A program made the translations under genes and the position numbers. Under the pieces are notes generated by a model. The model had not been told where the DNA came from and made no database searches. It saw nothing but the letters and a program-made list of their open reading frames with translations. This document shows positions 1 to 64,000 of a stretch of 64,000 bases of DNA, piece after piece. Source of the DNA: Reichenbachiella faecimaris (GTDB lineage Bacteria; Bacteroidota; Bacteroidia; Cytophagales; Cyclobacteriaceae); contig NZ_FWYF01000001.1 of the NCBI RefSeq assembly GCF_900176375.1, positions 62,001-126,000 on the forward strand, in the 5' to 3' direction. The stretch's first letter is position 1. The number at the start of each line of letters is the position of its first letter.

Positions 1-1
1 C

Positions 2-304
2 ATTTTACAGCCATTGGTAGAGAACTGCATTAAACATGGTGTATCGAAAAGCACAGGCCAGAGTCATATTTTAGTTTCGGCGACTATCTGTCAAAATGGG
101 ACTAATCATCAATGGCTTAAATTGGAAATCAACAATTCTGAGAGCAATAGAGCATATCTTAGTCATGGAAATGGCTTCGGGATTGGATTGCAGAACGTAA
201 AGAAAAGATTGGCACAAAACTACCCTGAACAGTATTTTTGTGAATTTGGCCGTGTGGATGACAAGCATTACAAATCTGAAATTAGAATACCAATTAAGAC
301 ATGA
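2..304 (+). CDS. LytS-family sensor histidine kinase, C-terminal end only
   Basis: This is the ATP-binding end of a histidine kinase whose 5' part lies before the window. The frame is open from base 2. It begins with the N-box (LQPLVENCIKHG), typical of LytS/YehU-type kinases, and carries a glycine-rich G-box (GNGFGIGLQNVKKRL) about 50 residues later, then ends in the last strands of the HATPase fold. Its TGA stop overlaps the ATG of the next gene (ATGA, 301-304), so kinase and LytTR regulator are translationally coupled and form a cognate pair. The sensor domain and phospho-acceptor histidine cannot be seen here, so the signal is unknown. Confidence 0.85.
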   Translation: MLQPLVENCIKHGVSKSTGQSHILVSATICQNGTNHQWLKLEINNSESNRAYLSHGNGFGIGLQNVKKRLAQNYPEQYFCEFGRVDDKHYKSEIRIPIKT

Positions 305-1059
305 TTAAGTGCGTAATAATAGACGACGAATATTTGGCACGCGAGAGGCTCAAAAAATTGCTTAATAGTCAATCTGATGTGGTGGTAATTGGTGAGGCAA
401 GAAATGGTCAGTTGGGAGTGGAACTCATTCAGACCAAAGCTCCTGATTTGGTGTTTCTTGATATCCAAATGCCAGATTTGGATGGATTTGGAGTGATTAA
501 TAAGCTTGACAAGATTCCATATATAGTGTTTACTACTGCTTATGATCATTATGCACTTAAAGCCTTTGATATACACGCTCTGGATTATTTGCTTAAGCCA
601 TTTGACGAGGATCGTTTGGATGATTCTTTGAAGCTTGTACAAGAAAGAATAAGTGCAGATCAATCAGCATTGTTGACGAATCAGATGAAGAGTTTATTGA
701 AGACGTTTGACCGTCCAAACGACCAATTCAGGTACTCTTTTTTGATAAAGGAAAAAGGGTTTGAAAATGAGGTGCAAGTGGATGATGTTATTTACATGGA
801 GACTCAGGGCAATTATGTAAAGCTTGTAACCACATCGCGACATTACCTCTTCAGGATTGCTATGAATATATTAGAAACGGAATTGGATCCTAAGCACTTT
901 GTCAGAATTCATCGTACGTATATCCTTAATAAGAATTGGATTGTAAAACAGAGCTATCAGGGCAATAATGAATTTCAATTTACGTTGAAAAATGGATTTA
1001 AGGTGAGTTCTTCTCGTTCATTTAAAAAGCACATCACAGCGCATACTGCTGATCAGTAA
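301..1059 (+). CDS. LytTR-family response regulator
   Basis: A 252-residue two-domain regulator. The receiver domain (about 1-120) shows the acidic pair D8/D9, phospho-acceptor D54 in FLDIQMPD, a switch threonine in FTTAYD and the conserved lysine in LLKPFDE. The C-terminal LytTR DNA-binding domain (about 145-248) contains the family stretch around YMETQGNYVKL and FVRIHRTYILN. It should be phosphorylated by the LytS kinase just upstream, with which it overlaps by four bases, and then bind promoter repeats as a dimer. Targets are not evident from the window. A convergent CvfB gene begins 6 bases after its stop. Confidence 0.92.
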   Translation: MIKCVIIDDEYLARERLKKLLNSQSDVVVIGEARNGQLGVELIQTKAPDLVFLDIQMPDLDGFGVINKLDKIPYIVFTTAYDHYALKAFDIHALDYLLKPFDEDRLDDSLKLVQERISADQSALLTNQMKSLLKTFDRPNDQFRYSFLIKEKGFENEVQVDDVIYMETQGNYVKLVTTSRHYLFRIAMNILETELDPKHFVRIHRTYILNKNWIVKQSYQGNNEFQFTLKNGFKVSSSRSFKKHITAHTADQ

Positions 1060-1065
1060 TGACTT

Positions 1066-1896
1066 TTAAATCAACTGTATTGCATCATCTTTCAATACAA
1101 CAAGCTTCTGTTTATACAGAATTCCTAGTGAGCGTTTGAAATTTTTCTTGCTCATCTGAAGCATCATTTGAATTTCTTCAGGTGCACTTTTGTCGTGAAG
1201 AGCTAACGTGCCATTGTTCAATTTTAGTCTCTCGATAATTTTAGCTGCACCATCTTCTAATTGTTCTAGACCAGTCTTTCTTAGGCTGATGTCAATCTTG
1301 CCATCCTCACGAACTTCCTTTACAAATCCTTTCATTTTAGCCCCTTTGAGCAATTCTTGAAAAACTTCGTTTTCATAAACTAAGCCTTGGTATTTGTTGT
1401 TCACAATGACTGAAGTACCAAGAGTTGTAGTTTCCCCTATGATTAAGTCAACTTCTTCATTGCTCTCCAATTCAATATTTTCGGATTCTATATAATAATG
1501 AACCTTGGCACTGCCAGCCAGACGTTTAGTAATCTGATCCAGATAAACGTACACCATGTGCCATTGACCTGGGCGCATGTTTTTTTGCTGTTCGCTGAAT
1601 GGAACGAGTAAGTCCTTTTCTAATCCCATGTCCATGAATGCGCCAATATTATTCACGTCTTTCACTTCTAGACAAGCAAATTCGTTGCGCATGACTTTGG
1701 GTGTGAGTGTAGTCGCTACTATGCGATCTTCAGAATCCGTGTATACAAATACGTCCAACACATCTTCGTCTTTGGCGCCTTCAGGGACATATTTGTTGGG
1801 CAGTAAAACCTCGTTTTCTTCGTTGTCGATTAGTATGGCTCCAGGAGGAACAATTCGGGCTATTGTGAGTGTATTGTATTTACCAATTTCGATCAT
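1066..1896 (-). CDS. CvfB/YitL-like S1 RNA-binding protein
   Basis: A 276-residue protein matching the CvfB family (S. aureus CvfB, B. subtilis YitL), built of tandem S1-type OB folds followed by a winged helix. Residues 1-65 resemble the atypical first S1 domain with the VLLPNKYVP segment. Residues of about 70-140 and 145-210 give two more S1-like units, the third containing GFVKEVREDGKIDISLR. Residues of about 215-276 form the winged helix, ending in the usual SKKNFKRSLGILYK pattern. The family binds RNA and has been linked to virulence gene expression in firmicutes; the role in Bacteroidota is unknown. A TAgtTTTG box sits directly upstream on the minus strand (1901-1908), which would give an almost leaderless transcript. 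Confidence 0.85.
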   Translation of the reverse strand: MIEIGKYNTLTIARIVPPGAILIDNEENEVLLPNKYVPEGAKDEDVLDVFVYTDSEDRIVATTLTPKVMRNEFACLEVKDVNNIGAFMDMGLEKDLLVPFSEQQKNMRPGQWHMVYVYLDQITKRLAGSAKVHYYIESENIELESNEEVDLIIGETTTLGTSVIVNNKYQGLVYENEVFQELLKGAKMKGFVKEVREDGKIDISLRKTGLEQLEDGAAKIIERLKLNNGTLALHDKSAPEEIQMMLQMSKKNFKRSLGILYKQKLVVLKDDAIQLI

Positions 1897-1900
1897 GTGG

Positions 1901-1908
1901 CAAAACTA
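1901..1908 (-). promoter_or_regulatory. Candidate -7 box (TAgtTTTG) for the CvfB-like gene
   Basis: The minus strand reads TAGTTTTG, matching the Bacteroidota -7 consensus TAnnTTTG. It lies only 5 bases before the ATG at 1896, implying a nearly leaderless mRNA. The upstream -33 element is weak (CTTG-like around 1931-1934), so this is tentative. Confidence 0.35.
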
Positions 1909-1923
1909 GGTCTTTTCATAAGA

Positions 1924-1955
1924 AAACCTCCAAGGTTTTTAATCCTTAAGGGTTT
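1924..1955. repeat. Imperfect palindrome resembling the 33-bp repeats near the RAYT transposase
   Basis: The sequence has the shape aaacctNNaaggttttt-aa..cctta..ggttt. It is an imperfect inverted repeat very like the perfect palindromes at 49297-49329 and 49934-49966 (shared AAACCT, AAGGTTTTT and GGTTT blocks). It lies between two minus-strand genes, just downstream of no stop codon but upstream of the CvfB gene, 10 bases from the antiporter stop, so it could also serve as that gene's terminator. Confidence 0.5.
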
Positions 1956-1964
1956 AAAACTATT

Positions 1965-2927
1965 TCAACCTCTGCTGACTAAATAGGCTAGATAGCAGAT
2001 ATAAGTAAGAACGAAAATTGTCCCCATCGTTCGCCCTATCATTGCTTTTCGCCCAATGACGATTGCTACGATCAATAGCGTGCCAGATCCTATGACCATT
2101 AATATGTCAGAGTTGGAAACCACATCAAAAGGCAATGGTCTGATCAAAGAACTAATGCCTAAAATCCAAAGTAAATTAAAGATATTGGAGCCTACCACAT
2201 TACCAACGGCCATATCTGCCTGACCTTTCCGAGCCGCAATCACGGACGTAACAAGCTCAGGAAGTGAAGTACCAATAGCAACAACAGTTAAGCCAATAAA
2301 TGTTTCACTTAGACCAAATAAAAGAGCGATTTCGAAAGCACCATCAACTACCCACTTGCCACCTATGAAAAGTCCTATGGATCCAGCAGCCACATAGGCT
2401 ATTGATTTGGCATTAGATAAAAATGTTGAATCAGCATGTATAGCATTTTGTTCTTCTTGTTTGGTATTAGAAACCACATAGATGTAGGTCATGAATAATC
2501 CAAAGAAGAATAAAAGTATCGCTCCATCATACCTACTCAGTGTAAGCCCCTTTACATCTACGAACAAATCTGCATTGGCCAAAAAGCCAACCATAAAGGT
2601 GGCCAGAAGTGAGATGGGGATTTCAGTAAAATAGATGCTCTTCTTTATAGGAAGGGGACTAAAGATTGCCGCAACTCCAAGTATCAAAAGCACATTGGCA
2701 ACATTACTGCCTAAAATATTGCCTATGGCGAGTTCAGAGCTGCCATCAAAACTCGCTAATAAGTTTACTATGAGTTCTGGCATACTCGTGCCAAATGAAA
2801 CTATCGTAAGGCCTATGACCAACTCTGGGATATTGTTTCTTTTAGCTATTGAAGATGCGCCTTCAACCAGTATATCTGCCCCTTTGATCAGTAGCAAAAA
2901 ACCCAGAACAAACAATATGTAAATCAT
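1965..2927 (-). CDS. Calcium/sodium antiporter (CaCA family, YrbG-like)
   Basis: A 320-residue inner-membrane exchanger predicted to swap sodium for calcium. The CaCA signature is an internal duplication of the alpha repeat. The first copy contains [13 protein letters not shown] followed by [18 protein letters not shown]; the second contains [13 protein letters not shown] followed by [18 protein letters not shown]. About ten hydrophobic helices run the whole length, with an acidic/charged linker near residues 150-170. Length and topology match YrbG-type prokaryotic members. It stands alone, downstream of the vWA lipoprotein gene on the same strand with a terminator between them. Confidence 0.93.
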
Positions 2928-3075
2928 GACAGATTAGTTTAGGAATTATAGTCCAATTATAGCATTAAAATAAGAATGTAACACCAACATTAATGCTATT
3001 TTCAAATTTTTTAAACGCATGATTTCTAGCACTGCAATAGGTTTGTTTTAAACCTTAAGTCTTGACTTAATACTA

Positions 3076-3116
3076 AAAAAGCCACCATAAGTAACCTTTA
3101 ATTATGGTGGCTTTTT
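3076..3116 (-). terminator. Rho-independent terminator after the vWA lipoprotein gene
   Basis: A perfect 10-bp stem (gccaccataa / ttatggtggc) with an 11-base loop is flanked by A and T runs on both sides. It begins 17 bases beyond the stop codon of the minus-strand vWA gene. The T-tract on both strands means it could work in both directions. Confidence 0.85.
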
Positions 3117-3132
3117 GATTTATCTGCTGACC

Positions 3133-4287
3133 CTACTCGAAAATCAATTGCTTAGATTTACCTACAGCCTTCACTGCGTTGACCATGGCTTGGTCCAAAG
3201 TGTTTTCTGGAGCCTCAGTTGGTTTGTTCTCTACTATGTATTGTTTACGCTGAGTACTCAATTTTTGAATTTCATTTTTGATTGATTCTCTCTCATCAGT
3301 TATTTTTTTGACATAGGCTTTGCGCTCGTCAGCATCCATTTCTTGCATAGGTTCTGGAAGGTATTCTTCCTCCACTGTCTCAAGGACTTCTTCATTATCT
3401 CCATAAGCATCTACCAAGTCCCAGCTCGAATTTTTATAAGCATGAGAGCTTTTTGATATGGCTCGTTTAACCTTGTTGGCCTGACTATAAGATTCAGCAT
3501 TTTGATCCTGTCTCATTTGCTTTTCTTTTTTGCTTTTTCCTTGGGAGCCATAGTAGATATAGGTCTTGTTCAGGTCATTATTTAGCTGATCTATTTTGTC
3601 ATCATAGGGGGTTCTTACATATACAGTTTTTTGATTCTGCTCTATGCTCATGTATGATCCACCTGTGAGGGTTGCTCCGTGCCTCCAGGAGGTACGAATG
3701 CCTTCATTGTAATCACCACAAAAGATGGTATTCACTACTATGTCATGCTCCTTAGCCAATTTACAAGCTGACTCATAGGTCACATTTCCCTGACTGAAGG
3801 GCTCGTTGCCAGCAATAAAGATCATTTTCAAATCCGCTTTGGATTTTGACCAATTCAATTTTTTGATAGATTTGTCTATCGCATATCCACAGTATTCGTC
3901 ACCACCATTGGTAGACAAGCCAAACAAACGTTCAGAGATATCATCCAAATCAGTCGTAAGGTCAGTGACCATTCGCATATACCCTTCGGATTGTGGTAGT
4001 CCGTCATTGCCATATTCAAACAATGCGATTTGTATCTCTGGTCTTGTGCCATTCCCACATTTGGCTGCTGCCAATTCATTCACAATGGTCCAAAGTTGTG
4101 ATTTGGCTTGATCGATCAAACCGTCCATACTATTACTTGTATCAAGGAGTAAAGCCAGCATAATTTTTTGTTTGTCAGGACTGGGTTTAGGTTTGGCTTG
4201 ACTACTTGGTGAGAAACACCCAATGGTAAACACGGTAATAAGAAAGAAAGCGATAGTTTTTACGGATACTGAGATTGAATTTTTCAT
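3133..4287 (-). CDS. von Willebrand factor A domain lipoprotein
   Basis: A 384-residue exported protein. An N-terminal hydrophobic segment ends in a lipobox (TIGC, Cys at about residue 24), so it should be a lipoprotein. Residues of about 40-240 form a vWA domain with the MIDAS start DTSNSM (DxSxS) and a later conserved aspartate region near TNGGDEYCG. The C-terminal 140 residues are charged and probably helical, with many Lys/Glu. vWA domains bind protein ligands through a metal ion. No secretion or chaperone partner is adjacent, which makes it an orphan surface or periplasmic adhesion/scaffold protein. It is divergent from the GyrI-LytS-LytTR operon, with a 205-base shared promoter region. 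Confidence 0.85.
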   Translation of the reverse strand: MKNSISVSVKTIAFFLITVFTIGCFSPSSQAKPKPSPDKQKIMLALLLDTSNSMDGLIDQAKSQLWTIVNELAAAKCGNGTRPEIQIALFEYGNDGLPQSEGYMRMVTDLTTDLDDISERLFGLSTNGGDEYCGYAIDKSIKKLNWSKSKADLKMIFIAGNEPFSQGNVTYESACKLAKEHDIVVNTIFCGDYNEGIRTSWRHGATLTGGSYMSIEQNQKTVYVRTPYDDKIDQLNNDLNKTYIYYGSQGKSKKEKQMRQDQNAESYSQANKVKRAISKSSHAYKNSSWDLVDAYGDNEEVLETVEEEYLPEPMQEMDADERKAYVKKITDERESIKNEIQKLSTQRKQYIVENKPTEAPENTLDQAMVNAVKAVGKSKQLIFE

Positions 4288-4404
4288 GACTTTTTATTTT
4301 AAAATTATGGTTCAAAAGTCGATGGCTTCAATGAAACAAAATAGCTGCAATGAGGGAATGGGTGTTTTCAGTTAGGGAAGGAGGGGGTTGATTTAGTGGT
4401 GCTG

Positions 4405-4412
4405 TATTTTTG
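4405..4412 (+). promoter_or_regulatory. Candidate -7 box (TAttTTTG) for the GyrI-LytS-LytTR operon
   Basis: TATTTTTG matches the Bacteroidota -7 consensus TAnnTTTG and lies 80 bases before the ATG at 4493. No TTTG element is seen at the expected distance upstream; only a TTG at 4388-4390. Tentative. Confidence 0.3.
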
Positions 4413-4492
4413 GTTCAATTGACAGAAAATGGCATTTTTTATTCCTTGCTTTTGTGTGCAAATTTGTTGGAGTAGGAATAAGAACCAAAAAA

Positions 4493-4990
4493 ATGCAAGC
4501 ACCTAGAATTGTTGAATCATTGCCAAAAACCCTGGTTGGACTTTCCATGGAGATGACCTTTGCGACCCAATCGTCCACGGGAAAGCTATGGAGCCAGTTC
4601 ATGCCAAGAAGAATGGAAATTGCCAATGCAGTGTCTCAGGATAAATTTTCGCTACAAGTATTCAACAAAGACTTTGATTGGCACACTTTAGAAGCCAATA
4701 TGCAATTTGTGAAATGGGCAACTATGGAAGTTAGTGATAAGAATAGTATTCCTGAAGGTATGCAGGCTTTAGATTTGGTGGGTGGACGTTACGCTGTATT
4801 TGTCCATAGGGGGTTGCCAAGCTATTTTCCAACAACACTGCAATACATACTAAATGAATGGATGCCAACTTCGGGTTATGAGCCTGACAATTCACGGCCT
4901 CAATATGAGTTGCTAGGAGATAAGTATATCAATAACCATCCTGATTCTGAGGAAGAAGTCTGGTTCCCGATTAAAAAATTAGATTCTTGA
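4493..4990 (+). CDS. GyrI-like effector-binding domain protein
   Basis: A free-standing GyrI-like (AraC effector-binding, SOUL-like) domain of 165 residues. Features are the opening strand PRIVESLPKTLVGLSMEM, a middle region rich in aromatics, the GGRYAVFVHRG strand typical of the family, then LQYILNEWMP and RPQYELLGDKY, and a closing EEEVWFPIKK strand. Such domains bind small hydrophobic or cationic molecules in a cleft. I chose the ATG at 4493; a GTG at 4454 would add 13 residues with no family similarity. Its stop codon overlaps the start of the TPR-LytS kinase, which suggests it feeds ligand information to that kinase or its regulator. Confidence 0.82.
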   Translation: MQAPRIVESLPKTLVGLSMEMTFATQSSTGKLWSQFMPRRMEIANAVSQDKFSLQVFNKDFDWHTLEANMQFVKWATMEVSDKNSIPEGMQALDLVGGRYAVFVHRGLPSYFPTTLQYILNEWMPTSGYEPDNSRPQYELLGDKYINNHPDSEEEVWFPIKKLDS

Positions 4991-6966
4991 TATCATCAAA
5001 AACGATATGGATACTCTTGGCTCTCTTGAATTTGAATGCAGGCATCTGCGCTCAAGAGAAGAGTAAGAAAGCGTCTAAGTATAAAAGTCTATCTGAGCGT
5101 AATATCACGACAGGTCAAGATGCCATGGCTTTGCTTGATGAAGCTGAAGGGTTGATAAATTCTGATCCTTCTGTTGCACTTGATTTGGTCGAACGGGCAC
5201 TAGCCACAAGTATTACAGAGCAAAATGTGCAAAATCAAGCCAAATGTTATTTGGTACTGGGCAAAATTAATGAAAGTCAAAAGGAGTTTGAATTGGCCAT
5301 TCAGAACTATACGGATGCTTATCAAAAGTTGGGAAGGGTATATACCAATACTTTATCCTATCAAGAGACTTTGGAAGGATTAGCTGTCGCTAATTATACA
5401 TTGAAGAATTTTGATCAATCAAAACGATTTTATCAACGCCTCATTGAAACAGATGTAGACGAGAATAGACGCTTAGAGATTGAATTGAAATTGGCCGAAA
5501 TAGAAGTGGAACTTGGAGAAACACCTCAGGCGCTTGAACGTGTGAATCAATTGGAACCATCCGCCACCTATAATCAGTCCAGACGGTTACAATCCAAAGG
5601 AAAGGTCGTAAAAGCCAGAGCGTATGCCAAAGAGGAAAATTTTGCTGCTGCTGAAGAAATTTTAGCTCCAGAACAAGAAGAGGTGTTAGACCTAACTGCT
5701 GATGCCATGTTAGGAGAAACAGAAGAAGTGGTTTTAGAGAACCTTGAGGCTGATGAGCTAATAAATATCTATCAGCAGCAGAATAAAAGGGATGAAGAAA
5801 TGCAATTGAGAGAGCAAATAGCTTCTTCCAAGTCTGATGCTAATTTGCCACTTCAGGCGAGTCAGCAGAGACAAGCTATAGGCAAAGTATTGATCGAACA
5901 AGGCAGAACTTCAGAGGCAGTACTCCAATTAGAACAAGCGGCAATGTTGGCGGATTCTACTGGGGACTCGCAAGCACAGGCTAGTGCTTACCTGGCATTA
6001 GCAGAAGCATATATTAAATCGGCTAAAAAGGATTTGGCACTTTCAGCTTATCAAAAACATAGCCTTGCTCTGCAATCCTGGATCCAGGAGCAACAAACAC
6101 AAAGAAGTGTTAGAGAATCATTACTAAAGAAGCAGCAAAACATTCAGACTTTAACAAAAGATTTGGCATTGGATGAATCGAGCTATTTGCTTGAGGAGAC
6201 AACCACAGAGCTTCAAGACCAGCAACTCAGAAACCAGCTTGTTTTGATATATGGGCTATTAGGCCTGTTGATTGTGGTCGTTACAGGTGCTTATTTTATT
6301 TACCGAAAGGCTCAGGAAATCAAAAGGGTGGGGCAGTTGCTTGCATTGAAATCACTACGATCACAGATGAATCCACATTTCATATTCAATGCACTAAACT
6401 CTGTGAATCAATTTGTAGCACTTAATGACGAAAGAGCAGCTAATAAGTTTTTGGCAGAATTTTCAAAGCTCATGCGCATGGTACTGGACAATTCCCAAAA
6501 GGAATTTATTACGTTAAAAGAAGAGCAGGAGATGATTGCCCTTTACCTGAAATTAGAACATTATCGTTTTAGAGATCAATTTGAATATGAATTCAATGTT
6601 GATCCTGACCTTGATTTGGATGAAATTGAAATTCCTCCTATGCTTATTCAACCTTATATTGAAAATGCGATTTGGCATGGACTGAGATATAAAGCAGACA
6701 AAGGCCACTTGCTGGTGAGCGTTTATCAAAATGGTGCAGGCGTCAAAATTAGCATTGAAGATAATGGAATAGGAAGAACTGAATCTGCCAGAATAAAAAC
6801 GGCCAATCAAAAAAAGAAAAATTCTGTAGGGCTAAAAAATACCCTTGAACGAATAGGCATTATTAATGAAGTGTACCAAACAGATTATACAATCAAAATT
6901 TCTGACTTGAATGATGATGAATCTGGTACTCGAGTAGAGATATTGACACCTAAAAATCATGGATAA
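4987..6966 (+). CDS. TPR-containing LytS-type sensor histidine kinase
   Basis: A 659-residue kinase. An N-terminal signal sequence (residues 1-22, ending in ICAQ) is followed by TPR-like helical repeats at about 60-190 and 290-380, one membrane helix at about 413-438, and a His_kinase (LytS) module. The phospho-acceptor is H464 in QMNPHFIFNALNS. The ATPase part shows the N-box MLIQPYIENAIWHG, a G1 box DNGIGR and GLKNTLERI. The only start that preserves the signal peptide is TTG at 4987, overlapping the TGA of the GyrI-like gene (TTGA); the next in-frame ATG is 45 codons in. It also overlaps the LytTR regulator by 8 bases. Periplasmic TPRs imply sensing by protein contact. Confidence 0.9.
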   Translation: MISSKTIWILLALLNLNAGICAQEKSKKASKYKSLSERNITTGQDAMALLDEAEGLINSDPSVALDLVERALATSITEQNVQNQAKCYLVLGKINESQKEFELAIQNYTDAYQKLGRVYTNTLSYQETLEGLAVANYTLKNFDQSKRFYQRLIETDVDENRRLEIELKLAEIEVELGETPQALERVNQLEPSATYNQSRRLQSKGKVVKARAYAKEENFAAAEEILAPEQEEVLDLTADAMLGETEEVVLENLEADELINIYQQQNKRDEEMQLREQIASSKSDANLPLQASQQRQAIGKVLIEQGRTSEAVLQLEQAAMLADSTGDSQAQASAYLALAEAYIKSAKKDLALSAYQKHSLALQSWIQEQQTQRSVRESLLKKQQNIQTLTKDLALDESSYLLEETTTELQDQQLRNQLVLIYGLLGLLIVVVTGAYFIYRKAQEIKRVGQLLALKSLRSQMNPHFIFNALNSVNQFVALNDERAANKFLAEFSKLMRMVLDNSQKEFITLKEEQEMIALYLKLEHYRFRDQFEYEFNVDPDLDLDEIEIPPMLIQPYIENAIWHGLRYKADKGHLLVSVYQNGAGVKISIEDNGIGRTESARIKTANQKKKNSVGLKNTLERIGIINEVYQTDYTIKISDLNDDESGTRVEILTPKNHG

Positions 6967-7717
6967 ACTCAAGGCCATACTCGTAGATGATGAGCAGGAT
7001 AGCAGGCAAATCCTATCTAACTATTTGTCTAAATATTGCCCTCAAGTGGAACTATTAGCAGTATGTAAAAATATACAGGAAGGCCTGGCTGCAATCAAAA
7101 AACACCAGCCAGATTTACTCTTTTTGGATATAGAAATGCCCTATGGCACTGGCTTTGATTTGCTTGAGCAGGTGGATGAGGTAGATTTCGAAACAGTCTT
7201 TGTCACGGCGTATGACAATTATGCCATTCAGGCCTTAAATATGAGTGCTGCGTACTATCTACTCAAGCCTTTAGATATTGATGAGTTAGTGAGTGCTGTT
7301 GATAAAATTCATGCTGAAAGACAACAGAGCAGGGATTCCTTTCATGTCCAAGTACTATTGGACAATATCAAACAAGAAAATGAACGCTCAAAGAAGATCA
7401 TGCTCCCAACTTTTGAAGGGTTCGAAATAGTACCTATAGATCAAATTATCTATTGTGAAGCAGACGATAATTTCACCAAGTTTCATCTGAAAAATTCAGC
7501 AAAACCCTTATTGATTTCCAAGACATTGAAGTATTTTGAAGACATGTTGCCTAAGGGCAAATTCGTTCGTATTCACAGGTCTAGCTTGATCAATACAGAC
7601 TATGTCGTGAGGTACACCAAAGGTAAGGGCGGATACGTAACGATGGAAAATCTGGCAGAATTGGAAGTATCACCAAAGAAAAAGTCTCAATTTCTAGAGA
7701 CATTCAAATTATCCTAA
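6959..7717 (+). CDS. LytTR-family response regulator
   Basis: A 252-residue regulator. The receiver domain has acidic pocket D10/D11, phospho-acceptor D57 in LLFLDIEMP, FVTAYDNYA and the lysine of LLKPLD. The LytTR domain (about 150-250) includes IIYCEADDNFTKFHL and FVRIHRSSLIN. It is the output of the TPR-LytS kinase, whose 3' end it overlaps by 8 bases. It is a paralogue of the regulator at 301-1059. Its TAA stop shares bases with the stop of the convergent DUF3108 gene. Confidence 0.93.
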   Translation: MDKLKAILVDDEQDSRQILSNYLSKYCPQVELLAVCKNIQEGLAAIKKHQPDLLFLDIEMPYGTGFDLLEQVDEVDFETVFVTAYDNYAIQALNMSAAYYLLKPLDIDELVSAVDKIHAERQQSRDSFHVQVLLDNIKQENERSKKIMLPTFEGFEIVPIDQIIYCEADDNFTKFHLKNSAKPLLISKTLKYFEDMLPKGKFVRIHRSSLINTDYVVRYTKGKGGYVTMENLAELEVSPKKKSQFLETFKLS

Positions 7718-8514
7718 AATATGGGTTCACCATGGTTGAGCTCTACAAGCTCTACTCTACCTTTTCCTAAGAAAGGAAGCTTAGTTTGAATCAATAGAGG
7801 GTATTGGTTTTTGTCTGAGCTGATCCAGATTTCAACAGGACGATCTTTTTTTAGCTTTTCATTTTCTGGGAGTAGCAGATGTAAGCGATAAGCACCTACA
7901 TTTCTGCCGTTAAACTCTATGACTTCTTGCCCCATAAATCGTACGCCTACTTTATAAAGTTTTTTTTCATAATGGGTGGTGAGCATGACAGAATCACCAA
8001 CGCTCATTCCGAACCAATTGTAGTGCTTGAAAAACATAAAAGTTCCGAGCACATCTTGTGTGTCATTCTCAAGTTTGACTTTCCATGCTCGATTTGGATC
8101 ATCCCGTTTATGATCCAATACTTTAACATCTACCACCATTGAATCATAGTTGTAATTCGTCCATTGTTCCCAGGTGGCATGACCACTGACCACATTTTTT
8201 TCATTATAAATTGGCTTGATAGAATTCTTATCAATGTAAGAAGTATAATAATCATCTAGGCTTCCAAGCCAATTGCCCAAACCTAATGTTTCTGCATAGA
8301 CTCCCACCTTATAACATGGGAAGCCCCTCCATTTAGCTTCACTATCTATCGTGACTTCTCCACTACCAATTGAGAACCAACCTAACTTTAATTTATATTT
8401 CAGGTTTTCAACTTTTTTTTCTTCTGGCTTTTCCAAATCATTTGATTGTGCGCTGAGCATGTGAGCTATGAAAATGATCAGAAGGAAAAAGGACTTACCA
8501 AATTTTAGAATCAT
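7714..8514 (-). CDS. DUF3108 domain exported protein
   Basis: A 266-residue protein starting at the ATG at 8514. An upstream TTG or ATG-like extension to 8592 lacks family character, while the chosen start gives a clean signal peptide (about 1-22, ending MLSAQS). The mature part looks like the DUF3108 beta-barrel-like domain: KLGWFSIGSGEVTID near the start, VRFMGQEVIEFNGR in the middle and WISSDKNQYPLLI near the end. Function is unknown; members are periplasmic or outer-membrane associated in Bacteroidota. The stop overlaps the LytTR stop by four bases (CTAA). Confidence 0.82.
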   Translation of the reverse strand: MILKFGKSFFLLIIFIAHMLSAQSNDLEKPEEKKVENLKYKLKLGWFSIGSGEVTIDSEAKWRGFPCYKVGVYAETLGLGNWLGSLDDYYTSYIDKNSIKPIYNEKNVVSGHATWEQWTNYNYDSMVVDVKVLDHKRDDPNRAWKVKLENDTQDVLGTFMFFKHYNWFGMSVGDSVMLTTHYEKKLYKVGVRFMGQEVIEFNGRNVGAYRLHLLLPENEKLKKDRPVEIWISSDKNQYPLLIQTKLPFLGKGRVELVELNHGEPIF

Positions 8515-8546
8515 ATTTCTCACTATTGGGTGAACAATGGTACAGC

Positions 8547-8573
8547 TTTGAACGCTTAAAAAATGTAATTTTG
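8547..8573 (+). promoter_or_regulatory. Candidate promoter of the radical SAM gene
   Basis: TTTG at 8547-8550 and TAatTTTG at 8566-8573 resemble the -33 and -7 elements of Bacteroidota promoters. The 15-base spacing is shorter than the usual 17-23, so only the -7 box is convincing. It lies 50 bases before the TTG start at 8624. Confidence 0.4.
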
Positions 8574-8623
8574 ACTTAGCCAATGCTACCAAACACTAAA
8601 TTTAATTCATCAAATCCGAGTTC

Positions 8624-9829
8624 TTGCAAAATTCAAACCAAAACTTATGCCTGATGCCCTGGTTGCACTTGTACGTTGATACCAGTGGGAGAGCAAAAGC
8701 TTGCTGCAATGGCAACATTACATTTGGAAATATCAATGAGCAAAGCATAGATGAGATTTGGCAGGGCGAACCCATTCGGAAGTTTAGAAGGCTTTTGCTA
8801 GCAGGAGAAAAGGATAAACGTTGTGCTTCTTGTTTCGACAGAGAAAAGGCTGGCAAGCATAGCATGAGAAAAGAAACGCTGGCAAAATTTTCTCATAAAA
8901 TGAGTTGGGTAAAAAACACACATATTGATGGAATATCACCAGATTCTAAGCCCATTTATTTTGATATTAGGTTTAATAATTTATGCAATCTAAGATGCAG
9001 GACTTGCTGGCATGGAGCCAGTTCGAGCTGGTTTGAAGAAGCGAATGTTCTAAAGCAAAATTTTGGAGAGAAAGCCATCATAGAGGCGAGTAAGGACAGC
9101 CAATCATTTATTGATCAAGTACTTGGTCTACAAGTAGATATCGAAGAAATATACTTTGCAGGAGGTGAGCCATTGATGATGAAAGAGCATTATGACTTGC
9201 TTGAAGGACTTATTAAAAATGCTCAAACCAAAGTTCATCTCAGATATAATACCAATCTGAGTATCCTGTCACTGAAGGGTCGGAATGTATTAGACTTATG
9301 GGAGAAATTTGATCGAGTTACTGTCTCAGCGAGTATTGATGGGCTGGGGAAACAAGGGGAATATATTCGCAAAGGACTGGTTTGGGAAAAGTTTGAGAGC
9401 AATATGCATAGCATCAAATCTAACCTTCCACATATAAAATTAGAAATCGCTCCTACCATCAGCATATTCAATGTTCTAAAGCTAGGTGAGCTTCACCATT
9501 ACTTTGTAGATGCAGGCCTGATTGATATCAATTCTATTTATATAAATGTGCTTTCGCGTCCTGACCATTTCAATGTAAAAATTCTTCCAAGTGAGGTGAA
9601 AAAGAAGGCCAGCAAGGCTATCTCACAACATATAGATTGGCTATCTACTCAGGGTGCAACAACAACTGTCATTTCTGAATTCAGGTCAGTCATTGATTTT
9701 ATGAATCAAGATAGTTGGACACATCAGCTTCCTAAATTGAAAAAACAACTCAAAGTAATGGATGAGATGAGGTCTGAAAACTATGAAAAGATTTTCCCTG
9801 AATTTAAGCAGATGCTTGATCTCGTTTGA
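8624..9829 (+). CDS. Twitch-domain radical SAM protein
   Basis: A 401-residue radical SAM enzyme. The cluster motif is C121-x3-C125-x2-C128 (CNLRCRTC), followed by a GGEPLM glycine motif at about 185-190. In front of it is a SPASM/twitch-like cysteine set: CLMPW near residue 9, ACCNG near 28 and CASC near 70, likely binding an auxiliary iron-sulfur cluster. The start is probably TTG at 8624, because the first ATG (8654) would remove the first conserved cysteine. The substrate is unknown; relatives modify peptides or other ribosomal products, but no precursor peptide gene is visible nearby. It overlaps the convergent yaaA gene by 26 bases at the 3' end. Confidence 0.87.
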   Translation: MQNSNQNLCLMPWLHLYVDTSGRAKACCNGNITFGNINEQSIDEIWQGEPIRKFRRLLLAGEKDKRCASCFDREKAGKHSMRKETLAKFSHKMSWVKNTHIDGISPDSKPIYFDIRFNNLCNLRCRTCWHGASSSWFEEANVLKQNFGEKAIIEASKDSQSFIDQVLGLQVDIEEIYFAGGEPLMMKEHYDLLEGLIKNAQTKVHLRYNTNLSILSLKGRNVLDLWEKFDRVTVSASIDGLGKQGEYIRKGLVWEKFESNMHSIKSNLPHIKLEIAPTISIFNVLKLGELHHYFVDAGLIDINSIYINVLSRPDHFNVKILPSEVKKKASKAISQHIDWLSTQGATTTVISEFRSVIDFMNQDSWTHQLPKLKKQLKVMDEMRSENYEKIFPEFKQMLDLV

Positions 9830-10583
9830 AAACCAGGTGAGTGTCTGAAGAAGGTTGAGGATCAAAGTAGTAACCTTCATAGTCAAATGCCTTGAGCAGC
9901 TCCACTTCATTAATTCTGTTTTTGATAATATATCTAGCCATCATCCCTCTAGCTTTTTTAGCGAAGAAAGAAATGACTTTGTACTTGTCGTTTTTTAAAT
10001 CTAAAAACTCAACGTTTACTACCCGAGCTTTAAGGCTTTTACGCTTTATAGACTTGAAATACTCATTTGAGGCTAAGTTCACTATTGTGTTATCATCATG
10101 TTCTTTCAGGTCCAAGTGTACCAGTTTCACAATTCGATCATTCCAGTACTTATAGAGCGTGGGCTCATTACCTACAGTCAAACTAGTACCCATTTCTAAT
10201 CGATAGGGTTGGATAATATCCTTAGGACGAAGGAGGCCATATAGCCCAGATAAAATTCGGAGATGCTTTTGAGCAAATTCAATATCATCTGCATTCAATT
10301 GGTCTACATCCAGTCCGACATACACGTCACCCTTGAAGGCATGAATGCTCTGTTTTGAATTTTCTACAGTGTGTTCGCGCCGATAATCCCTGTATCGTTC
10401 GACATTTAGTTTTGCAATGTTCTCGCTCACATTCATCAGCTGCTGGATCTCTCCTGATTTCTTAAGCCTCAATTCGCGTATGAGTCTATTGGTTTGTGTC
10501 AGTAATCTTGGTGTAGTGAAAGAGTCTTGTTGGATTTCTTTTTCAAAATCTAAGGTTTTAGCTGGCGAGATGACTGCAATCAT
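9804..10583 (-). CDS. yaaA: Peroxide stress protein YaaA (UPF0246)
   Basis: A 259-residue protein of the YaaA/DUF328 family. Hallmarks are the N-terminal MIAVISPAKTLDFE, the central GDVYVGLDVDQL and LSGLYGLLRPKDIIQPYRLEMG block, NLASNEYFKSI, and VISFFAKKARGMMARYII near the C-terminus. In E. coli YaaA binds DNA and lowers free iron during hydrogen peroxide stress. A TAgcTTTG box lies on the minus strand at 10608-10615. Confidence 0.95.
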   Translation of the reverse strand: MIAVISPAKTLDFEKEIQQDSFTTPRLLTQTNRLIRELRLKKSGEIQQLMNVSENIAKLNVERYRDYRREHTVENSKQSIHAFKGDVYVGLDVDQLNADDIEFAQKHLRILSGLYGLLRPKDIIQPYRLEMGTSLTVGNEPTLYKYWNDRIVKLVHLDLKEHDDNTIVNLASNEYFKSIKRKSLKARVVNVEFLDLKNDKYKVISFFAKKARGMMARYIIKNRINEVELLKAFDYEGYYFDPQPSSDTHLVFKRDQASA

Positions 10584-10607
10584 ATTTGTCTGTTATCGTA
10601 AGGGTGG

Positions 10608-10615
10608 CAAAGCTA
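10608..10615 (-). promoter_or_regulatory. Candidate -7 box (TAgcTTTG) for yaaA
   Basis: The minus strand reads TAGCTTTG, matching TAnnTTTG, 25 bases before the yaaA ATG. No clear -33 TTTG is seen. Confidence 0.35.
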
Positions 10616-10714
10616 TATGAAGCGTTAGAATTATCGAATATTCCGTTAACCTTTATCGGATTTACCTCTAAATTGAAACGTGTAGTATTATTTGTAATTA
10701 CAAAATGGTATCAA

Positions 10715-11920
10715 ATGAAAGTGGGTTTTAGGATAGCAGTCTCAAAAATTGGGTGGGTGATAGGCCTTATATTGGTATCTAGTCTTGCATTTGGACAATC
10801 CTCAAATCAATTACCAGAACCTTCATTTGACACATGGACATCTCTCTTTCTATTTGTTTCATTGCAGGCACTGTTTGTGTTTGTGGCCCTTTTCAACCTG
10901 AAAGGAGCACAATCTCAAGCCAATAAAATTCTGGCATTGTTATTACTCACTTTTGCAGTGATTCTTTTTAGCTATGTACTTTATTGGACGAATTATAATC
11001 AGAAATTCGCCTATCTAAATGGTTGGTTTCATCCCTTGCTTTTGACGTCAGGGACTTTGTTCTATCTCTACGTTAGAAATATTGTGAATCAGCAGGTGCT
11101 CAAAAAAACTGATGGGTTGCATTTTGTAATTCCACTTTTGGTGGCGCTATGTCTGCTGCCTCTTTATATTGATAATTTCCAAGGCGTGCGCCATCTAACT
11201 TTAGATGACAGATATCGTCCATTTCTTTTGATTGGTTTCAGTACATATTTGAAATTGGTATACCTGGGGTTGTATTTGTTTTTGAGCTTTAGACATTACT
11301 TTTTAGCCAATCTAAAGGACTCCTACTTGAAACCTTGGTTTCATTATTTGTTGATAAGCTATTCAGGTTACTATCTGACCATTGTACTCTATTATGCATT
11401 GGTAAATCTTAGCTTTTTTGATGTTACATGGGATTATATGATCTCTTTTGCCATGTCATTCTTCATTTTTTGTGTGAGCTTTCTGGGTTATATATACCCG
11501 CAAGTATTGGCTGGTAAGCCAGTAACTAATATTATCCTAAGGCATAAGTATAAGAACTCGGGATTAACAGAAAGGGGAGAAGCGGAATTGAAAATGAAAT
11601 TGCTTCAATTGATGAAGGAAGAGCAGCTTTTTTTGAATAATGATCTAAACCTTGATCAATTGGCTGCTCAGGCAAATACTACCAGACACAATGTATCTCT
11701 GGTAATCAACAAGTACTTCAATCAAAATTTCTTTGATTTCATTAATAAATATAGGATTGACTATGTTCAGCAGCTATTCCTTAAACCAGAATGTCAAGGA
11801 GAGCACGTTATTCAATTAGCCTATCGTGCTGGATTCAATAACAAAGTCTCGTTTAATAAAGCTTTTAAAAAATTTACAGGACAAACTCCATTGTCCTATA
11901 AATCTGATGTCATTGATTAG
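10715..11920 (+). CDS. Membrane-anchored AraC-family transcriptional regulator
   Basis: A 401-residue protein. From the ATG at 10715 the chain starts with a hydrophobic leader, then about seven membrane helices (roughly 45-270), a linker and a C-terminal AraC-type double helix-turn-helix (about 300-400) with NLDQLAAQANTTRHNVSL and IQLAYRAGFNNKVSFNKAF, ending in FTGQTPLSYK. This arrangement is common in Bacteroidota, where a 7TM sensor is fused to an AraC reader. A longer reading from a TTG at 10586 adds 43 residues without family character. The ligand and targets are unknown. Its stop abuts the stop of the convergent caspase gene. Confidence 0.87.
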   Translation: MKVGFRIAVSKIGWVIGLILVSSLAFGQSSNQLPEPSFDTWTSLFLFVSLQALFVFVALFNLKGAQSQANKILALLLLTFAVILFSYVLYWTNYNQKFAYLNGWFHPLLLTSGTLFYLYVRNIVNQQVLKKTDGLHFVIPLLVALCLLPLYIDNFQGVRHLTLDDRYRPFLLIGFSTYLKLVYLGLYLFLSFRHYFLANLKDSYLKPWFHYLLISYSGYYLTIVLYYALVNLSFFDVTWDYMISFAMSFFIFCVSFLGYIYPQVLAGKPVTNIILRHKYKNSGLTERGEAELKMKLLQLMKEEQLFLNNDLNLDQLAAQANTTRHNVSLVINKYFNQNFFDFINKYRIDYVQQLFLKPECQGEHVIQLAYRAGFNNKVSFNKAFKKFTGQTPLSYKSDVID

Positions 11921-14371
11921 CTATCTTTTGAGGAAGATGAAGTCTCCGCCTTCATCTCCAGCACCCTTGATATCGCCAAACTGAGGTACTTGACCATGGC
12001 TGTTGTTCATCACTGCAATCTTAAATGAACTAAACAATATTTCTGCAGGAAGCAAACTTCTTTCATTTTCTTCAAGTCGCTTGGTCAAATACTCAATGAA
12101 TACACTTTTGTCTGGAACAGTTTTCATGGCTCCACTTGTGATTGCTTTTCTACTTGGAAGCTTAGCCAGTTCTAGTGAAGCCATGTTTTGTATAAACATG
12201 TCTCTAGTTTTAAATATACCACCACTGAAACAAGCATCAGCAACTAAAAGTGTATGCTTCGTGTGAATACCTCCAATGTAATCTCTAATCATGGCATTGG
12301 ATAACCAGGCTGCTTTAGAAGTTCTTTTGGCATCACTAGGCAACCAAAATCCTTGCTTAAGGTCTTCGTCCCATACACCGTGACCAGCATAGAAAATCAA
12401 TAAATTATCTTCCTCGTCAATTTTTGACTGAAGTTCATCAAAAGTTTCTATGATTTCTGTTCTCGTTGGGTTTTGAAGAAATGTGATATTCTCCTCTTCA
12501 AATGTGTAATTTCTGGTAAGGACATCTTTTAATCTACCTGCATCAGCAATAGGGCCATCAAGTTGAGTAATAGATGGGTCTCTATATTCGTCTACACCTA
12601 TTAACAAGGCATGATAAGTTTTCGTGCTGAAATAATCAACAATTCTGCTGTCAAGTTCTGACTCCTCGGTTTCTGGACTGGCCGTAGCAGGTCTTGAGAC
12701 AACAGGTGTTGCCGCAGCAGTTGCTTGTGTGGGTTTTATCAAGCCATTTAGCAACAGATCAGCTTCGTCAGCTACAAAAAGCGCTTTCTTTTGCTTACCA
12801 AATTCATATACTTCCTTTGAGTCTGTGACAATTTTATAGTTGAATTTTTCCAACGTAACCGCATCATCCAATAGTTGACTGTTGCCAACTACTTTGAAGA
12901 AAGGGGAGTTTTGCTTAAAGGCACGTGCTTTATCAAAAGGTACCTTTACACTGTGGGTCATACCATCTATTGTGATCGGAAATTCCTCAGTGTCCGCATT
13001 ATAAGTCCCTAATTCAGAGATACGTGTATAGTATTCTTGGTAAGATCCTTTGATCTTATCTCTGAAAAGTGCTGCCCTTCTTTCACTATCTCTTTTTTCT
13101 CTTTCAGCTAATATTTTGAGTCTTGCAGCTTCTAATTCTTTTGCAACTTCGGCTTCTCTATTTGCTAAATCACGGTAATAATCAAAAATTCCTTCTTTAT
13201 AAGTTTCGGCTTCATCCAGTCTCGCTTCATAGTCAGTTGTACGCTCAAATTCACCCCTTGGTTTGTAGAGTTCTGCACGAAGATTAAGTTCCTTATCTAT
13301 TTCAACTTTATATTTTTTATAAATTTCATCACTGCTATTGATTACAGGTGTAGTTGTTTCGGTAGATCGGGTATTGGTGTCGTTTGATGCGATTTGTGGG
13401 GCTTCACCCGAACTCCAGACTTCAATGCTATTATCACGCGATTGAATCAATATGCTAGATTTATCAGGACTTAACGCAACTTTTTCGATTTTCAAGCCAG
13501 TCGAAGAAATAATAGAAACTTCATCATGAGGATTAGAAACATCTCTGATTTTTAGGCCTTCTTCTCCATGTATTAAAATTTTGTTCTGCTGATTCAATAC
13601 CCAAGAATAATAGAGTTTGTCAAAATCTTCAGGGGTAGGTACCGCTTTCCATTTTAGTAAATAACTTTTACCTGAAGAGATCTTCCAAAACCTTAATGAA
13701 TACTTATCAGTTGTGGTCATCCAATCTGTCTTAGAAGGGTTTAAGTCAATATGCTCAATATTAGCCTCGTGACCTTTTAGTTTTTTGTCTATGATATCCA
13801 AATCAATATTTTTCACCAAAATTTCATCTCCTTTAGCTAAATACATGAGCTTTCCATCATAACTAGTTTTAAATGTACCAATGCCGCCTGTGCTCGCATG
13901 AAAGACATCAAATTTTCTACTTTGGAGTTCGACTTTATATATTCTTTTAGAAGGGTCTGAAACACCTTTTGTGCTCAATAAATAGAGCATCTGTGAACTG
14001 TTATTCAGATCAACCCAGTCAATTTTTTCGAACAGCGAAATTTTGCTGATTTGAGCGCCGTCAGAAGCATTTGAAAATACGATTTCAGAATCTGTAAAGG
14101 AGACAACTTGGTTTTGTCCTGAGTAAAATCGAATAAACTTGATTTTTTCCTTATGAGGTCTGATTTTGTAGAGCTCTTCTTTTGTAGAAAAATCGAATAC
14201 GGTTAGAATTCCGATTTCATTTCCGATTGCAATATATTGGTTGTTTTCATCAACTTGAAACTCCGTGATTTCTCCAGAATTATCTTCAAGTTCTGCTACT
14301 TTTTTTGTCTGACCGAATGAACTTAGAATCGGTAAACTGAGCATTAAAACTAAAATCAATAAATTTTTCAT
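11921..14371 (-). CDS. Exported WD40-repeat caspase family protein
   Basis: An 816-residue protein starting at the ATG at 14371 (a TTG 7 codons upstream is possible). It has a signal peptide (about 1-20), an N-terminal WD40-like propeller (about 25-330), a charged coiled region rich in Glu/Arg (about 350-450), a linker domain, and a C-terminal caspase-like peptidase (C14, about 590-816). The catalytic dyad is visible: H664 in FYAGHG and C714 in VADACFSGG. The signal peptide puts it outside the cytoplasm, unlike most WD40-caspases thought to act in cell suicide. Caspase-like enzymes cut after Arg/Lys or Asp; specificity cannot be read here. No partner gene lies beside it. Confidence 0.88.
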   Translation of the reverse strand: MKNLLILVLMLSLPILSSFGQTKKVAELEDNSGEITEFQVDENNQYIAIGNEIGILTVFDFSTKEELYKIRPHKEKIKFIRFYSGQNQVVSFTDSEIVFSNASDGAQISKISLFEKIDWVDLNNSSQMLYLLSTKGVSDPSKRIYKVELQSRKFDVFHASTGGIGTFKTSYDGKLMYLAKGDEILVKNIDLDIIDKKLKGHEANIEHIDLNPSKTDWMTTTDKYSLRFWKISSGKSYLLKWKAVPTPEDFDKLYYSWVLNQQNKILIHGEEGLKIRDVSNPHDEVSIISSTGLKIEKVALSPDKSSILIQSRDNSIEVWSSGEAPQIASNDTNTRSTETTTPVINSSDEIYKKYKVEIDKELNLRAELYKPRGEFERTTDYEARLDEAETYKEGIFDYYRDLANREAEVAKELEAARLKILAEREKRDSERRAALFRDKIKGSYQEYYTRISELGTYNADTEEFPITIDGMTHSVKVPFDKARAFKQNSPFFKVVGNSQLLDDAVTLEKFNYKIVTDSKEVYEFGKQKKALFVADEADLLLNGLIKPTQATAAATPVVSRPATASPETEESELDSRIVDYFSTKTYHALLIGVDEYRDPSITQLDGPIADAGRLKDVLTRNYTFEEENITFLQNPTRTEIIETFDELQSKIDEEDNLLIFYAGHGVWDEDLKQGFWLPSDAKRTSKAAWLSNAMIRDYIGGIHTKHTLLVADACFSGGIFKTRDMFIQNMASLELAKLPSRKAITSGAMKTVPDKSVFIEYLTKRLEENERSLLPAEILFSSFKIAVMNNSHGQVPQFGDIKGAGDEGGDFIFLKR

Positions 14372-14396
14372 TGTTCCTGAGGTTTGCTTCAAGTAT

Positions 14397-14404
14397 CAAA
14401 GCTA
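14397..14404 (-). promoter_or_regulatory. Candidate -7 box (TAgcTTTG) for the caspase gene
   Basis: TAGCTTTG on the minus strand, 26 bases before the ATG at 14371. It matches TAnnTTTG, without a clear -33 element. It lends some support to the ATG over the TTG at 14392. Confidence 0.4.
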
Positions 14405-14550
14405 TGAAATAATCTGATATTAATGCATTTTTTAGACCTCTGGATAGAATTAAGAAGAATTAATTCGATTAGGACAAATTATTAGTCGATCAATGCAACT
14501 ATTGTTAAGGTTAAACAATCCTTAATGAGTTCACTAACTCATGCATAACC

Positions 14551-16917
14551 GTGTTGCGAAACTTTCTAAAAATTACGCTAAGAAATCTTATTAAGAACAA
14601 ACTGTATTCCACCATTAATATTTTTGGGCTGTCGATAGGTATCGTTTGCAGTATTTTGATCTGGCTTTGGGTTGCTGATGAAGCATCATTTGATAAATTT
14701 CTACCTCGATATAAGAACCTCCATCAAGTATGGGTACATGCCACTTTTGATGGAAAGGTCAATACATGGCGGTCGATACCATTGCCAGCTTATGAAGCGA
14801 TGAAGACTGCCAACAGCAGTATAATAAACTCTACCGTGACTGGCTGGGGAGGAGATAAATTACTAACTGTGGATGAAACTCGCGTGATTAAACAAGGGTA
14901 TTATGTGAGTGAAGAGTTTCTTGAAATGTTCGAATATCCACTCATTAGTGGAGATCCCGCCACAGTATTGGATGATCCCTATTCCATTGTGATTAGTCAG
15001 TCTCTTGCTCAGACGCTTTTTAAAAACGAAGACCCACTTGGGAAAATTATTAGGTTGGAAGACCAGGCGAATCTAAATGTAACAGGTATTCTGAGAGACG
15101 TCCCCAACAATTCTTCTTTTGAATTTGAATATTTAGTGCCTTGGAAACAGAGAGAAATACTGAATGAATGGGTAGTTAATAATAAAACTAACTGGGGCAA
15201 TTACTCTTTCCAGGTTTTCGTGGAACTAAGCAATGAACAAGCGCAGGCTTCTGTAGATGAAACTATTGCTACAATGCTTGCTGAAAATGGTGAAGATGAC
15301 ATGCCTAGACGGTTGTTTTTGCACCCAATGGAGCGATGGAGGCTGCATTCCAATTTTGTGAATGGTGTGGCCAAAGAAGGAAGAAATGATCATGTGAAGC
15401 TTTTTTCTGTTATTGCCATATTTATCTTGGTTATTGCGTGTATCAATTTTATGAATTTGGCAACCGCCAGATCTGAAAGGCGGGCTCGTGAAGTTGGTAT
15501 TAGAAAGAGTTTGGGTTCAACCAGAAAGTATCTGATACTACAGTTCATTGGAGAGTCATTAGTCATTTCCATTATTTCATTTGTGTTGGCTATTGCTATG
15601 ACAGAGCTGGTGTTGCCAGCATATAATAATTTGGTAGACAAAGAATTATTTGTTGATTATCAGTCATGGGAATTTTGGCAGATAGGATTCAGTATCATTT
15701 TCCTGACGGGTATACTAGCGGGGAGCTATCCAGCTTTTTATTTATCTTCATTTAGACCTGTAGAGACGCTCAAAGGAACGATCAAGGTAGGGAGGGGGGC
15801 TACTTCACCTCGTAAGATTCTGGTTGTCATGCAATTCGGATTTTCTATTCTTTTGCTTGTGAGCACAGTGGTTATATTTAGGCAAATTGAGTTGGTGAAG
15901 GACAGAGATCTGGGATATGATCAGTCTAATCTTATTTCCATTGACTATAGTGATGAGCTTGCAGAGAATTATGATGTACTAAAAACGCAGCTTTTGCAGT
16001 CCGGTGCGGTAGACGCAGTCACCCGTTCGAATAGCCGTATTACTTCAATCAATTCAAATAACTTCCTTAGCTGGCCTGGCAAACCCGAAAACTTAAAGGT
16101 CATATTTACCACAATTTCTACCGAATATGACTATTGTAAGACTATGGGAGTGAAGGTATTGCACGGACGAGATTTTTCTAAAGAATTTTCGACAGATACT
16201 TCAGCAATTGTTATCAATAAAACCGCGCTAGACCTCATGGGCTTAGAGGATCCAATAGGGACGACACTTGATCTGTGGGGTGATAAAAGACAACTTATAG
16301 GAGTAGTGGACAATGTGATCATGGGCTCTCCTTATCAAGAAGTGAAACCTCTGTTTATGATAGTCAACCCCAATTGGATCAATGCCATTACTGTTCGGCT
16401 AAAGAATAATGGAAGTATGAATGAAAATATCAAGACTGTTGAATCTATATTTGATCGTTATAACCCGGCTTACCCGTTTGACTATCAGTTTGCAGATGTT
16501 GAGTTTCAACGCAAATTTGATACTATTAATATGACGCAAAGTCTCGCTACTATATTTTCTCTTTTAGCAATTTTCATTACTGGGCTTGGTTTGTTTGGTT
16601 TGGCTTCGTTTACAGCAGAGCAGAGGACTAAAGAAATTGGTATTCGCAAAGTCCTTGGTGCGAGCATCCTTGGATTGATTGGTCTGATGTCAAAGGATTT
16701 TTCAAAACTCGTACTGATAGGCTTTTTGATTTCTACTCCAGTTACCTGGTATTTACTTGATCAATATCTCGAAAGATACCCCATTAGAGTGGATGTACAG
16801 TGGTGGATATTTCCAATTGTTGGGGTTGTTGCCCTTGTTTTTTCCTTGCTGATAGTAGGAAATCAGGCTGGGCGAGTGGCAAGAGCAAATCCAGCAAGAT
16901 CTCTAAGAGACGAGTAA
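14551..16917 (+). CDS. FtsX-like ABC transporter permease
   Basis: A 788-residue permease of the MacB/FtsX class, with the Bacteroidota double arrangement. It starts MLRNFLKITLRNLIKNKLYSTINIFG with a first membrane helix at about 20-40, then a periplasmic MacB_PCD domain, FtsX core 1 (helices at about 285-450, with EVGIRKSLGSTR), a second periplasmic domain and FtsX core 2 (helices at about 680-785, with EIGIRKVLGAS). The start codon is GTG at 14551, next to a TTG. There is no ATPase or membrane-fusion gene beside it, so it must pair with an ATPase elsewhere. The probable role is export of, or resistance to, lipophilic compounds, or mechanotransmission across the envelope. Confidence 0.92.
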   Translation: MLRNFLKITLRNLIKNKLYSTINIFGLSIGIVCSILIWLWVADEASFDKFLPRYKNLHQVWVHATFDGKVNTWRSIPLPAYEAMKTANSSIINSTVTGWGGDKLLTVDETRVIKQGYYVSEEFLEMFEYPLISGDPATVLDDPYSIVISQSLAQTLFKNEDPLGKIIRLEDQANLNVTGILRDVPNNSSFEFEYLVPWKQREILNEWVVNNKTNWGNYSFQVFVELSNEQAQASVDETIATMLAENGEDDMPRRLFLHPMERWRLHSNFVNGVAKEGRNDHVKLFSVIAIFILVIACINFMNLATARSERRAREVGIRKSLGSTRKYLILQFIGESLVISIISFVLAIAMTELVLPAYNNLVDKELFVDYQSWEFWQIGFSIIFLTGILAGSYPAFYLSSFRPVETLKGTIKVGRGATSPRKILVVMQFGFSILLLVSTVVIFRQIELVKDRDLGYDQSNLISIDYSDELAENYDVLKTQLLQSGAVDAVTRSNSRITSINSNNFLSWPGKPENLKVIFTTISTEYDYCKTMGVKVLHGRDFSKEFSTDTSAIVINKTALDLMGLEDPIGTTLDLWGDKRQLIGVVDNVIMGSPYQEVKPLFMIVNPNWINAITVRLKNNGSMNENIKTVESIFDRYNPAYPFDYQFADVEFQRKFDTINMTQSLATIFSLLAIFITGLGLFGLASFTAEQRTKEIGIRKVLGASILGLIGLMSKDFSKLVLIGFLISTPVTWYLLDQYLERYPIRVDVQWWIFPIVGVVALVFSLLIVGNQAGRVARANPARSLRDE

Positions 16918-17084
16918 ATTAATCTCGACGTCCCTGTAAATTATTTTTCATTAACAGAATAGCAAAAAATAGAATATCATTAACTTGCGGGTCTATTGTA
17001 GTTCAGCTATTTTAGACTCTCCCCGATATCCTATTGATCCATTAGCGAAGGCTTGGGTGTGCATTTTTGGTGAATGAAAAATTA

Positions 17085-18209
17085 ATGGTTAGGACAAAAT
17101 CAAAACACAAAACTTTATTACAACTCTCTAAATCAGACTATCTGCACAATGGTAGATTCAAGGAATTGGTGCATGAAGTTTTGGCTGCACTGAGTTTTGA
17201 GTTGGATGTGGAGCGTGCTGGTTTTTGGATTTTCAGTCAGGAGAATATGCAGATTAAGAATCTGTTTCTTTATGATAAAGAAAACGACACCTTTGTTAAA
17301 GGGAATACCTTTGAACAGGAGGCCTGTCCTAATTTCTATGATACACTGAGAACAAAGCTCATTATCAAAATTGATGATGCTGCCAATACAAAACTTACTG
17401 AAGAGATTAGAAAATCCTACGTTGAGCCCAACGGACTTAAATCAATGTTAGGGATTCAAGTATGGTACAAAGAAGTAATCCTTGGGGTGATATTTGTAGA
17501 GAAACAATCCGAAATACATCGCTGGACTACGCACGACAAAATTTATTTGACCACTGCTGCTTCATACATTTCACAATCCTACAGCTCTCAATTAAGGATT
17601 AAGGAAAAGGGGTTGCGCCAGCTCACAGAAGCCAGTTATCATTCTGTATTTAATGATAGCCCAGTACCAATGTTTATCTACGACCCTGGTACTTATACAA
17701 TATTGGATGCAAACAATGGAGCCATTTCTTTGTATGGTTATGATCTGGATCAATTTAGGGAGTTGACCCTTTTGGATCTAAGAGCCAATGCAGGGGCTAC
17801 CTCTAAGTCTGATGACTTAGATTACGAACAAAAAATCAATGCCAAATGGGAAGCTTCTGAATGGAAGCATAGGAAGAAAAACAACTCAATTTTTATAGTT
17901 CAGATTTCTGGACACTCCACTACGTATAGAGAAAAAAAGGCGAGGATTGCAGTAGCCATAGACATTACCAAGGATAAAAAACAGCGCGAAGAAAAGGAAG
18001 CACTGATTGCCAAATTGGAGGACTATGCATTTTATGCCTCTCATAATATTAGAAGACCCATATCATCTATTTTAGGAATTTTAGATTTGATAAAAATGAC
18101 CTGGGATGATAGAAAAAGCTATGAAGAACTCATGGCAAATCTGCAAATTGCCACTATGGATTTGGATGAGGTAATTAGAGTAATGAATGCTAAATTAGAC
18201 CTTGATTAA
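17085..18209 (+). CDS. GAF-PAS protein ending in a DHp (HisKA-like) domain, no kinase domain
   Basis: A 374-residue soluble protein (start at ATG 17085; TTG 17067 and GTG 17070 lie just upstream). It contains a GAF domain (about 10-180), a PAS domain (about 195-305) and one pair of helices with an H-box, SHNIRRPISSILG, where the phospho-acceptor would be H320. It then stops after about 54 residues, with no N, G1 or G2 boxes of an ATPase. The residue after the histidine is Asn rather than Glu/Asp and the +4 position is Arg rather than Thr/Asn, so canonical kinase and phosphatase chemistry is unlikely. A complete histidine kinase gene begins 33 bases downstream and could be its partner. Two similar proteins occur at 33884-35419 and 37836-39269. 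Confidence 0.85.
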   Translation: MVRTKSKHKTLLQLSKSDYLHNGRFKELVHEVLAALSFELDVERAGFWIFSQENMQIKNLFLYDKENDTFVKGNTFEQEACPNFYDTLRTKLIIKIDDAANTKLTEEIRKSYVEPNGLKSMLGIQVWYKEVILGVIFVEKQSEIHRWTTHDKIYLTTAASYISQSYSSQLRIKEKGLRQLTEASYHSVFNDSPVPMFIYDPGTYTILDANNGAISLYGYDLDQFRELTLLDLRANAGATSKSDDLDYEQKINAKWEASEWKHRKKNNSIFIVQISGHSTTYREKKARIAVAIDITKDKKQREEKEALIAKLEDYAFYASHNIRRPISSILGILDLIKMTWDDRKSYEELMANLQIATMDLDEVIRVMNAKLDLD

Positions 18210-18242
18210 AAACAATATCACAAGAATTGTAAGCTCAAAAGC

Positions 18243-19766
18243 ATGAAGAATAAAGTAAGAGATACCATATTAAAACGAAGCAGTTTTATCATTTTGATGT
18301 TGCTCATTCTAAGTGCCTTTGCTTTGCTTAGAATGCTTGCTACACATCAGGATATTGATGATGTTGCACGAATTGATTTGCCACTGGTTGAAATTCTGAC
18401 CCAAATAGAAACTAACCAATTAGAGCAATCTATTAATTTCGAAAGAGCCATAAGATATGCTGAAGAGTTTGACAAGCACCAGTTTGCCAGAGAAAATTTC
18501 CTGCGGGCGGATAGCACGTTTAGGTATCTGGCTGCGATTGTGGATCAAGATTTATTGGATGCAGATGAGCAGGTTCAACGAGCATTAAGGAATACAACTA
18601 GCAGTAGTCAGCTATCGAAACTCAGGACATTGGAGGTGGCGCTTACCAAGCTGGAATCTGAACACACCAGTTATGAAAATCATGCCATAGAAGTTATGGA
18701 GCTATTGGAAGAAGGTGATGTAGCATCTGCTATGTTGAAGTCTGATAAGGTAGAATCTGAAGAGAATGAATTTAACAGTCAGATTGAAGGTGTTTTGATG
18801 CGGTTAGAAATGTTCACGGAATCTCAAGTAGAATCCGTTGAGCAAGAAGAGGAGCTATCCATGCAGTGGATTGTAGTGTTAACCATCTTCTTCACCACGC
18901 TATCCCTAGTGGCAGTTTATACCTTTAGCTACAAAATATGGGTGCCTCTTGAGCAAATTAGAAAGGGAGCGGAAAGATTGGGTGCAGGTAATTTGGATAC
19001 ACGAATACAATTAAAACCAGAAAGTATTACGGAAGATTTGGTAGATGCCTTTAACAATATGGCAGATCGCTTACAGGATGCACAAGAAGAAATAGAAAGG
19101 TTTACGCATTTTTCTTACAGTACAGCACATGATTTGAAGGCTCCTGTGAATAATATGAAATCACTCATTGAAATGCTGGAGAACACAAAGATGGGTGACA
19201 ATAGCTATGATACCGTGCTGAAAAATGTAAAAAGAAGTGCGGATCAATTATCTATGACAGTAAATGCCTTGAATGATGTGAATCACCTTCGAGCTTCCCT
19301 AAATCAGGATGCCCAGATGGTTTCGTTCGACAAAGTTTTGGCTGAAGTGGCGCAAGGCATGCTTCAGGATATTAAAGATTCCAATGCAACATTTAGAAAG
19401 GACTTTTCAGCCTGCAAGCAAATCAACTACCCTCCATTGCACCTGAAGAGTATCATGCAGAATCTCCTTACAAATGCCGTGAAATATAAGAACCCAGAAA
19501 AGCCATTAGTGATAGAGATTAAAACTCTAGTGAATAAGGGCAGGGTTACGCTTGTAGTTAAAGACACTGGATTAGGTTTTGATGCTGTGAAATACAAGGA
19601 GGAGATCATGAAGCCATTTGTAAGGCTACATTCTCATGTAAATGGAAGTGGGCTAGGTATGTATATTATTAGCACGATTTTGAGTTATCATCATGGTGAA
19701 ATGATTGTAGATAGTCGTCCAAAACAAGGTGCCAAGTTTACTGTCCACCTAAATGAAATGGATTAA
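18243..19766 (+). CDS. Membrane sensor histidine kinase with HAMP domain
   Basis: A complete 507-residue kinase. Membrane helix 1 is at about 14-32, followed by a helical periplasmic sensor (about 35-205, CHASE3/four-helix-bundle-like and rich in Glu), membrane helix 2 (about 208-230), HAMP (about 230-283), a HisKA-like domain with H296 in TAHDLKAPVNN, and HATPase_c with LQNLLTNAVKYKN (N), VKDTGLGFD (G1) and GSGLGMYII (G2). There is no receiver or output domain in the protein and no response regulator gene beside it. It follows the DHp-terminated GAF-PAS gene by 33 bases, so the two are probably co-transcribed. The stop is shared with the convergent gene (TTAA). Confidence 0.92.
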   Translation: MKNKVRDTILKRSSFIILMLLILSAFALLRMLATHQDIDDVARIDLPLVEILTQIETNQLEQSINFERAIRYAEEFDKHQFARENFLRADSTFRYLAAIVDQDLLDADEQVQRALRNTTSSSQLSKLRTLEVALTKLESEHTSYENHAIEVMELLEEGDVASAMLKSDKVESEENEFNSQIEGVLMRLEMFTESQVESVEQEEELSMQWIVVLTIFFTTLSLVAVYTFSYKIWVPLEQIRKGAERLGAGNLDTRIQLKPESITEDLVDAFNNMADRLQDAQEEIERFTHFSYSTAHDLKAPVNNMKSLIEMLENTKMGDNSYDTVLKNVKRSADQLSMTVNALNDVNHLRASLNQDAQMVSFDKVLAEVAQGMLQDIKDSNATFRKDFSACKQINYPPLHLKSIMQNLLTNAVKYKNPEKPLVIEIKTLVNKGRVTLVVKDTGLGFDAVKYKEEIMKPFVRLHSHVNGSGLGMYIISTILSYHHGEMIVDSRPKQGAKFTVHLNEMD

Positions 19767-20338
19767 AAACCCGTACCTTCATTTTTTTCTTTAGGAACTT
19801 CCAAAGCGGTAGGATCCAATTCTTTGAGATGATGAATGTGTTCGTCTACGAGATCGACTCTTTCCGTAACTGCGTCTATATATAGAATGAGCTCATCCTC
19901 AAGAGCAGCAATATCTTTATCAAAGCCGCCACTATCTTTTTTTGCCAAATTCTTTTCAATATGAATTACTTTTTCGCATTCATTTTTGAGAAAGGCCACG
20001 AATTTTTTATTTGTATAGTCAGTCTCTAGGGTCACAATGTCATCCAATGTTTCCTTGGCCGCTGGATCAGCATTGGTGTCATACTTATCAGTAACAGTAA
20101 AATACAGAGTTGTATCATAGTGATGAATTTGACGAAGCAAATCCAATATCTCCTTCCTGTATGTTTTTGAATGACAGTACGTTTTCATTCCTTCATAGCT
20201 CTCCATTTTGAGCGCTTCAATATCCCAAGCTGTTCTTAATTCATCCACAATAAATATGATATCTCTGGGCTTCTTCTGAGCAAGAAGTGGCAATGAAATT
20301 AGAAGAAGAATTACGAGTATGGATGATCGGTTTTTCAT
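19763..20338 (-). CDS. Small exported protein of unknown function
   Basis: A 191-residue protein starting at the ATG at 20338, which gives a signal peptide ending LLAQ at about residue 21. The mature protein is highly charged and probably all helical (for example DIAALEDELILYIDAVTERVD), with two cysteines. I do not recognise the family. It is convergent with the HAMP kinase, sharing four bases of stop codon. A TAttTTTG box is present upstream on the minus strand at 20372-20379. Confidence 0.7.
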   Translation of the reverse strand: MKNRSSILVILLLISLPLLAQKKPRDIIFIVDELRTAWDIEALKMESYEGMKTYCHSKTYRKEILDLLRQIHHYDTTLYFTVTDKYDTNADPAAKETLDDIVTLETDYTNKKFVAFLKNECEKVIHIEKNLAKKDSGGFDKDIAALEDELILYIDAVTERVDLVDEHIHHLKELDPTALEVPKEKNEGTGF

Positions 20339-20371
20339 GAGTTTTTTTGAGTTACACGAATTCAATTTAAT

Positions 20372-20379
20372 CAAAAATA
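20372..20379 (-). promoter_or_regulatory. Candidate -7 box (TAttTTTG) for the small exported protein
   Basis: The minus strand reads TATTTTTG, 33 bases before the ATG at 20338. There is no clear -33 partner. Confidence 0.35.
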
Positions 20380-20528
20380 GAATTTATATACTTAATGCTT
20401 AGGGTTGATTGATATAAAAATCCATAAGTGTCACTTGTATGTCTTTTCATAATCTCTAGTGAAATTGAAGCTGTGCCTGTTTTTAATAAAGATTTCTTAT
20501 TTTGCAGTTGCATCAACCAATTATCACT

Positions 20529-22442
20529 ATGAGAATATTCTGTATTATTATTTTAAGTTGTCTATTTGCGGTTAATCTTCAGGCTCAAAATTTTGTTGAA
20601 GCTTTCAAAGATGGAGGGAAATACTTTAAACATGCGAGATATGACGAAGCCATAGAAAAATTCAACGAGGCGTTGAAATACAATAATAGATCAGATAAGG
20701 CATGGTTTTATCTAGCCATGTCATTCAAGCGTAATGATCAGCCTGAGCAGGCTTCAATTGCATTTGAAAAGCTCAGAGCAGTTAATCCTGATTATAACCC
20801 GGCACAATATTTTGAGGGTGGTGAGGTATTTATCGAGTTGAACAGGTTATCAAGGGCTGAAAGATATTATGAGAAATTTTTGGCAGATTATCCAGATATT
20901 CCGAACAACACCTTAAAAAGGCATGAAGCCAAAAATAGACTGGTTTACGCTCAGAAGAGCAATGAAGTGAGAGAACAGCCAAACGCTACCTCCGAACCTG
21001 AATTGGTATCACAGCTAAATAGTAATTCAAATGACTATGCCCCACAAGTAAACCCTATGGGCACCAGACTCTATTTTACTAGTGTTCGTCAAGGTGGCTT
21101 TGATAACGTGCAAGATAGCTCAAGAGCGAACCATTATGGTGAAGATATATATGTTTCGAATCTCAAGAATGGTGCATGGAGTACACCCATAATGTTGCCC
21201 GAGCCTATCAATTCGATTAATGACGACTTTGGTTCAGCTTTTACAGGTGATGGTCAGACCATGGTATATGTAAGATGTGGAGGTGAAGAAAGTGTAGGTA
21301 ATTGTGACCTCTACATCACCACACTTGACGGCACTAAATGGTCAGAGCCTGTAAATATGGGTAATGTGGTAAATAGTAAAGACTGGGAATCTCAACCCAC
21401 AATAAGTTCTGACGGTACTCGAATCATTTTTACCTCATCACGGGATGGTGGCTATGGTGGCGCGGATTTGTATATGACGGAGCTAAATCATTTGGGAGAT
21501 TGGGGAATCCCTCAAAATCTAGGAAGTACTATTAATACGCCATTAAGCGATAATAGCCCTTTTCTGGCAGCTGATGGTAAAACTTTGTACTATGCCACCA
21601 GTGGACATCCAGGCCATGGTGGTGTTGATATTTTTTATAGTGTATTTGAGAATGGAAAATGGGCTACACCAATCAACTTAGGAGCACCAATCAACTCATC
21701 TGGAGAAGATAAAAATTTCAGTATTTCTGGTTCAGGAGATGCGTACTTCTCATCATCTAGAGTGGGTGATAGCTACAATATATACAAGACCGATCTGCCG
21801 GATTATTTAAAACCAAAACCAACTGCTGTTATTGAGGGTATTGTAGCGAATGCTAATACAGAAGAGCCCTTGGGAGCATTAGTAATGATTGAAGATATTG
21901 ATACAGGGGAGCTTATTGCGATTAACAAGAGTAACTCAGAAAGCGGAGAATACTTAGTGGTGCTACCTGCTGGTAGAAATTACAGTGTTTCTGCGAGTAG
22001 GGATGGTTATTTTTTCTATTCTCAAAGCTTTGACTTGCCAAAAGACACCACTTATCAAGAGATTACAAAAAACATCAACTTAGAGCCGATCGAAAAAGGT
22101 ACTAAAGTGGTGCTGAACAATATTTTCTTTGAATCTGGCAGAGCAGAATTGAAGCCAATCAGTTACGTTGAATTGAATAAGGCAGTAGAATTAATGCAGC
22201 AGAATGGAACCATGGTGATTGAAGTAGGTGGACATACAGATAATCTTGGTTCGGAAGAAGCTAACCAGAGACTCTCACAGGCAAGAGCAGATGCCGTAGT
22301 AAAGTATTTGAAATTAGCTGGAGTAGAAGAAGCTCGCCTTCAAGCCAAGGGATATGGAGAGTCTGTGCCGCTAGAAGATAACAGTACTGCAGAAGGTCGT
22401 AAAGCTAATCGCAGAACAGAGTTCGTAATTGTTGAATTCTAA
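20529..22442 (+). CDS. PorE-like protein: TPR, beta-propeller, CRD and OmpA C-terminal domain
   Basis: A 637-residue exported protein with signal peptide 1-20. The order of domains is TPR (about 25-130), a PD40/WD40-type propeller (about 155-425, repeated DGTRIIFTSSRDGG-like blades), a carboxypeptidase regulatory domain (about 432-515) and OmpA_C peptidoglycan-binding (about 530-637, with GGHTDNLGSEEANQRLSQAR). This is the domain order reported for PorE (PG1058) of the P. gingivalis type IX secretion system, which anchors that machine to peptidoglycan. Bacteroidota often carry several such proteins, so this may be a paralogue rather than the T9SS subunit. The ATG at 20529 gives the signal peptide; an upstream start at 20502 does not. 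No other por genes are adjacent. Confidence 0.87.
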   Translation: MRIFCIIILSCLFAVNLQAQNFVEAFKDGGKYFKHARYDEAIEKFNEALKYNNRSDKAWFYLAMSFKRNDQPEQASIAFEKLRAVNPDYNPAQYFEGGEVFIELNRLSRAERYYEKFLADYPDIPNNTLKRHEAKNRLVYAQKSNEVREQPNATSEPELVSQLNSNSNDYAPQVNPMGTRLYFTSVRQGGFDNVQDSSRANHYGEDIYVSNLKNGAWSTPIMLPEPINSINDDFGSAFTGDGQTMVYVRCGGEESVGNCDLYITTLDGTKWSEPVNMGNVVNSKDWESQPTISSDGTRIIFTSSRDGGYGGADLYMTELNHLGDWGIPQNLGSTINTPLSDNSPFLAADGKTLYYATSGHPGHGGVDIFYSVFENGKWATPINLGAPINSSGEDKNFSISGSGDAYFSSSRVGDSYNIYKTDLPDYLKPKPTAVIEGIVANANTEEPLGALVMIEDIDTGELIAINKSNSESGEYLVVLPAGRNYSVSASRDGYFFYSQSFDLPKDTTYQEITKNINLEPIEKGTKVVLNNIFFESGRAELKPISYVELNKAVELMQQNGTMVIEVGGHTDNLGSEEANQRLSQARADAVVKYLKLAGVEEARLQAKGYGESVPLEDNSTAEGRKANRRTEFVIVEF

Positions 22443-22465
22443 ATCACAAGGGATCTTTGTAAGCC

Positions 22466-22541
22466 AACTAAAAATGTAGGTTCTTTTTTATCAAAGGATT
22501 TTGATTTATCTTTTGTGAACGAGGTACTTACATTTTTAGTT
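22466..22541. repeat. 13-bp perfect inverted repeat between the PorE-like and Reg_prop kinase genes
   Basis: The arms are AACTAAAAATGTA at 22466-22478 and TACATTTTTAGTT at 22529-22541, separated by 50 bases that include a T6 run. It fills the gap between two same-strand genes. It could be a long-loop terminator or a regulatory structure; it is not a typical intrinsic terminator. Confidence 0.45.
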
Positions 22542-22558
22542 AGTTAAAAAAGTCATGC

Positions 22559-25500
22559 ATGAGATTACTCCTTGTTTTTTTAGTCTTTAGTTTTTTTGTA
22601 ACGGTAGTTGCAAAAGGACAAGGCAGTACTTTCGACCCAAAAGAGCCTATACAAAACTTTAGTCTGACACAGTGGACAGCTGAAGACGGACTTTCATCCA
22701 ATAATCTTACAAACGTATTTCAAGACAGTAGAGGCTTGCTATGGGTTACTTCATTCAATGGAGTAATGATCTATGATGGTGAGCGAATCGAAGTGTATGA
22801 CATAAATAATCTTGACCTATTAGAAACAGATGGCTTTTATACTGTTGTTGAAGACGATGATGGTGTGATTTACTTAGGTTCTCAAGGAAGTAGCATAATC
22901 AGCTATTCAAATAGTCGTTTTTCTGAACTTGAGATTTCTTCTGGTTCTTTACCAAAGTCCGTGCCGTCATTGCTAGTAAGCAAATCTGGGACACTTTATG
23001 TGGGTAGCAATAATCAAGGCTTGTTCAAACTAGAGAATGGAATAGCTTCACAAGTAGATGTTCCAATGCTCAATAAAAGTACCATCAGTAATATTAAGGA
23101 AGATGGAGAAGGTAAACTTTGGGTTGCCACTGAAGGCCAAGGTCTGTTTGGCCTTAGAGATGAACAAGTAGAATCTCATTATTCAATAAAAAATGGACTG
23201 CTTGATGATTATGTGGAGAGCTTGATTTGCACAAGTAATGGATATACGATGGTTGCCACTACTCAAGGGTTGCAATTTGTTGATGATCATGGGCAACTCA
23301 ATGAAGTGAAAGGTTTGACCAACGTTTATATTAATTACCTACAGGTAGATGAGTGGAATTCTGTATGGGCAGGAACGGAAAACGGACTAGCCAGGTGGTC
23401 ACCAATGAGTGATAAAGTGGATTGGGTTTATGGGAAGAGTGGTATTGATTTAGTACGAATCAGTTCGATCATAAAGGACGAAGAGAATAGCCTGTGGTTG
23501 ACCTCTAGCAGGACTGGCTTGATGAGATTAAAAGAAAGCCAGCTATCCAACCTGACCCAACCCAATATATCTAGCAATAGAGTCAATATAATTCACGAAT
23601 CTTGGAACGGTAAGTTGTATATAGGAACGGATCAGAACCTCCTTGATATCTATGATGGCTCATCATTTAGCAAGTTGGAAATTAACACTGATCTAGGGGG
23701 TAATGGGGTGCGTGATATATATCATGATCGTGATGGTTCCTTGTGGCTGGCCACTTATGTGGGAATCATACATAAGATGGGAAATAGAGAAACACTTTAT
23801 TCGACCGCGAACGGAATGCCAGCCAATAATTTCCGAACAGTTATCAAAGACAAAAATGGATTTTTTTGGTTTGGATCAAGGTCAGGTGGCTTAGTGAAGT
23901 TTGCAGATGGTCAGATTCTGGAAATCTTAAACAACCAAAATAAACTAGAATCTAATTTCATTTTGAGCGCAACAGAATCAAAGAATGGTGATTTGTATAT
24001 TGGAACTCACAGTGGTGGGATGACCATACTGAAGCCTTCTGGACAGACCATTACATACCATTTAAAAGAAGATGATTCAGGCGTGTTGCTGTTTAACATT
24101 GATTTGATTTCTGACTCAGAAGCATTAATTACTGCGAATATTGGTTTGATACACTTTTATGAAGATAGTTTGAGATTGATTGATTTGGCGATTGATCAAA
24201 GAAGTAAGACATATTTTGATCTTGTAGATGATGAGAAAGAGAATTTTTGGATGACCTCAAACCTTGGAATTTTACAAATCGAAAAGTCTCAATGGAAACA
24301 ATATCGTGATGGAAAAATAGAAGAATTGCCTTATATCCTTTTGGATGAGAATGATGGAATGAATAACAAGGAATGTACGGGAGCAACACGATCGTTATTA
24401 ACCGCTCAAGGGAAGATTATGATTCCTACGCTTGGTGGTGTTTGTGAAGTTAACCCTACCGGACTTAAAGATGGTGAGCGGAAGCCAAGGCTATGTATTA
24501 GAAATGTTTTGGTGGATAGTGAGTCACTACGGATTGACGAAGACCAAACGGTCATAGAGGCAGGTGCACTCAGGTATATTTTTGAGTTTGCTGTACTAAG
24601 TTATGCTGCTCCCGAACGAAATCAATTTAGATACAATCTGGAAGGATTTGAAAAGGAGTGGAGTGACCCTGTTTATGATGGACGGGTCGAATACACTAAT
24701 TTGCCTCCAGGCAAATACACTTTTAAAGTAATAGGGGCAAATGAAAGTAACATTTGGAACACAGAGCCAGTCAGTTTTACTTTTCGGGTGAAGCCATTTT
24801 TTTATCAGACCATCTGGTTTTACTTATTAGTAGTACTTTTTATTATTGGTCTATTTCTGATCATATACAAATGGAGAATTTCATTTATAAATAGGCAAAA
24901 CATAGAACTCAAAAAGGTCAATGCCGAATTGGACAGATTTGTTTATAGTGCATCTCACGAAATCAGGTCTCCTCTTGCTTCCATCTTAGGGTTGATCAAC
25001 TTAGCAAGAATGGGTGAGGTCGAAAAACAACACCAGTATTTTGATCATATCGAAAAGAGCGTCAACAGGTTAGATGATTTTATTCAGGACATCGTAGATT
25101 ATTCTAGGAATGCACGCCTGGGAATTGAAGTTGATGAAGTAGATTTTGAAACCACTATATCGAATATATTGGCTGACATCAGCCATACCAAAAATTTTGA
25201 TATCATAAGATGCAATACAAAATATACATTGGAGGGCAAATTTTATAGCGATTCCAAACGACTCAAAGTGGTTCTAAGCAACATCATAACCAATGCCTTT
25301 AAACATCATACACCAGATAGAGTTGATGACCCGTTTGTTTCCATTGAGGTGTCAAACGTCAAGAAAGACGTGAAAATACAAGTTGTAGATAATGGCCCGG
25401 GAATAGAGAAAAAGGATCAATCAAAGGTTTTTAATATGTTCTACAGAGCAACAACAGCCAGTGAGGGCTCAGGATTGGGACTTTATATTGTAGAGGAGAC

Positions 25501-25603
25501 CTTGGAGAAAATTCATGGCATCATAGAAATTCAATCGAAAAAAGATGAAGGAACCTCTTTTGTGATTACACTAAGAAATCTTGCCGCATTACATAAAAAA
25601 TAG
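22559..25603 (+). CDS. Reg_prop beta-propeller sensor histidine kinase
   Basis: A 1014-residue kinase. After a signal peptide (about 1-20) come Reg_prop repeats forming two seven-bladed propellers (about 40-640; repeated LWVTS, LWVATEGQG and FWFGSRSGG blade ends). A Y_Y_Y domain follows (about 665-740, FRYNLEGFEKEWSD), then a membrane helix (about 755-778), HisKA with H800 in SASHEIRSPLASILG, and HATPase_c with SNIITNAFKHHT, VVDNGPGIE and GSGLGLYIVEE. In Bacteroides such sensors detect glycan fragments and are hybrids with a receiver and an AraC domain. This one stops after the ATPase domain, so its response regulator must be separate. The next gene, a carbohydrate deacetylase, may be functionally linked. 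Confidence 0.92.
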   Translation: MRLLLVFLVFSFFVTVVAKGQGSTFDPKEPIQNFSLTQWTAEDGLSSNNLTNVFQDSRGLLWVTSFNGVMIYDGERIEVYDINNLDLLETDGFYTVVEDDDGVIYLGSQGSSIISYSNSRFSELEISSGSLPKSVPSLLVSKSGTLYVGSNNQGLFKLENGIASQVDVPMLNKSTISNIKEDGEGKLWVATEGQGLFGLRDEQVESHYSIKNGLLDDYVESLICTSNGYTMVATTQGLQFVDDHGQLNEVKGLTNVYINYLQVDEWNSVWAGTENGLARWSPMSDKVDWVYGKSGIDLVRISSIIKDEENSLWLTSSRTGLMRLKESQLSNLTQPNISSNRVNIIHESWNGKLYIGTDQNLLDIYDGSSFSKLEINTDLGGNGVRDIYHDRDGSLWLATYVGIIHKMGNRETLYSTANGMPANNFRTVIKDKNGFFWFGSRSGGLVKFADGQILEILNNQNKLESNFILSATESKNGDLYIGTHSGGMTILKPSGQTITYHLKEDDSGVLLFNIDLISDSEALITANIGLIHFYEDSLRLIDLAIDQRSKTYFDLVDDEKENFWMTSNLGILQIEKSQWKQYRDGKIEELPYILLDENDGMNNKECTGATRSLLTAQGKIMIPTLGGVCEVNPTGLKDGERKPRLCIRNVLVDSESLRIDEDQTVIEAGALRYIFEFAVLSYAAPERNQFRYNLEGFEKEWSDPVYDGRVEYTNLPPGKYTFKVIGANESNIWNTEPVSFTFRVKPFFYQTIWFYLLVVLFIIGLFLIIYKWRISFINRQNIELKKVNAELDRFVYSASHEIRSPLASILGLINLARMGEVEKQHQYFDHIEKSVNRLDDFIQDIVDYSRNARLGIEVDEVDFETTISNILADISHTKNFDIIRCNTKYTLEGKFYSDSKRLKVVLSNIITNAFKHHTPDRVDDPFVSIEVSNVKKDVKIQVVDNGPGIEKKDQSKVFNMFYRATTASEGSGLGLYIVEETLEKIHGIIEIQSKKDEGTSFVITLRNLAALHKK

Positions 25604-25664
25604 AGTAACTTAAAATAGCATTGAGGAGATGCTGTTAATAGAAATGATTTAAAAAACATAGCCC

Positions 25665-26651
25665 ATGAATAAGGTCATTTTTACAGCGGATGACTACGGA
25701 GCCATACCTGCTATAGACGAAGGAATTATTAAAGCAGTAAATGCTGGTAAAATTAACTCTGTTGCTGCGTTTTCAAATCACGATCATTTTGAAACCAAAA
25801 TTAAAAAACTGCAAGACGCTTGTGCTGAAAAAACTTTTGAAATAGGTTGTCATCTGACGATCTCTTCAGGCAAACCCGTCTCTGGAAGAAAGATTGGGCT
25901 ATTGACAAGGTCGGGTACACTGAGCTTGCGTAAAGGAAAGTACTTTAAAAAGTACACTCAGATGCGCAGGTCTAAGCATACTGATCGTGAACTTAATGAT
26001 TTGCACTATGAACTAAGTAAACAAGTAGAGCAGTTTGATCGATACAATGTACCCATTACCAATTTGAGTAGTCATCACAACACACTGTTTTTCTTTCAGG
26101 ATTTTCATGAAATATTTTTCAAAGTCGCACAAGAAAACGGCCTGGCGGTTCGCTCACCACTAAACATTCCCAAGGCAATGAACGACCTCTATATATCCAT
26201 GGTCGTACTAAGAATGTTTGATAATATGAGCAAAGAAAACCGAAAGTGCATTTTAAACCACTCACGCAATATGAGAACATTTCTTGCTCATTTCGAAGCA
26301 TTGCCTAAAATGCCTATTGCATTAAATACCGTGCACTATGGCCCATTGGCATTGCCTACTAATAATCTAAACAATGAGGAAATAAGCTCCTTTGCTGACG
26401 AAAAGAACCTGGCACTTAGAGAAGACCTGAGTGTGGAGGCACCTGAAGAAGAAGTCATGGAGTATGTGTTTCATCTTATAGATGATGACTACGCCAAATT
26501 AGGTGAGTATTGCAATCAAACAAAATTTTCTAAATCAAAATATACAGGTATAGATTCTAGCTATTTTGATAGTAGAATGGCAGAACAAAGGGCACTTCTT
26601 AACTTTGACCTGTCTGCATTGGTGTCTTTCGAGTCCTGGAAGAACCTTTAA
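25665..26651 (+). CDS. ChbG/YdjC-family carbohydrate deacetylase
   Basis: A 328-residue cytosolic enzyme of the YdjC/ChbG/HpnK fold. The N-terminal metal motif is FTADDYG (D9/D10), followed by GCHLTI, LSSHHNTL with paired histidines, and a C-terminal VHYGPLALP region. The family uses a divalent metal to remove acetyl groups from N-acetylglucosamine-containing oligosaccharides or related sugars. It lies 61 bases after the Reg_prop kinase on the same strand, so co-expression is possible. It is somewhat longer than ChbG (about 250 residues), with an extended middle. The exact substrate is not readable. Confidence 0.82.
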   Translation: MNKVIFTADDYGAIPAIDEGIIKAVNAGKINSVAAFSNHDHFETKIKKLQDACAEKTFEIGCHLTISSGKPVSGRKIGLLTRSGTLSLRKGKYFKKYTQMRRSKHTDRELNDLHYELSKQVEQFDRYNVPITNLSSHHNTLFFFQDFHEIFFKVAQENGLAVRSPLNIPKAMNDLYISMVVLRMFDNMSKENRKCILNHSRNMRTFLAHFEALPKMPIALNTVHYGPLALPTNNLNNEEISSFADEKNLALREDLSVEAPEEEVMEYVFHLIDDDYAKLGEYCNQTKFSKSKYTGIDSSYFDSRMAEQRALLNFDLSALVSFESWKNL

Positions 26652-26957
26652 GATTAACTTCTACCTAGTGAAAATAAGAGTCAGGTATACACCTGTCCGA
26701 GTTTTTGGTAATGTGCCAATAAGAGTAAAAAACGCAATATTTTTCACTAGGTAAATTGCCGTTATGATATCTAGGTGATTATGCCTATATATTTCATATA
26801 TAAATTCAAACTATTGTAAATCATGGAGTATATATCTATCTTATAAATGATGATCTGAGAAATCATCATAATAAAGAAGCAAAAAACACCTTTTACAGCA
26901 GCTGAGATTAATTGATTTGGATGTTTAGTTCAATTTCTAACACTAAGTCTATTTCAA
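26652..26957. other. Intergenic region, 306 bases
   Basis: No gene is supported here. It holds the inverted repeat at 26663-26752 and the leader of the giant surface protein gene. I found no TAnnTTTG box at a convincing position. Confidence 0.6.
26663..26752. repeat. 12-bp perfect inverted repeat with nested palindrome
   Basis: The arms are ACCTAGTGAAAA at 26663-26674 and TTTTCACTAGGT at 26741-26752, 66 bases apart. The enclosed segment contains a second palindrome, CAGGT-atac-ACCTG (about 26682-26695), and a direct repeat AATAAGAGT. It starts 12 bases after the deacetylase stop. It may be a structured RNA, a terminator-like element or a remnant of a small mobile element. No coding capacity is seen inside. 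Confidence 0.5.
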
Positions 26958-29900
26958 ATGAAAAGGATTGTTTTATGCTGCGCTTTCCAAGTTTTCTTAT
27001 GTTCATTTTCTACGGCTCAAACAACCGTTTATTCAGCTGACTTCGAAGTCGATACTGATGGGTGGACTACAACCAATTGGACAAGAGATGCCGATGGTGC
27101 TTTAGGGACTTCAGATGGAGATTATCTTCATCCCACAAGTTTTGATGATTACGCTGCAGGCATAGATGTGACGGCTACAAGTGGAGTCATTGATTTGACA
27201 GGATTTTATAATTTGGCTCTGTCCGTGGATATAAGTTATGATACAGATGACTCTGGCCCTGGCCTGTTTGATAATCGACAAGATGGGTTCACCATAGAAT
27301 ATTCCCCTGATAATGGAGGAGGTTGGTTTACTCTTGGCAGTGATCAGGAGGGTATAAACTGGTTCAATGATGATGATGTCACCGCTTTTGGTTTACCTGG
27401 CTGGGATGGACAAAGTGGGGGTTGGATTACTAGCCAAATGCCGTTACCTGATGCTTTAGAGAATAATGCACAGGTTTTATTTAGGATAAGGTTCGCTTCA
27501 GGCACCACAGGTCTGGGTAACAACGAAACACTTGGAGTAGGTGCTGGCTTTGATAATTTTACAGTTACTAGTTACTCTTCTTCAAATGGTTCACCGGGCA
27601 ATGTGCCCACCAACTTGTCTCTATGGCTCAAAGCAGGTTCTAGAGGGCTAACTGACGGTAGTGAGCTTGGAGCATGGGCAGATGAAAGTGGCAATGAGAA
27701 TCATGCTTATGAGCAAACCAGTGTCGATCGACCAACTGCAAGTGGTCAAATGATCAATAATAACTCTGTTATTGACTTTGACAATAGTCACATAGAGGGC
27801 GCAGCAGGTATTTACACGCAAGAAATTTTTATCGTACTAGATCCCGATTTTATCAGCAGTTCGTCTGCCGAAACGGGAGATATACTGGGTTATCAAGTGG
27901 GTGGCGTCGGCAGTCTTGAATTTGGTTCATCAACGGTACAATTAGATGATGAGTTAATTACTCATACAATAGACCCAAATCCTGGCTATAGATCTGCTTA
28001 TCAGGATTTGACTGGTGAAGTGGTTTTGGCCAACCCTATGATTATTAATGATCGAATTAATGCAACAAGTGACGGGCAAAACATTTTTGTAAATGGAGAA
28101 CGTGTGGACAACATTGAGGTAGACCCGGATGGTGATTTTGTGTCTTTCAGTGATCAACCTTATATCTTAGGCTATGGTTTTGATCTTGCTGATGATTTTC
28201 AAGGAAGCATAGGCGAGGTGATTAGTTATACCGGACGGCTAACCGATAGTGATCAACAAGATATATTTACTTATTTGGGCATTAAATATGGAATTACATT
28301 AGATACTAATCCAGGGAGTGCTACCATTAATTTTGATTATCAAATCAACGGAGGAACTCTCATTTGGCCTGGAACTACAGATGCCAATTACCAAATTTAT
28401 CATCATGATGTAGCTGGTATTGGCAAGGATGAAGCAGCACAGGAATTGAACCAGTCTAGTAGCCAAAGTGTGAATGATGCGACAATTGTAAATATTGAAG
28501 CCGCAGACGATTTGGATGATAGCGAATACCTTGTTTGGGGAAATGATGATAATACGAATTCATTTACCACAGACGACGTCATATCAGGAATTACGGAACG
28601 CTTGGAGAGAATTTGGAAGGTAAAGGAGACTGGTGATGTGGGTGCAGTTACAATCAATTTTGACATCACTAATCTGGCTGTAGATAAGGACAATACCACA
28701 CTGAATTTGTTAATTGCTCCATCATCTGCGACCATGCCTACGGATTTAGCCAATGACGCAGTAACGGCTTTGATCATTGGAGGAAATGTAACAGATCAGG
28801 GAGGACATGATATTCTTACATTTAGTAATGTGGATTTTAATGATGGTGATTTCTTCACCATAGGTGGAGATGTTCAAACTATTGCTCCTGGAGGAATATC
28901 ATCAGGACTTACCCTGTGGTTGCGTCCAGACGAAGGGCTAGAAACGAGCGGTAATTTGGTTACTTCTTGGAAAGATGTGAGCGGGAGTGGAAATGATGCT
29001 GATCAAGGGGATAGTGATGAAAAGCCTAGCTTGGTTAGTGCAGAAATCAATGACAATGATGCTATTGATTTTTCAGATGATTTTCTGGATGGCATTGCAG
29101 GGTTTAACACGCAGGAGTATTTCATCATTTTAAAACCTGATTTAGCCATTGCTGCGGGTGCAAGCAATGGTCAGGTACTAGGACTTCAAAATGGCACAGA
29201 TGCAGGTTTGTACTTGGGCGTGGGGGCAGATACCCTGATTGGACATGAAGTGGATGGCTATAGGTCTGCCTACGAAGACGGTGTGGCGTCAATAACTAGT
29301 CCAGTCATTATGCTCAACTCCAGAAATAATGACGGTGGAACAGCACAAGAATTGCTGGTAGATGGTATCCAAGTTGACAATGGAGATGACGGAACTTTTG
29401 CCAACAGATCTAATTCATATTTCAGATTAGGAAACAACTTTCTTGGAACAAATGGCTATGACGGCAAAATCTCAGAAGTGGTTAGCTTCAATTCTCGACT
29501 TTCAGATGCTGATCATAGAGATGTTGAGAGTTATTTAGCTATTAAATATGGTATTTCATTAGATATTTCAGTCGAGGGATATACTGCCAATGGCGCTACT
29601 ATTTACGATAATAATGCCTATGCTAATGAAATTGCAGGTATTGGTTATAATTTGGATCATGGACTCATTCAGTTAACTTCTCAAAGTACCGCGTCAGGAT
29701 CAGCAGTTAAAGTATCTGGAAGTTCAGCCCTGGAGTCAGGAGAATATTTGATGTGGGGGAATGATGGAAGTGATAAAACATTGACGCAGACAACAGAGCT
29801 ACCATCAGCATATAGTACACGCCTCACTACCGAATGGCAAGTGGATGTTACAGGTTCACCTGGAGCCGTGACCGTCAAGGCATATTTGGCAGGAGTTACA

Positions 29901-32900
29901 AATTATTCGTTACTGAACAAGGCACCTTCTTTATATGCTCTATTGATCAATAACACGAATGATTTTTCTACTGTTGAAACAGCCATAGAGGGCAGCAGTT
30001 TTTCTGGTGACACCATCATATTTAATAATGTCACTTTTTCAAATGATGATTATTTTACGCTTACGCTACCAGCTTTACCATCTGGTGCAATTGGTATCAG
30101 CAATGGCACCTTATGGATTACATCTGATTCAGGCGTTACTACCAGTGGTAGCGATGTCACCCAATGGGACAACCAAGTTTCGGCAGCAGGCTTAAGTGCC
30201 TTAGAGGATGTAGATGGCTCACCTCCTCAAATAGCATCAGTGAATGGATACAATTATATTTCATTTGATGGCTCCACTTATCTAGAATCCAACGGAATTA
30301 TAACAGGGACAACAATTTTCGGAACTACTGATAACACGGTCATGGCGGTCGTAAGGCCTAATTCAGGCACTTATCTGGCCGTATGGGAAACATCAAGTAC
30401 CAACAGGGCAGGTTTTGGTTTGAATGGAAGCAATGCCTCTATGATATTTGTAGACGCTAGTTCAAGTGAACAAGCGATTGGCAGTACAGATATTGTCACT
30501 CCTTCAGAGTTTCAAATTATCACCTATCAATCTACTTCTGCCACGAGCAATAATATTTATGTCAACGGAAATTCAAGTGATGGTACTTCAAATGCTGGTA
30601 CTTTAGCTGGAGGCAGTGCAGGTTTAGGCCTTGGAGCTACCCCAACTGGCAGCTCTGGATTCAATGGTGATTTGGCCGAAATTGGATTTTGGAGTACGGC
30701 AATTTCTGCTTCAGATCGAAGAGACGTTGAAAGCTACTATGCATTAAAATACGGAATTGATTTAGATATATCTGCCAGTGACTATACATACAATGGCGGA
30801 ACGACCATCTACGATAGAACGGGTTATAATACTCGGGTGCGTGGAATAGTGGCAAATAATGATCAAGGTTTGTACTTGGATTCTACGGGCAGTATAAATG
30901 GAAGTGACGAGATAGAGGTGAATAACCCATCTTCATTAAATAATTTAGATGGTTTAGTCATTGGAGATGATAATGGTTCCTTGAACTATATTTCCTCAGG
31001 CCTTCCAGTTTCGGTAACAGAACGTGTCACCCGTAAATGGGGTGTGTATGAAGTCAATGATGTAGGAACTGTGAGCATTTCTTTCGATCTATCATCGGAA
31101 GACAATACAGGCTATGTAGTAGCTGACTTTGCATTGATATTGGATGATAATGATGACTTTACGGATGGCGTACTTGACATTATTGCTGCTCATTCATTCA
31201 ATTCTGAAATTGTAACAATTAACTATGTAGATTTCTCAGGTGCTACTCATTTTGGTCTGGCTACAGGAATAGACATCACTAGCGACACTGACGGTGACGG
31301 AATTCCAGACTATTTTGAAGTGGCGCATGGAAGCGACTACAATGATGGAGACAGTCCTGTGGCTGGTGGAGCTGGATCTCCACCTACTGATGCAGACGAT
31401 GCCAATGGCCCACTAGAAACTACCCTTTCACTAAATTCTGGTAGGATTAGTAGTGCATTAGAACAGCTCTTAATTGATCAGGGTGTAGTAGCCCCTGTAT
31501 CAAGAAATACAGATACAGACGAAGATGGGCTATCAGATTGGAGGGAGGTTCGGGATGGAACTGATCCTTTTGATGCAGATTCGCCAACTAGTGACGGAAA
31601 TGTTGATTCTGATGGAGATGGATTGAGTGATGGACTAGAAGCTATAATAGCAGCTGAAGGAGGGGCAGTAGACCCAGATTCAAGTACAGATACAGACAAT
31701 GATGGCGTTCCTGATTATTATGAAGTATTGAATGGTTACGATCCTAGTGATGCCGACGAACCATTGCCAGGAGGTGGAGCCCTAAGCGATGTCAATGATG
31801 CTACTGGCTCAGCTGAAGGATCAGCCCCTGTCATTAGTGATGCATTGGAAAGCCTACTCATCGAATCTGGTGCAACAGCACCCATTGAACTTTCAAGTGA
31901 TACAGATGAAGATGGCATTCCTGATTATATTGAAGTAATTGGCAATACAGACCCCTTCAACGAAAATAGCCCGACAGTTTCATCTGACATTACCACTATC
32001 AGGAGCTTGCAAGCAGATTATCAAGCCACTAATCCCAATTGTGAAATACTTGATGGTTATCAATGGGTAGACGTCACAGACAATCTGGGCAACCTTGTTT
32101 TTTCAATAAACCCGCTTGGAAATGATCTGGGAGAGACGTGTTGGGCTGTTCGGAAATTGGATGGTGAGTCTAATGTAAGAAACAGAATGCTGGGTGCTTT
32201 TCAAGAGTATGTATTAAATAGAAATTGGTGGATCAGTCCCACTACTCAGCCAGCAGGAGATTATCCTGTTTATTTACGATTTTATTCACTTGCCTCAGAG
32301 CCTCAAGATCTTTGGACCAAAGTAACTAATGATGGACACGACCCTGATGTGATGGCTGACTTCGTTCAGGATAGCATCAATTTCACTAAACAGGGTGGTA
32401 TAAATGACCTGAATCCATTTGAAGAAGGGAGTAGTACGGAACTTATTCATAGTAGAGGAGAACAATTTAGAGGAAGTGATTACCAGTTCACACTTAGTGT
32501 GAATAGTTTTTCATCTTTTGCAGCTTTTTTTGAACCTGGGAACCCTAATTCTGCCCTGCCGATTGATCTGGCCTTTTTCAAAGGGTTGAATAGTGATCTT
32601 GGAATAGAACTCACATGGCGTACCTTGAGTGAACTCAATAATGACTACTTTATACTCGAAAGAAGTCAGCATGTAGATTCATTTGAAGAGATAGTGAGGG
32701 TAGATGGCAATGACGATTCCAACGAAATTGTAGATTACAAATGGTTGGACAAAAAACCTTTACAAGGGAAAAGTTATTATCGGCTTACTCAGGTAGATAA
32801 CGATGGGAAATCCAATTCATCTGATGTGATTATGATTGAAAGTGGATATACTCGTATTCAGGTTTACCCTAATCCAGCCAAGGAAGTGATCAATGTATCT

Positions 32901-33098
32901 TTTGAACATAAAACTTCAATTAGCGAAATTACTTCCTTAAACGTTATTGATATTTCAGGGAGAGATTATCCAGTTACTTACAGATTTGAGTCAAACAACT
33001 TGTTCATTCCGATTGCGCATCTTGAGGCAGGTTTTTATATTTTAAAACTTGCAATTAGAGATCAGATTCAATCATTTTCCGTAAGAATTGATCATTAG
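26958..33098 (+). CDS. Giant T9SS-secreted surface protein with LamG-like modules and TSP3 repeats
   Basis: A 2046-residue exported protein. It has a signal peptide (1-20), an N-terminal jellyroll-like domain (about 22-205), then three homologous modules of about 400 residues starting near 215, 644 and 1041. Each begins with a LamG-type stretch (SLWLKAGS, TLWLRPDEG, TLWITSDSG), has a D(V/I)xSYLAIKYGI(S/D)LD element in its middle, and ends with an ERxxRxWxV...GAVTxxFD strand set. A calcium-binding thrombospondin type 3 region follows (about 1439-1674, repeated DTDxDGxPDYxEV). The last 80 residues are a type A T9SS sorting domain (YPNPAKEVINVSF...). It is probably exported by T9SS and anchored at the cell surface as an adhesin or carbohydrate binder. 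No catalytic motif is seen. Confidence 0.92.
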   Translation: MKRIVLCCAFQVFLCSFSTAQTTVYSADFEVDTDGWTTTNWTRDADGALGTSDGDYLHPTSFDDYAAGIDVTATSGVIDLTGFYNLALSVDISYDTDDSGPGLFDNRQDGFTIEYSPDNGGGWFTLGSDQEGINWFNDDDVTAFGLPGWDGQSGGWITSQMPLPDALENNAQVLFRIRFASGTTGLGNNETLGVGAGFDNFTVTSYSSSNGSPGNVPTNLSLWLKAGSRGLTDGSELGAWADESGNENHAYEQTSVDRPTASGQMINNNSVIDFDNSHIEGAAGIYTQEIFIVLDPDFISSSSAETGDILGYQVGGVGSLEFGSSTVQLDDELITHTIDPNPGYRSAYQDLTGEVVLANPMIINDRINATSDGQNIFVNGERVDNIEVDPDGDFVSFSDQPYILGYGFDLADDFQGSIGEVISYTGRLTDSDQQDIFTYLGIKYGITLDTNPGSATINFDYQINGGTLIWPGTTDANYQIYHHDVAGIGKDEAAQELNQSSSQSVNDATIVNIEAADDLDDSEYLVWGNDDNTNSFTTDDVISGITERLERIWKVKETGDVGAVTINFDITNLAVDKDNTTLNLLIAPSSATMPTDLANDAVTALIIGGNVTDQGGHDILTFSNVDFNDGDFFTIGGDVQTIAPGGISSGLTLWLRPDEGLETSGNLVTSWKDVSGSGNDADQGDSDEKPSLVSAEINDNDAIDFSDDFLDGIAGFNTQEYFIILKPDLAIAAGASNGQVLGLQNGTDAGLYLGVGADTLIGHEVDGYRSAYEDGVASITSPVIMLNSRNNDGGTAQELLVDGIQVDNGDDGTFANRSNSYFRLGNNFLGTNGYDGKISEVVSFNSRLSDADHRDVESYLAIKYGISLDISVEGYTANGATIYDNNAYANEIAGIGYNLDHGLIQLTSQSTASGSAVKVSGSSALESGEYLMWGNDGSDKTLTQTTELPSAYSTRLTTEWQVDVTGSPGAVTVKAYLAGVTNYSLLNKAPSLYALLINNTNDFSTVETAIEGSSFSGDTIIFNNVTFSNDDYFTLTLPALPSGAIGISNGTLWITSDSGVTTSGSDVTQWDNQVSAAGLSALEDVDGSPPQIASVNGYNYISFDGSTYLESNGIITGTTIFGTTDNTVMAVVRPNSGTYLAVWETSSTNRAGFGLNGSNASMIFVDASSSEQAIGSTDIVTPSEFQIITYQSTSATSNNIYVNGNSSDGTSNAGTLAGGSAGLGLGATPTGSSGFNGDLAEIGFWSTAISASDRRDVESYYALKYGIDLDISASDYTYNGGTTIYDRTGYNTRVRGIVANNDQGLYLDSTGSINGSDEIEVNNPSSLNNLDGLVIGDDNGSLNYISSGLPVSVTERVTRKWGVYEVNDVGTVSISFDLSSEDNTGYVVADFALILDDNDDFTDGVLDIIAAHSFNSEIVTINYVDFSGATHFGLATGIDITSDTDGDGIPDYFEVAHGSDYNDGDSPVAGGAGSPPTDADDANGPLETTLSLNSGRISSALEQLLIDQGVVAPVSRNTDTDEDGLSDWREVRDGTDPFDADSPTSDGNVDSDGDGLSDGLEAIIAAEGGAVDPDSSTDTDNDGVPDYYEVLNGYDPSDADEPLPGGGALSDVNDATGSAEGSAPVISDALESLLIESGATAPIELSSDTDEDGIPDYIEVIGNTDPFNENSPTVSSDITTIRSLQADYQATNPNCEILDGYQWVDVTDNLGNLVFSINPLGNDLGETCWAVRKLDGESNVRNRMLGAFQEYVLNRNWWISPTTQPAGDYPVYLRFYSLASEPQDLWTKVTNDGHDPDVMADFVQDSINFTKQGGINDLNPFEEGSSTELIHSRGEQFRGSDYQFTLSVNSFSSFAAFFEPGNPNSALPIDLAFFKGLNSDLGIELTWRTLSELNNDYFILERSQHVDSFEEIVRVDGNDDSNEIVDYKWLDKKPLQGKSYYRLTQVDNDGKSNSSDVIMIESGYTRIQVYPNPAKEVINVSFEHKTSISEITSLNVIDISGRDYPVTYRFESNNLFIPIAHLEAGFYILKLAIRDQIQSFSVRIDH

Positions 33099-33140
33099 GT
33101 CGTGTAGAAACTCCAAGGATATTTTTGATAAAACAGAATG

Positions 33141-33174
33141 TTGGTATTTATATTAAATTAAAGAACTACCTTTG
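33141..33174 (+). promoter_or_regulatory. Candidate promoter of the small basic protein / cold-shock operon
   Basis: A TAccTTTG -7 box sits at 33167-33174, with a TTGG-like -33 element at 33141-33144. Transcription from here would give a leader of about 120 bases before the ATG at 33301. Long leaders are usual for cold-shock genes, where the RNA structure controls translation. Confidence 0.45.
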
Positions 33175-33300
33175 TCGCTGGAATCAAGAAGAACCATTCC
33201 GTATTTGTCCTTTCTACATAATTTTTTAGGCTTATCTGTTTAGGTTTTAGTATTTCCATAGTTGGGTAAAGTGCTCAATTTTTAAATCTAAATATACGAT

Positions 33301-33540
33301 ATGTCAAAATCCCAGAATAGCTTCATCAAGAATCAGAAGGCAAAGAAAAAAATGCTGAAGAAGAAGGAAAAAGAGGAGCGACGAAAGGAAAGACAAGAAA
33401 ATAACAACAAAGGAGGAGAGTTATCTGACATGATGGCGTACGTTGATGAATTTGGAAATATTTTATCCGAACCACCAGAGCCAAAAGTCGAAAAAAAGGA
33501 TGAAAAAAAAGATGCTTCCCTTCCGCGACCAAGAACTTAA
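33301..33540 (+). CDS. Small lysine-rich protein preceding a cold-shock gene
   Basis: A 79-residue, strongly basic protein. The first half is almost all Lys, Glu and Arg and probably helical; the second half has a DMMAYVDEFGNILSEPP motif and an acidic/basic tail. From memory, similar small proteins with an (M/L)xAYVDExGNxxxxPP motif occur just before csp genes in many Bacteroidota; they are sometimes annotated as cold-shock proteins although they lack that fold. It lies 31 bases before the cold-shock gene, so the two are co-transcribed. It likely binds RNA or ribosomes through its basic helix, but that is inference. Confidence 0.8.
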   Translation: MSKSQNSFIKNQKAKKKMLKKKEKEERRKERQENNNKGGELSDMMAYVDEFGNILSEPPEPKVEKKDEKKDASLPRPRT

Positions 33541-33571
33541 ACAAAGATTTTTTTTAATAATTTAATAAACA

Positions 33572-33763
33572 ATGCAAGGAACAGTAAAATTTTTCAATGA
33601 CGCCAAAGGATTTGGTTTCATTAAGCCATCAGATGGAGGAGACGACATTTTTGTACACACTTCAGGTCTAGTGGATGAAATCAGAGAAAACGACGAAGTT
33701 GAATTTGACACCGAAAGAGGTAAAAAAGGCATCAACGCAGTAAACGTAAAAGTTCTGGGTTAA
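33572..33763 (+). CDS. Cold-shock domain protein (CspA family)
   Basis: A 63-residue single cold-shock domain. RNP1 is seen as KGFGFIKP and RNP2 as DIFVHTSGL, with the opening [15 protein letters not shown]. It is an RNA/single-stranded DNA chaperone that melts mRNA structure, and is typical in length. It is the second gene of a two-gene operon and is followed by a strong terminator. Confidence 0.96.
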
Positions 33764-33793
33764 TCCTTTCTTTTGATATCATACAAAAAAGTC

Positions 33794-33824
33794 AAGCGAG
33801 TTCATTTGAACTCGCTTTTTTTTT
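33794..33824 (+). terminator. Rho-independent terminator after the cold-shock gene
   Basis: A 10-bp stem (aagcgagttc / gaactcgctt) with a 4-base loop is followed by a run of T, 31 bases after the csp stop. A run of A upstream could let it act on the other strand too, below the convergent gene at 33884. Confidence 0.92.
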
Positions 33825-33883
33825 GCCCTATCTGAAAAGTATTTATCACAGGGGTTACTTCATAGATTTGAATAAGATACTTC

Positions 33884-35419
33884 TTACTTGATTTCAGAAT
33901 TTTTGAAGCGTTTGTTGATAATGTAATCTATATCCTTTCTGGTCAGGTTGCTTCCATCTTCCAGTGTTGAACTTATTTTCCTTACAATTTCATCCAGATT
34001 TTTGGTTGATTCATGTAGGGCTTTCAAAAGCTCTTCATCTTGTATAGATGTATTGTGTATTTGAAGCAAGTTTGATATTCCCAGAATGCTGGATAGAGGA
34101 GCTCTCAGCATGTGTGAGTTGACAAAAGCATATTCCTTAAGTTGATTGTTTTGTATGAGAAGCTTCTGGGTTCTTTTGTCTACTGCGGCTTCAAGTGAGC
34201 CATTAGATTCAATCAATTTTTCATTGAGCTGATGTAATTCTTTGTTCATTGATTCAATCATGGTACTGCTCAGTGAAAGTTCTTTGTTTTGACTTTTCAG
34301 TGTGTTTAGCAGCTCTTTTATTTTTTTGTTTTTATAATGAGAAGCAATAAAATCTGCTAAAGATTGAGTGATCAGGGCGTGTTCTGCTTCCCATTTTCTT
34401 GTGTTCCTGATATGCTCACAACAGACCACGCCTATGGCCTTCTGATCTAGCAAAATAGGGCAGTCGAGCATGGATTTAATACCTAGAGGTGCCAGATAAT
34501 TGTCTTTGAACTCTGAAGTGTCAGGGTTAGAAATGGCATTATGTGCCATAATGTAGGGTTTGGTTTCTACGGCTTCGAAATAGGATGGATAATCAACCTG
34601 ACTGATGACAATCTCTTTTGTATTCTCTGAGCCATTTTCAACTAAATACTTCAATTCCAATATGTTTCGATCCGTATTGAACAGCCAAATACTAACGCGA
34701 TCTACTTCCAATGAATCCTGAGCCAAGGCACAAACATTCTCAAAAAGATTTTTAGTAGTCTTAAATGCTTCAGGATTCCTTGTCAATTCAATCAGTGCAG
34801 CATTGAATGCAGTGAGTTGCAGGCTTTTTTGCTCTACGCTATTTTTAAGATTAGTAAGCTCCTGATTGTTTTCGACTGTTTTGCTATAAGCTTCGCCCAG
34901 AAGATTATACAATAAATAGGTAGACGCTAGAATGGCACCAAGAAAAACCACTCCTGACCAATAAGATGCACTGCTTGAAACTAATAAATTGTAAGTACTT
35001 CCTACAGATTCGAGCACAATCAAAAAATTGAAAAGATAGGAGACCAAAATAATAATAAACCAAATTCTAGAGGCTTGAAGTCCCTGAATTAATACTGCCA
35101 AAATGGGTATAAATGGAAACCAATAAATGGTAGTATTGAATGTCTGGGGTTGAGCGAGGAATAGAAATTCAATTAATATAAATATGAGTAGAGGCATAAG
35201 GAACCTTATCCACGTAGCATGAGCAAATCTTATACTGAGCAAGGTGACAGCAAGGCTGGCCACGAAATAAGAGGTATATACTATAATCGACCCAGACCTA
35301 AGATCAACTGTAAGGTCAACAATGACCATTATACCCGACACCATAAGATTTACAATAAGGACAGAGAAGAATACCTTATTGGATTGGATCTTATAGTCAG
35401 TCATGTTGAGCCAACGCAT
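33884..35419 (-). CDS. Membrane GAF protein ending in a DHp (HisKA-like) domain, no kinase domain
   Basis: A 511-residue protein (a second ATG at 35404 is equally possible). It has five or six membrane helices (about 15-185), a GAF domain (about 205-375), a coiled coil (about 380-428) and a terminal DHp helix pair with H-box SHMLRAPLSSILG, phospho-acceptor H436. Only 75 residues follow, with none of the N, G1 or G2 boxes of an ATPase. The residue after His is Met, not Glu/Asp, and +4 is Ala. It therefore looks like a phosphotransfer or pseudo-kinase sensor rather than an autokinase. The short extra tail (DYIINKRFKNSEIK) is unique among the three paralogues. It stands alone, with no regulator beside it. 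Confidence 0.85.
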   Translation of the reverse strand: MRWLNMTDYKIQSNKVFFSVLIVNLMVSGIMVIVDLTVDLRSGSIIVYTSYFVASLAVTLLSIRFAHATWIRFLMPLLIFILIEFLFLAQPQTFNTTIYWFPFIPILAVLIQGLQASRIWFIIILVSYLFNFLIVLESVGSTYNLLVSSSASYWSGVVFLGAILASTYLLYNLLGEAYSKTVENNQELTNLKNSVEQKSLQLTAFNAALIELTRNPEAFKTTKNLFENVCALAQDSLEVDRVSIWLFNTDRNILELKYLVENGSENTKEIVISQVDYPSYFEAVETKPYIMAHNAISNPDTSEFKDNYLAPLGIKSMLDCPILLDQKAIGVVCCEHIRNTRKWEAEHALITQSLADFIASHYKNKKIKELLNTLKSQNKELSLSSTMIESMNKELHQLNEKLIESNGSLEAAVDKRTQKLLIQNNQLKEYAFVNSHMLRAPLSSILGISNLLQIHNTSIQDEELLKALHESTKNLDEIVRKISSTLEDGSNLTRKDIDYIINKRFKNSEIK

Positions 35420-35524
35420 GAATTGTCTTTGGTTAAGTCAAGGAAATTTGTCACATAGCTAGTACTTAATCTAGCGAAAAAATATCGTGTTTACACGTTT
35501 TTGACCTATTCAATTCTTAGGCTT

Positions 35525-36332
35525 CTATGGAAGACTAGCTTTGAAATCATCATAACTCATTCCACTTTCTTTAATTTTGTCAGTGCTACAATTGATGTCA
35601 TTAGCTTTTGCATTGATATCTGCAACTCGCGAAGTTGGAGATGGATGTGTACTTAGAAATTCTGGCCCTCCGGCTTGTCCTTCGGCAGTGAGCTTTTCAA
35701 AAAAGGTAGCTGCACCATTACATGCATACTCTGTATCTGATAAGTAAATAACTGAGTGTTCATCTGATTCGGCTTCGTCATCTCTGCTAAATTTAAGACC
35801 AAAGAAACCAGTAGCTAGTTGCGCCAGTTGAGAATTGCTCGCTTCACCTAGAATAATCTGACTAAGCAATTGGAGTCCAACTTGCTGCTTCATTTGATCA
35901 CTTGAGTGGCGCTCTGAAGCATGAGCAATTTCATGTCCCATAACACCCGCTAAATCATCTGCAGTATCCAAGTACTTAATCAAACCTGTATAAACATAAA
36001 TAAAGCCTCCAGGCGTTGCAAAAGCATTCAAAACATCCGCGTCAATAATTTTCACCTCATTATAATGAAATAGGTCTTTATATTTAACATCATCACTGGC
36101 AGGCAACTATGGCGGCTGTCATATTCTGGATATACTCGTATGCTTCAGGGTAATTTGCTTCTGGAAGAATGGGGTAGTTGGTTGGATCCGCCTCAATCTG
36201 AGCAACTACTGATTTACCTAATTCTACGTCATTGGCAGGTGTGAGCCCAAGAAGCTGATCTGTGGCTTCACTACACGAGTTTAAGAAAATAGCAGCTATC
36301 AGTAGGTAAAGAATATGTTTACTTTCTCTCAT
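35525..36332 (-). pseudogene. M48 family metallopeptidase lipoprotein, frameshifted
   Basis: Two overlapping frames together make one M48 (Ste24/BepA/LoiP-like) lipoprotein. The first, from the ATG at 36332, has a lipobox (LNSC) and ends early at 36093 after NMTAAIVACQ. The second continues from about 36106 with SDDVKYKDLF and holds the zinc site HEIAH plus a downstream glutamate (DEAESDEHS). The break is explained by a tandem duplication of 4 bases, ggcaggca at 36098-36105. Removing one copy joins the frames as IVASDDVKYK, exactly the expected family sequence. Active, the enzyme would degrade or refold envelope proteins. As written it yields a 79-residue fragment, plus a C-terminal fragment only if re-initiated at TTG 36106. 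Confidence 0.85.
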
Positions 36333-36449
36333 TGAACAAATTTTGGTTACATAATAATCAAACCACAAATGGGCAACAACAAAGTTACACAAAAGTGAAA
36401 ATGAATGGGAGAAGTAGTAATGAGACTTTTTCGTCCCTTGGATTATATC

Positions 36450-36457
36450 TAGTTTTG
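36450..36457 (+). promoter_or_regulatory. Candidate -7 box (TAgtTTTG) for the DEAD-box helicase
   Basis: TAGTTTTG matches TAnnTTTG and lies 16 bases before the ATG at 36474, giving a leader of about ten bases. The -33 position holds TTTT rather than TTTG. Confidence 0.4.
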
Positions 36458-36473
36458 CCGAAAGATTTCATGC

Positions 36474-37823
36474 ATGGATACATTTGATTCCCTACAGTTA
36501 AAAAACCCTCTAATTAATGTTATTACTGATTTGGGCTTTGAGAAACCTACACCTATTCAAGCTCAGGCTTATCCTGTCATATTATCAGGTAAAGACTTAG
36601 TAGGAATCTCACAAACTGGAACTGGAAAGACCTTCGCTTACGTACTACCCCTGCTGCAAGAGCTTAAATTTTCAAAGCAAAGCACTCCCAGAATTTTGAT
36701 TCTTGTCCCTACTAGAGAGCTTGTGGTGCAGGTAGTAGAACAAATTGAAATATTAGCAAAATATATCAATGTGAGAGTACTTGGTGTCTATGGGGAATCT
36801 AATATCAAAGTACAAAAGGAGGCTTTACTTGAAGGTCAGGATATCATTGTGGCTACACCAGGCCGCCTTTATGATTTGATCATAAATAGAGCACTACAAC
36901 CAAGGGATATCAACAAATTAGTGATCGATGAGGTGGACGTCATGCTAGACTTAGGATTCAGAGTTCAGCTAACCAATCTTTTTGAATTACTTCCGACGCG
37001 TAGACAAAACATCATGTTCTCAGCTACAATGACTGAGGAAGTTGACGCCTTGATTGAAGACTTTTTCACTACACCTCAGAAAATAGCTGTTGCAGTCAGT
37101 GGAACACCATTAGACAACATTGCTCAATCCAGTTATGCAGCTAAGAATTTTCATACCAAAACCAGGTTGCTCAATCATTTGTTGGAGAACAAAATTGAAT
37201 TCCACAAAGTTTTGGTTTTCATTTCAAATAAGAAATTGGCGGATCGATTGTTTGATGCTGTGGAAGAATCTTATGGCTCACAGGTTTGTATCATTCATTC
37301 AAATAAATCACAGAACTACCGTTTGAGATCTGTAGAAGAATTTGATGAAGGCAGTAAGAGAATATTGATTGCAACAGACGTGATAGCCCGTGGACTTGAT
37401 CTAGAAAGGGTGTCTCACGTCATTAACTTTGATGTACCCAATTATGCTGAGAATTATATGCATAGAATTGGTCGGACGGGTAGGGCAGAGGAGCTTGGCA
37501 AATCAATTTTGTTTTATACAGAAAAAGAAGAGGTACTCAAAGAAACGATTGAGACTCTGATGGATTACCAAATCCCAAATATGGATTTTCCGGAAGCAGT
37601 TGAAGTCACTAATGAATTGATACCTGAAGAAAGACCTAAAGTGGCAGAGAGCAATTACAACAGAAACACTAAGCCACGTGTAGCAACCTCGGAAGACGAA
37701 GAAAAAAAGGAGAAAAACAAAAAGGTAAACTTAGGGGGTTCATACAAGCGCAAACTGGCATCAAAGCACAAAAAGCCAAAGACCAGAGGAGATAAAAATC
37801 AAAATAAAAAGAAGAGGAGATAA
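36474..37823 (+). CDS. DEAD-box family RNA helicase with DEVD motif II
   Basis: A 449-residue helicase of the RhlE/CshA type. The Q motif (GFEKPTPIQ), motif I SQTGTGKT (K52), Ia PTRELV, Ib TPGR, III SAT, IV-V (VLVFISN, TDVIARGLD) and VI HRIGRTGR are all present. Motif II reads DEVD (152-155) instead of DEAD. The Asp-Glu pair needed for magnesium and catalysis is intact, so activity is likely. The C-terminal 70 residues are lysine-rich and disordered, a typical RNA-tethering tail. It should unwind short RNA duplexes in ribosome assembly or mRNA turnover. Confidence 0.93.
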   Translation: MDTFDSLQLKNPLINVITDLGFEKPTPIQAQAYPVILSGKDLVGISQTGTGKTFAYVLPLLQELKFSKQSTPRILILVPTRELVVQVVEQIEILAKYINVRVLGVYGESNIKVQKEALLEGQDIIVATPGRLYDLIINRALQPRDINKLVIDEVDVMLDLGFRVQLTNLFELLPTRRQNIMFSATMTEEVDALIEDFFTTPQKIAVAVSGTPLDNIAQSSYAAKNFHTKTRLLNHLLENKIEFHKVLVFISNKKLADRLFDAVEESYGSQVCIIHSNKSQNYRLRSVEEFDEGSKRILIATDVIARGLDLERVSHVINFDVPNYAENYMHRIGRTGRAEELGKSILFYTEKEEVLKETIETLMDYQIPNMDFPEAVEVTNELIPEERPKVAESNYNRNTKPRVATSEDEEKKEKNKKVNLGGSYKRKLASKHKKPKTRGDKNQNKKKRR

Positions 37824-37835
37824 TCTTAAAGGGTA

Positions 37836-39269
37836 TCAACTGTCATGATTTGTAGACCTGTCTTTAGTTAGCTTGCTTTCAAAGGTACTCTTGGTTAGCA
37901 CTTGATTCATCATTCTGATCACATCATCGATCTCAATGGATGTATCATTGATATGTTTGAGCATTTCGGGCAGCTCATCTTGTTTGAAAGTATTTTTATC
38001 CTGCATCAGACTCGTTAATCCAAGCAATCGTGAGAGGGGGCCACGCAATTCATGCGAAGTCTGAAAAGCATATTCTTCCAGGTTTTGAAGTAATAATTTA
38101 CGTTCCTGATCCTGTCTGCTTTTTTCTGTTATATCCAATTTGTTGAGCCACATCCAGCTCAACTTACCATCATCAAGTTGCGAGGTGACATGGCTGATAA
38201 ACCAGCAGTCTGTGTCGTGTATAGATTCGGCAAGCACTTTGCCATTGAGGTGATAACTGTTGTCAACAATGGCATGGAGCAGATTTACAGCCGATTCCTC
38301 ATGATCCATGACAAATGACAGACTCTTGCCAATAAGCTCGTTGGGATTTTTGTGGAGGTAGAGTTCCGCAAATACATGATTGCATTCCACCAATTTCAGA
38401 TGATTGAGCAGATAATCAATCTGTTCTTCTTTGGGTAAATCAATGCGCATGGGCGCTTCCAAATCAAGTCTGGCAATGCCCTCAAAACTATTAGTAAATA
38501 GTTTGCGGTACTTTTCTTCACTTTCCTGTAGTCGTTCTGTAATTCCGATTAACTGACTTTGCTTTTGTCTAAGGTCAGTTGTTCTTTCTTTGACCACTTC
38601 TTCAAGATTCGTAGTCAGTTGGTCTAGTTTGATGTTGTTATTTAGCAGACGGACATTCGACTTTTCATATATATATAACAAATAGCCAATGACTATATTG
38701 AATATGGCCCAGTAATAGATGGAGGTAAAGTAGGTGTAGTCATTGTCCAGAAATTTTTCTGTCTCTATTCTGTTATTATCAAAATACAACAGATACGATT
38801 GTTGATAAAAAATGCTTATCAGACTAAAGAGCAGCAGAAAACCAAAGGCAAAAGGTGATTTTCTGAACGAGAAAAGTATTTGACAAACCACAGCGAAACC
38901 TATAATACTCAGATCGAAGTGAAAATAGTAATCGACTTCTGTGCCTTGTATGACTGGATCCAGAACAAGCCAAAAGGCAATCCATGACAATAAATAGAGC
39001 CATCTGCTTATGGTGAAAAGTCCTTGACGGTTGATGAAATAGCACAGCACAGAGGCCATAGCAAACATTAACCTCGTAAATTGATCAAAGTTGAATTCGG
39101 ACCAGGGTTTTATATATTCCTTGTAGTCCAACAGATAGGAAATCAGGATGATCACTGGCACAACCAGAAAGAGCACATTAGCTAAAATGACTCGCTCTTT
39201 TGAAGTATGGCTTTGATTGGAAGCAGAACCCGCCAGAAAAAAGGACTCTATAGACTGTAGATTAATCAA
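37836..39269 (-). CDS. Membrane PAS protein ending in a DHp (HisKA-like) domain, no kinase domain
   Basis: A 477-residue protein. Six or so membrane helices (about 25-200) are followed by a coiled coil (about 205-245), a PAS domain (about 250-365) and a final DHp helix pair with H-box SHELRGPLSRLLG, phospho-acceptor H406. The chain ends 71 residues later, with no ATP-binding boxes. Here the residue after His is Glu, but +4 is Gly. It is the third DHp-terminated protein in this window. The helix after the H-box ends IDDVIRMMNQVL, very like LDEVIRVMNAKL in the protein at 17085-18209. No partner kinase or regulator is adjacent. Confidence 0.85.
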   Translation of the reverse strand: MINLQSIESFFLAGSASNQSHTSKERVILANVLFLVVPVIILISYLLDYKEYIKPWSEFNFDQFTRLMFAMASVLCYFINRQGLFTISRWLYLLSWIAFWLVLDPVIQGTEVDYYFHFDLSIIGFAVVCQILFSFRKSPFAFGFLLLFSLISIFYQQSYLLYFDNNRIETEKFLDNDYTYFTSIYYWAIFNIVIGYLLYIYEKSNVRLLNNNIKLDQLTTNLEEVVKERTTDLRQKQSQLIGITERLQESEEKYRKLFTNSFEGIARLDLEAPMRIDLPKEEQIDYLLNHLKLVECNHVFAELYLHKNPNELIGKSLSFVMDHEESAVNLLHAIVDNSYHLNGKVLAESIHDTDCWFISHVTSQLDDGKLSWMWLNKLDITEKSRQDQERKLLLQNLEEYAFQTSHELRGPLSRLLGLTSLMQDKNTFKQDELPEMLKHINDTSIEIDDVIRMMNQVLTKSTFESKLTKDRSTNHDS

Positions 39270-39421
39270 TAAGTTTAGTGGCTATATTTTATTTGTTGAA
39301 TCTCTGTCAACAAGTAAAATGTGGTTTATGACTTGTCTTAAGTTAATTAAGAAAGAGCAAAATTAGCACTTCAACGTTTGATTAGTTACTGCAAAGGTGA
39401 TTTTTAACAAAAAATTAATAA

Positions 39422-39841
39422 CTAATTAGCTATTGACCTGATGCATTTCATTACAGGCTGCAGCTTGGTGTGTGGATTGTCATCATCGAATAAATGCTCG
39501 TAAAAGCTTTTAGTGCTGTAAACCTTAAGGGACGAATGCCTAGCACCATCATACGCACGCTTCATCGTAGGGGACTCTAAAACTGGAAGTGATTCCAGGT
39601 TCACATGATTGAACTCCTTGAGAAGGGATTTCCATTCCTTTTTTGAAAGAGCTCTTTTATTCACTGATTCTTCAGCTGAACGATTTTCATTTTTTCTTAC
39701 AACCAAGCTATCCTCAGTGATTGAGATATGTTCATAATACCCTCTGGACAGAGATTGGAATTCAATTTTGACTATTGTATCAATTTGAGCATGTGCAGAA
39801 ATGGATAGTAAAAGAAAGAAGCTTAGAACTCGAATCTTCAT
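39422..39841 (-). CDS. Small exported protein of unknown function
   Basis: A 139-residue protein with a clear signal peptide (about 1-18, ending AHAQ). The mature part alternates predicted strands with one basic helix (LSKKEWKSLLKEF) and ends in a region with one cysteine. I do not recognise the family. It lies upstream of nothing on its strand and downstream of the T9SS protease gene; a terminator separates the two. Confidence 0.72.
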   Translation of the reverse strand: MKIRVLSFFLLLSISAHAQIDTIVKIEFQSLSRGYYEHISITEDSLVVRKNENRSAEESVNKRALSKKEWKSLLKEFNHVNLESLPVLESPTMKRAYDGARHSSLKVYSTKSFYEHLFDDDNPHTKLQPVMKCIRSIAN

Positions 39842-39893
39842 AGATTAATAGGGGTCTTTTTAAAACAATGAGTCAATAATGATACCACATATT

Positions 39894-39930
39894 ACAAAAC
39901 AAAACCTCTGGAATTTACTCCAGAGGCCTT
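39894..39930 (-). terminator. Terminator after the T9SS metalloprotease gene
   Basis: On the minus strand a 7-bp GC-rich stem (cctctgg / ccagagg, loop 8, at 39905-39926) is followed by TTTTGTTTT. It lies 37 bases beyond the stop of the protease gene. Confidence 0.8.
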
Positions 39931-39962
39931 GTTCAATTTACTTAGAAAGTAAATAGTATGGG

Positions 39963-42900
39963 TTAGTTCTTAATAAACCTTGAATTGATTGTTGCTTTCT
40001 CTGTCAGGACAGATACAATATATACGCCTGTTTTTAGATTTGATACGTCAATGCCATTGTCTGTAATTTTCACATCACTAACGTAAAGCCCACTTACCGT
40101 CAAAATCCGAATAGAGACCAAATCTGCTGGTGTATTCACATAAAGCATGGTACTTGCAGGGTTGGGGTAAATGTTTGGTTCTTGAGTAGGTTCAAATCTT
40201 TCAACCAAAGATTGTCCTCTTGCTGATGAGCTGTTGAGACAGAAGTTCGTAGCCTGAGAACTGGTGAAAGCGCCACCTGATGCCAATAAATTGCTACTTG
40301 CATCTTCTAACGCGTAAGAACCATTGCCATAGCTACAGCAAATACCATCACCATAAGAATCATTGATTGTAAATGTGTAACATCCATCTTCCAAACAGCT
40401 GGTATCAATCTTAGTTGTGTTTTTGTCACCATTTGTATATGATCCACCAGACATCACTGTACTGCCAAGATCATCAGTGATAGACCACGAAGTTTCTGCT
40501 GGATAGTTATCTAATGTCAGTGTCAAAGTAACATCAGTGCAGCCACCACTAGCTCCAGATGATAGATTCAGTTTATCAATAGCCATATCACTGGTATAAC
40601 TCGAATTAGTAGTGCCTACAAATCTAAGCTGTACTGATCCGCCAACATAAGCTGCCAAGTCAATAGAAGCATTTGACCAAGCATTTCCTTGATTGCCAGA
40701 AAGACTCCAAAGTGATGCCCAAGAACTTCCGTCAACACTGGCCTGAAGGTTGAGGCTTCCCATGGTACTGCCATACATGTGGTAGGAGAAACTGAAAGTA
40801 GCGGCAGATTCGGCTGAAAGATCATAACATGGGCTACTGATTGTAGCTACCTTGTTAGGAAATCCTGTACCATTACCTGAAGACTCTACATATAGATAGT
40901 TTGACCCTTCAGTTGCTGAAGATGGCCCAGTGCTACTTGAAGGAGTACCACTCGCATCTACAGTCCAATCTAAATCGTCAGCAGTACTCTGTGTCCAGGC
41001 ACCAATACCACTTTCAAACCCTTCTGAATAAGGAAAAGAAGAAACTCCACCAACACATCCCGTCACAGGATCCAATGTGTTTGCACTTGTGCTTCCAGTA
41101 GCAGACTCATTAGCTGCTGCATCCACAGCACTTACGGCTAGTGTATAGCTTGTACCTGCAGTTAGTCCAGTGAATGCATAAGAAGTTCCAGTGGTTGTGC
41201 CATCCAAACTTCCGTCCAGATATACGTTGTAACCTGTGACTCCTACGTTGTCAGTAGAAGCGTTCCAAGTAAGATCCATTGACGTTTCTGTAATATTGGC
41301 TGTGGCCAATCCACCAGGAACACTTGGGGCTTCAGTGTCAGCTGTCGCATTTTGAATATTTACAGTATAATCCTCTACTTCACCATAGTCAAATGATTCA
41401 CAACTTGATGGTACACCATTGTATTTCATAGAAACTCTTAGTCTTGTATTCCCTACAGCTGCAGACCCAGGTACAGTGAATGAACCACCTACAGGTGTAG
41501 TTTTTGAGGCAGATGCAGACCATACTTGTTCGCCCGAATCCGTGAAATCACCATCCTGATTGTAATCAATCCATACTGCATAGCCTTCATTATATACCGT
41601 CCCTGTCCATGTAGGAGTTACAGTAATGGTGTTAGCATCACCAATGATTAGGTTGGTGCTGAAGTTGGTGTGATCTGCATATCCACCAGAGCCAGCACCT
41701 GTGCTATTGTCAATGCTACCCAGCTGAACTCTGCCAATGTATTCATCACTGGTATTGTTGCCATTGGACGAACAATAGTTTAACTGAACCTCAGTAGTAG
41801 TGAATACCACAGACGAACTATAGCTAGAATTTGAACTTGTACATACACTTCTTACTTGCGCTTCGTATTCAGTAAGAATAGACAATCCAGTAAGCGAAAG
41901 ACTGTTGCTGCCAGCAGATGTAGTGGTCCAAGTTGAAGTGCCAGTTGCACGATGTCTCACCTGATAAGAAGCACCTGCTACAGCATTCCAATTAAGGGTG
42001 GCCGTAGTAGATCCTACGCTAGATGCAGCCAATCCTGTTGGTACAGTTGCGTTACACGCAATAGCTCCTTCAATAGAGAAGTTCGTATTAGAGATATCAT
42101 AAAAGATGTTATCAGCTGCTGCCACCATTACTCTACATGAAGTAGAAACATTGTTTGGTACAGTAATGTTGGCAGAACCATCATTGGCTGTATTTGACAA
42201 TAGTGTGATTGGGTAGGTGTATCCTCCATCTGTTGATAATAAGATATTCACATTCGCACAGTTGATTGGAGAAGAACCAGTTGATCCCACATTCCAGGTC
42301 ACGGTTTCTGTCTGGCCTACATTCCAAGTCACGTTTGTATTAGGTGCAGACATGGTAAATGGAGTGACATTAACTACAGTAACAGTCATTAAATCATCAT
42401 CTGTTTGTCCACCTCCTGCTTTGTTGTCCCTCACGGTAAGTGCAAATTCCATACTTCTGGCTACAGATGGTACCACTTCCCAAGTAGGCGTAAGGTTGCC
42501 AGCTACTACATCAGAAATCTGTGGCATGTATCTGTCAGGAGAAGTTGTTCCTTCCTTAGATCTAAACATAGGGCCAGAAGTTCTGGTCGAAGAAGGAGCA
42601 GAATTAGAATTTGGATTCTCTGGATCATTTTGCTCCCATGTGTAAGTAATAGCATCACCATCAGGATCAGAACCCTGACCTCTCAAAACAAAAGCGGTTG
42701 ATTTAGGGATTGAATAGTTTGCTCCTGCATTCGCAGAAGGAGGGTTGTTCGAGATGTTGGTGATTTGTGCACACGTTGAGCTTGTGCCAGTTTGAATATT
42801 AGATGATATATCTCTAATGTTTACATAGTTGAAATAGGCATCACTGTTGTTTTGTACATTGGCAGAGCAGATACCTGCATAACCCATGATTGAGCTACCA

Positions 42901-44015
42901 CTACCTGGTTCAACTTCTGTAGCGCCACTGCCACTTCTACAACTTGAGTTGCTTTGCGTGTGATAACCACCAAATTGATGTCCAATTTCATGGGCTACAT
43001 AGTCAATGTCAAAGGCATCACCCGTTGGGTTTGATCTACCTGTATAACCACTTCCTTTGCTACCACTAGTACAAACGCAGCCAATACAGCCAGCATTACC
43101 TCCACCAGTGGTGTTGAAGTTGTGACCGATATCATAGTTGCTATCACCAATAGCCGCATCAATGACTTGTTGTGTTTTGTTATTGTATTCATTCGTCCAT
43201 GGATCAGAGTTAGTAGCGCCATAATACATGATGGCGTCATTGTTTGCGATTAGTTCCATGGTGATAGCTAAATCGCGTTCATAAACACCATTGACTCTGG
43301 TCATGGTAATGTTCATCTGTGCCAGAATGTTTGCTATTTTTTGCGCATTGGTTCCTGATCCAGCAAATATATTTCCGTATTCTGCTGTACATGACATAGC
43401 CAATCTGTACTTTCTAAGTTTTTTGTCATTGGTACGTAGAGAGCTGCCATTGCCATCATTCATTAGGGATGGCAAGTCTATTTCCTCATCTGTCATGCAT
43501 TGAAATTCTGAAACCAGATTGTCAATGTTTTTACGTGCATAAACACGGTAACTTTTAAGGTCTTCAGTAGTAGGATCTATGTAGCTCAATCCCTTCGTTC
43601 CAGAAAGGATCATACCATGGAATCCTTTCTGATCAGATAAACTGAACCTGATAGTAGCACTTGGATCATCAATACCTTGTCCTGCATACGATTTTATACC
43701 TGGGTATTTAGCAGCAAGATCAGGATGCATCACAGAAGCTTCCACGACTCTGAATGCCTCAATGGTGCCATCAGCAGTAGGAAAACTAATCATGTGATTG
43801 GTACGACCGTTTGAGTTTTCTCTACTCGTAACATGGGTCAGGTTTTGCTTTAGCGCATCGAGATCAAGGTCATATACCTCAGATTGTGTGGTTTTTACCC
43901 TGGAATTCAGGGTGTTTCCAGTAGGACTACTGGATGTCCAGCTATTGTTTTTGGTCTGGGCAAAGCCAGTTCCAAAAACGAGTGGAAAAATTAGCATTAG
44001 TAAAGCTTTTCTCAT
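39963..44015 (-). CDS. T9SS-secreted metzincin metalloprotease with FN3, GEVED and MAM-like domains
   Basis: A 1350-residue exported protease. It has a signal peptide (1-19), a pro-region (to about 190) and a reprolysin-like catalytic domain (about 195-420). The zinc site is HEIGHQFGGYH (H342, E343, H346, H352) with a Met-turn in SSIMGYAG. Further domains are an Ig/cadherin-like region with GQGSDPDGD (about 430-530), a domain near 550-650, FN3 (about 653-745), GEVED (about 745-892, ending FDYGEVEDYTV), FN3 (about 900-985), a MAM-like domain (about 985-1155) and a Cys-rich strand domain (about 1160-1255, SYGDGICCSYG). It closes with an 80-residue T9SS sorting domain (YPNPASTMLYV). It probably digests extracellular protein. 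Confidence 0.94.
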   Translation of the reverse strand: MRKALLMLIFPLVFGTGFAQTKNNSWTSSSPTGNTLNSRVKTTQSEVYDLDLDALKQNLTHVTSRENSNGRTNHMISFPTADGTIEAFRVVEASVMHPDLAAKYPGIKSYAGQGIDDPSATIRFSLSDQKGFHGMILSGTKGLSYIDPTTEDLKSYRVYARKNIDNLVSEFQCMTDEEIDLPSLMNDGNGSSLRTNDKKLRKYRLAMSCTAEYGNIFAGSGTNAQKIANILAQMNITMTRVNGVYERDLAITMELIANNDAIMYYGATNSDPWTNEYNNKTQQVIDAAIGDSNYDIGHNFNTTGGGNAGCIGCVCTSGSKGSGYTGRSNPTGDAFDIDYVAHEIGHQFGGYHTQSNSSCRSGSGATEVEPGSGSSIMGYAGICSANVQNNSDAYFNYVNIRDISSNIQTGTSSTCAQITNISNNPPSANAGANYSIPKSTAFVLRGQGSDPDGDAITYTWEQNDPENPNSNSAPSSTRTSGPMFRSKEGTTSPDRYMPQISDVVAGNLTPTWEVVPSVARSMEFALTVRDNKAGGGQTDDDLMTVTVVNVTPFTMSAPNTNVTWNVGQTETVTWNVGSTGSSPINCANVNILLSTDGGYTYPITLLSNTANDGSANITVPNNVSTSCRVMVAAADNIFYDISNTNFSIEGAIACNATVPTGLAASSVGSTTATLNWNAVAGASYQVRHRATGTSTWTTTSAGSNSLSLTGLSILTEYEAQVRSVCTSSNSSYSSSVVFTTTEVQLNYCSSNGNNTSDEYIGRVQLGSIDNSTGAGSGGYADHTNFSTNLIIGDANTITVTPTWTGTVYNEGYAVWIDYNQDGDFTDSGEQVWSASASKTTPVGGSFTVPGSAAVGNTRLRVSMKYNGVPSSCESFDYGEVEDYTVNIQNATADTEAPSVPGGLATANITETSMDLTWNASTDNVGVTGYNVYLDGSLDGTTTGTSYAFTGLTAGTSYTLAVSAVDAAANESATGSTSANTLDPVTGCVGGVSSFPYSEGFESGIGAWTQSTADDLDWTVDASGTPSSSTGPSSATEGSNYLYVESSGNGTGFPNKVATISSPCYDLSAESAATFSFSYHMYGSTMGSLNLQASVDGSSWASLWSLSGNQGNAWSNASIDLAAYVGGSVQLRFVGTTNSSYTSDMAIDKLNLSSGASGGCTDVTLTLTLDNYPAETSWSITDDLGSTVMSGGSYTNGDKNTTKIDTSCLEDGCYTFTINDSYGDGICCSYGNGSYALEDASSNLLASGGAFTSSQATNFCLNSSSARGQSLVERFEPTQEPNIYPNPASTMLYVNTPADLVSIRILTVSGLYVSDVKITDNGIDVSNLKTGVYIVSVLTEKATINSRFIKN

Positions 44016-44742
44016 CTTAAATGGGTTTAGATAATAAGAATAATTAGTTAGTAATAGTTGTTGAGTATTAAGAAATGACCATCCTTATTGAATTGAGCTT
44101 TTGATTGAAACAACATAATTATTGTTTCAATGAAGTTCTTTTCGTCATTTGAAATTATGATTTTATAAAGACGGTATTTTCCTCTTGATGCGACCTGGCG
44201 CATGGTAGAGTATTTCAAGAAGAATGAGGGGATAAGTCTATACGACCCACTCTTGACTGCAGTATATCTCAAGATTGTGATTCTGCAATTGACGACTAGC
44301 GGAGTTGGGGTAGAATAGCTTTCTCATCGGGTAGTTGCTTTGTGTTAAATGGCATATTCCATAGAATATTTCATTTAGGTAGGTCAGGCAAAGTCTTTTC
44401 ACGGCCGGTTAGGTTGTTTAAAGAATAATATTTTGGTTAACGAAACCCCGAATATATGTTTAGCATTTTAATAAAGCAAATTTGTTTTCAAATACTGCGA
44501 GGTCTAAATAGTACTTAATCAAGTTTATATACTATATAATTGTGTTAGAATGAATTTAATATTTAGGATTAAAATTAAGCCCAATTGGCCTTCAATATTT
44601 GAATGATAGGCTTTAATAGATGATAGTAGTAGTTATATGTAGAAACATTTATCCCTGCATTTTGAGTTATAAATGAATTGTATAATTGTGATTCTTTCTT
44701 TGAAAAAAATATTTTGTAGATAAGTGTTACTTTAGGAATTTT
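44016..44742. other. Intergenic region, 727 bases, no supported gene
   Basis: This is the longest non-coding stretch in the window. It is very AT-rich and separates the divergent protease and deaminase genes. A 74-codon minus-strand frame at 44048-44272 has no recognisable features and poor coding character. The only structure I can point to is the inverted repeat at 44104-44131. The size suggests a complex promoter for the protease or decayed sequence. Confidence 0.6.
44104..44131. repeat. 10-bp perfect inverted repeat upstream of the T9SS protease
   Basis: ATTGAAACAA at 44104-44113 and TTGTTTCAAT at 44122-44131 with an 8-base spacer. It sits 89 bases before the protease ATG, with no T-tract, so an operator or RNA hairpin fits better than a terminator. 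Confidence 0.4.
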
Positions 44743-45237
44743 ATGTTTAAAAGTAAGCAAATGAATCAAGGCGAAAACAATTTCATGAAGGAAGCCATTC
44801 GACTTTCTATTCACAATGTCGAATCTAATGCTGGAGGCCCCTTTGGTGCGGTGATAGTGAAAAATGGAGAAATAATTGCCAGAGGTACCAATCAAGTAAC
44901 AGCCAACAGTGATCCTACTGCACATGCTGAAATGGTAGCCATAAGAGCAGCTTGCCAATCCTTGGGCACTTTTCAACTTGATGGATGTGAAGTGTACACC
45001 AGTTGCGAGCCCTGTCCCATGTGCTTAGGTGCAATTTATTGGGCTAGACCCGACAAACTATACTTTGCAAATACCAAAGCAGATGCAGCTGCTATTCAAT
45101 TTGATGACCAATTTATCTATGAAGAATTGGCCAAACCAATTACTGATCGAAAGCTATTCACACGTCAGCTGATGCAGAATGAGGCCTTAATTGCTTTTAC
45201 CAAATGGACTGAAAGTCTGAACAAAAAAAGCTATTAA
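44743..45237 (+). CDS. guaD: Guanine deaminase-like nucleoside deaminase (CDA fold)
   Basis: A 164-residue zinc deaminase. The motifs are HAEMVAI (zinc His and catalytic Glu) and CEPCPMCLGAIYWAR (two zinc cysteines). The whole chain, including GGPFGAVIVKNG, DPTAHAE, YTSCEPCPMC and FDDQFIYEELAKP, closely follows B. subtilis guanine deaminase GuaD as I remember it, more than TadA. The reaction would be guanine to xanthine with ammonia release. A second ATG at 44761 matches the usual N-terminus of the family better than 44743. The stop is shared with the convergent exbD gene (TTAA). Confidence 0.82.
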   Translation: MFKSKQMNQGENNFMKEAIRLSIHNVESNAGGPFGAVIVKNGEIIARGTNQVTANSDPTAHAEMVAIRAACQSLGTFQLDGCEVYTSCEPCPMCLGAIYWARPDKLYFANTKADAAAIQFDDQFIYEELAKPITDRKLFTRQLMQNEALIAFTKWTESLNKKSY

Positions 45238-45692
45238 TAGTTCAGCGGATGATCTAGCGTTCGGTATAAAATCTTTCTTGCATTATTTTTTCTTAGCTCC
45301 ATTTGTATGTCTCCAATAAGTCCCATATCCACATGTTCATCCGCTTTGAGCATGACGATCAGCTGATCTTTGTAAACTTCACCTAGGTCTGACTTTTGTT
45401 CTTGCACCCATTGTGCAATTTGATCTAGACTGATCAGTTTGTTATTAGCTGAAATCCTTGGCGAAGCACCAAGTTTTGAGTCTTTAGGAATGCCTACAAA
45501 AAGCTCTTTGATTAAGAATTTCTTATCCACTGATGTAAGTGAATGTGCATTTGGAATTTGAACATTCAATTGCTCTTCATTCACTTTAATGGTAGCTGTT
45601 ACCATAAAAAAGAACAATAATAAAAAGACAATATCCGGCATAGAGGCGGTTGATATTTCTGCAGTAGCTGCTGTTTTCTTTCTGATTTTCAT
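45234..45692 (-). CDS. ExbD/TolR-type biopolymer transport protein
   Basis: A 152-residue membrane protein with the ExbD layout: a short basic cytoplasmic N-terminus, one membrane helix (about 20-38, SMPDIVFLLLFFFMVTATI) containing the conserved proton-path aspartate, and a periplasmic domain. It is the second of two exbD genes, two bases after the first. ExbD works with ExbB to use the proton gradient to energise TonB or a Tol-like system; no exbB or tonB is present beside it. Confidence 0.9.
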   Translation of the reverse strand: MKIRKKTAATAEISTASMPDIVFLLLFFFMVTATIKVNEEQLNVQIPNAHSLTSVDKKFLIKELFVGIPKDSKLGASPRISANNKLISLDQIAQWVQEQKSDLGEVYKDQLIVMLKADEHVDMGLIGDIQMELRKNNARKILYRTLDHPLNY

Positions 45693-45694
45693 AA

Positions 45695-46246
45695 TTATTT
45701 AAGTTTATCTGGGTCTGCAATTGAAATGTTCATTGGAAATGCCTTTCGAGCCTTTTGATATAAGGCCAGCTCGGAGGGATTGGCTTTGCTGAGTTTTCTA
45801 AACTCATCTGAACTGAGTCCAACACTCTCTCCATATAGCTGATAGTAAGATTCTTTGATAAGATCAAGTACGGATATAAATGATGCATATTGAGCACCAC
45901 GCTGTGTTTTAATAGAAATAATTGCTTTTTCAGGACTTTCTGAAAGGGTAGGGTTTGAGTTTGGGTTTTTAACAAAGCTTTTAATTTCTTCTACCAAACC
46001 AGATAGGTCAGACCTGACTTGACCCTCAATTAAATATTGATTTTTTGAGTTGATAAGTACTTTGAAGAGATTTCGCTCATGAATGGGTGTTTCAGTGGGC
46101 TCTAGGTCAGTAGGCAGTTGGAGCATAAGGCCTTTATCTTGGAGTAGACGGGTGCTTACCAGAAAGAAAATAAGAAGAAGGAAGGCAATGTCCGCCATTG
46201 AGCCAGCAGATACCTTAGGTTCTAATTTTGGTTTCTTGAGTTTCAT
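45695..46246 (-). CDS. ExbD/TolR-type biopolymer transport protein
   Basis: A 183-residue paralogue of the downstream gene. The single membrane helix (about 15-37, SMADIAFLLLIFFLVSTRL) has the conserved aspartate, and the periplasmic domain is longer, with an insert near 85-105. Tandem exbD genes are usual in Bacteroidota, but normally exbB precedes them. Here the gene upstream is a divergent padR, with a 125-base intergenic region that holds both promoters. Confidence 0.9.
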   Translation of the reverse strand: MKLKKPKLEPKVSAGSMADIAFLLLIFFLVSTRLLQDKGLMLQLPTDLEPTETPIHERNLFKVLINSKNQYLIEGQVRSDLSGLVEEIKSFVKNPNSNPTLSESPEKAIISIKTQRGAQYASFISVLDLIKESYYQLYGESVGLSSDEFRKLSKANPSELALYQKARKAFPMNISIADPDKLK

Positions 46247-46279
46247 AAGTGTTAGTTTTTACTTTATATAATCCGTAGC

Positions 46280-46296
46280 ATGTGAAATAGTCACAT
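46280..46296. promoter_or_regulatory. Candidate PadR operator
   Basis: ATGT-gaaatagtc-ACAT is a dyad in the padR/exbD intergenic region, 18 bases upstream of the padR -33 element. PadR-family regulators commonly bind ATGT-N8-ACAT; the spacer here is 9. Confidence 0.4.
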
Positions 46297-46313
46297 CATT
46301 CATTTAGTCTTCA

Positions 46314-46345
46314 TTTGTGAAACAAATAAAAACTTGTTACGTTTG
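46314..46345 (+). promoter_or_regulatory. Bacteroidota-type promoter of the padR-permease operon
   Basis: TTTG at 46314-46317 and TAcgTTTG at 46338-46345 with a 20-base spacer fit the -33/-7 consensus well. The padR ATG is at 46372, giving a leader of about 20 bases. Confidence 0.7.
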
Positions 46346-46371
46346 GTCTTCAAAACAGAAACAAATAAATC

Positions 46372-46698
46372 ATGAAAGGATCAAATCTGGGCGAGTTTCA
46401 GGAAGTGGTATTGTTGTCCATTCTCATACTGGACGATGAGGCTTATGGTTTGAAAATACAGCAAGAATTAAGTTCAAGGCTCAAACGTACTTTGAGCAGG
46501 GGAGCGCTACATACGGCATTGACTAGATTAGAAGAGAAGGGATTTATCACTTCACATACAGGTGGCGCCACTGCAGAAAGGGGTGGCAGAAGAAAGCGCT
46601 ATTATACGTTGACTAATGCTGGCAAAGAAGCACTCAAACAAGCCCGTGAGCTGCGCGATGAGATGTGGAGCTTGATACCCAAACTCAGCTTATCATGA
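46372..46698 (+). CDS. PadR-family transcriptional regulator
   Basis: A 108-residue winged-helix repressor with the PadR signature: LGEFQEVVLLSILILDDEAYG, an HTH with SRGALHTALTRLEEKGFI, and a wing GGRRKRYYTLT. The short C-terminal helix is typical of the small PadR subclass. Its stop overlaps the start of the permease gene (ATGA), so it almost certainly controls that transporter, and probably itself through the upstream dyad. Confidence 0.95.
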   Translation: MKGSNLGEFQEVVLLSILILDDEAYGLKIQQELSSRLKRTLSRGALHTALTRLEEKGFITSHTGGATAERGGRRKRYYTLTNAGKEALKQARELRDEMWSLIPKLSLS

Positions 46699-49286
46699 TT
46701 CCTTCTCATTTACCCAGATGGTTTGCTCGATTCTTCGAATGGTTCTGCAAATCTGACTTGTACGAAGAGTTGCAAGGGGATCTAGAAGAAGCTTTTATCG
46801 AAAATATTAATACTCACGGCGTAGCCAAAGCGCGTCACATCTATCGACTAGAAGTCTTTAAAATGTTAAGACCATCAGTTGTTGGATTCGGTCAATTTCA
46901 CTCAAAATTTAACCATTTTATTATGTTCAAAAATTATTTCAAAACTTCCATACGGAGTTTGATGAAGAACCCACTCAGTTCATTTATCAACATCTTTGGT
47001 TTATCCGTAGCTATCGGTATTTGCCTCATTGTGTATGCTTTTATCGATCAGGATATTAGCGTGGATCAATTTCATGAAAACAAACATCAAGTCTATTTAG
47101 TGACCGCATTTGCAGATCGGGATGGCGAAGAACTTCAATATGGACAGTCACCATTGCCACTTGCTACGCACATGACTGCGGACTTGCCTCAGATTAAGAA
47201 AAGCAGTAGGGTGCAGGATATCAATACTATAGTCAAATATGAAGATCGGGTATTCCATGAAAGGATTCGCCTCGTAGATCCCGCTTTTCTGGATATGCTC
47301 ACCTTCCCGATGCAATGGGGGAGTCCAGAAACACTCCATGACCCTTCAAGTATCATCTTAAGTAATGACATGGCGATCAAATATTTCGGAGACCTCAATC
47401 CTGTTGGAAAAGATTTATTAATCACTTTTGGTAATGATAAAACGAAATCCTTTGCCATCTCAGGGGTAGCTGAACCTTTTCCGAAAGCCCATGCCATAGA
47501 TTTTGATTTCCTCATCAAATTTGACAATATAAAACAAGCTACTGATAATTATGATGAAGACAATTGGGATCAGTTGATTGCAGCTACATTGATTCAAATC
47601 AATCAGGTTGCCGATGTAGATTTGGTAATTGACCAGTTGGATCGCTATAGGAAATTACAAAACGAATCCAATCCTAAGCAAACCATTAATGCAGTTTCAT
47701 TGGTGTCATTGGCTGATCTGCATATGGTCTCAAATGATATTCAGAATGGCATTTCTTATGGTGTTCGCAAAGAAGGCTGGGTCATCTTGTCTATAATGGC
47801 AAGCTTTGTGATGCTGGTAGCCTGCATGAATTATATCAATATTGGTATTGTATCCGCAGCGAAACGACTCAAGGAAATTGGGGTACGCAAGGTGATTGGT
47901 GCTAACCGTAGACTCGTTCTGGTGCAGTTACTTACTGAAAATATTTTGCTGACCAGTTTTGCGCTTTTGTTTGGTTTGTTTTTGGCCTACAGCCTCTTCA
48001 TTCCTTGGTTCAATAGTCTTTTTGGCCGTGGATTGGAACTCGTACTTACCCAGCCTACGCTCTGGTTATTCTTAGGAAGTATGCTTTTGATCACAGGTTT
48101 GGGGTCTGGTATTTATCCGGCTTTGTACATTTCTAAATTTCAAGTAGTGGGTATTTTTAGAGGGTCCATACCATTAGGTAAGAAAAGCTTCATAACTAAG
48201 GCCTTTTTGACTTTTCAGCTGATACTGGCTTTCATTACTATTTCAGGTGGTGTTTGGTTTACCCAAAATAATGCCTATCAGGCGACTAGAAGCTGGGGAT
48301 ACGATGCTGAAAAAGTGCTGTATGTGGATGTGCCAGATCGTTTGGCATTTGAGCAAATGCACGCCGCCATGTCACAAAACCCAGATGTAGTCTCCATCTC
48401 GGGCTCTACCCAGCACATGGGCCACCATATTCCGCAAAAGAGTATCTCACGTCCAGATCGAGACTATACAGTCGGTATGATGAGGGTTGGGAGTAATTAC
48501 TTACATACCATGGGTATAGAACTGATGACAGGTAGGGTTTTCGAAGATCATAGCGAACAGGACAAACAAAAAATTCTAGTGAATGAAGAGTTTGCCAGTA
48601 ACCTGATGATGGATGATCCGATAGGAGAAGTGATCAAAGTGGATAGTGCCAGGTACGAAATCATAGGAGTAGTCAAAAGCTTTCATAATCGTGATTTTGA
48701 TATCAAAATCCAGCCCATTGTATTTAGTCTCACGGATACAAACGATTTCAGATTCTTATCTGTGAAAGTCAGCGAAGGCACACAGCCGGAAGTTTACCAG
48801 GCGCTACGAGAGCAATGGATAGCTAATTTACCTAACACACCATTTCGTGGGGGCTATCAGAGCGGCGTTTTCAATGGCTATTTTGAGTACCTCGACAGTA
48901 GTGCGGAATTCATGCGGGCGCTGGCCTTTGTGTCTATTTTGCTGGCTAGTCTGGGCTTGTATGGATTGATTACGCTCAATGTATCCGGACGTATCAAAGA
49001 ATTTAGCATCCGCAAGGTATTAGGTGCCCGTTTGAGTCATATCGCAAAAATTATATCTACTCAGTATGTGCCTCTATTCACTGTTTCAATGCTACTGGGA
49101 GCGCCTTTGGGCTATTGGCTCATCCAAAGTTTATTTGATACAGTATTTGCTTACCACATGCCAATGAACTATATAGGCTTGATCATCTCAGGTGTGTTTC
49201 TGGTAGCGGTTTTATGTATCGTGACTTGGGTGCAGGTGCGTAAGCTTTCTCAATCCAATGCTGCCGATGGCTTGAAGGTTGAATAG
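46695..49286 (+). CDS. FtsX-like permease with N-terminal permease prefix
   Basis: An 863-residue transporter starting at the ATG at 46695. The first 90 residues (PRWFARFFEWFC...LYEELQGDLEEAF) form the permease prefix domain commonly found when such a permease follows a PadR gene. A MacB/FtsX double unit follows: first membrane helix at about 97-117, MacB_PCD, FtsX core 1 (EIGVRKVIGANR), a second periplasmic domain and FtsX core 2 (EFSIRKVLGAR). No ATPase gene is adjacent. PadR control suggests induction by a toxic or phenolic-like compound. It is a paralogue of the permease at 14551-16917, which has no prefix. Confidence 0.92.
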   Translation: MIPSHLPRWFARFFEWFCKSDLYEELQGDLEEAFIENINTHGVAKARHIYRLEVFKMLRPSVVGFGQFHSKFNHFIMFKNYFKTSIRSLMKNPLSSFINIFGLSVAIGICLIVYAFIDQDISVDQFHENKHQVYLVTAFADRDGEELQYGQSPLPLATHMTADLPQIKKSSRVQDINTIVKYEDRVFHERIRLVDPAFLDMLTFPMQWGSPETLHDPSSIILSNDMAIKYFGDLNPVGKDLLITFGNDKTKSFAISGVAEPFPKAHAIDFDFLIKFDNIKQATDNYDEDNWDQLIAATLIQINQVADVDLVIDQLDRYRKLQNESNPKQTINAVSLVSLADLHMVSNDIQNGISYGVRKEGWVILSIMASFVMLVACMNYINIGIVSAAKRLKEIGVRKVIGANRRLVLVQLLTENILLTSFALLFGLFLAYSLFIPWFNSLFGRGLELVLTQPTLWLFLGSMLLITGLGSGIYPALYISKFQVVGIFRGSIPLGKKSFITKAFLTFQLILAFITISGGVWFTQNNAYQATRSWGYDAEKVLYVDVPDRLAFEQMHAAMSQNPDVVSISGSTQHMGHHIPQKSISRPDRDYTVGMMRVGSNYLHTMGIELMTGRVFEDHSEQDKQKILVNEEFASNLMMDDPIGEVIKVDSARYEIIGVVKSFHNRDFDIKIQPIVFSLTDTNDFRFLSVKVSEGTQPEVYQALREQWIANLPNTPFRGGYQSGVFNGYFEYLDSSAEFMRALAFVSILLASLGLYGLITLNVSGRIKEFSIRKVLGARLSHIAKIISTQYVPLFTVSMLLGAPLGYWLIQSLFDTVFAYHMPMNYIGLIISGVFLVAVLCIVTWVQVRKLSQSNAADGLKVE

Positions 49287-49296
49287 GCTGATTTCC

Positions 49297-49329
49297 AAAC
49301 CTATAAGGTTTTTAAAACCTTATAGGTTT
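49297..49329. repeat. 33-bp perfect palindrome, left copy (REP-like)
   Basis: AAACCTATAAGGTTTT - T - AAAACCTTATAGGTTT: 16-bp arms around one central base. It starts 11 bases after the permease stop. It is the same as the copy at 49934-49966 read on the opposite strand (centre T here, A there), so the two bracket the transposase gene as an inverted pair. Confidence 0.9.
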
Positions 49330-49474
49330 AATTCTCCCAGTGATCTAAAAGTTCTGCTGTATTTTCAACATGAAATTTCACATATTCATTGATACCTCCG
49401 AACCATTTTAGCACCTTAGTTCTTGTCAACAGTGTTGGTTTATTTGAGATATGGGAAGGATAGGAGCTGTGTGG

Positions 49475-49921
49475 TCAATCGTTCAGATTTTGAGTAAATC
49501 CGTGTTTGATCGGGTTTTGATGAATGTAATTAATGACTGTTGTGAGATGCCTGTCAGTTTCTATTTCAAATCGTTTGGTATAGTCTACCCAAAGTGCTCC
49601 TTTTCGTTCATATTTTTTATTGTATGCCTTAGTATAAGCGTTCAATAGATTACTTATTTGTTGCATGATCAGCTTATGAAAATCGCCCTTATACTTTTGA
49701 TGCTTTTGGAGCACTTCTTCGCTATGCGTTCTGATGCGGATGTGAATGTGATTGGGCATTAGGCAGTAACAAACCGTGTCCGATACTGAAGAAATATAGT
49801 AGGCGTACTTTCTTAAAAAGTAGTGATAATTCTCATCCGTTCGGAAGAGACTCTCATCACCTACAGCGTGATTGACAAGGTGATAGAAGATGTCTGGTTG
49901 GAATTTTTCTAGGCCTTTCAT
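49475..49921 (-). CDS. REP-associated tyrosine transposase (RAYT, Y1/HUH)
   Basis: A 148-residue transposase of the IS200-like TnpA_REP group. It has the HUH metal motif in MPNHIHIRIR, a catalytic tyrosine candidate in the NAYTKAYNKKYERKG helix, and the family end VINYIHQNPIKHGF. RAYTs are single-copy domesticated relatives of IS200/IS605 transposases and move or process REP palindromes. Two perfect 33-bp palindromes flank this one, exactly the expected setting. The length is shorter than many RAYTs (about 165-220), but all core motifs are present. Confidence 0.92.
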   Translation of the reverse strand: MKGLEKFQPDIFYHLVNHAVGDESLFRTDENYHYFLRKYAYYISSVSDTVCYCLMPNHIHIRIRTHSEEVLQKHQKYKGDFHKLIMQQISNLLNAYTKAYNKKYERKGALWVDYTKRFEIETDRHLTTVINYIHQNPIKHGFTQNLND

Positions 49922-49933
49922 TTTCTGATTTCG

Positions 49934-49966
49934 AAACCTATAAGGTTTTAAAAACCTTATAGGTTT
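49934..49966. repeat. 33-bp perfect palindrome, right copy (REP-like)
   Basis: AAACCTATAAGGTTTT - A - AAAACCTTATAGGTTT, 13 bases upstream of the transposase ATG. It pairs with 49297-49329. Confidence 0.9.
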
Positions 49967-50027
49967 GGTATTGGATCAATTTCTTTAATTTTTCACATAA
50001 AGCCAAACAGATCATATTTTGGTGTAT

Positions 50028-50606
50028 TCAATTAGCTTCGGCAGAGCTTCTTTTGCGATTGACCAACCAAACAAAAAACAATATAATCACCACCAGCCAG
50101 CATATCGTAGTTATTCCACTTTTCAATTGAGTAAAAAGACTGGCGGTTTGAATGGTACCTGCTGATATTTGGGATGTATTGGTAATCATTAGGGCTATGG
50201 AAACATTCTCTGCATAGTCCAATGCCATAGCCAGGAAGGGCAATAGGTAGAGATGAGAGAGGAGAGGATGAGCCCTCATTTTTATCAAACCAGACAATCG
50301 AATAATCAAGGTACTCAGTAGAAGTGCCAGCAAGAAAGGGTAGAGGACATCCAGTAGAAATAGCTGTGGAAACAGATAGAGATTTATGGTAGCTTGATCA
50401 AGTTTTTGAAGCATTGCTGTGGCTTCTTCTACGGTATAGCCTGTAGCTTTCAAATCAAAGGCTTCTGTTTCCAATTGGGCATTGATGCGAGGAAAAGTAA
50501 ATAGCATCATTAGGAGCAGTACCAGATGAGCCACAACGAATAAGACAAGGATTACTCGTTTGGTAGTTAGTCGCTCAAGAATGGAGTAGAGTTTTGTGAG
50601 GTTCAT
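50028..50606 (-). CDS. Four-helix membrane protein of unknown function
   Basis: A 192-residue protein with four clear membrane helices (about 18-38, 72-95, 108-135 and 160-183). The loop between helices 1 and 2 (about 40-70) is polar with the pattern LKATGYTVEEATAMLQKL. A positively charged C-terminus (NRKRSSAEAN) suggests a cytoplasmic end. I do not recognise a catalytic motif. It may be a sensor or scaffold; its genomic setting next to the transposase gives no clue. Confidence 0.78.
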   Translation of the reverse strand: MNLTKLYSILERLTTKRVILVLFVVAHLVLLLMMLFTFPRINAQLETEAFDLKATGYTVEEATAMLQKLDQATINLYLFPQLFLLDVLYPFLLALLLSTLIIRLSGLIKMRAHPLLSHLYLLPFLAMALDYAENVSIALMITNTSQISAGTIQTASLFTQLKSGITTICWLVVIILFFVWLVNRKRSSAEAN

Positions 50607-50752
50607 TGAATTTAATTGAGAGTGAGTAAAGAAAGGTCAGTTAACATCCGTACCCTAGCCTTTTTTTGGGTGCTATAAATGTATAGGATCGCATTAGCCA
50701 TTACAAATAATAGGTAAGCTTATGGATGATTGTGTCTCTGAGCTATAGCTTT

Positions 50753-51250
50753 TTACCGTACGAGAGCAATCAGCTGCTTATAATAAGCATCTATTCTTGC
50801 GTACGCTGTACCATCAACTAATAAAATGACAACCATCATGGCGATCGTAGTAATTCCAATCGCTCGCCAAGTGGGTGTATTGACGAAAACAATCAATAAG
50901 GCAGCTATGACGATAATAATAGGAACAACCTTAAAAACCACTGTGTATTCTTTTAAAGTACTCTCCACACGAGCTATTTCTGAGTCTGCGAAAGCAGAAG
51001 CATCTTGATGGTATGCTTTTTCAAATTGGTTGATTCTTGACTTGTTGGTGAAAAATAGTCCGAGCCCTATAGTCATCAGTAAACTGCCTGCTACCAGCAT
51101 AGGGATAATGTATGCCTTGGCCAATTCGGTTTTGCCGAGTTGCCAAAAACCTGCACTGGCGGCTAAAAATAAAATGGCAAATAGGATAAAGAATCGTGTG
51201 GAGAATACCTCCGCTTTGGCCCACTCTTGAGCCACTTTTAAAAGTTCCAT
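50753..51250 (-). CDS. Four-helix membrane protein of unknown function
   Basis: A 165-residue protein with two pairs of membrane helices (about 20-38 and 48-68, then 102-122 and 128-148) separated by a soluble helical segment (about 70-100, KAYHQDASAFADSEIARVE). The N-terminus is an amphipathic helix with WAKAE. No known motif is seen. It is on the same strand as the gene at 50028, 146 bases upstream of it, so co-transcription is uncertain. Confidence 0.78.
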   Translation of the reverse strand: MELLKVAQEWAKAEVFSTRFFILFAILFLAASAGFWQLGKTELAKAYIIPMLVAGSLLMTIGLGLFFTNKSRINQFEKAYHQDASAFADSEIARVESTLKEYTVVFKVVPIIIVIAALLIVFVNTPTWRAIGITTIAMMVVILLVDGTAYARIDAYYKQLIALVR

Positions 51251-51563
51251 TGATTATTGTTTTTCATTTCTGTCTTGTTTCAATTTATGTGAAACAAAGA
51301 TCAAGAGAAAGAAAACTTATGACTTTGCTCAAAAGTCGTTTTTACTTTGTTTAAAAGTTGGGTGATTGTTTAGTTGGGAAAGGATATGTGAAGGTGGTAT
51401 AATGATCAGCTTTGAACGAGTGGCTAATAGAAAGCTATAAACTCACGTTACGTACATGTCGCGCCTACGGGACCTGGTGAGTTAAAATTATAACTTGTGA
51501 TGGACTTTCCAATCCTCACTAAAATATCATGACCGATGAAACCCCATTCATTCACAGCATCTG
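51251..51563. other. Intergenic region, 313 bases
   Basis: No gene is supported. It holds the hairpin at 51440-51483 and the left arm of the inverted repeat that brackets the DUF2971 gene. Confidence 0.6.
51440..51483. repeat. GC-richer imperfect hairpin near the DUF2971 gene
   Basis: AACTCAC (51440-51446) and GTGAGTT (51477-51483) form 7-bp arms around a 30-base interior (with gtcgcgcctacgggac) that is much richer in G and C than the neighbourhood. It lies about 80 bases beyond the stop of the DUF2971 gene. It may be a recombination site or a structured RNA. Confidence 0.4.
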
Positions 51564-51571
51564 TTATAGGC
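51562..51571. repeat. Inverted repeat bracketing the DUF2971 gene, left arm
   Basis: TGTTATAGGC overlaps the stop codon of the DUF2971 gene. Its exact reverse complement GCCTATAACA is at 52414-52423. Confidence 0.6.
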
Positions 51572-52397
51572 TTTTTATTTCGATAAATCCATTTTTAATT
51601 GTTGCAGCAACAGTTTCTATATTCGGGTTAATTTCTTTTATCTCTTTTGAAAGTTTTTCGATTTTTTTGCCTGTTACTTTCCAGCCAAATATAACTTTCG
51701 ATATTCTACGTTTATCTATTTCTTTAATGAACAATTTCCCATTCTCAAATTGAAGTGTTGTACAACTAGCTAGATCTACAACAATCCTTTTTTCGGATTC
51801 ATATCCCCAGTCTTTGTCTTTCTCAAAGAATACGGAATGATATGAGCCTCTCTCAAAAGTAACTCCTGATCTTACTAGTTTATAATCTACATCTTTGATT
51901 TGGTTCAATATTCCTGTTCCATCCCCTAAAAATTCGTTTTCCAAATCTTCGAATTCAATTACAAATCCCGATGCATTGTTGGCATAGTGTGCCCACATCG
52001 GTAATGAATTGTTTCTGGTCGAAATACAAAAAATTCCACACCTTGAAGACATTAACTCAACGGTTTTATCAAACATTTTCTTTAGGTAATCGACATTATC
52101 ATAAACTGAAAGTTTTACAATAGAATTTGCTTGTTCAATTGATTTAGGAGCACTTATAACCATAGTCTCAGGTGACAGTTTTCCGAATAGTCGTTCCTGA
52201 TTGTTTAAATCTTCAAGGTCTTCATGGTTGTATCCGTTCTTCCTTTTGTCCTCTAAAGATTTCAATAACTCATCTTCGTAGATTCTGGGAAGTAATTCTG
52301 TTGGGTCGTTCAAACTTTCAAGTGTCGCAAATTTTATTTTGCCATCAATAATGTTCTTGACTGCATCTTCTGATGATACATATTTGTATAAATTCAT
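51564..52397 (-). CDS. DUF2971 domain protein
   Basis: A 277-residue cytosolic protein of the DUF2971 family. Hallmarks are the N-terminal LYKYVSSEDAVKNIIDGKIKFATLESLNDPTE, the central CGIFCISTRNNSLPMWAHYANNASGFVIEF and the WGYESEKRIV segment. The family has no assigned activity and is scattered among bacteria, often in accessory regions. The gene is bracketed by a 10-bp inverted repeat and lies close to the RAYT transposase, so recent acquisition is plausible. Confidence 0.88.
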   Translation of the reverse strand: MNLYKYVSSEDAVKNIIDGKIKFATLESLNDPTELLPRIYEDELLKSLEDKRKNGYNHEDLEDLNNQERLFGKLSPETMVISAPKSIEQANSIVKLSVYDNVDYLKKMFDKTVELMSSRCGIFCISTRNNSLPMWAHYANNASGFVIEFEDLENEFLGDGTGILNQIKDVDYKLVRSGVTFERGSYHSVFFEKDKDWGYESEKRIVVDLASCTTLQFENGKLFIKEIDKRRISKVIFGWKVTGKKIEKLSKEIKEINPNIETVAATIKNGFIEIKSL

Positions 52398-52413
52398 TTC
52401 GTCAGTCTGAATT

Positions 52414-52449
52414 GCCTATAACATTCGAATAAAGTGCACTATGCGCTTT
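52414..52449. repeat. Inverted repeat right arm plus adjacent hairpin upstream of the DUF2971 gene
   Basis: GCCTATAACA at 52414-52423 is the right arm of the repeat bracketing the gene. It is followed by a hairpin AAAGTGCA-cta-TGCGCTTT at 52431-52449 (one G-T position). The combination of a short core and an adjacent hairpin recalls, but does not match, integron attC architecture. Confidence 0.5.
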
Positions 52450-52524
52450 ACCAGCCTAATATGGTTGATTTAATCACATATCCCAAATAGTTTCCTCATC
52501 ATAAAGGATAAAAACTAAAATTAT

Positions 52525-52555
52525 TTTTTCTGAAATGAAACCTTATTTACTTTTG
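52525..52555 (+). promoter_or_regulatory. Candidate promoter of the YtrA-type ABC operon
   Basis: TActTTTG at 52548-52555 matches the -7 consensus; TTTT at 52525-52528 is near the -33 position with a 19-base spacer. The ATG is at 52600. Confidence 0.5.
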
Positions 52556-52556
52556 A

Positions 52557-52583
52557 GGTGTATTAGTATGATAGTACACTAAT
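52557..52583. promoter_or_regulatory. Candidate operator for the GntR/YtrA repressor
   Basis: Directly after the -7 box lies GGTGTA-N12-TACACT, very near the AGTGTA-N13-TACACT operator I recall for B. subtilis YtrA. A second overlapping dyad ATTAGT-N10-ACTAAT spans 52562-52583. A repressor bound here would block the start of transcription. Confidence 0.5.
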
Positions 52584-52599
52584 TTACTTCAAGAAAAGT

Positions 52600-53451
52600 A
52601 TGGTACATATTGAAAATGTTTCTTTTGGATATCCTTCCAAACCGCAGCTCTTTGAGGACTTGAGCGTGTCTTTGCCATTGGGAAATATCTATGGGCTCCT
52701 GGGTAAGAATGGGGCAGGGAAGTCCAGTTTGCTCAAACTGATTGCTGGCTTATTGTTTCCTAGAGCGGGAAGTTTGCATGTCGGTGGATGTCTACCAAAA
52801 GAGCGGCATCCCGAGTTTCTCAGCGAAATCTATTTGGTAACTGAGGAGTTTGAAGTGCCCGCCATGGGGATGAAACGATTTGTGGATTTGTACAGTCCGT
52901 TTTACCCCAGATTCAATCAGGCGTTATTTCAAACGTATTTGAACGAATTCAGCTTACCGACTGATGAAAAGCTGACCGCATTGTCGTACGGACAAAAGAA
53001 GAAGTTTCTACTGTCGTTCGGTTTGGCTACTGATTGTCAGCTTTTGATTCTGGACGAGCCCACGAATGGGTTGGACATCCCATCCAAGAGTCAGTTTCGC
53101 AAAGTAGTAGCCAGTGCCATTCACGAGGAGCGAAGTTTTATCATATCCACGCATCAGGCGCGAGACATGGAGAATCTGATCGATCCGATCATTATTCTGG
53201 ATGAAGGCCAGATCGTCTTCTTTGAAGACTACGAGCAAATATCAAAGAAGCTAACTGTAAGCAAAGTCAAGACCCTTCCACCGAGCGACCAGGTAGTGTA
53301 CTCCGAGTCCAACTTTAGTGGCTACACCGTGGTAGAAGAAAACAGGAGCGATGTGGAGTCCAATATGAATCTGGAGATCCTATTCAATGCAGTGGTAAAC
53401 AACACGAAAAAAGTGCAAGAAATATTCAAAAATCAAACGGTAGAAGGATGA
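52600..53451 (+). CDS. ABC transporter ATP-binding protein (YtrB-like)
   Basis: A 283-residue ATPase. Walker A is GKNGAGKS (35-42), the signature is degenerate LSYGQKKK, Walker B is LLILDEPTNGLD and the H-loop is STHQARD. The C-terminal 70 residues are an extra regulatory extension. It is the first gene of an operon with a permease (overlap ATGA), a GntR regulator and three small genes. YtrB-type systems respond to cell-wall antibiotics in firmicutes; the substrate here is unknown. Confidence 0.93.
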   Translation: MVHIENVSFGYPSKPQLFEDLSVSLPLGNIYGLLGKNGAGKSSLLKLIAGLLFPRAGSLHVGGCLPKERHPEFLSEIYLVTEEFEVPAMGMKRFVDLYSPFYPRFNQALFQTYLNEFSLPTDEKLTALSYGQKKKFLLSFGLATDCQLLILDEPTNGLDIPSKSQFRKVVASAIHEERSFIISTHQARDMENLIDPIIILDEGQIVFFEDYEQISKKLTVSKVKTLPPSDQVVYSESNFSGYTVVEENRSDVESNMNLEILFNAVVNNTKKVQEIFKNQTVEG

Positions 53452-54203
53452 GTCAATATTTTAATATCCATCGGTTTTTGAAGCTGCTCAAGCTGGAGTT
53501 GTTTAGGAGTTTTAGAGGCATATTCATGACCTTTGAGATCACTTTCGGTATGCTCTTTTTTGTCGGGTTGCTCATGTCCATCATCGTAGAGGACAGCATG
53601 GTCTTCTTTGAGCATACGGGTGGTTATGCTTTTACATTGATTATTGGAGGATTTGTGCTTAGTTCACTGGCTTTCAATGATTTAAGTAACTCACTTAAAA
53701 GCTGCAATTACCTTACTTTACCTGCTTCTACTTTCGAGAAGTTTCTATCCATGTGGTTGTTGACTTCTGTGGGGTGGATAGCCTTTTTCAGCTTCACCTA
53801 CTATTTGTATACTGTATTTGTCGCCAATCCTATCGGGACTATGATCGATAGTAATATGCGATTTGAGGATTTTGATCCACTGAGTCCGTTTGCAGTTTCG
53901 GTGATGAAATACTACTTCATATTACAAGGTCTGTTTCTGTTAGGCGCAGCACACTTCAAAGGTTACGTGTTTCCGAAAACTATTTTCACCGTAATCCTGA
54001 TGGCTATTGTAGTTGGTACGCTATTCTACCTGATCATGGGTGATTTGATGCAGGATGATCAGGAGTGCTTATCTGACAATAATCCGTTGGTGGACAAGCC
54101 CATATACAAAATTTGGCTGTTGGCACAGTGGATTTTTTGGTGGTTATTGGCTCCGTTTTGTTGGGTGGTGACCTATTTGGGATTGAAAGACAGGGAGGTG
54201 TAA
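53448..54203 (+). CDS. ABC transporter membrane subunit
   Basis: A 251-residue protein with six membrane helices (about 25-48, 60-78, 100-122, 150-172, 180-198 and 222-244). It overlaps the ATPase gene by four bases. Between helices 3 and 4 there is a polar loop with NPIGTMIDSNMRFEDFDP. Sequence identity to a named family is not obvious to me; the context defines it as the permease partner of the YtrB-like ATPase. Confidence 0.87.
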   Translation: MSQYFNIHRFLKLLKLELFRSFRGIFMTFEITFGMLFFVGLLMSIIVEDSMVFFEHTGGYAFTLIIGGFVLSSLAFNDLSNSLKSCNYLTLPASTFEKFLSMWLLTSVGWIAFFSFTYYLYTVFVANPIGTMIDSNMRFEDFDPLSPFAVSVMKYYFILQGLFLLGAAHFKGYVFPKTIFTVILMAIVVGTLFYLIMGDLMQDDQECLSDNNPLVDKPIYKIWLLAQWIFWWLLAPFCWVVTYLGLKDREV

Positions 54204-54204
54204 G

Positions 54205-54579
54205 ATGGAGTTTAGAGACGATCAAGCTATATATCTCCAAATTGCCGATCACTTCTGTGAAACCATCCTGTTGGAAAAATGGAAACCAGGAGATCGGATT
54301 CCATCAGTCCGAGAAATGGCGGTAAGCATAGAAGTAAATCCCAATACTGTGATGCGGACATTTACCTATCTACAAGAAAAAGGAATTATCTATAACAAGC
54401 GAGGCATAGGCTACTTCGTGTCGGAAGATGGCAAAATCAAGACCAACGCACTGAGGAAGGAGGACTTTGTTACCAGTGAATTGCCACGATTGTTTAAAGC
54501 CATGGATTTACTTCATTTATCCATAGAAGACATTTCGAAGTACTACCAGCAGCATTTGAAAGAAACTCAAAAGAACTAA
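54205..54579 (+). CDS. GntR-family regulator, YtrA subfamily
   Basis: A 124-residue regulator, one base after the permease gene. The GntR winged helix (about 8-75) shows AIYLQIADHFCETILLEKWKPGDRIPSVREMAV, then VNPNTVMRTFTYLQEKGII and RGIGYFVS. The short C-terminal helical segment (about 75-124), without a ligand domain, defines the YtrA subfamily, which represses its own ABC operon. The dyad at 52557-52583 is the likely site. Confidence 0.95.
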   Translation: MEFRDDQAIYLQIADHFCETILLEKWKPGDRIPSVREMAVSIEVNPNTVMRTFTYLQEKGIIYNKRGIGYFVSEDGKIKTNALRKEDFVTSELPRLFKAMDLLHLSIEDISKYYQQHLKETQKN

Positions 54580-54605
54580 CCAAAAAACTTAAGACGATAT
54601 AAACC

Positions 54606-55121
54606 ATGCAAACCAGTAAGAAAGTATTAATCACCACCGTAGGAATTCTCTTGGCACTATTTATCAGCAGTCTGATGGTCATGCGCAGTGATGTGCAAGC
54701 CATCTATGCGAGTCAGACCGCCGATGTGCAAATGACCGCTGTACCTGTAGAAGCATTTGGCGTGTTACACTTTGCAGGCCATTGGAATGTGCAGGTCCGG
54801 CAGGGTAGAACGTACCAAGTGGAAGTGGCTTTCGATTCTCAGAATCGGTATTTACCTCAATTAGAAAATAGAAACGACACCCTTCATTTCTTGATCAAAG
54901 GGGATAGTTCCATAGCAGTGAAAGCCAAAGTGATCACGCCAGTATTGCGCGGGGTCAAGGCCGAAAATGCTTATGTCACACTTAAAAATTTTCAATTAGA
55001 CTCCATGACTATTAAACTAGATGCAAGCCATTTGACTGGAAAAGAAAACAAGTTCATTTATACCTCTTATGAAACTATCGGAAACTCCAAAATAGAATTT
55101 TTGGATGACCCTTATAAATAA
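54606..55121 (+). CDS. Exported small beta-rich protein, GIN-domain-like
   Basis: A 171-residue protein with an N-terminal signal anchor (about 8-26). The mature part has repeated short strands, with FAGHWNVQVRQGRTYQVEV and LRGVKAENAYVTLKNFQLDSMTIKLDASHL. That pattern resembles the head GIN domain (DUF2807) of putative auto-transporter adhesins common in Bacteroidota, though shorter than usual. It is the fourth gene of the YtrA-type operon, 26 bases downstream of gntR. Function is unknown; an envelope role alongside the ABC transporter is likely. Confidence 0.75.
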   Translation: MQTSKKVLITTVGILLALFISSLMVMRSDVQAIYASQTADVQMTAVPVEAFGVLHFAGHWNVQVRQGRTYQVEVAFDSQNRYLPQLENRNDTLHFLIKGDSSIAVKAKVITPVLRGVKAENAYVTLKNFQLDSMTIKLDASHLTGKENKFIYTSYETIGNSKIEFLDDPYK

Positions 55122-55148
55122 CAGATTAACAATAGAAAATATAAAACC

Positions 55149-55334
55149 ATGAAAGATAAATTCAAATCATCAAGCTCAAGCGGCAGTTGCTTTTACTTCT
55201 TAGGATTCTTTGGCGCTGCCTATTATTTTATTTCTACAGCCGCTGGATTTTGGCTGGGCGTAGGAGGCTTCTTCAAGGCGGTCGTTTGGCCTGTATTCTT
55301 CGTATATGAAGCCTTTCGTTTTCTTGAAATATAA
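55149..55334 (+). CDS. Small membrane protein in the YtrA-type operon
   Basis: A 61-residue protein. After a short polar Ser/Lys-rich N-terminus it has two hydrophobic stretches (about 14-33 and 36-55) rich in Phe, Gly and Tyr. It starts 27 bases after the previous gene and ends just before the next. No family is recognised. It could be a small subunit or regulator of the transporter. Confidence 0.72.
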   Translation: MKDKFKSSSSSGSCFYFLGFFGAAYYFISTAAGFWLGVGGFFKAVVWPVFFVYEAFRFLEI

Positions 55335-55338
55335 TACC

Positions 55339-55557
55339 ATGGAAGTATTAGTATTTAGAACTGATATTAAAACCCGTAAACGAATGGATCAATTCGCTTG
55401 GGTTTTCAATCAGCATCCATACATCATTAATTGGAATGTTGATCTTCAAGATATTGACAAAGTGTTAAGGGTGGAGGCCTCTAATAGCTTATCAGAAGAT
55501 GATGTCATTGATATGGTACAAACCTTTGGTTTCAGTTGTGAAGCCCTGACAGATTGA
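55339..55557 (+). CDS. Small ferredoxin-fold (HMA-like) protein
   Basis: A 72-residue cytosolic protein starting at the ATG at 55339. The predicted fold is strand-helix-strand-strand-helix: EVLVFRTDI, MDQFAWVFNQHP, IINWNVDL, VLRVEAS, EDDVIDMVQTFG. This is the layout of heavy-metal-associated domains, but the CxxC metal motif is absent; only a cysteine near the end (FSCEAL) is present. It is the last gene of the YtrA-type operon. From memory, similar short proteins are widespread in Bacteroidota with no known role. Confidence 0.78.
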   Translation: MEVLVFRTDIKTRKRMDQFAWVFNQHPYIINWNVDLQDIDKVLRVEASNSLSEDDVIDMVQTFGFSCEALTD

Positions 55558-55628
55558 CGACGTGAGCTAAGGTAGTAAGGCAAAACTATCTACCATCAGG
55601 TCAGAGAAATAATGACCATTGAGTTAGA

Positions 55629-58016
55629 TCAGTAAAACGTAATCTCGCAATCTGGAACCAACAATTGGAAGTCATCTATTTTAGATTGGCTTATGCGCGT
55701 ATTGTTGCAAGTCAAAGTCTTGATTCTCCTCATCCCAGCTAGTCTATCAAGTCTCCAAATACGTGTGTTACTGATGTCTAGCGTTTCCAGGTCTACCAAC
55801 TTTTCTATGCCCCTCAGGTTTTTCAAACCCGTACGAGAGCAGTTGAGATGTTTGAGTGAGCTTAAATAATACAAATCTTTCAGATCCTCTATAGCTGTGT
55901 TAGAAATATTGAGGGATTGCAATTGTCTGAGCTGATCTATACCCTCAAGACTTTGTAAAGGACCATTGGTGTAGGTCAATGATCTCAAACCCTGGTGTCT
56001 GTATAATTCTTTCAAATTTGTCAGTGGCAATTTGTCTAGCGTCACAGATTTGAGATTGATGAAGGTCTGAAGAGGGGCTAAGGATTGAATCTTTTGATTT
56101 GAAATTTCTATTTCCTGTTTTTCAATTAATTGATGTAATTCAAAAGAGCTGCTGGAAGATAAATCAAAAGTGCTTTGCCAAGTAGGTGACAAGTTGTTCC
56201 ACCAGGCGAGCAATGAGTCAGATTGGAAGATGACTACAGTGCCAGGATTGGTGGATAGCAATTCAATCACTTGTTGTTGCCCAATCTGTGTCTTTTCTAC
56301 ATCCAATCTTTCCAATTTGTGCAATTGATCCAGAGAGGTCATATTCTTTAATTTGGATCTACTCAAGTTTAGCACTTTTAGTTTCTTATTGGTTGCTAAA
56401 TCTGAAGTAGACTCAATGGGTACATGCGTACAAATGAGATACTCCAGATCAGGCATTTCTTTGGCAAAAGCCAAGCTCACAAAATCGTTGTGGCTGATGT
56501 CCAGATAGCGCAAACGCTTGAATTTTAACAATGGCTTTTCTATGTAAAGTTTTCGATCAGATATATTCAATGAATCAAGAATAAGAAGTTTAGCCAAGTC
56601 TTCCTTGCCCGGTTCTTTGTGACCTATGATTTCCTCGAAAACTGTTTTCCAATTGGTAGGGAGTTCTACCCACCACTTCAGGACTTGCTGGCTATTGGTG
56701 ACAACCACTACTTGTGGATGACTGGTCATAAAATTATTGGCTGTGACCGCTGTAATACCTGAGAGATCAGCATATACTTTTTTTAGTTTGGGGGTAGCCT
56801 CCAGAGCCAGGAGGCTTTTTACCTGTGTTTGATTGATGGACAACTCTTGTAAAGCAGGGTGCTGCTCTAGTCCATTCAAATTAACTATCTGTGTTTCAGA
56901 TAGGTTGAGTATTTCTACTGCAGGCAAGCTTTGAAAAACAAACAGATGATCAACAAGTGTTCTGGATAAATCTACTTGCTTCAGTCCAGTACTGGAAGCG
57001 AGAATGGTAGGGTCATCAAATTTGGTATTCGAGCCATTGATGCTTTGCAATGTTTTAAGTTGTTTTATTGGCTTAAAGTCAGTCAGTTCAGTGCTGGATA
57101 AATTCAATTCCTTTAAATCATTGAAGCGCTCTAAAACACTAATGTCGCGTATGTGTGTTTGAGATAAATCTAGCTTGACTAACTGGTCGAAATACTGCAT
57201 AGCAGAGATGTCTGCTATACTTGTATTAGAGGCATTTAGCTGTTTGAGGTTTCTGGCATATCTCAATGGGCTCAAGTCAGAAATCTTTGTATTGCTGATG
57301 TCTAACTTCTTTAAGTTCTTGAGTGCTGATAAAGGTTCTAAGTCCAGAATAAACTGATTTCCTGATAGATTCAAGCTGTCTATAGCTGCCATTTTTCTCA
57401 AGACTTTATTTGAAATGGAATCGTGTGGCACATAGTCACTCAAGATATTGACCCAACCAAATGACAGACTTTCCCACCAGAGCTCTAGTTCTTTGTCACG
57501 ACTGACTTTGGTACTGTAGACACTGGCTATTTTTAAGTCATTGGACTCTTCATTGAGATTGATTTCAATAAATCTTTGTTTGGTGCTGGTTTGTTTTTCG
57601 TTTTCAATTGTGGTTCCTTCCAGTGCACTTTCTAAAGAAACCAGATAGTAGAAGCTTTGATTTTCTTTGTCAATTTTTTCGATTTCAATATTGCTAAAGT
57701 CAAATTGTATGTCATCAAAGAAAAAGTCCACATCACGCAAATAGGCAGAAACATCCTTGTTGGTAATAACCTTTCTGTCTAGCAATAGATCATCCTCTAT
57801 TTGCACAAACTGATCTTTAAATACCTTTTTATAACTCTCCTTGATGATTACTTCCTTATCGCGCGTAGAAGTCTTACTAGCCCCAATAGTATTGAGCATG
57901 TATTCGTAAAAATTCACAAGGCTGCGCACTTCATCCACTCGGGTAGAGTCCACTGATTCTTGTGCTTGACTAAAAAGAGAAGAAAGGATGAGTATAAATG
58001 AAAAGAGGTATTTCAT
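55629..58016 (-). CDS. Exported leucine-rich repeat protein with three WW-type modules
   Basis: A 795-residue protein with a signal peptide (1-18, ending SQAQ). Residues of about 20-175 form an N-terminal domain (FYEYMLNTIG, IEDDLLLDRKVITNKDVSAYLRDVDFFFDD). The rest is SDS22-like leucine-rich repeats (LxxLxxLxxLxISNTxI), split into three blocks, each opened by a tryptophan module: LWWESLSFGW at about 178, LKWWVELPTNW at about 445 and LAWWNNLSPTW at about 604. Blocks 2 and 3 are preceded by a VVVVTNS or TVVIFQS strand. Such repeats bind proteins. It is the last gene of a four-gene exported operon and follows the previous gene by two bases. Confidence 0.88.
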   Translation of the reverse strand: MKYLFSFILILSSLFSQAQESVDSTRVDEVRSLVNFYEYMLNTIGASKTSTRDKEVIIKESYKKVFKDQFVQIEDDLLLDRKVITNKDVSAYLRDVDFFFDDIQFDFSNIEIEKIDKENQSFYYLVSLESALEGTTIENEKQTSTKQRFIEINLNEESNDLKIASVYSTKVSRDKELELWWESLSFGWVNILSDYVPHDSISNKVLRKMAAIDSLNLSGNQFILDLEPLSALKNLKKLDISNTKISDLSPLRYARNLKQLNASNTSIADISAMQYFDQLVKLDLSQTHIRDISVLERFNDLKELNLSSTELTDFKPIKQLKTLQSINGSNTKFDDPTILASSTGLKQVDLSRTLVDHLFVFQSLPAVEILNLSETQIVNLNGLEQHPALQELSINQTQVKSLLALEATPKLKKVYADLSGITAVTANNFMTSHPQVVVVTNSQQVLKWWVELPTNWKTVFEEIIGHKEPGKEDLAKLLILDSLNISDRKLYIEKPLLKFKRLRYLDISHNDFVSLAFAKEMPDLEYLICTHVPIESTSDLATNKKLKVLNLSRSKLKNMTSLDQLHKLERLDVEKTQIGQQQVIELLSTNPGTVVIFQSDSLLAWWNNLSPTWQSTFDLSSSSSFELHQLIEKQEIEISNQKIQSLAPLQTFINLKSVTLDKLPLTNLKELYRHQGLRSLTYTNGPLQSLEGIDQLRQLQSLNISNTAIEDLKDLYYLSSLKHLNCSRTGLKNLRGIEKLVDLETLDISNTRIWRLDRLAGMRRIKTLTCNNTRISQSKIDDFQLLVPDCEITFY

Positions 58017-58018
58017 AG

Positions 58019-58852
58019 TTAGTTTTTACGATAGATATAGTCTTTCATTTGCTGTTTTTGATCCTCATTAGCCAGGGGAACGAGACTTGATATGAGCCAA
58101 CCTGAATTATATCCTGGTCGGTTAAAATTGGCAATTGAAAAATAATAGCCATCAATGGCAAAAAAGTGAAAAGCAACATTTCGAGCAGATACAAATGTTA
58201 AATTGCCTTGATTCAGTTCATACAGAAAAATACTCAAATAATCTGGTTGGTAGTCATCACTCGTGTATTGTTCAGCATGTTTTTGATTGCTTAGTGCTTT
58301 GCGCAAAGTCATGAAATCCAACTCATGACTCATAGGATGTAGAAACTGTTTTTCATTGCTAGTATCCTTGTCAAACCATTGGCTCAATTGTCTAAAAGCT
58401 ACATCCTGTATGACCCATTCATAGCCTTGTCCCTGAGGCTGAAGTTTCATATATAAGGTGCCATTGATGGTTCTCCCTTTGTACTTGAAGGTAGTTTCTA
58501 CCTCGGCACACCAGTCATCCTGATGAAAGTTCAGAAAGGCTGGAGATTTTTTGTCTGTGACTACTTTTACAAACTCTTTGGCTGTTGTGGCATCCAGCTG
58601 TCCAGTTTGGGTGTCGAATAAAACAGGCACATACTTTCTTCTCAAATTGGCGTCACGATACCTTTTATCACTAGGGTAGTAGCGTTTACCATTTTCATCT
58701 TCTTCACCATTAAATCTTCTAAAGAATTGATTGATCTGCTTGGTAGAAGCACGGAGTTGTTCTTCTGTGTCCTTCATGTCGTCAGTGAGTCCCTGACCCA
58801 CTGACTTATGAATTGCTAAAACTGTTAATAACGCGAATAGGAGGGTTCTCAT
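58019..58852 (-). CDS. Exported protein of unknown function in the LRR operon
   Basis: A 277-residue protein. The ATG at 58852 overlaps the stop of the upstream gene (ATGA) and gives a signal peptide ending SVGQ (about 1-19). An upstream start at 58897 would add 15 residues without meaning. The mature protein contains a middle segment with DDWCAEVETTFKYKGRTINGTLYMKLQPQGQGYEWVI that suggests a beta-rich, NTF2-like or lipocalin-like fold, and a C-terminal part with VAFHFFAIDGYYFSI. I do not recognise the family. Its position between exported genes implies a complex with them. Confidence 0.82.
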   Translation of the reverse strand: MRTLLFALLTVLAIHKSVGQGLTDDMKDTEEQLRASTKQINQFFRRFNGEEDENGKRYYPSDKRYRDANLRRKYVPVLFDTQTGQLDATTAKEFVKVVTDKKSPAFLNFHQDDWCAEVETTFKYKGRTINGTLYMKLQPQGQGYEWVIQDVAFRQLSQWFDKDTSNEKQFLHPMSHELDFMTLRKALSNQKHAEQYTSDDYQPDYLSIFLYELNQGNLTFVSARNVAFHFFAIDGYYFSIANFNRPGYNSGWLISSLVPLANEDQKQQMKDYIYRKN

Positions 58853-59424
58853 GCAGAAGTTTCTGTTACTCTGATATCTCCCAACATGACATCCCAAAAT
58901 TCTATGATACGTCCCGCAATCTGAGTTTCCTTACGTTTCACGAATATGGTAATATCCTTTTTAGTGGTGTCCTTATATTCAAGCCGACCATCCTTAGAGG
59001 TGCCTTCAAATCGCTGATAGACAGTGATTACACCTACAAAAGTGCCATCAGGTTGTTGCTCAAGATCACTCACATAGTGGATGTCATACCACTGGATTTT
59101 AACTTGGTCGTAATTCAAGGCCATTAGCCTTTCAAAGTATGCTCTGACTTTGTAGTAATTGACTTCTTCTCTTTCTAAAGAAGAAACACCCATTTCACTT
59201 CCTTCTGCAAAAAGCTCTTCTGCTCTGTCCATGACACGCTGTGCTTCTGAGAACTGGGTATCTTTTTTCCCAATTATGCTAATGTACTTACTCAAATCTT
59301 TGACCTTTTCGAGAGCCAATGAATCTATGGCTTGCTTACGCCTGGGGTCAATATTGTTTTGTGCAAATGCGCCTGTCGAAACCAAAATGGCTAACGAGAG
59401 CACAGTATATTTTATCAATTGCAT
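58849..59424 (-). CDS. Exported protein of unknown function in the LRR operon
   Basis: A 191-residue protein with a signal peptide ending AFAQ (about 1-22). A helical segment (about 30-95) precedes a strand-rich part with IQWYDIHYVSDLEQQPDGTFVGVITVYQRFEG and ITIFVKRKETQIAGR, compatible with an NTF2-like fold. Family unknown. It overlaps the next gene by four bases and lies 25 bases after the lipoprotein gene. Confidence 0.83.
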   Translation of the reverse strand: MQLIKYTVLSLAILVSTGAFAQNNIDPRRKQAIDSLALEKVKDLSKYISIIGKKDTQFSEAQRVMDRAEELFAEGSEMGVSSLEREEVNYYKVRAYFERLMALNYDQVKIQWYDIHYVSDLEQQPDGTFVGVITVYQRFEGTSKDGRLEYKDTTKKDITIFVKRKETQIAGRIIEFWDVMLGDIRVTETSA

Positions 59425-59449
59425 GTCTTTATTTCTTTCTGGTTAAAAT

Positions 59450-59938
59450 TTATTTTTTGAGCACCAATTCCTTGATACGTCCATTGGAATCATAAACTAC
59501 TTCTTCTACTGCTGCTGGCTTACTCTTAGTGTCTTTTAGGTAGTTCAGATATTTACCAATTGTGGTAGGCTCGTCATAATCTGGATTTGCTCCATCATTA
59601 TAGATTACAATCAATAATGGGGCATCTGGATTATTAAACATGGTCAAAGCCTCATTGATGCTTTTGTTAGCTGCCTCTGTAGAAGAGGCACCACTTACTG
59701 CTTTGAAATAGTTGTTCAATTTTTGTTCTTTAGAAACAATTTTCTCCGGAACTCTTACTTCTACTGCTTCCGGAATTTCTTCTAATTCTTCTACTATTTC
59801 ATCTTCTATAGGTTCTACGTCCTCTACTGGAGTTACTTGTGCCAGGTTCTTTTTGGTCTTGCACGAAGAGGTGCCGACGATAAGAGCCACCAAAATGGCA
59901 AGCACAAATGGTGAATTATTCAATATGTTTTTTGTCAT
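59450..59938 (-). CDS. Small lipoprotein, first gene of the LRR operon
   Basis: A 162-residue lipoprotein with a lipobox (TSSC, Cys at about 26). A very acidic linker (about 38-65, repeated Glu) follows, then a globular C-terminal part (about 75-162) with APLLIVIYNDGANPDYDEPTTIGKYLNYL. The family is not recognised. It leads a minus-strand operon of four exported proteins, so it may anchor the complex in the membrane. Confidence 0.82.
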   Translation of the reverse strand: MTKNILNNSPFVLAILVALIVGTSSCKTKKNLAQVTPVEDVEPIEDEIVEELEEIPEAVEVRVPEKIVSKEQKLNNYFKAVSGASSTEAANKSINEALTMFNNPDAPLLIVIYNDGANPDYDEPTTIGKYLNYLKDTKSKPAAVEEVVYDSNGRIKELVLKK

Positions 59939-60082
59939 GGTTGAAATAATTGAAATGTGTTTTAATATTCATTTGTTCAAACGTGTGCACTATTACAAAT
60001 AGCGTTCCAGTTCTGACTAACGAGCCATAAATAGTTTTATTTAAAGATAATATTGAAATTTGTAAAGGATGTGGTTCTTGGA

Positions 60083-61126
60083 CTAGGCTTTGGCAGTTTC
60101 AATCTGCATTGGGATAGAAACTATGAAAGTTGTTCCTTTTTCCAGTTCACTTTCAACTCTTATTTTTCCACCTAATTGTTGGCACAAGCTCTTAATAATA
60201 GAAAGGCCAAGTCCATTAGAAGGCTCTCCACCTGTAGGAGTTGCTGAAAGTCTTGTAAATGGCTTGAACATTTTCTGCTGGTCTGCCGCACTGATACCAG
60301 GGCCTTCATCTTTAATGCTCAAAATGAGTTTGTCATCTTCACAGTTGATATTGATATATATGCTAGTGCCTTTCTCAGAAAATTTAATGGCATTTGTCAT
60401 AAGATTATCCAGAATTCTGGATAGAAGACCAGCGTCAGTCTGTATGGTCAAATCCTGAAATTCATTAGTCAAGACTAGCTGTTGGTTTTTAGCAGCCAGA
60501 GATTTTTCAAAGTGTACATTCCAGTTGGTAATGAATTCTGTGAGGTCAATTGTTGAAATTTTTAACTCAGGTTTTTGGTTTTTAGCTTGATTGATGTCAA
60601 GAAGATCACGAATCATTTCATTCCCATGTTTTACTACAGTACGAATTTTAATAATGTAGTCCTTTTGGTCATCGCTCAAGTTGCCATCCATGGATACAAG
60701 CTGAATTAATCCTTCAATGTTGTTGAGTGGAGTTCTTAAATCGTGAGCTACAATACTAATTATCCCATCCTTCTCTCTGTTTAAGTCAGAGAGTTTGGCA
60801 AACGAATTAGTCAAGTGCTCGAAAGCTTCTTCAATCGCAATGTTTTTTACTTTGATTTCCTCGTAAGCTTTTTTAAGCTCTTCAGATTGCTTTTGAAGCT
60901 CTTCTTTCTGTTTGGATATTTCTGAGGTTCTTTTTTCTACTTTTTTTTGCAATACGAGTTTTTGAATTTGTGCCCGACGAGTATAAAGTTTGAAAAGGGC
61001 ATACAGTCCTATACAGCACAACAATACCAAGAGTGCCATATTCAAAATACTGTAGGACTCTAAGGTAGATGTAGTTTCTGTTTGGATTGGTGGGGATAAA
61101 ATCAGTACAAAATTCAAAATAATCAT
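60083..61126 (-). CDS. Sensor histidine kinase with membrane helix and coiled coil
   Basis: A 347-residue kinase. It has no large sensor: a short N-terminus, one membrane helix (about 28-48), a coiled coil (about 50-110), HisKA with H128 in VAHDLRTPLNN and HATPase_c with LDNLMTNAIKFSE (N), IKDEGPGI (G1) and SNGLGLSII (G2). H-box and ATPase are canonical, with Asp after His and Thr at +4, unlike the DHp-terminated proteins in this window. In Bacteroidota this layout is often what remains of a longer TPR-sensor kinase; the short N-terminus suggests input from a partner protein. No regulator is adjacent. Confidence 0.9.
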   Translation of the reverse strand: MIILNFVLILSPPIQTETTSTLESYSILNMALLVLLCCIGLYALFKLYTRRAQIQKLVLQKKVEKRTSEISKQKEELQKQSEELKKAYEEIKVKNIAIEEAFEHLTNSFAKLSDLNREKDGIISIVAHDLRTPLNNIEGLIQLVSMDGNLSDDQKDYIIKIRTVVKHGNEMIRDLLDINQAKNQKPELKISTIDLTEFITNWNVHFEKSLAAKNQQLVLTNEFQDLTIQTDAGLLSRILDNLMTNAIKFSEKGTSIYININCEDDKLILSIKDEGPGISAADQQKMFKPFTRLSATPTGGEPSNGLGLSIIKSLCQQLGGKIRVESELEKGTTFIVSIPMQIETAKA

Positions 61127-61216
61127 AGCTTTCCCATCAACTGCAACCCGAAAATTAAATAGGATATTTTTATAAATCCTTTCTCAATATAGAAATTTAT
61201 TAAATCAATTCGATAA

Positions 61217-61246
61217 ACTAAGTGTCTGACGACTTAGTTATGTTTG
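61217..61246 (+). promoter_or_regulatory. Candidate promoter and operator of the aldo/keto reductase gene
   Basis: A TAtgTTTG -7 box is at 61239-61246. The bases just before it form a perfect dyad, ACTAAGT-N8-ACTTAGT (61217-61238), in the spacer where the -33 element would be. That position is typical of MerR-family operators. The ATG is at 61279. Confidence 0.45.
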
Positions 61247-61278
61247 AAATCGAATGAGTAAAACTTCTAGATTAAATC

Positions 61279-62229
61279 ATGTCTAGCATTGATAGGATAG
61301 GTTTAGGCACTGCAGCCCTAGGCCGACCACAGTATATAAATATAAGATCAAAACCGAATGCACCATTTGATTTTGAAACCTTTAAAAAACAAGGGTTTGA
61401 GTTGTTAGATCTGGCATTTGAAAGGGGGGTAAGATATTTTGATACGGCTCCTGGATATGGCATGGCCGAACAATTGATGATTGATTGGGCAAAGAAGAAA
61501 CAAGATCACTCTATTGAAATTGCAACCAAATGGGGTTATAGTTATGTAGCTGATTTTTCTCCAAATGCCAAGGTTCATGAAGTGAAAGATCACAGCCTTA
61601 GACAATTAGACAAGCAATGGATAGCGTCTGAGAAACTGCTTCCTTACTTAACCACCCTTCAGATTCACTCGGCCACTTTTGAAACAGGAGTATTGACTAA
61701 TGATCGTGTTCTTGAGCGACTATCAGAACTAAAAGCAAAGCATAAGATCAGCATAGGGTTGACCACGACAGGTAGTAGTCAAACAGAGGTGATAAAGGCT
61801 GCTTTGGAGGTGCAAAACAATGGTACACAATTCTTTGATACTTATCAGGTTACCTACAACGTATTTGATCAGAGTTTCGCATCTGTAGCGAATGGCCTGA
61901 ATGGAAAGCGTGTGATCATCAAAGAAGCTTTGGCAAACGGAAGAATTTTTAGAAATGGCAATTATCCAGCGTATAAAAAAGTCTACAGCTATCTGGAAGC
62001 TTTGGGCAATAAATACGATGTGGGTGTGGATGCCGTAGCCCTTCGTTTTTGCATGGATAGTATTGATCCCTTTATAGTGCTGAGTGGAGCTTCTGATGGA
62101 TTCCAATTGGACCAAAACTTAATGGCTTTAACATTCGAACTTGCTCAAGAAGAGATAGGCATGCTACAGTCATTTGCCTTTGAGACAAGTTCGTATTGGG
62201 AGGACAGAAAAAAGCTTCCCTGGAATTGA
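61279..62229 (+). CDS. Aldo/keto reductase family oxidoreductase
   Basis: A 316-residue NADPH-dependent oxidoreductase of the AKR TIM-barrel family. The catalytic tetrad can be placed: Asp and Tyr in FDTAPGYG, Lys in IATKWGYS, His in LQIHSAT. The family start RIGLGTAALGRPQY and the C-terminal loop with LSGASDGFQLDQNL fit. The closest members act on aldehydes or sugars; the substrate is unknown. It is single, preceded by a candidate regulated promoter. Confidence 0.92.
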   Translation: MSSIDRIGLGTAALGRPQYINIRSKPNAPFDFETFKKQGFELLDLAFERGVRYFDTAPGYGMAEQLMIDWAKKKQDHSIEIATKWGYSYVADFSPNAKVHEVKDHSLRQLDKQWIASEKLLPYLTTLQIHSATFETGVLTNDRVLERLSELKAKHKISIGLTTTGSSQTEVIKAALEVQNNGTQFFDTYQVTYNVFDQSFASVANGLNGKRVIIKEALANGRIFRNGNYPAYKKVYSYLEALGNKYDVGVDAVALRFCMDSIDPFIVLSGASDGFQLDQNLMALTFELAQEEIGMLQSFAFETSSYWEDRKKLPWN

Positions 62230-62421
62230 AAAAAAGAAAGTCAAAGATTTTACTTTAAAACCCAAGGACATCTCCTTTGTCATTTGTTTTTTAGCAGGCT
62301 ATAGTGTAGTGCTTGGGCTTGCATCATGGATGGATTGAGAAAGAAAAGTAAATTTTGATCGGGTTTACCCAGTGCTTCATGTGTAGAGCGCATTTTTATA
62401 CCAAAATCAAAGTATAAAAAT

Positions 62422-64000
62422 ATGTTTAGGTCAATTCTCATTTTCGTTATTTCATTTTGCTTATATGCTCCACTTTTCTCGCAACCTAACTCTGGACAAA
62501 TTGTTCAGTCCTCTTTTCAAAAAATCAACTCAGAAAGTCTAGACGAGGCGATTGCTGATCTTAATGCCATACTTGTAGACGATCCAGATCATGTGGGTGC
62601 CTTAGGGATGCTAGGGCTGGCATACAGGAGAAAACAGGATTATAAAAAATCCGTGAAGTATTACAAAAAAGCAGCTGAAGCCCAACCAGAAAACTCACAA
62701 GGACAATTCAACCTTGGCGTAGCTTATGCTTTGGCAGAGAATAAGGACCTGGCTTTTGAGACATTAATGAAAGTAAAGGAGAGTAATACATTCAATATTA
62801 CCAACGTGGGTTTGAGCCCAGCTGCTCAGATTCTAAAACCTGATCCCAGATTCAAAAATCTATTTCCAACTCCTGAGGAGTACTCAAATCCGTTTGTGGA
62901 AGCTGGTGCTGAAATTATTCATGATTGGAAGGGAGAAAATGTCAGAGATCAGTTTGGGTGGATTGGTAGAAACATTGGAGATGTGGACGGAGATGGTGTA
63001 ATGGATATTACTTCTTCTGCCCCAACTAATAATGATGGAGCAGTTGGAGCTGGAAAAATCTATGTTTATTCTGGAAAAACTGGCAGGCTTATATGGGCCT
63101 ATGCAGCCAAGGATGCCAATGGCCAACTGGGTATGAGCATTGAAGCTGCTGGCGATGTTGATGGTGACGGCACGCCTGATGTGGTTGCAGGTGCCCCTTA
63201 TGTAAATAAGACCTGGGTGTTTTCTGGTAAAAACGGGAAGGTACTCTATGAATGGAAAGGTGCTGATGAGAAAGGTGCATTTGGCAGAGGAGTGAGAGGA
63301 GCAGGAGATGTAAATAAAGATGGATATGATGATATTCTAATTGGTGAACCTTATCAGATCTGGGGTGGGCCATTAAATAGTACCAAAGTAGAGCATGCGG
63401 GAAAAGCCTATTTATATTCTGGAAAGGACGGTTCCATTTTGCAATCATGGAGCGGGGAAAGCATAGGTGACGGTTTTGGAACGGCGCTGGGAGGCAAAAC
63501 TACTGATGGTGCTTCCATGCTGATGGTAGGTGCACCTGGCGTGACCAATGGTGGGCAAGTGTATGTGTATCAGGGCATGGAAAAGAAACCATTTTTTAAG
63601 ATAGAACCAGATACAACAGGTCGTCGACTGGGTGGCATGTTTATGTCTGTAGTCGGGGATGTAGATAGAGATGGTGTACAAGATGTCTATGCTTCAGACT
63701 TTGCTAATGCAGCTTTAGGAAACTCTACTGGCAGGGCTTATATCCATTCAGGTGCAAATGGTGAGCAATTGATGATATTGACAGGAGAGGCAGCAGGTGA
63801 TGGTTTTGGTATTGGAGTAGCGGATGCAGGAGATACAGATGGTGATGGCTTTGATGATCTTGTGATAGGAGCCTGGCAGCATGCCTCTGCGGCACCTTCT
63901 GGAGGCAAAATCTATCTGTACTCTGGAAAGGATGGCAGCCTTTTGCGAACCTTGACTGGACAGGTGGCTGGCGAAACACTGGGCTTTGATGCTACTGGAA
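62422..64000 (+). CDS. Exported TPR and FG-GAP (integrin alpha-like) repeat protein, truncated by the window edge
   Basis: An open frame from the ATG at 62422 to the end of the window (526 codons so far). It has a signal peptide (about 1-20, ending LFSQ), TPR-like repeats (about 35-115, with GALGMLGLAYRRKQDYKKSVKYY) and at least five FG-GAP repeats (from about 170). Each repeat has a calcium loop of the DVDGDGxxDI type (for example DVDGDGVMDI, DVDGDGTPDV, DTDGDGFDDL) and a KIYVYSGKxG strand. FG-GAP propellers bind ligands at the cell surface. The C-terminus, where a T9SS sorting domain may lie, is outside the window. Confidence 0.9.
   Translation, partial: MFRSILIFVISFCLYAPLFSQPNSGQIVQSSFQKINSESLDEAIADLNAILVDDPDHVGALGMLGLAYRRKQDYKKSVKYYKKAAEAQPENSQGQFNLGVAYALAENKDLAFETLMKVKESNTFNITNVGLSPAAQILKPDPRFKNLFPTPEEYSNPFVEAGAEIIHDWKGENVRDQFGWIGRNIGDVDGDGVMDITSSAPTNNDGAVGAGKIYVYSGKTGRLIWAYAAKDANGQLGMSIEAAGDVDGDGTPDVVAGAPYVNKTWVFSGKNGKVLYEWKGADEKGAFGRGVRGAGDVNKDGYDDILIGEPYQIWGGPLNSTKVEHAGKAYLYSGKDGSILQSWSGESIGDGFGTALGGKTTDGASMLMVGAPGVTNGGQVYVYQGMEKKPFFKIEPDTTGRRLGGMFMSVVGDVDRDGVQDVYASDFANAALGNSTGRAYIHSGANGEQLMILTGEAAGDGFGIGVADAGDTDGDGFDDLVIGAWQHASAAPSGGKIYLYSGKDGSLLRTLTGQVAGETLGFDATG

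Follow-up and report, generated by a model that had tools for sequence, protein, structure and literature searches.

What can a sensor protein do that carries the histidine-bearing DHp hairpin of a kinase but no ATP-binding domain behind it? The question arises repeatedly within the window, by which we mean the whole 64,000-nt stretch of Reichenbachiella faecimaris DNA analysed here (contig NZ_FWYF01000001.1, positions 62,001 to 126,000). The original prediction held that three of its ORFs end right after the DHp without a HATPase domain, and the positions of their stop codons bore this out. The three proteins (p1, p2 and p3), their terminal modules and the gene following p1 are:

17085..18209, plus strand: p1, GAF-PAS-DHp protein of 374 aa, stop 54 aa past H320
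18000..18206, plus strand: terminal DHp module of p1, His codon at 18042-18044
18243..19766, plus strand: complete kinase (HAMP-HisKA-HATPase_c), 33 nt 3' of p1
33884..35419, minus strand: p2, N-terminus hydrophobic (by eye), then GAF and DHp, 511 aa, stop 75 aa past H436
33887..34168, minus strand: terminal DHp module and tail of p2, His codon at 34112-34114
37836..39269, minus strand: p3, N-terminus hydrophobic (by eye), then weak PAS and DHp, 477 aa, stop 71 aa past H406
37839..38102, minus strand: terminal DHp module and tail of p3, His codon at 38052-38054

The p1 protein is read here from an internal ATG of a slightly longer enclosing ORF (17067-18209), and the start codon of p3, a TTG, is uncertain. 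Pfam assigned GAF and PAS input domains to p1, GAF to p2 and a weak PAS to p3. It matched HisKA partially, at profile positions 8-53 (p1), 10-57 (p2) and 10-57 (p3) of 66, with scores of 18.1, 23.6 and 26.3 bits, below the curated cut-off of 26.9 bits. HATPase_c had no Pfam match in any of the three. The Hpt profile PF01627 was not among the families listed for them at E up to 1, and this lack of a match ruled out membership of the Hpt family. Measured against a HisKA kinase, all three proteins keep the His and lack HATPase_c after the DHp, and all except p3, which has a Glu, lack the acid at +1. The residues following the His are those originally described, N, M and E at +1 and R, A and G at +4 in p1, p2 and p3, respectively.

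Random truncation, pseudogene formation or assembly error could leave such proteins behind, and a degenerate copy elsewhere in the genome (C7:773433-773663) shows that decay does happen. However, no HATPase domain was seen in frame downstream of the three genes: the ORF 3' of p1 is a separate complete kinase with its own start, and 1.5 kb downstream of p2 and p3, translated in three frames and judged by eye, contained none. Same-genus orthologues end within a few residues of one another (54 residues after the His for p1, 75-78 for p2 and 68-69 for p3), the tail of p2 beyond the DHp is conserved, and the His is kept in every orthologue examined (p1 2/2, p2 4/4, p3 2/2). The original prediction had named an in-frame downstream HATPase and loss of the His as findings that would overturn it, and it withstood both. 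In 8/8 orthologue comparisons the DHp was more conserved than the input part. Together with 511 related stretches in named genomes and the single lineage described below, these observations make damage of any kind hardly credible, in agreement with the original argument against random truncation; on the evidence of downstream translation, the single lineage and DHp conservation, frameshifted or truncated kinases were rejected.

While the architecture originally described stood, the number three did not. The genome holds at least 16 proteins with a terminal DHp and no HATPase, in addition to the degenerate copy, as judged from 30 of 51 matches that were fetched and read, the remaining 21 having lower scores. 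The His is present in 16/16. A profile built from the modules of 79 named foreign loci, without own-genome modules, recovered all 16 members at 30.8-66.8 bits, and 12 of its best 13 matches among the own loci fetched were terminal. With this profile p1 scored 37.9 bits, below the full kinases L008, L018 and L020, and six full kinases outscored the lowest own member.

The 79 named loci come from the best 80 of the 511 relatives, ranked by likeness to a REC-DHp module. They show, as an answer to the original call for a search of related genomes, that the architecture recurs across Bacteroidota: 77 of them end after the DHp; the other two are DHp-REC fusions, and HATPase was found in 0/79. Similar proportions came from loci L076-L104 (27/29 terminal; L100 and L103 are full kinases) and from a search of the phylum, in which 30 loci were fetched and proved to be 27 terminal genes and three full kinases. 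Members have 51-83 residues after the His and input parts that vary widely, including GAF, PAS, TPR, propeller and membrane domains; of 45 Pfam families, the 25 most frequent were listed, and HATPase_c was not one of these. REC and HATPase domains were called with small home-made profiles (6 and 7 seeds, respectively). The 79-locus set includes L165, the source of the query itself, and L193, a metagenome assembly labelled Thalassovita, an alphaproteobacterial name. Since members were found by profiles built from members, relatives that lack the His or have diverged strongly are underrepresented.

In a tree built on 69 columns, 39 terminal modules and 39 full-kinase modules lay on opposite sides of one branch (support 91/94; present in 92% of bootstrap trees). 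The terminal modules are one radiated lineage rather than three truncations, and the 'three independent copies' of the original prediction are not supported. Residue counting was confined to modules with at least 45 aligned positions and tree building to those with at least 50, and near-copies had been removed from both. The degenerate copy is counted among the 76 terminal ORFs, in the residue counts and in the tree. Another of the 76, L124 1-4716, which has an SHDLQEP box, is followed by a HATPase ORF and so resembles a full kinase that a stop codon has divided; it is presumably the Gln+3/Glu+4 member of the 85 described next, and one of the 38 genes used for neighbour counts.

The family box reads SHxxRxP or AHxxRxP. 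Among 85 nonredundant members, counted without the 79-locus set, the His was present in 85/85 and Arg+3 and Pro+5 in 84/85 each, with positions +1, +2 and +4 variable. The complete conservation of the His partly reflects how members were found, since the array C7:636876-640474 and two relatives have His-less paralogues interspersed with His-bearing ones, indicating that part of the wider family functions without it. Asp or Glu at +1 was found in 19/85 members versus 47/60 full kinases, and Asp, Glu or Asn in 27/85 versus 60/60. Thr or Asn at +4 was found in 0/85 versus 14/60. According to PMC3510030, kinase activity of HisKA proteins depends on the +1 acid and their phosphatase activity on Thr or Asn at +4. 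The second of these points is weak, since 46/60 full kinases lack the +4 residue too.

Receiver genes and domains accompany the family at many loci. In the 79-locus set an N-terminal REC was found in 42/79, and a REC-only gene directly upstream in 34/79 and directly downstream in 17/79. Owing to the biased ranking and to search patterns favouring His, and Val at +1, neither the 42/79 nor the 58/71 with Val at +1 in this set is a population frequency. Operons consisting of a kinase, a REC gene, a REC-DHp gene and a further REC gene, whole or partial, were listed at seven loci. Outside the genus, 9/38 terminal genes had an adjacent single-domain REC on the same strand, compared with 5/326 other genes (p = 8e-7), but this was no commoner than for full kinases (5/29, p = 0.56), so that the linkage argues for REC partners and not for a direction of transfer. 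Three DHp-REC fusions without HATPase were found, and the REC of all three is closest to the type of the downstream genes (100-128 bits, versus at most 47 bits for the other two REC types). Seven receivers of this downstream type were found in the genome of the window, at C7:1721503, C4:253766, C4:286775, C4:134034, C4:120057, C3:370586 and C7:1735191-1735598, the last of them unlinked.

We therefore consider it probable, by a modest measure, that the family are sensor-gated histidine phosphotransferases acting like Spo0B or PhyT. Spo0B-like transfer was among the functions originally proposed, and it is favoured by the invariance of the His in the members found, the loss of the kinase acid from most of them and the REC fusions and operons, all of which is sequence evidence. 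In such a scheme, the input domains, of whichever kind, would control the C-terminal DHp hairpin. A complete kinase would charge a REC domain, and the DHp His would accept the phosphoryl group from the charged REC and hand it on to a second receiver, in most cases a single-domain one, or else drain a receiver. The chemistry, the direction of flow and the gating by the input domain are what we infer here. The window's own members would presumably work like their REC-linked relatives, with receivers encoded elsewhere in the genome. Against a relay, no own member lies near a single-domain REC gene (0/16 within 1.5 kb; the nearest receiver case is a divergent LytTR-type regulator beside one TPR member), p1 adjoins a kinase instead, and some own members keep Glu (4/16, including p3) or Asn (3/16, including p1) at +1. 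More tentatively, Bacteroidota might sense to a large extent at the middle step of a relay instead of at the kinase: many kinase-less sensors might gate the flow of phosphate between a few shared single-domain receivers, as many-to-few relays, with His-bearing and His-less pairs in one array in which only one side of each dimer could carry the phosphate; we regard this as possible rather than probable.

The arrangement of p1 invites another explanation, in which the protein is a partner or substrate in trans, forming a mixed dimer with a full kinase such as the one 33 nt downstream, with its His phosphorylated or the kinase tuned. The p1-kinase pair is kept in 2/2 same-genus genomes examined, and full-kinase neighbours on the same strand were found for 6/38 terminal genes outside the genus versus 8/326 other genes, although one of the six, L124, is probably a split kinase. 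The DHp of the full kinase C7:792681-794294 is close to the family, and the occurrence of His-bearing beside His-less paralogues suggests mixed dimers. The PDB matches of the family profile include RetS (E 0.007), a protein that acts by associating with the kinase GacS. However, the +1 acid, reported as necessary for autophosphorylation in PMC3510030, is gone from most members, 13/16 own members lie more than 1.5 kb from any kinase gene (p2 and p3 adjoin neither kinase nor receiver), and REC fusions at either end are left without explanation. We thus hold this reading to be rather unlikely for the family, and keep the pseudo-kinase idea of the original prediction for p1 especially.

The REC linkage would also fit a receiver phosphatase or phosphate sink, in which the DHp would bind a receiver and strip it of its phosphate, as PMC5847659 proposes for archaeal 'HisKA, no HATPase' proteins. 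The +4 Thr/Asn reported as required for this activity (PMC3510030) is missing from 85/85 members, which speaks against it with the reservation that most full kinases lack it as well, and we judge it improbable; a sink working by reverse transfer to the His shades into the phosphotransferase reading. Still less probable are adaptors without phosphorylation, whose DHp would only dimerise or dock, sequestering receivers or kinases: the existence of conserved His-less paralogues is in their favour, but the near invariance of the His, Arg+3 and Pro+5 amid variable +1, +2 and +4 positions is difficult to reconcile with mere docking. The dominant inhibitors originally considered do not on their own account for the conserved His.

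The predicted structure of p1 is compatible with the phosphotransferase reading. AlphaFold modelled its module (17937-18206, single chain) as a two-helix hairpin with helices at 2-54 and 59-88 and a mean pLDDT of 92, whereas whole p1, modelled from a single sequence, reached 33. The model thus predicts the DHp helical hairpin with a His that is typical of Spo0B and ChpT. Among the high ranks of a fold search with this hairpin were kinase DHps (5c93, HK853) and, at rank ten, 4qpk (E 0.64, prob 0.92), titled 'bacterial phosphotransferase', which we take to be a ChpT. Even the best matches fell short of E 0.001, and helical hairpins of unrelated proteins matched in number as well, so that the search is consistent with a phosphotransferase but does not single one out. 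A profile of the 16 modules, compared with PDB sequences at a limit of E = 1, listed 32 matches, which include kinases but neither Spo0B nor ChpT.

Dimeric Spo0B of Bacillus and ChpT of Caulobacter relay phosphate between receivers through a kinase-derived DHp His, as proposed here. In both, a degenerate ATP-binding-like domain persists at the C-terminus and there are no sensors, whereas the family has sensors before the DHp and nothing after it. The resemblance of ChpT to a kinase has been described (PMC3433190). PhyT/PhyP of Sphingomonas is, according to PMC5898713, a sensor-bearing kinase-derived phosphotransferase that receives phosphate from a single-domain receiver. The box of this alphaproteobacterial system is HRxxN, however, and its ATPase domain, although degenerated, is still there; the family has neither. 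Closer to home, full Bacteroidota kinases with SHN-type boxes (L019 C4:284366-286699 in the same genome, L025 and L255) are followed by a single-domain REC of the downstream type. Their DHps belong to the closest relatives that the tree shows, but unlike the family they carry a HATPase domain.

The claim of an undescribed signalling scheme stands in part. Archaeal 'HisKA, no HATPase' and REC-PAS/GAF-HisKA proteins such as AF_1472 share the PAS/GAF sensors, the C-terminal HisKA-like His, the missing HATPase and, in some, a REC (PMC5847659); by the definition given there (N-terminal sensor, C-terminal HisKA His, no HATPase), p1-p3 belong to this class. The P2CS database likewise has a class for HisKA proteins with neither HATPase nor receiver, which it counts as phosphotransfer proteins (PMC2716373). 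The likeness to the archaeal proteins is one of architecture. The Bacteroidota modules are a single bacterial lineage with REC linkage, and our literature search found no published account of this family or its receiver partners. The archaeal members have no known partners according to PMC5847659, whereas operons and fusions here indicate receiver partners. If our reading is correct, this 'nonenzymatic HK-like' class would gain concrete candidate partner genes, a recurrent class of sensor-kinase-like Bacteroidota proteins are not kinases, and their indicated partners form a recognisable single-domain receiver subfamily. Sensing at the phosphotransfer step would then be far commoner than PhyT, the one published case we found, suggests, and the two-component wiring of the phylum would be misread without this family.

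The original prediction, that three sensor proteins of the window end soon after the histidine of their DHp helices, held for coordinates, histidines and tail lengths:

p1, 17085-18209, + strand: sensor protein, H320, then 54 residues to the end
p2, 33884-35419, - strand: sensor protein, H436, then 75 residues to the end
p3, 37836-39269, - strand: sensor protein, H406, then 71 residues to the end

By Pfam, the inputs are GAF and PAS in p1, GAF in p2 and a weak PAS in p3; the HisKA match is partial and below the cut-off in all three, and HATPase_c has no match in any of them. The claimed absence of that domain was also borne out by the surroundings, with no HATPase seen by eye in the three frames of 1.5 kb downstream of p2 and p3, and with a complete, separate kinase with its own start as the next gene after p1. 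The histidine, on whose conservation the prediction depended, was kept in all 8 orthologues of p1, p2 and p3 that we looked at, and in 8/8 of these comparisons conservation of the DHp exceeded that of the input part. Proteins of the p2 type have a conserved tail beyond the DHp (pattern L.DG..LTR.DI; p2 C-terminus, 33887-33970), also seen in loci L050, L051, L056, L058, L074 and L075; it persists in two further families of the order.

Searching the organism's own genome (79 HisKA, 93 receiver and 4 Hpt matches in total) with a profile of the p1–p3 modules gave 51 matches. With 30 of these fetched and read, at least 16 proteins were found to end 51–81 residues past the histidine; the inputs of the other 13, read by eye, are TPR, propeller with Y_Y_Y, PAS and membrane. 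Across 80 terminal proteins (DHp at the C-terminal end, no HATPase; own and foreign), Pfam counted PAS_9 56, Response_reg 22, GAF 8, TPR_12 7, MASE11 4 and Reg_prop 4. On own-genome contig C7, a degenerate copy of the propeller-type module (L041, C7:773433-773663) adjoins an intact gene (C7:773783-776998), and a tandem array of DHp-terminal membrane paralogues (L037, C7:636876-640474) strictly alternates between copies with and, by eye, without the histidine. Two relatives have a similar mix (L151 3967-5757; L156 2976-7577). One His-less copy is 75% identical between two genomes and is thus conserved rather than decayed.

The proposed search of related genomes found such proteins phylum-wide. 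A 16-row profile matched 27/29 genomes of the genus, family and order (own included) at E 1e-6 and 37/296 phylum genomes at E 1e-13, and a profile drawn from modules of other genera (E 1e-9) matched 49/296, or 26/140 genera; 27/30 loci fetched from the latter search end after the DHp. Scanning named genomes yielded 511 stretches related to the module; the 79 loci kept from these come from Dyadobacter, Flavobacterium, Pedobacter, Mucilaginibacter, Algoriphagus, Belliella, Arenibacter, Balneolia and others. Here 77/79 end after the DHp, 2/79 run on into a receiver domain (REC), and HATPase was found in 0/79.

In a tree of 69 columns, one branch (support 91/94) split 39 terminal modules from 39 modules of full kinases (DHp plus HATPase), and the terminal/full state changed just once on the tree, where shuffling gave 26 changes on average. 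Judged from their sequences, the terminal modules are of one origin. The nearest full kinases in the tree include own-genome L008, L019, L021, L025 and L255. A profile built solely from the named foreign loci recovered 16/16 own members (30.8–66.8 bits), and, among own loci fetched, 12 of its best 13 own-genome matches were terminal, the exception being full kinase L008. It splits the two sets imperfectly, with six full kinases among the own loci fetched outscoring the lowest member and p1 (37.9 bits) under three full kinases. Although L008 (also L043; C7:792681-794294) is a complete kinase, this profile scores its DHp within the range of the kinase-less family; it may reflect what the ancestor looked like, or be a cognate partner. 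The p1 module was modelled (35 related rows) as a two-helix hairpin that ends with the protein (pLDDT 92). Kinase DHps ranked 1 and 2 among its PDB fold matches, yet with E values of 0.17 and 0.19. At the sequence level, the profile of the modules matched solved kinases; Spo0B and ChpT were absent from its matches to solved chains at E up to 1.

We counted residues, numbered from the histidine, in 85 nonredundant profile-found terminal modules and 60 full kinases. The terminal modules keep His (85/85), Arg+3 (84/85), Pro+5 (84/85) and the helix-2 Asp at +41 (83/85). Asp/Glu/Asn at +1 occurs in 27/85, versus 60/60 full kinases (Asp/Glu: 19/85 versus 47/60), and Thr/Asn at +4 in 0/85 versus 14/60, being absent from most sampled full kinases too. 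According to PMC3510030, kinase activity requires the +1 acid and phosphatase activity does not, and for +4 Thr/Asn it is the reverse. With His kept and both of these scarce, the module has thus retained its phosphate carrier, and both enzymatic accessories are mostly gone.

Other Bacteroidota have REC-DHp proteins of ~330–350 residues with PAS in between (read by eye), in operons with a full kinase and a REC-only gene before and after. All parts are present in L116, L117 and L144, and in L124, where a stop interrupts the kinase; the REC-only gene after is missing in L115 and the one before in L125, and L139 has the kinase on the opposite strand. Among the 79 named loci, whose ranking favours the REC-DHp type, 42 have an N-terminal REC, and a REC-only gene is the immediate upstream neighbour in 34 and the immediate downstream neighbour in 17. 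For 40 profile-found loci outside the genus, a same-strand single-domain REC adjoins 9/38 terminal genes versus 5/326 other genes (p = 8e-7) and 5/29 full kinases (p = 0.56). In three proteins without HATPase (L163, L196, L216) the DHp is followed by a fused C-terminal REC, which belongs to the downstream type in 3/3. By consensus lines, N-terminal, upstream and downstream RECs all keep the acidic pair, phospho-Asp, Thr/Ser and Lys, each in 60% of rows or more. Of seven downstream-type RECs among those fetched from the own genome, six adjoin full kinases and the seventh (C7:1735191-1735598) has none beside it. In a relative, a kinase and a downstream-type single-domain REC (L105 1559-3076, G005) lie upstream of the p3 orthologue, separated from it by one opposite-strand gene; no such pair adjoins p3 in the window.

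No receiver or kinase gene lies within 1.5 kb of p2 or p3; p1 adjoins a full kinase in the window and in two relatives. Terminal proteins, p1 foremost, could act as mixed dimers with a full kinase. Since p1 (Asn at +1) and p3 (Glu) could still take phosphate in trans, we keep this alternative.

Archaeal proteins of shared architecture, including REC with PAS/GAF and HisKA, are called nonenzymatic HK-like in PMC5847659, which states their partners to be unknown and phosphatase activity possible. In P2CS, HisKA proteins that lack both HATPase and receiver are grouped as phosphotransfer proteins (PMC2716373); an Archaeoglobus family without HATPase is mentioned in PMC1183210, and PhyT is a phosphotransferase bearing a sensor and a degenerate ATPase domain (PMC5898713). 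Searches of open-access papers, judged by titles and abstract beginnings, gave no account of such a Bacteroidota family, which is weak evidence of absence.

To the observed architecture, conservation and linkage, our best reading, sensor-gated phosphotransferases, adds a chemistry, direction of flow and gating by the sensor part that we infer: a full kinase would phosphorylate a REC, which would pass the phosphate to the DHp histidine and thence to a single-domain REC, and the sensor part would set the efficiency of the middle (DHp) step.
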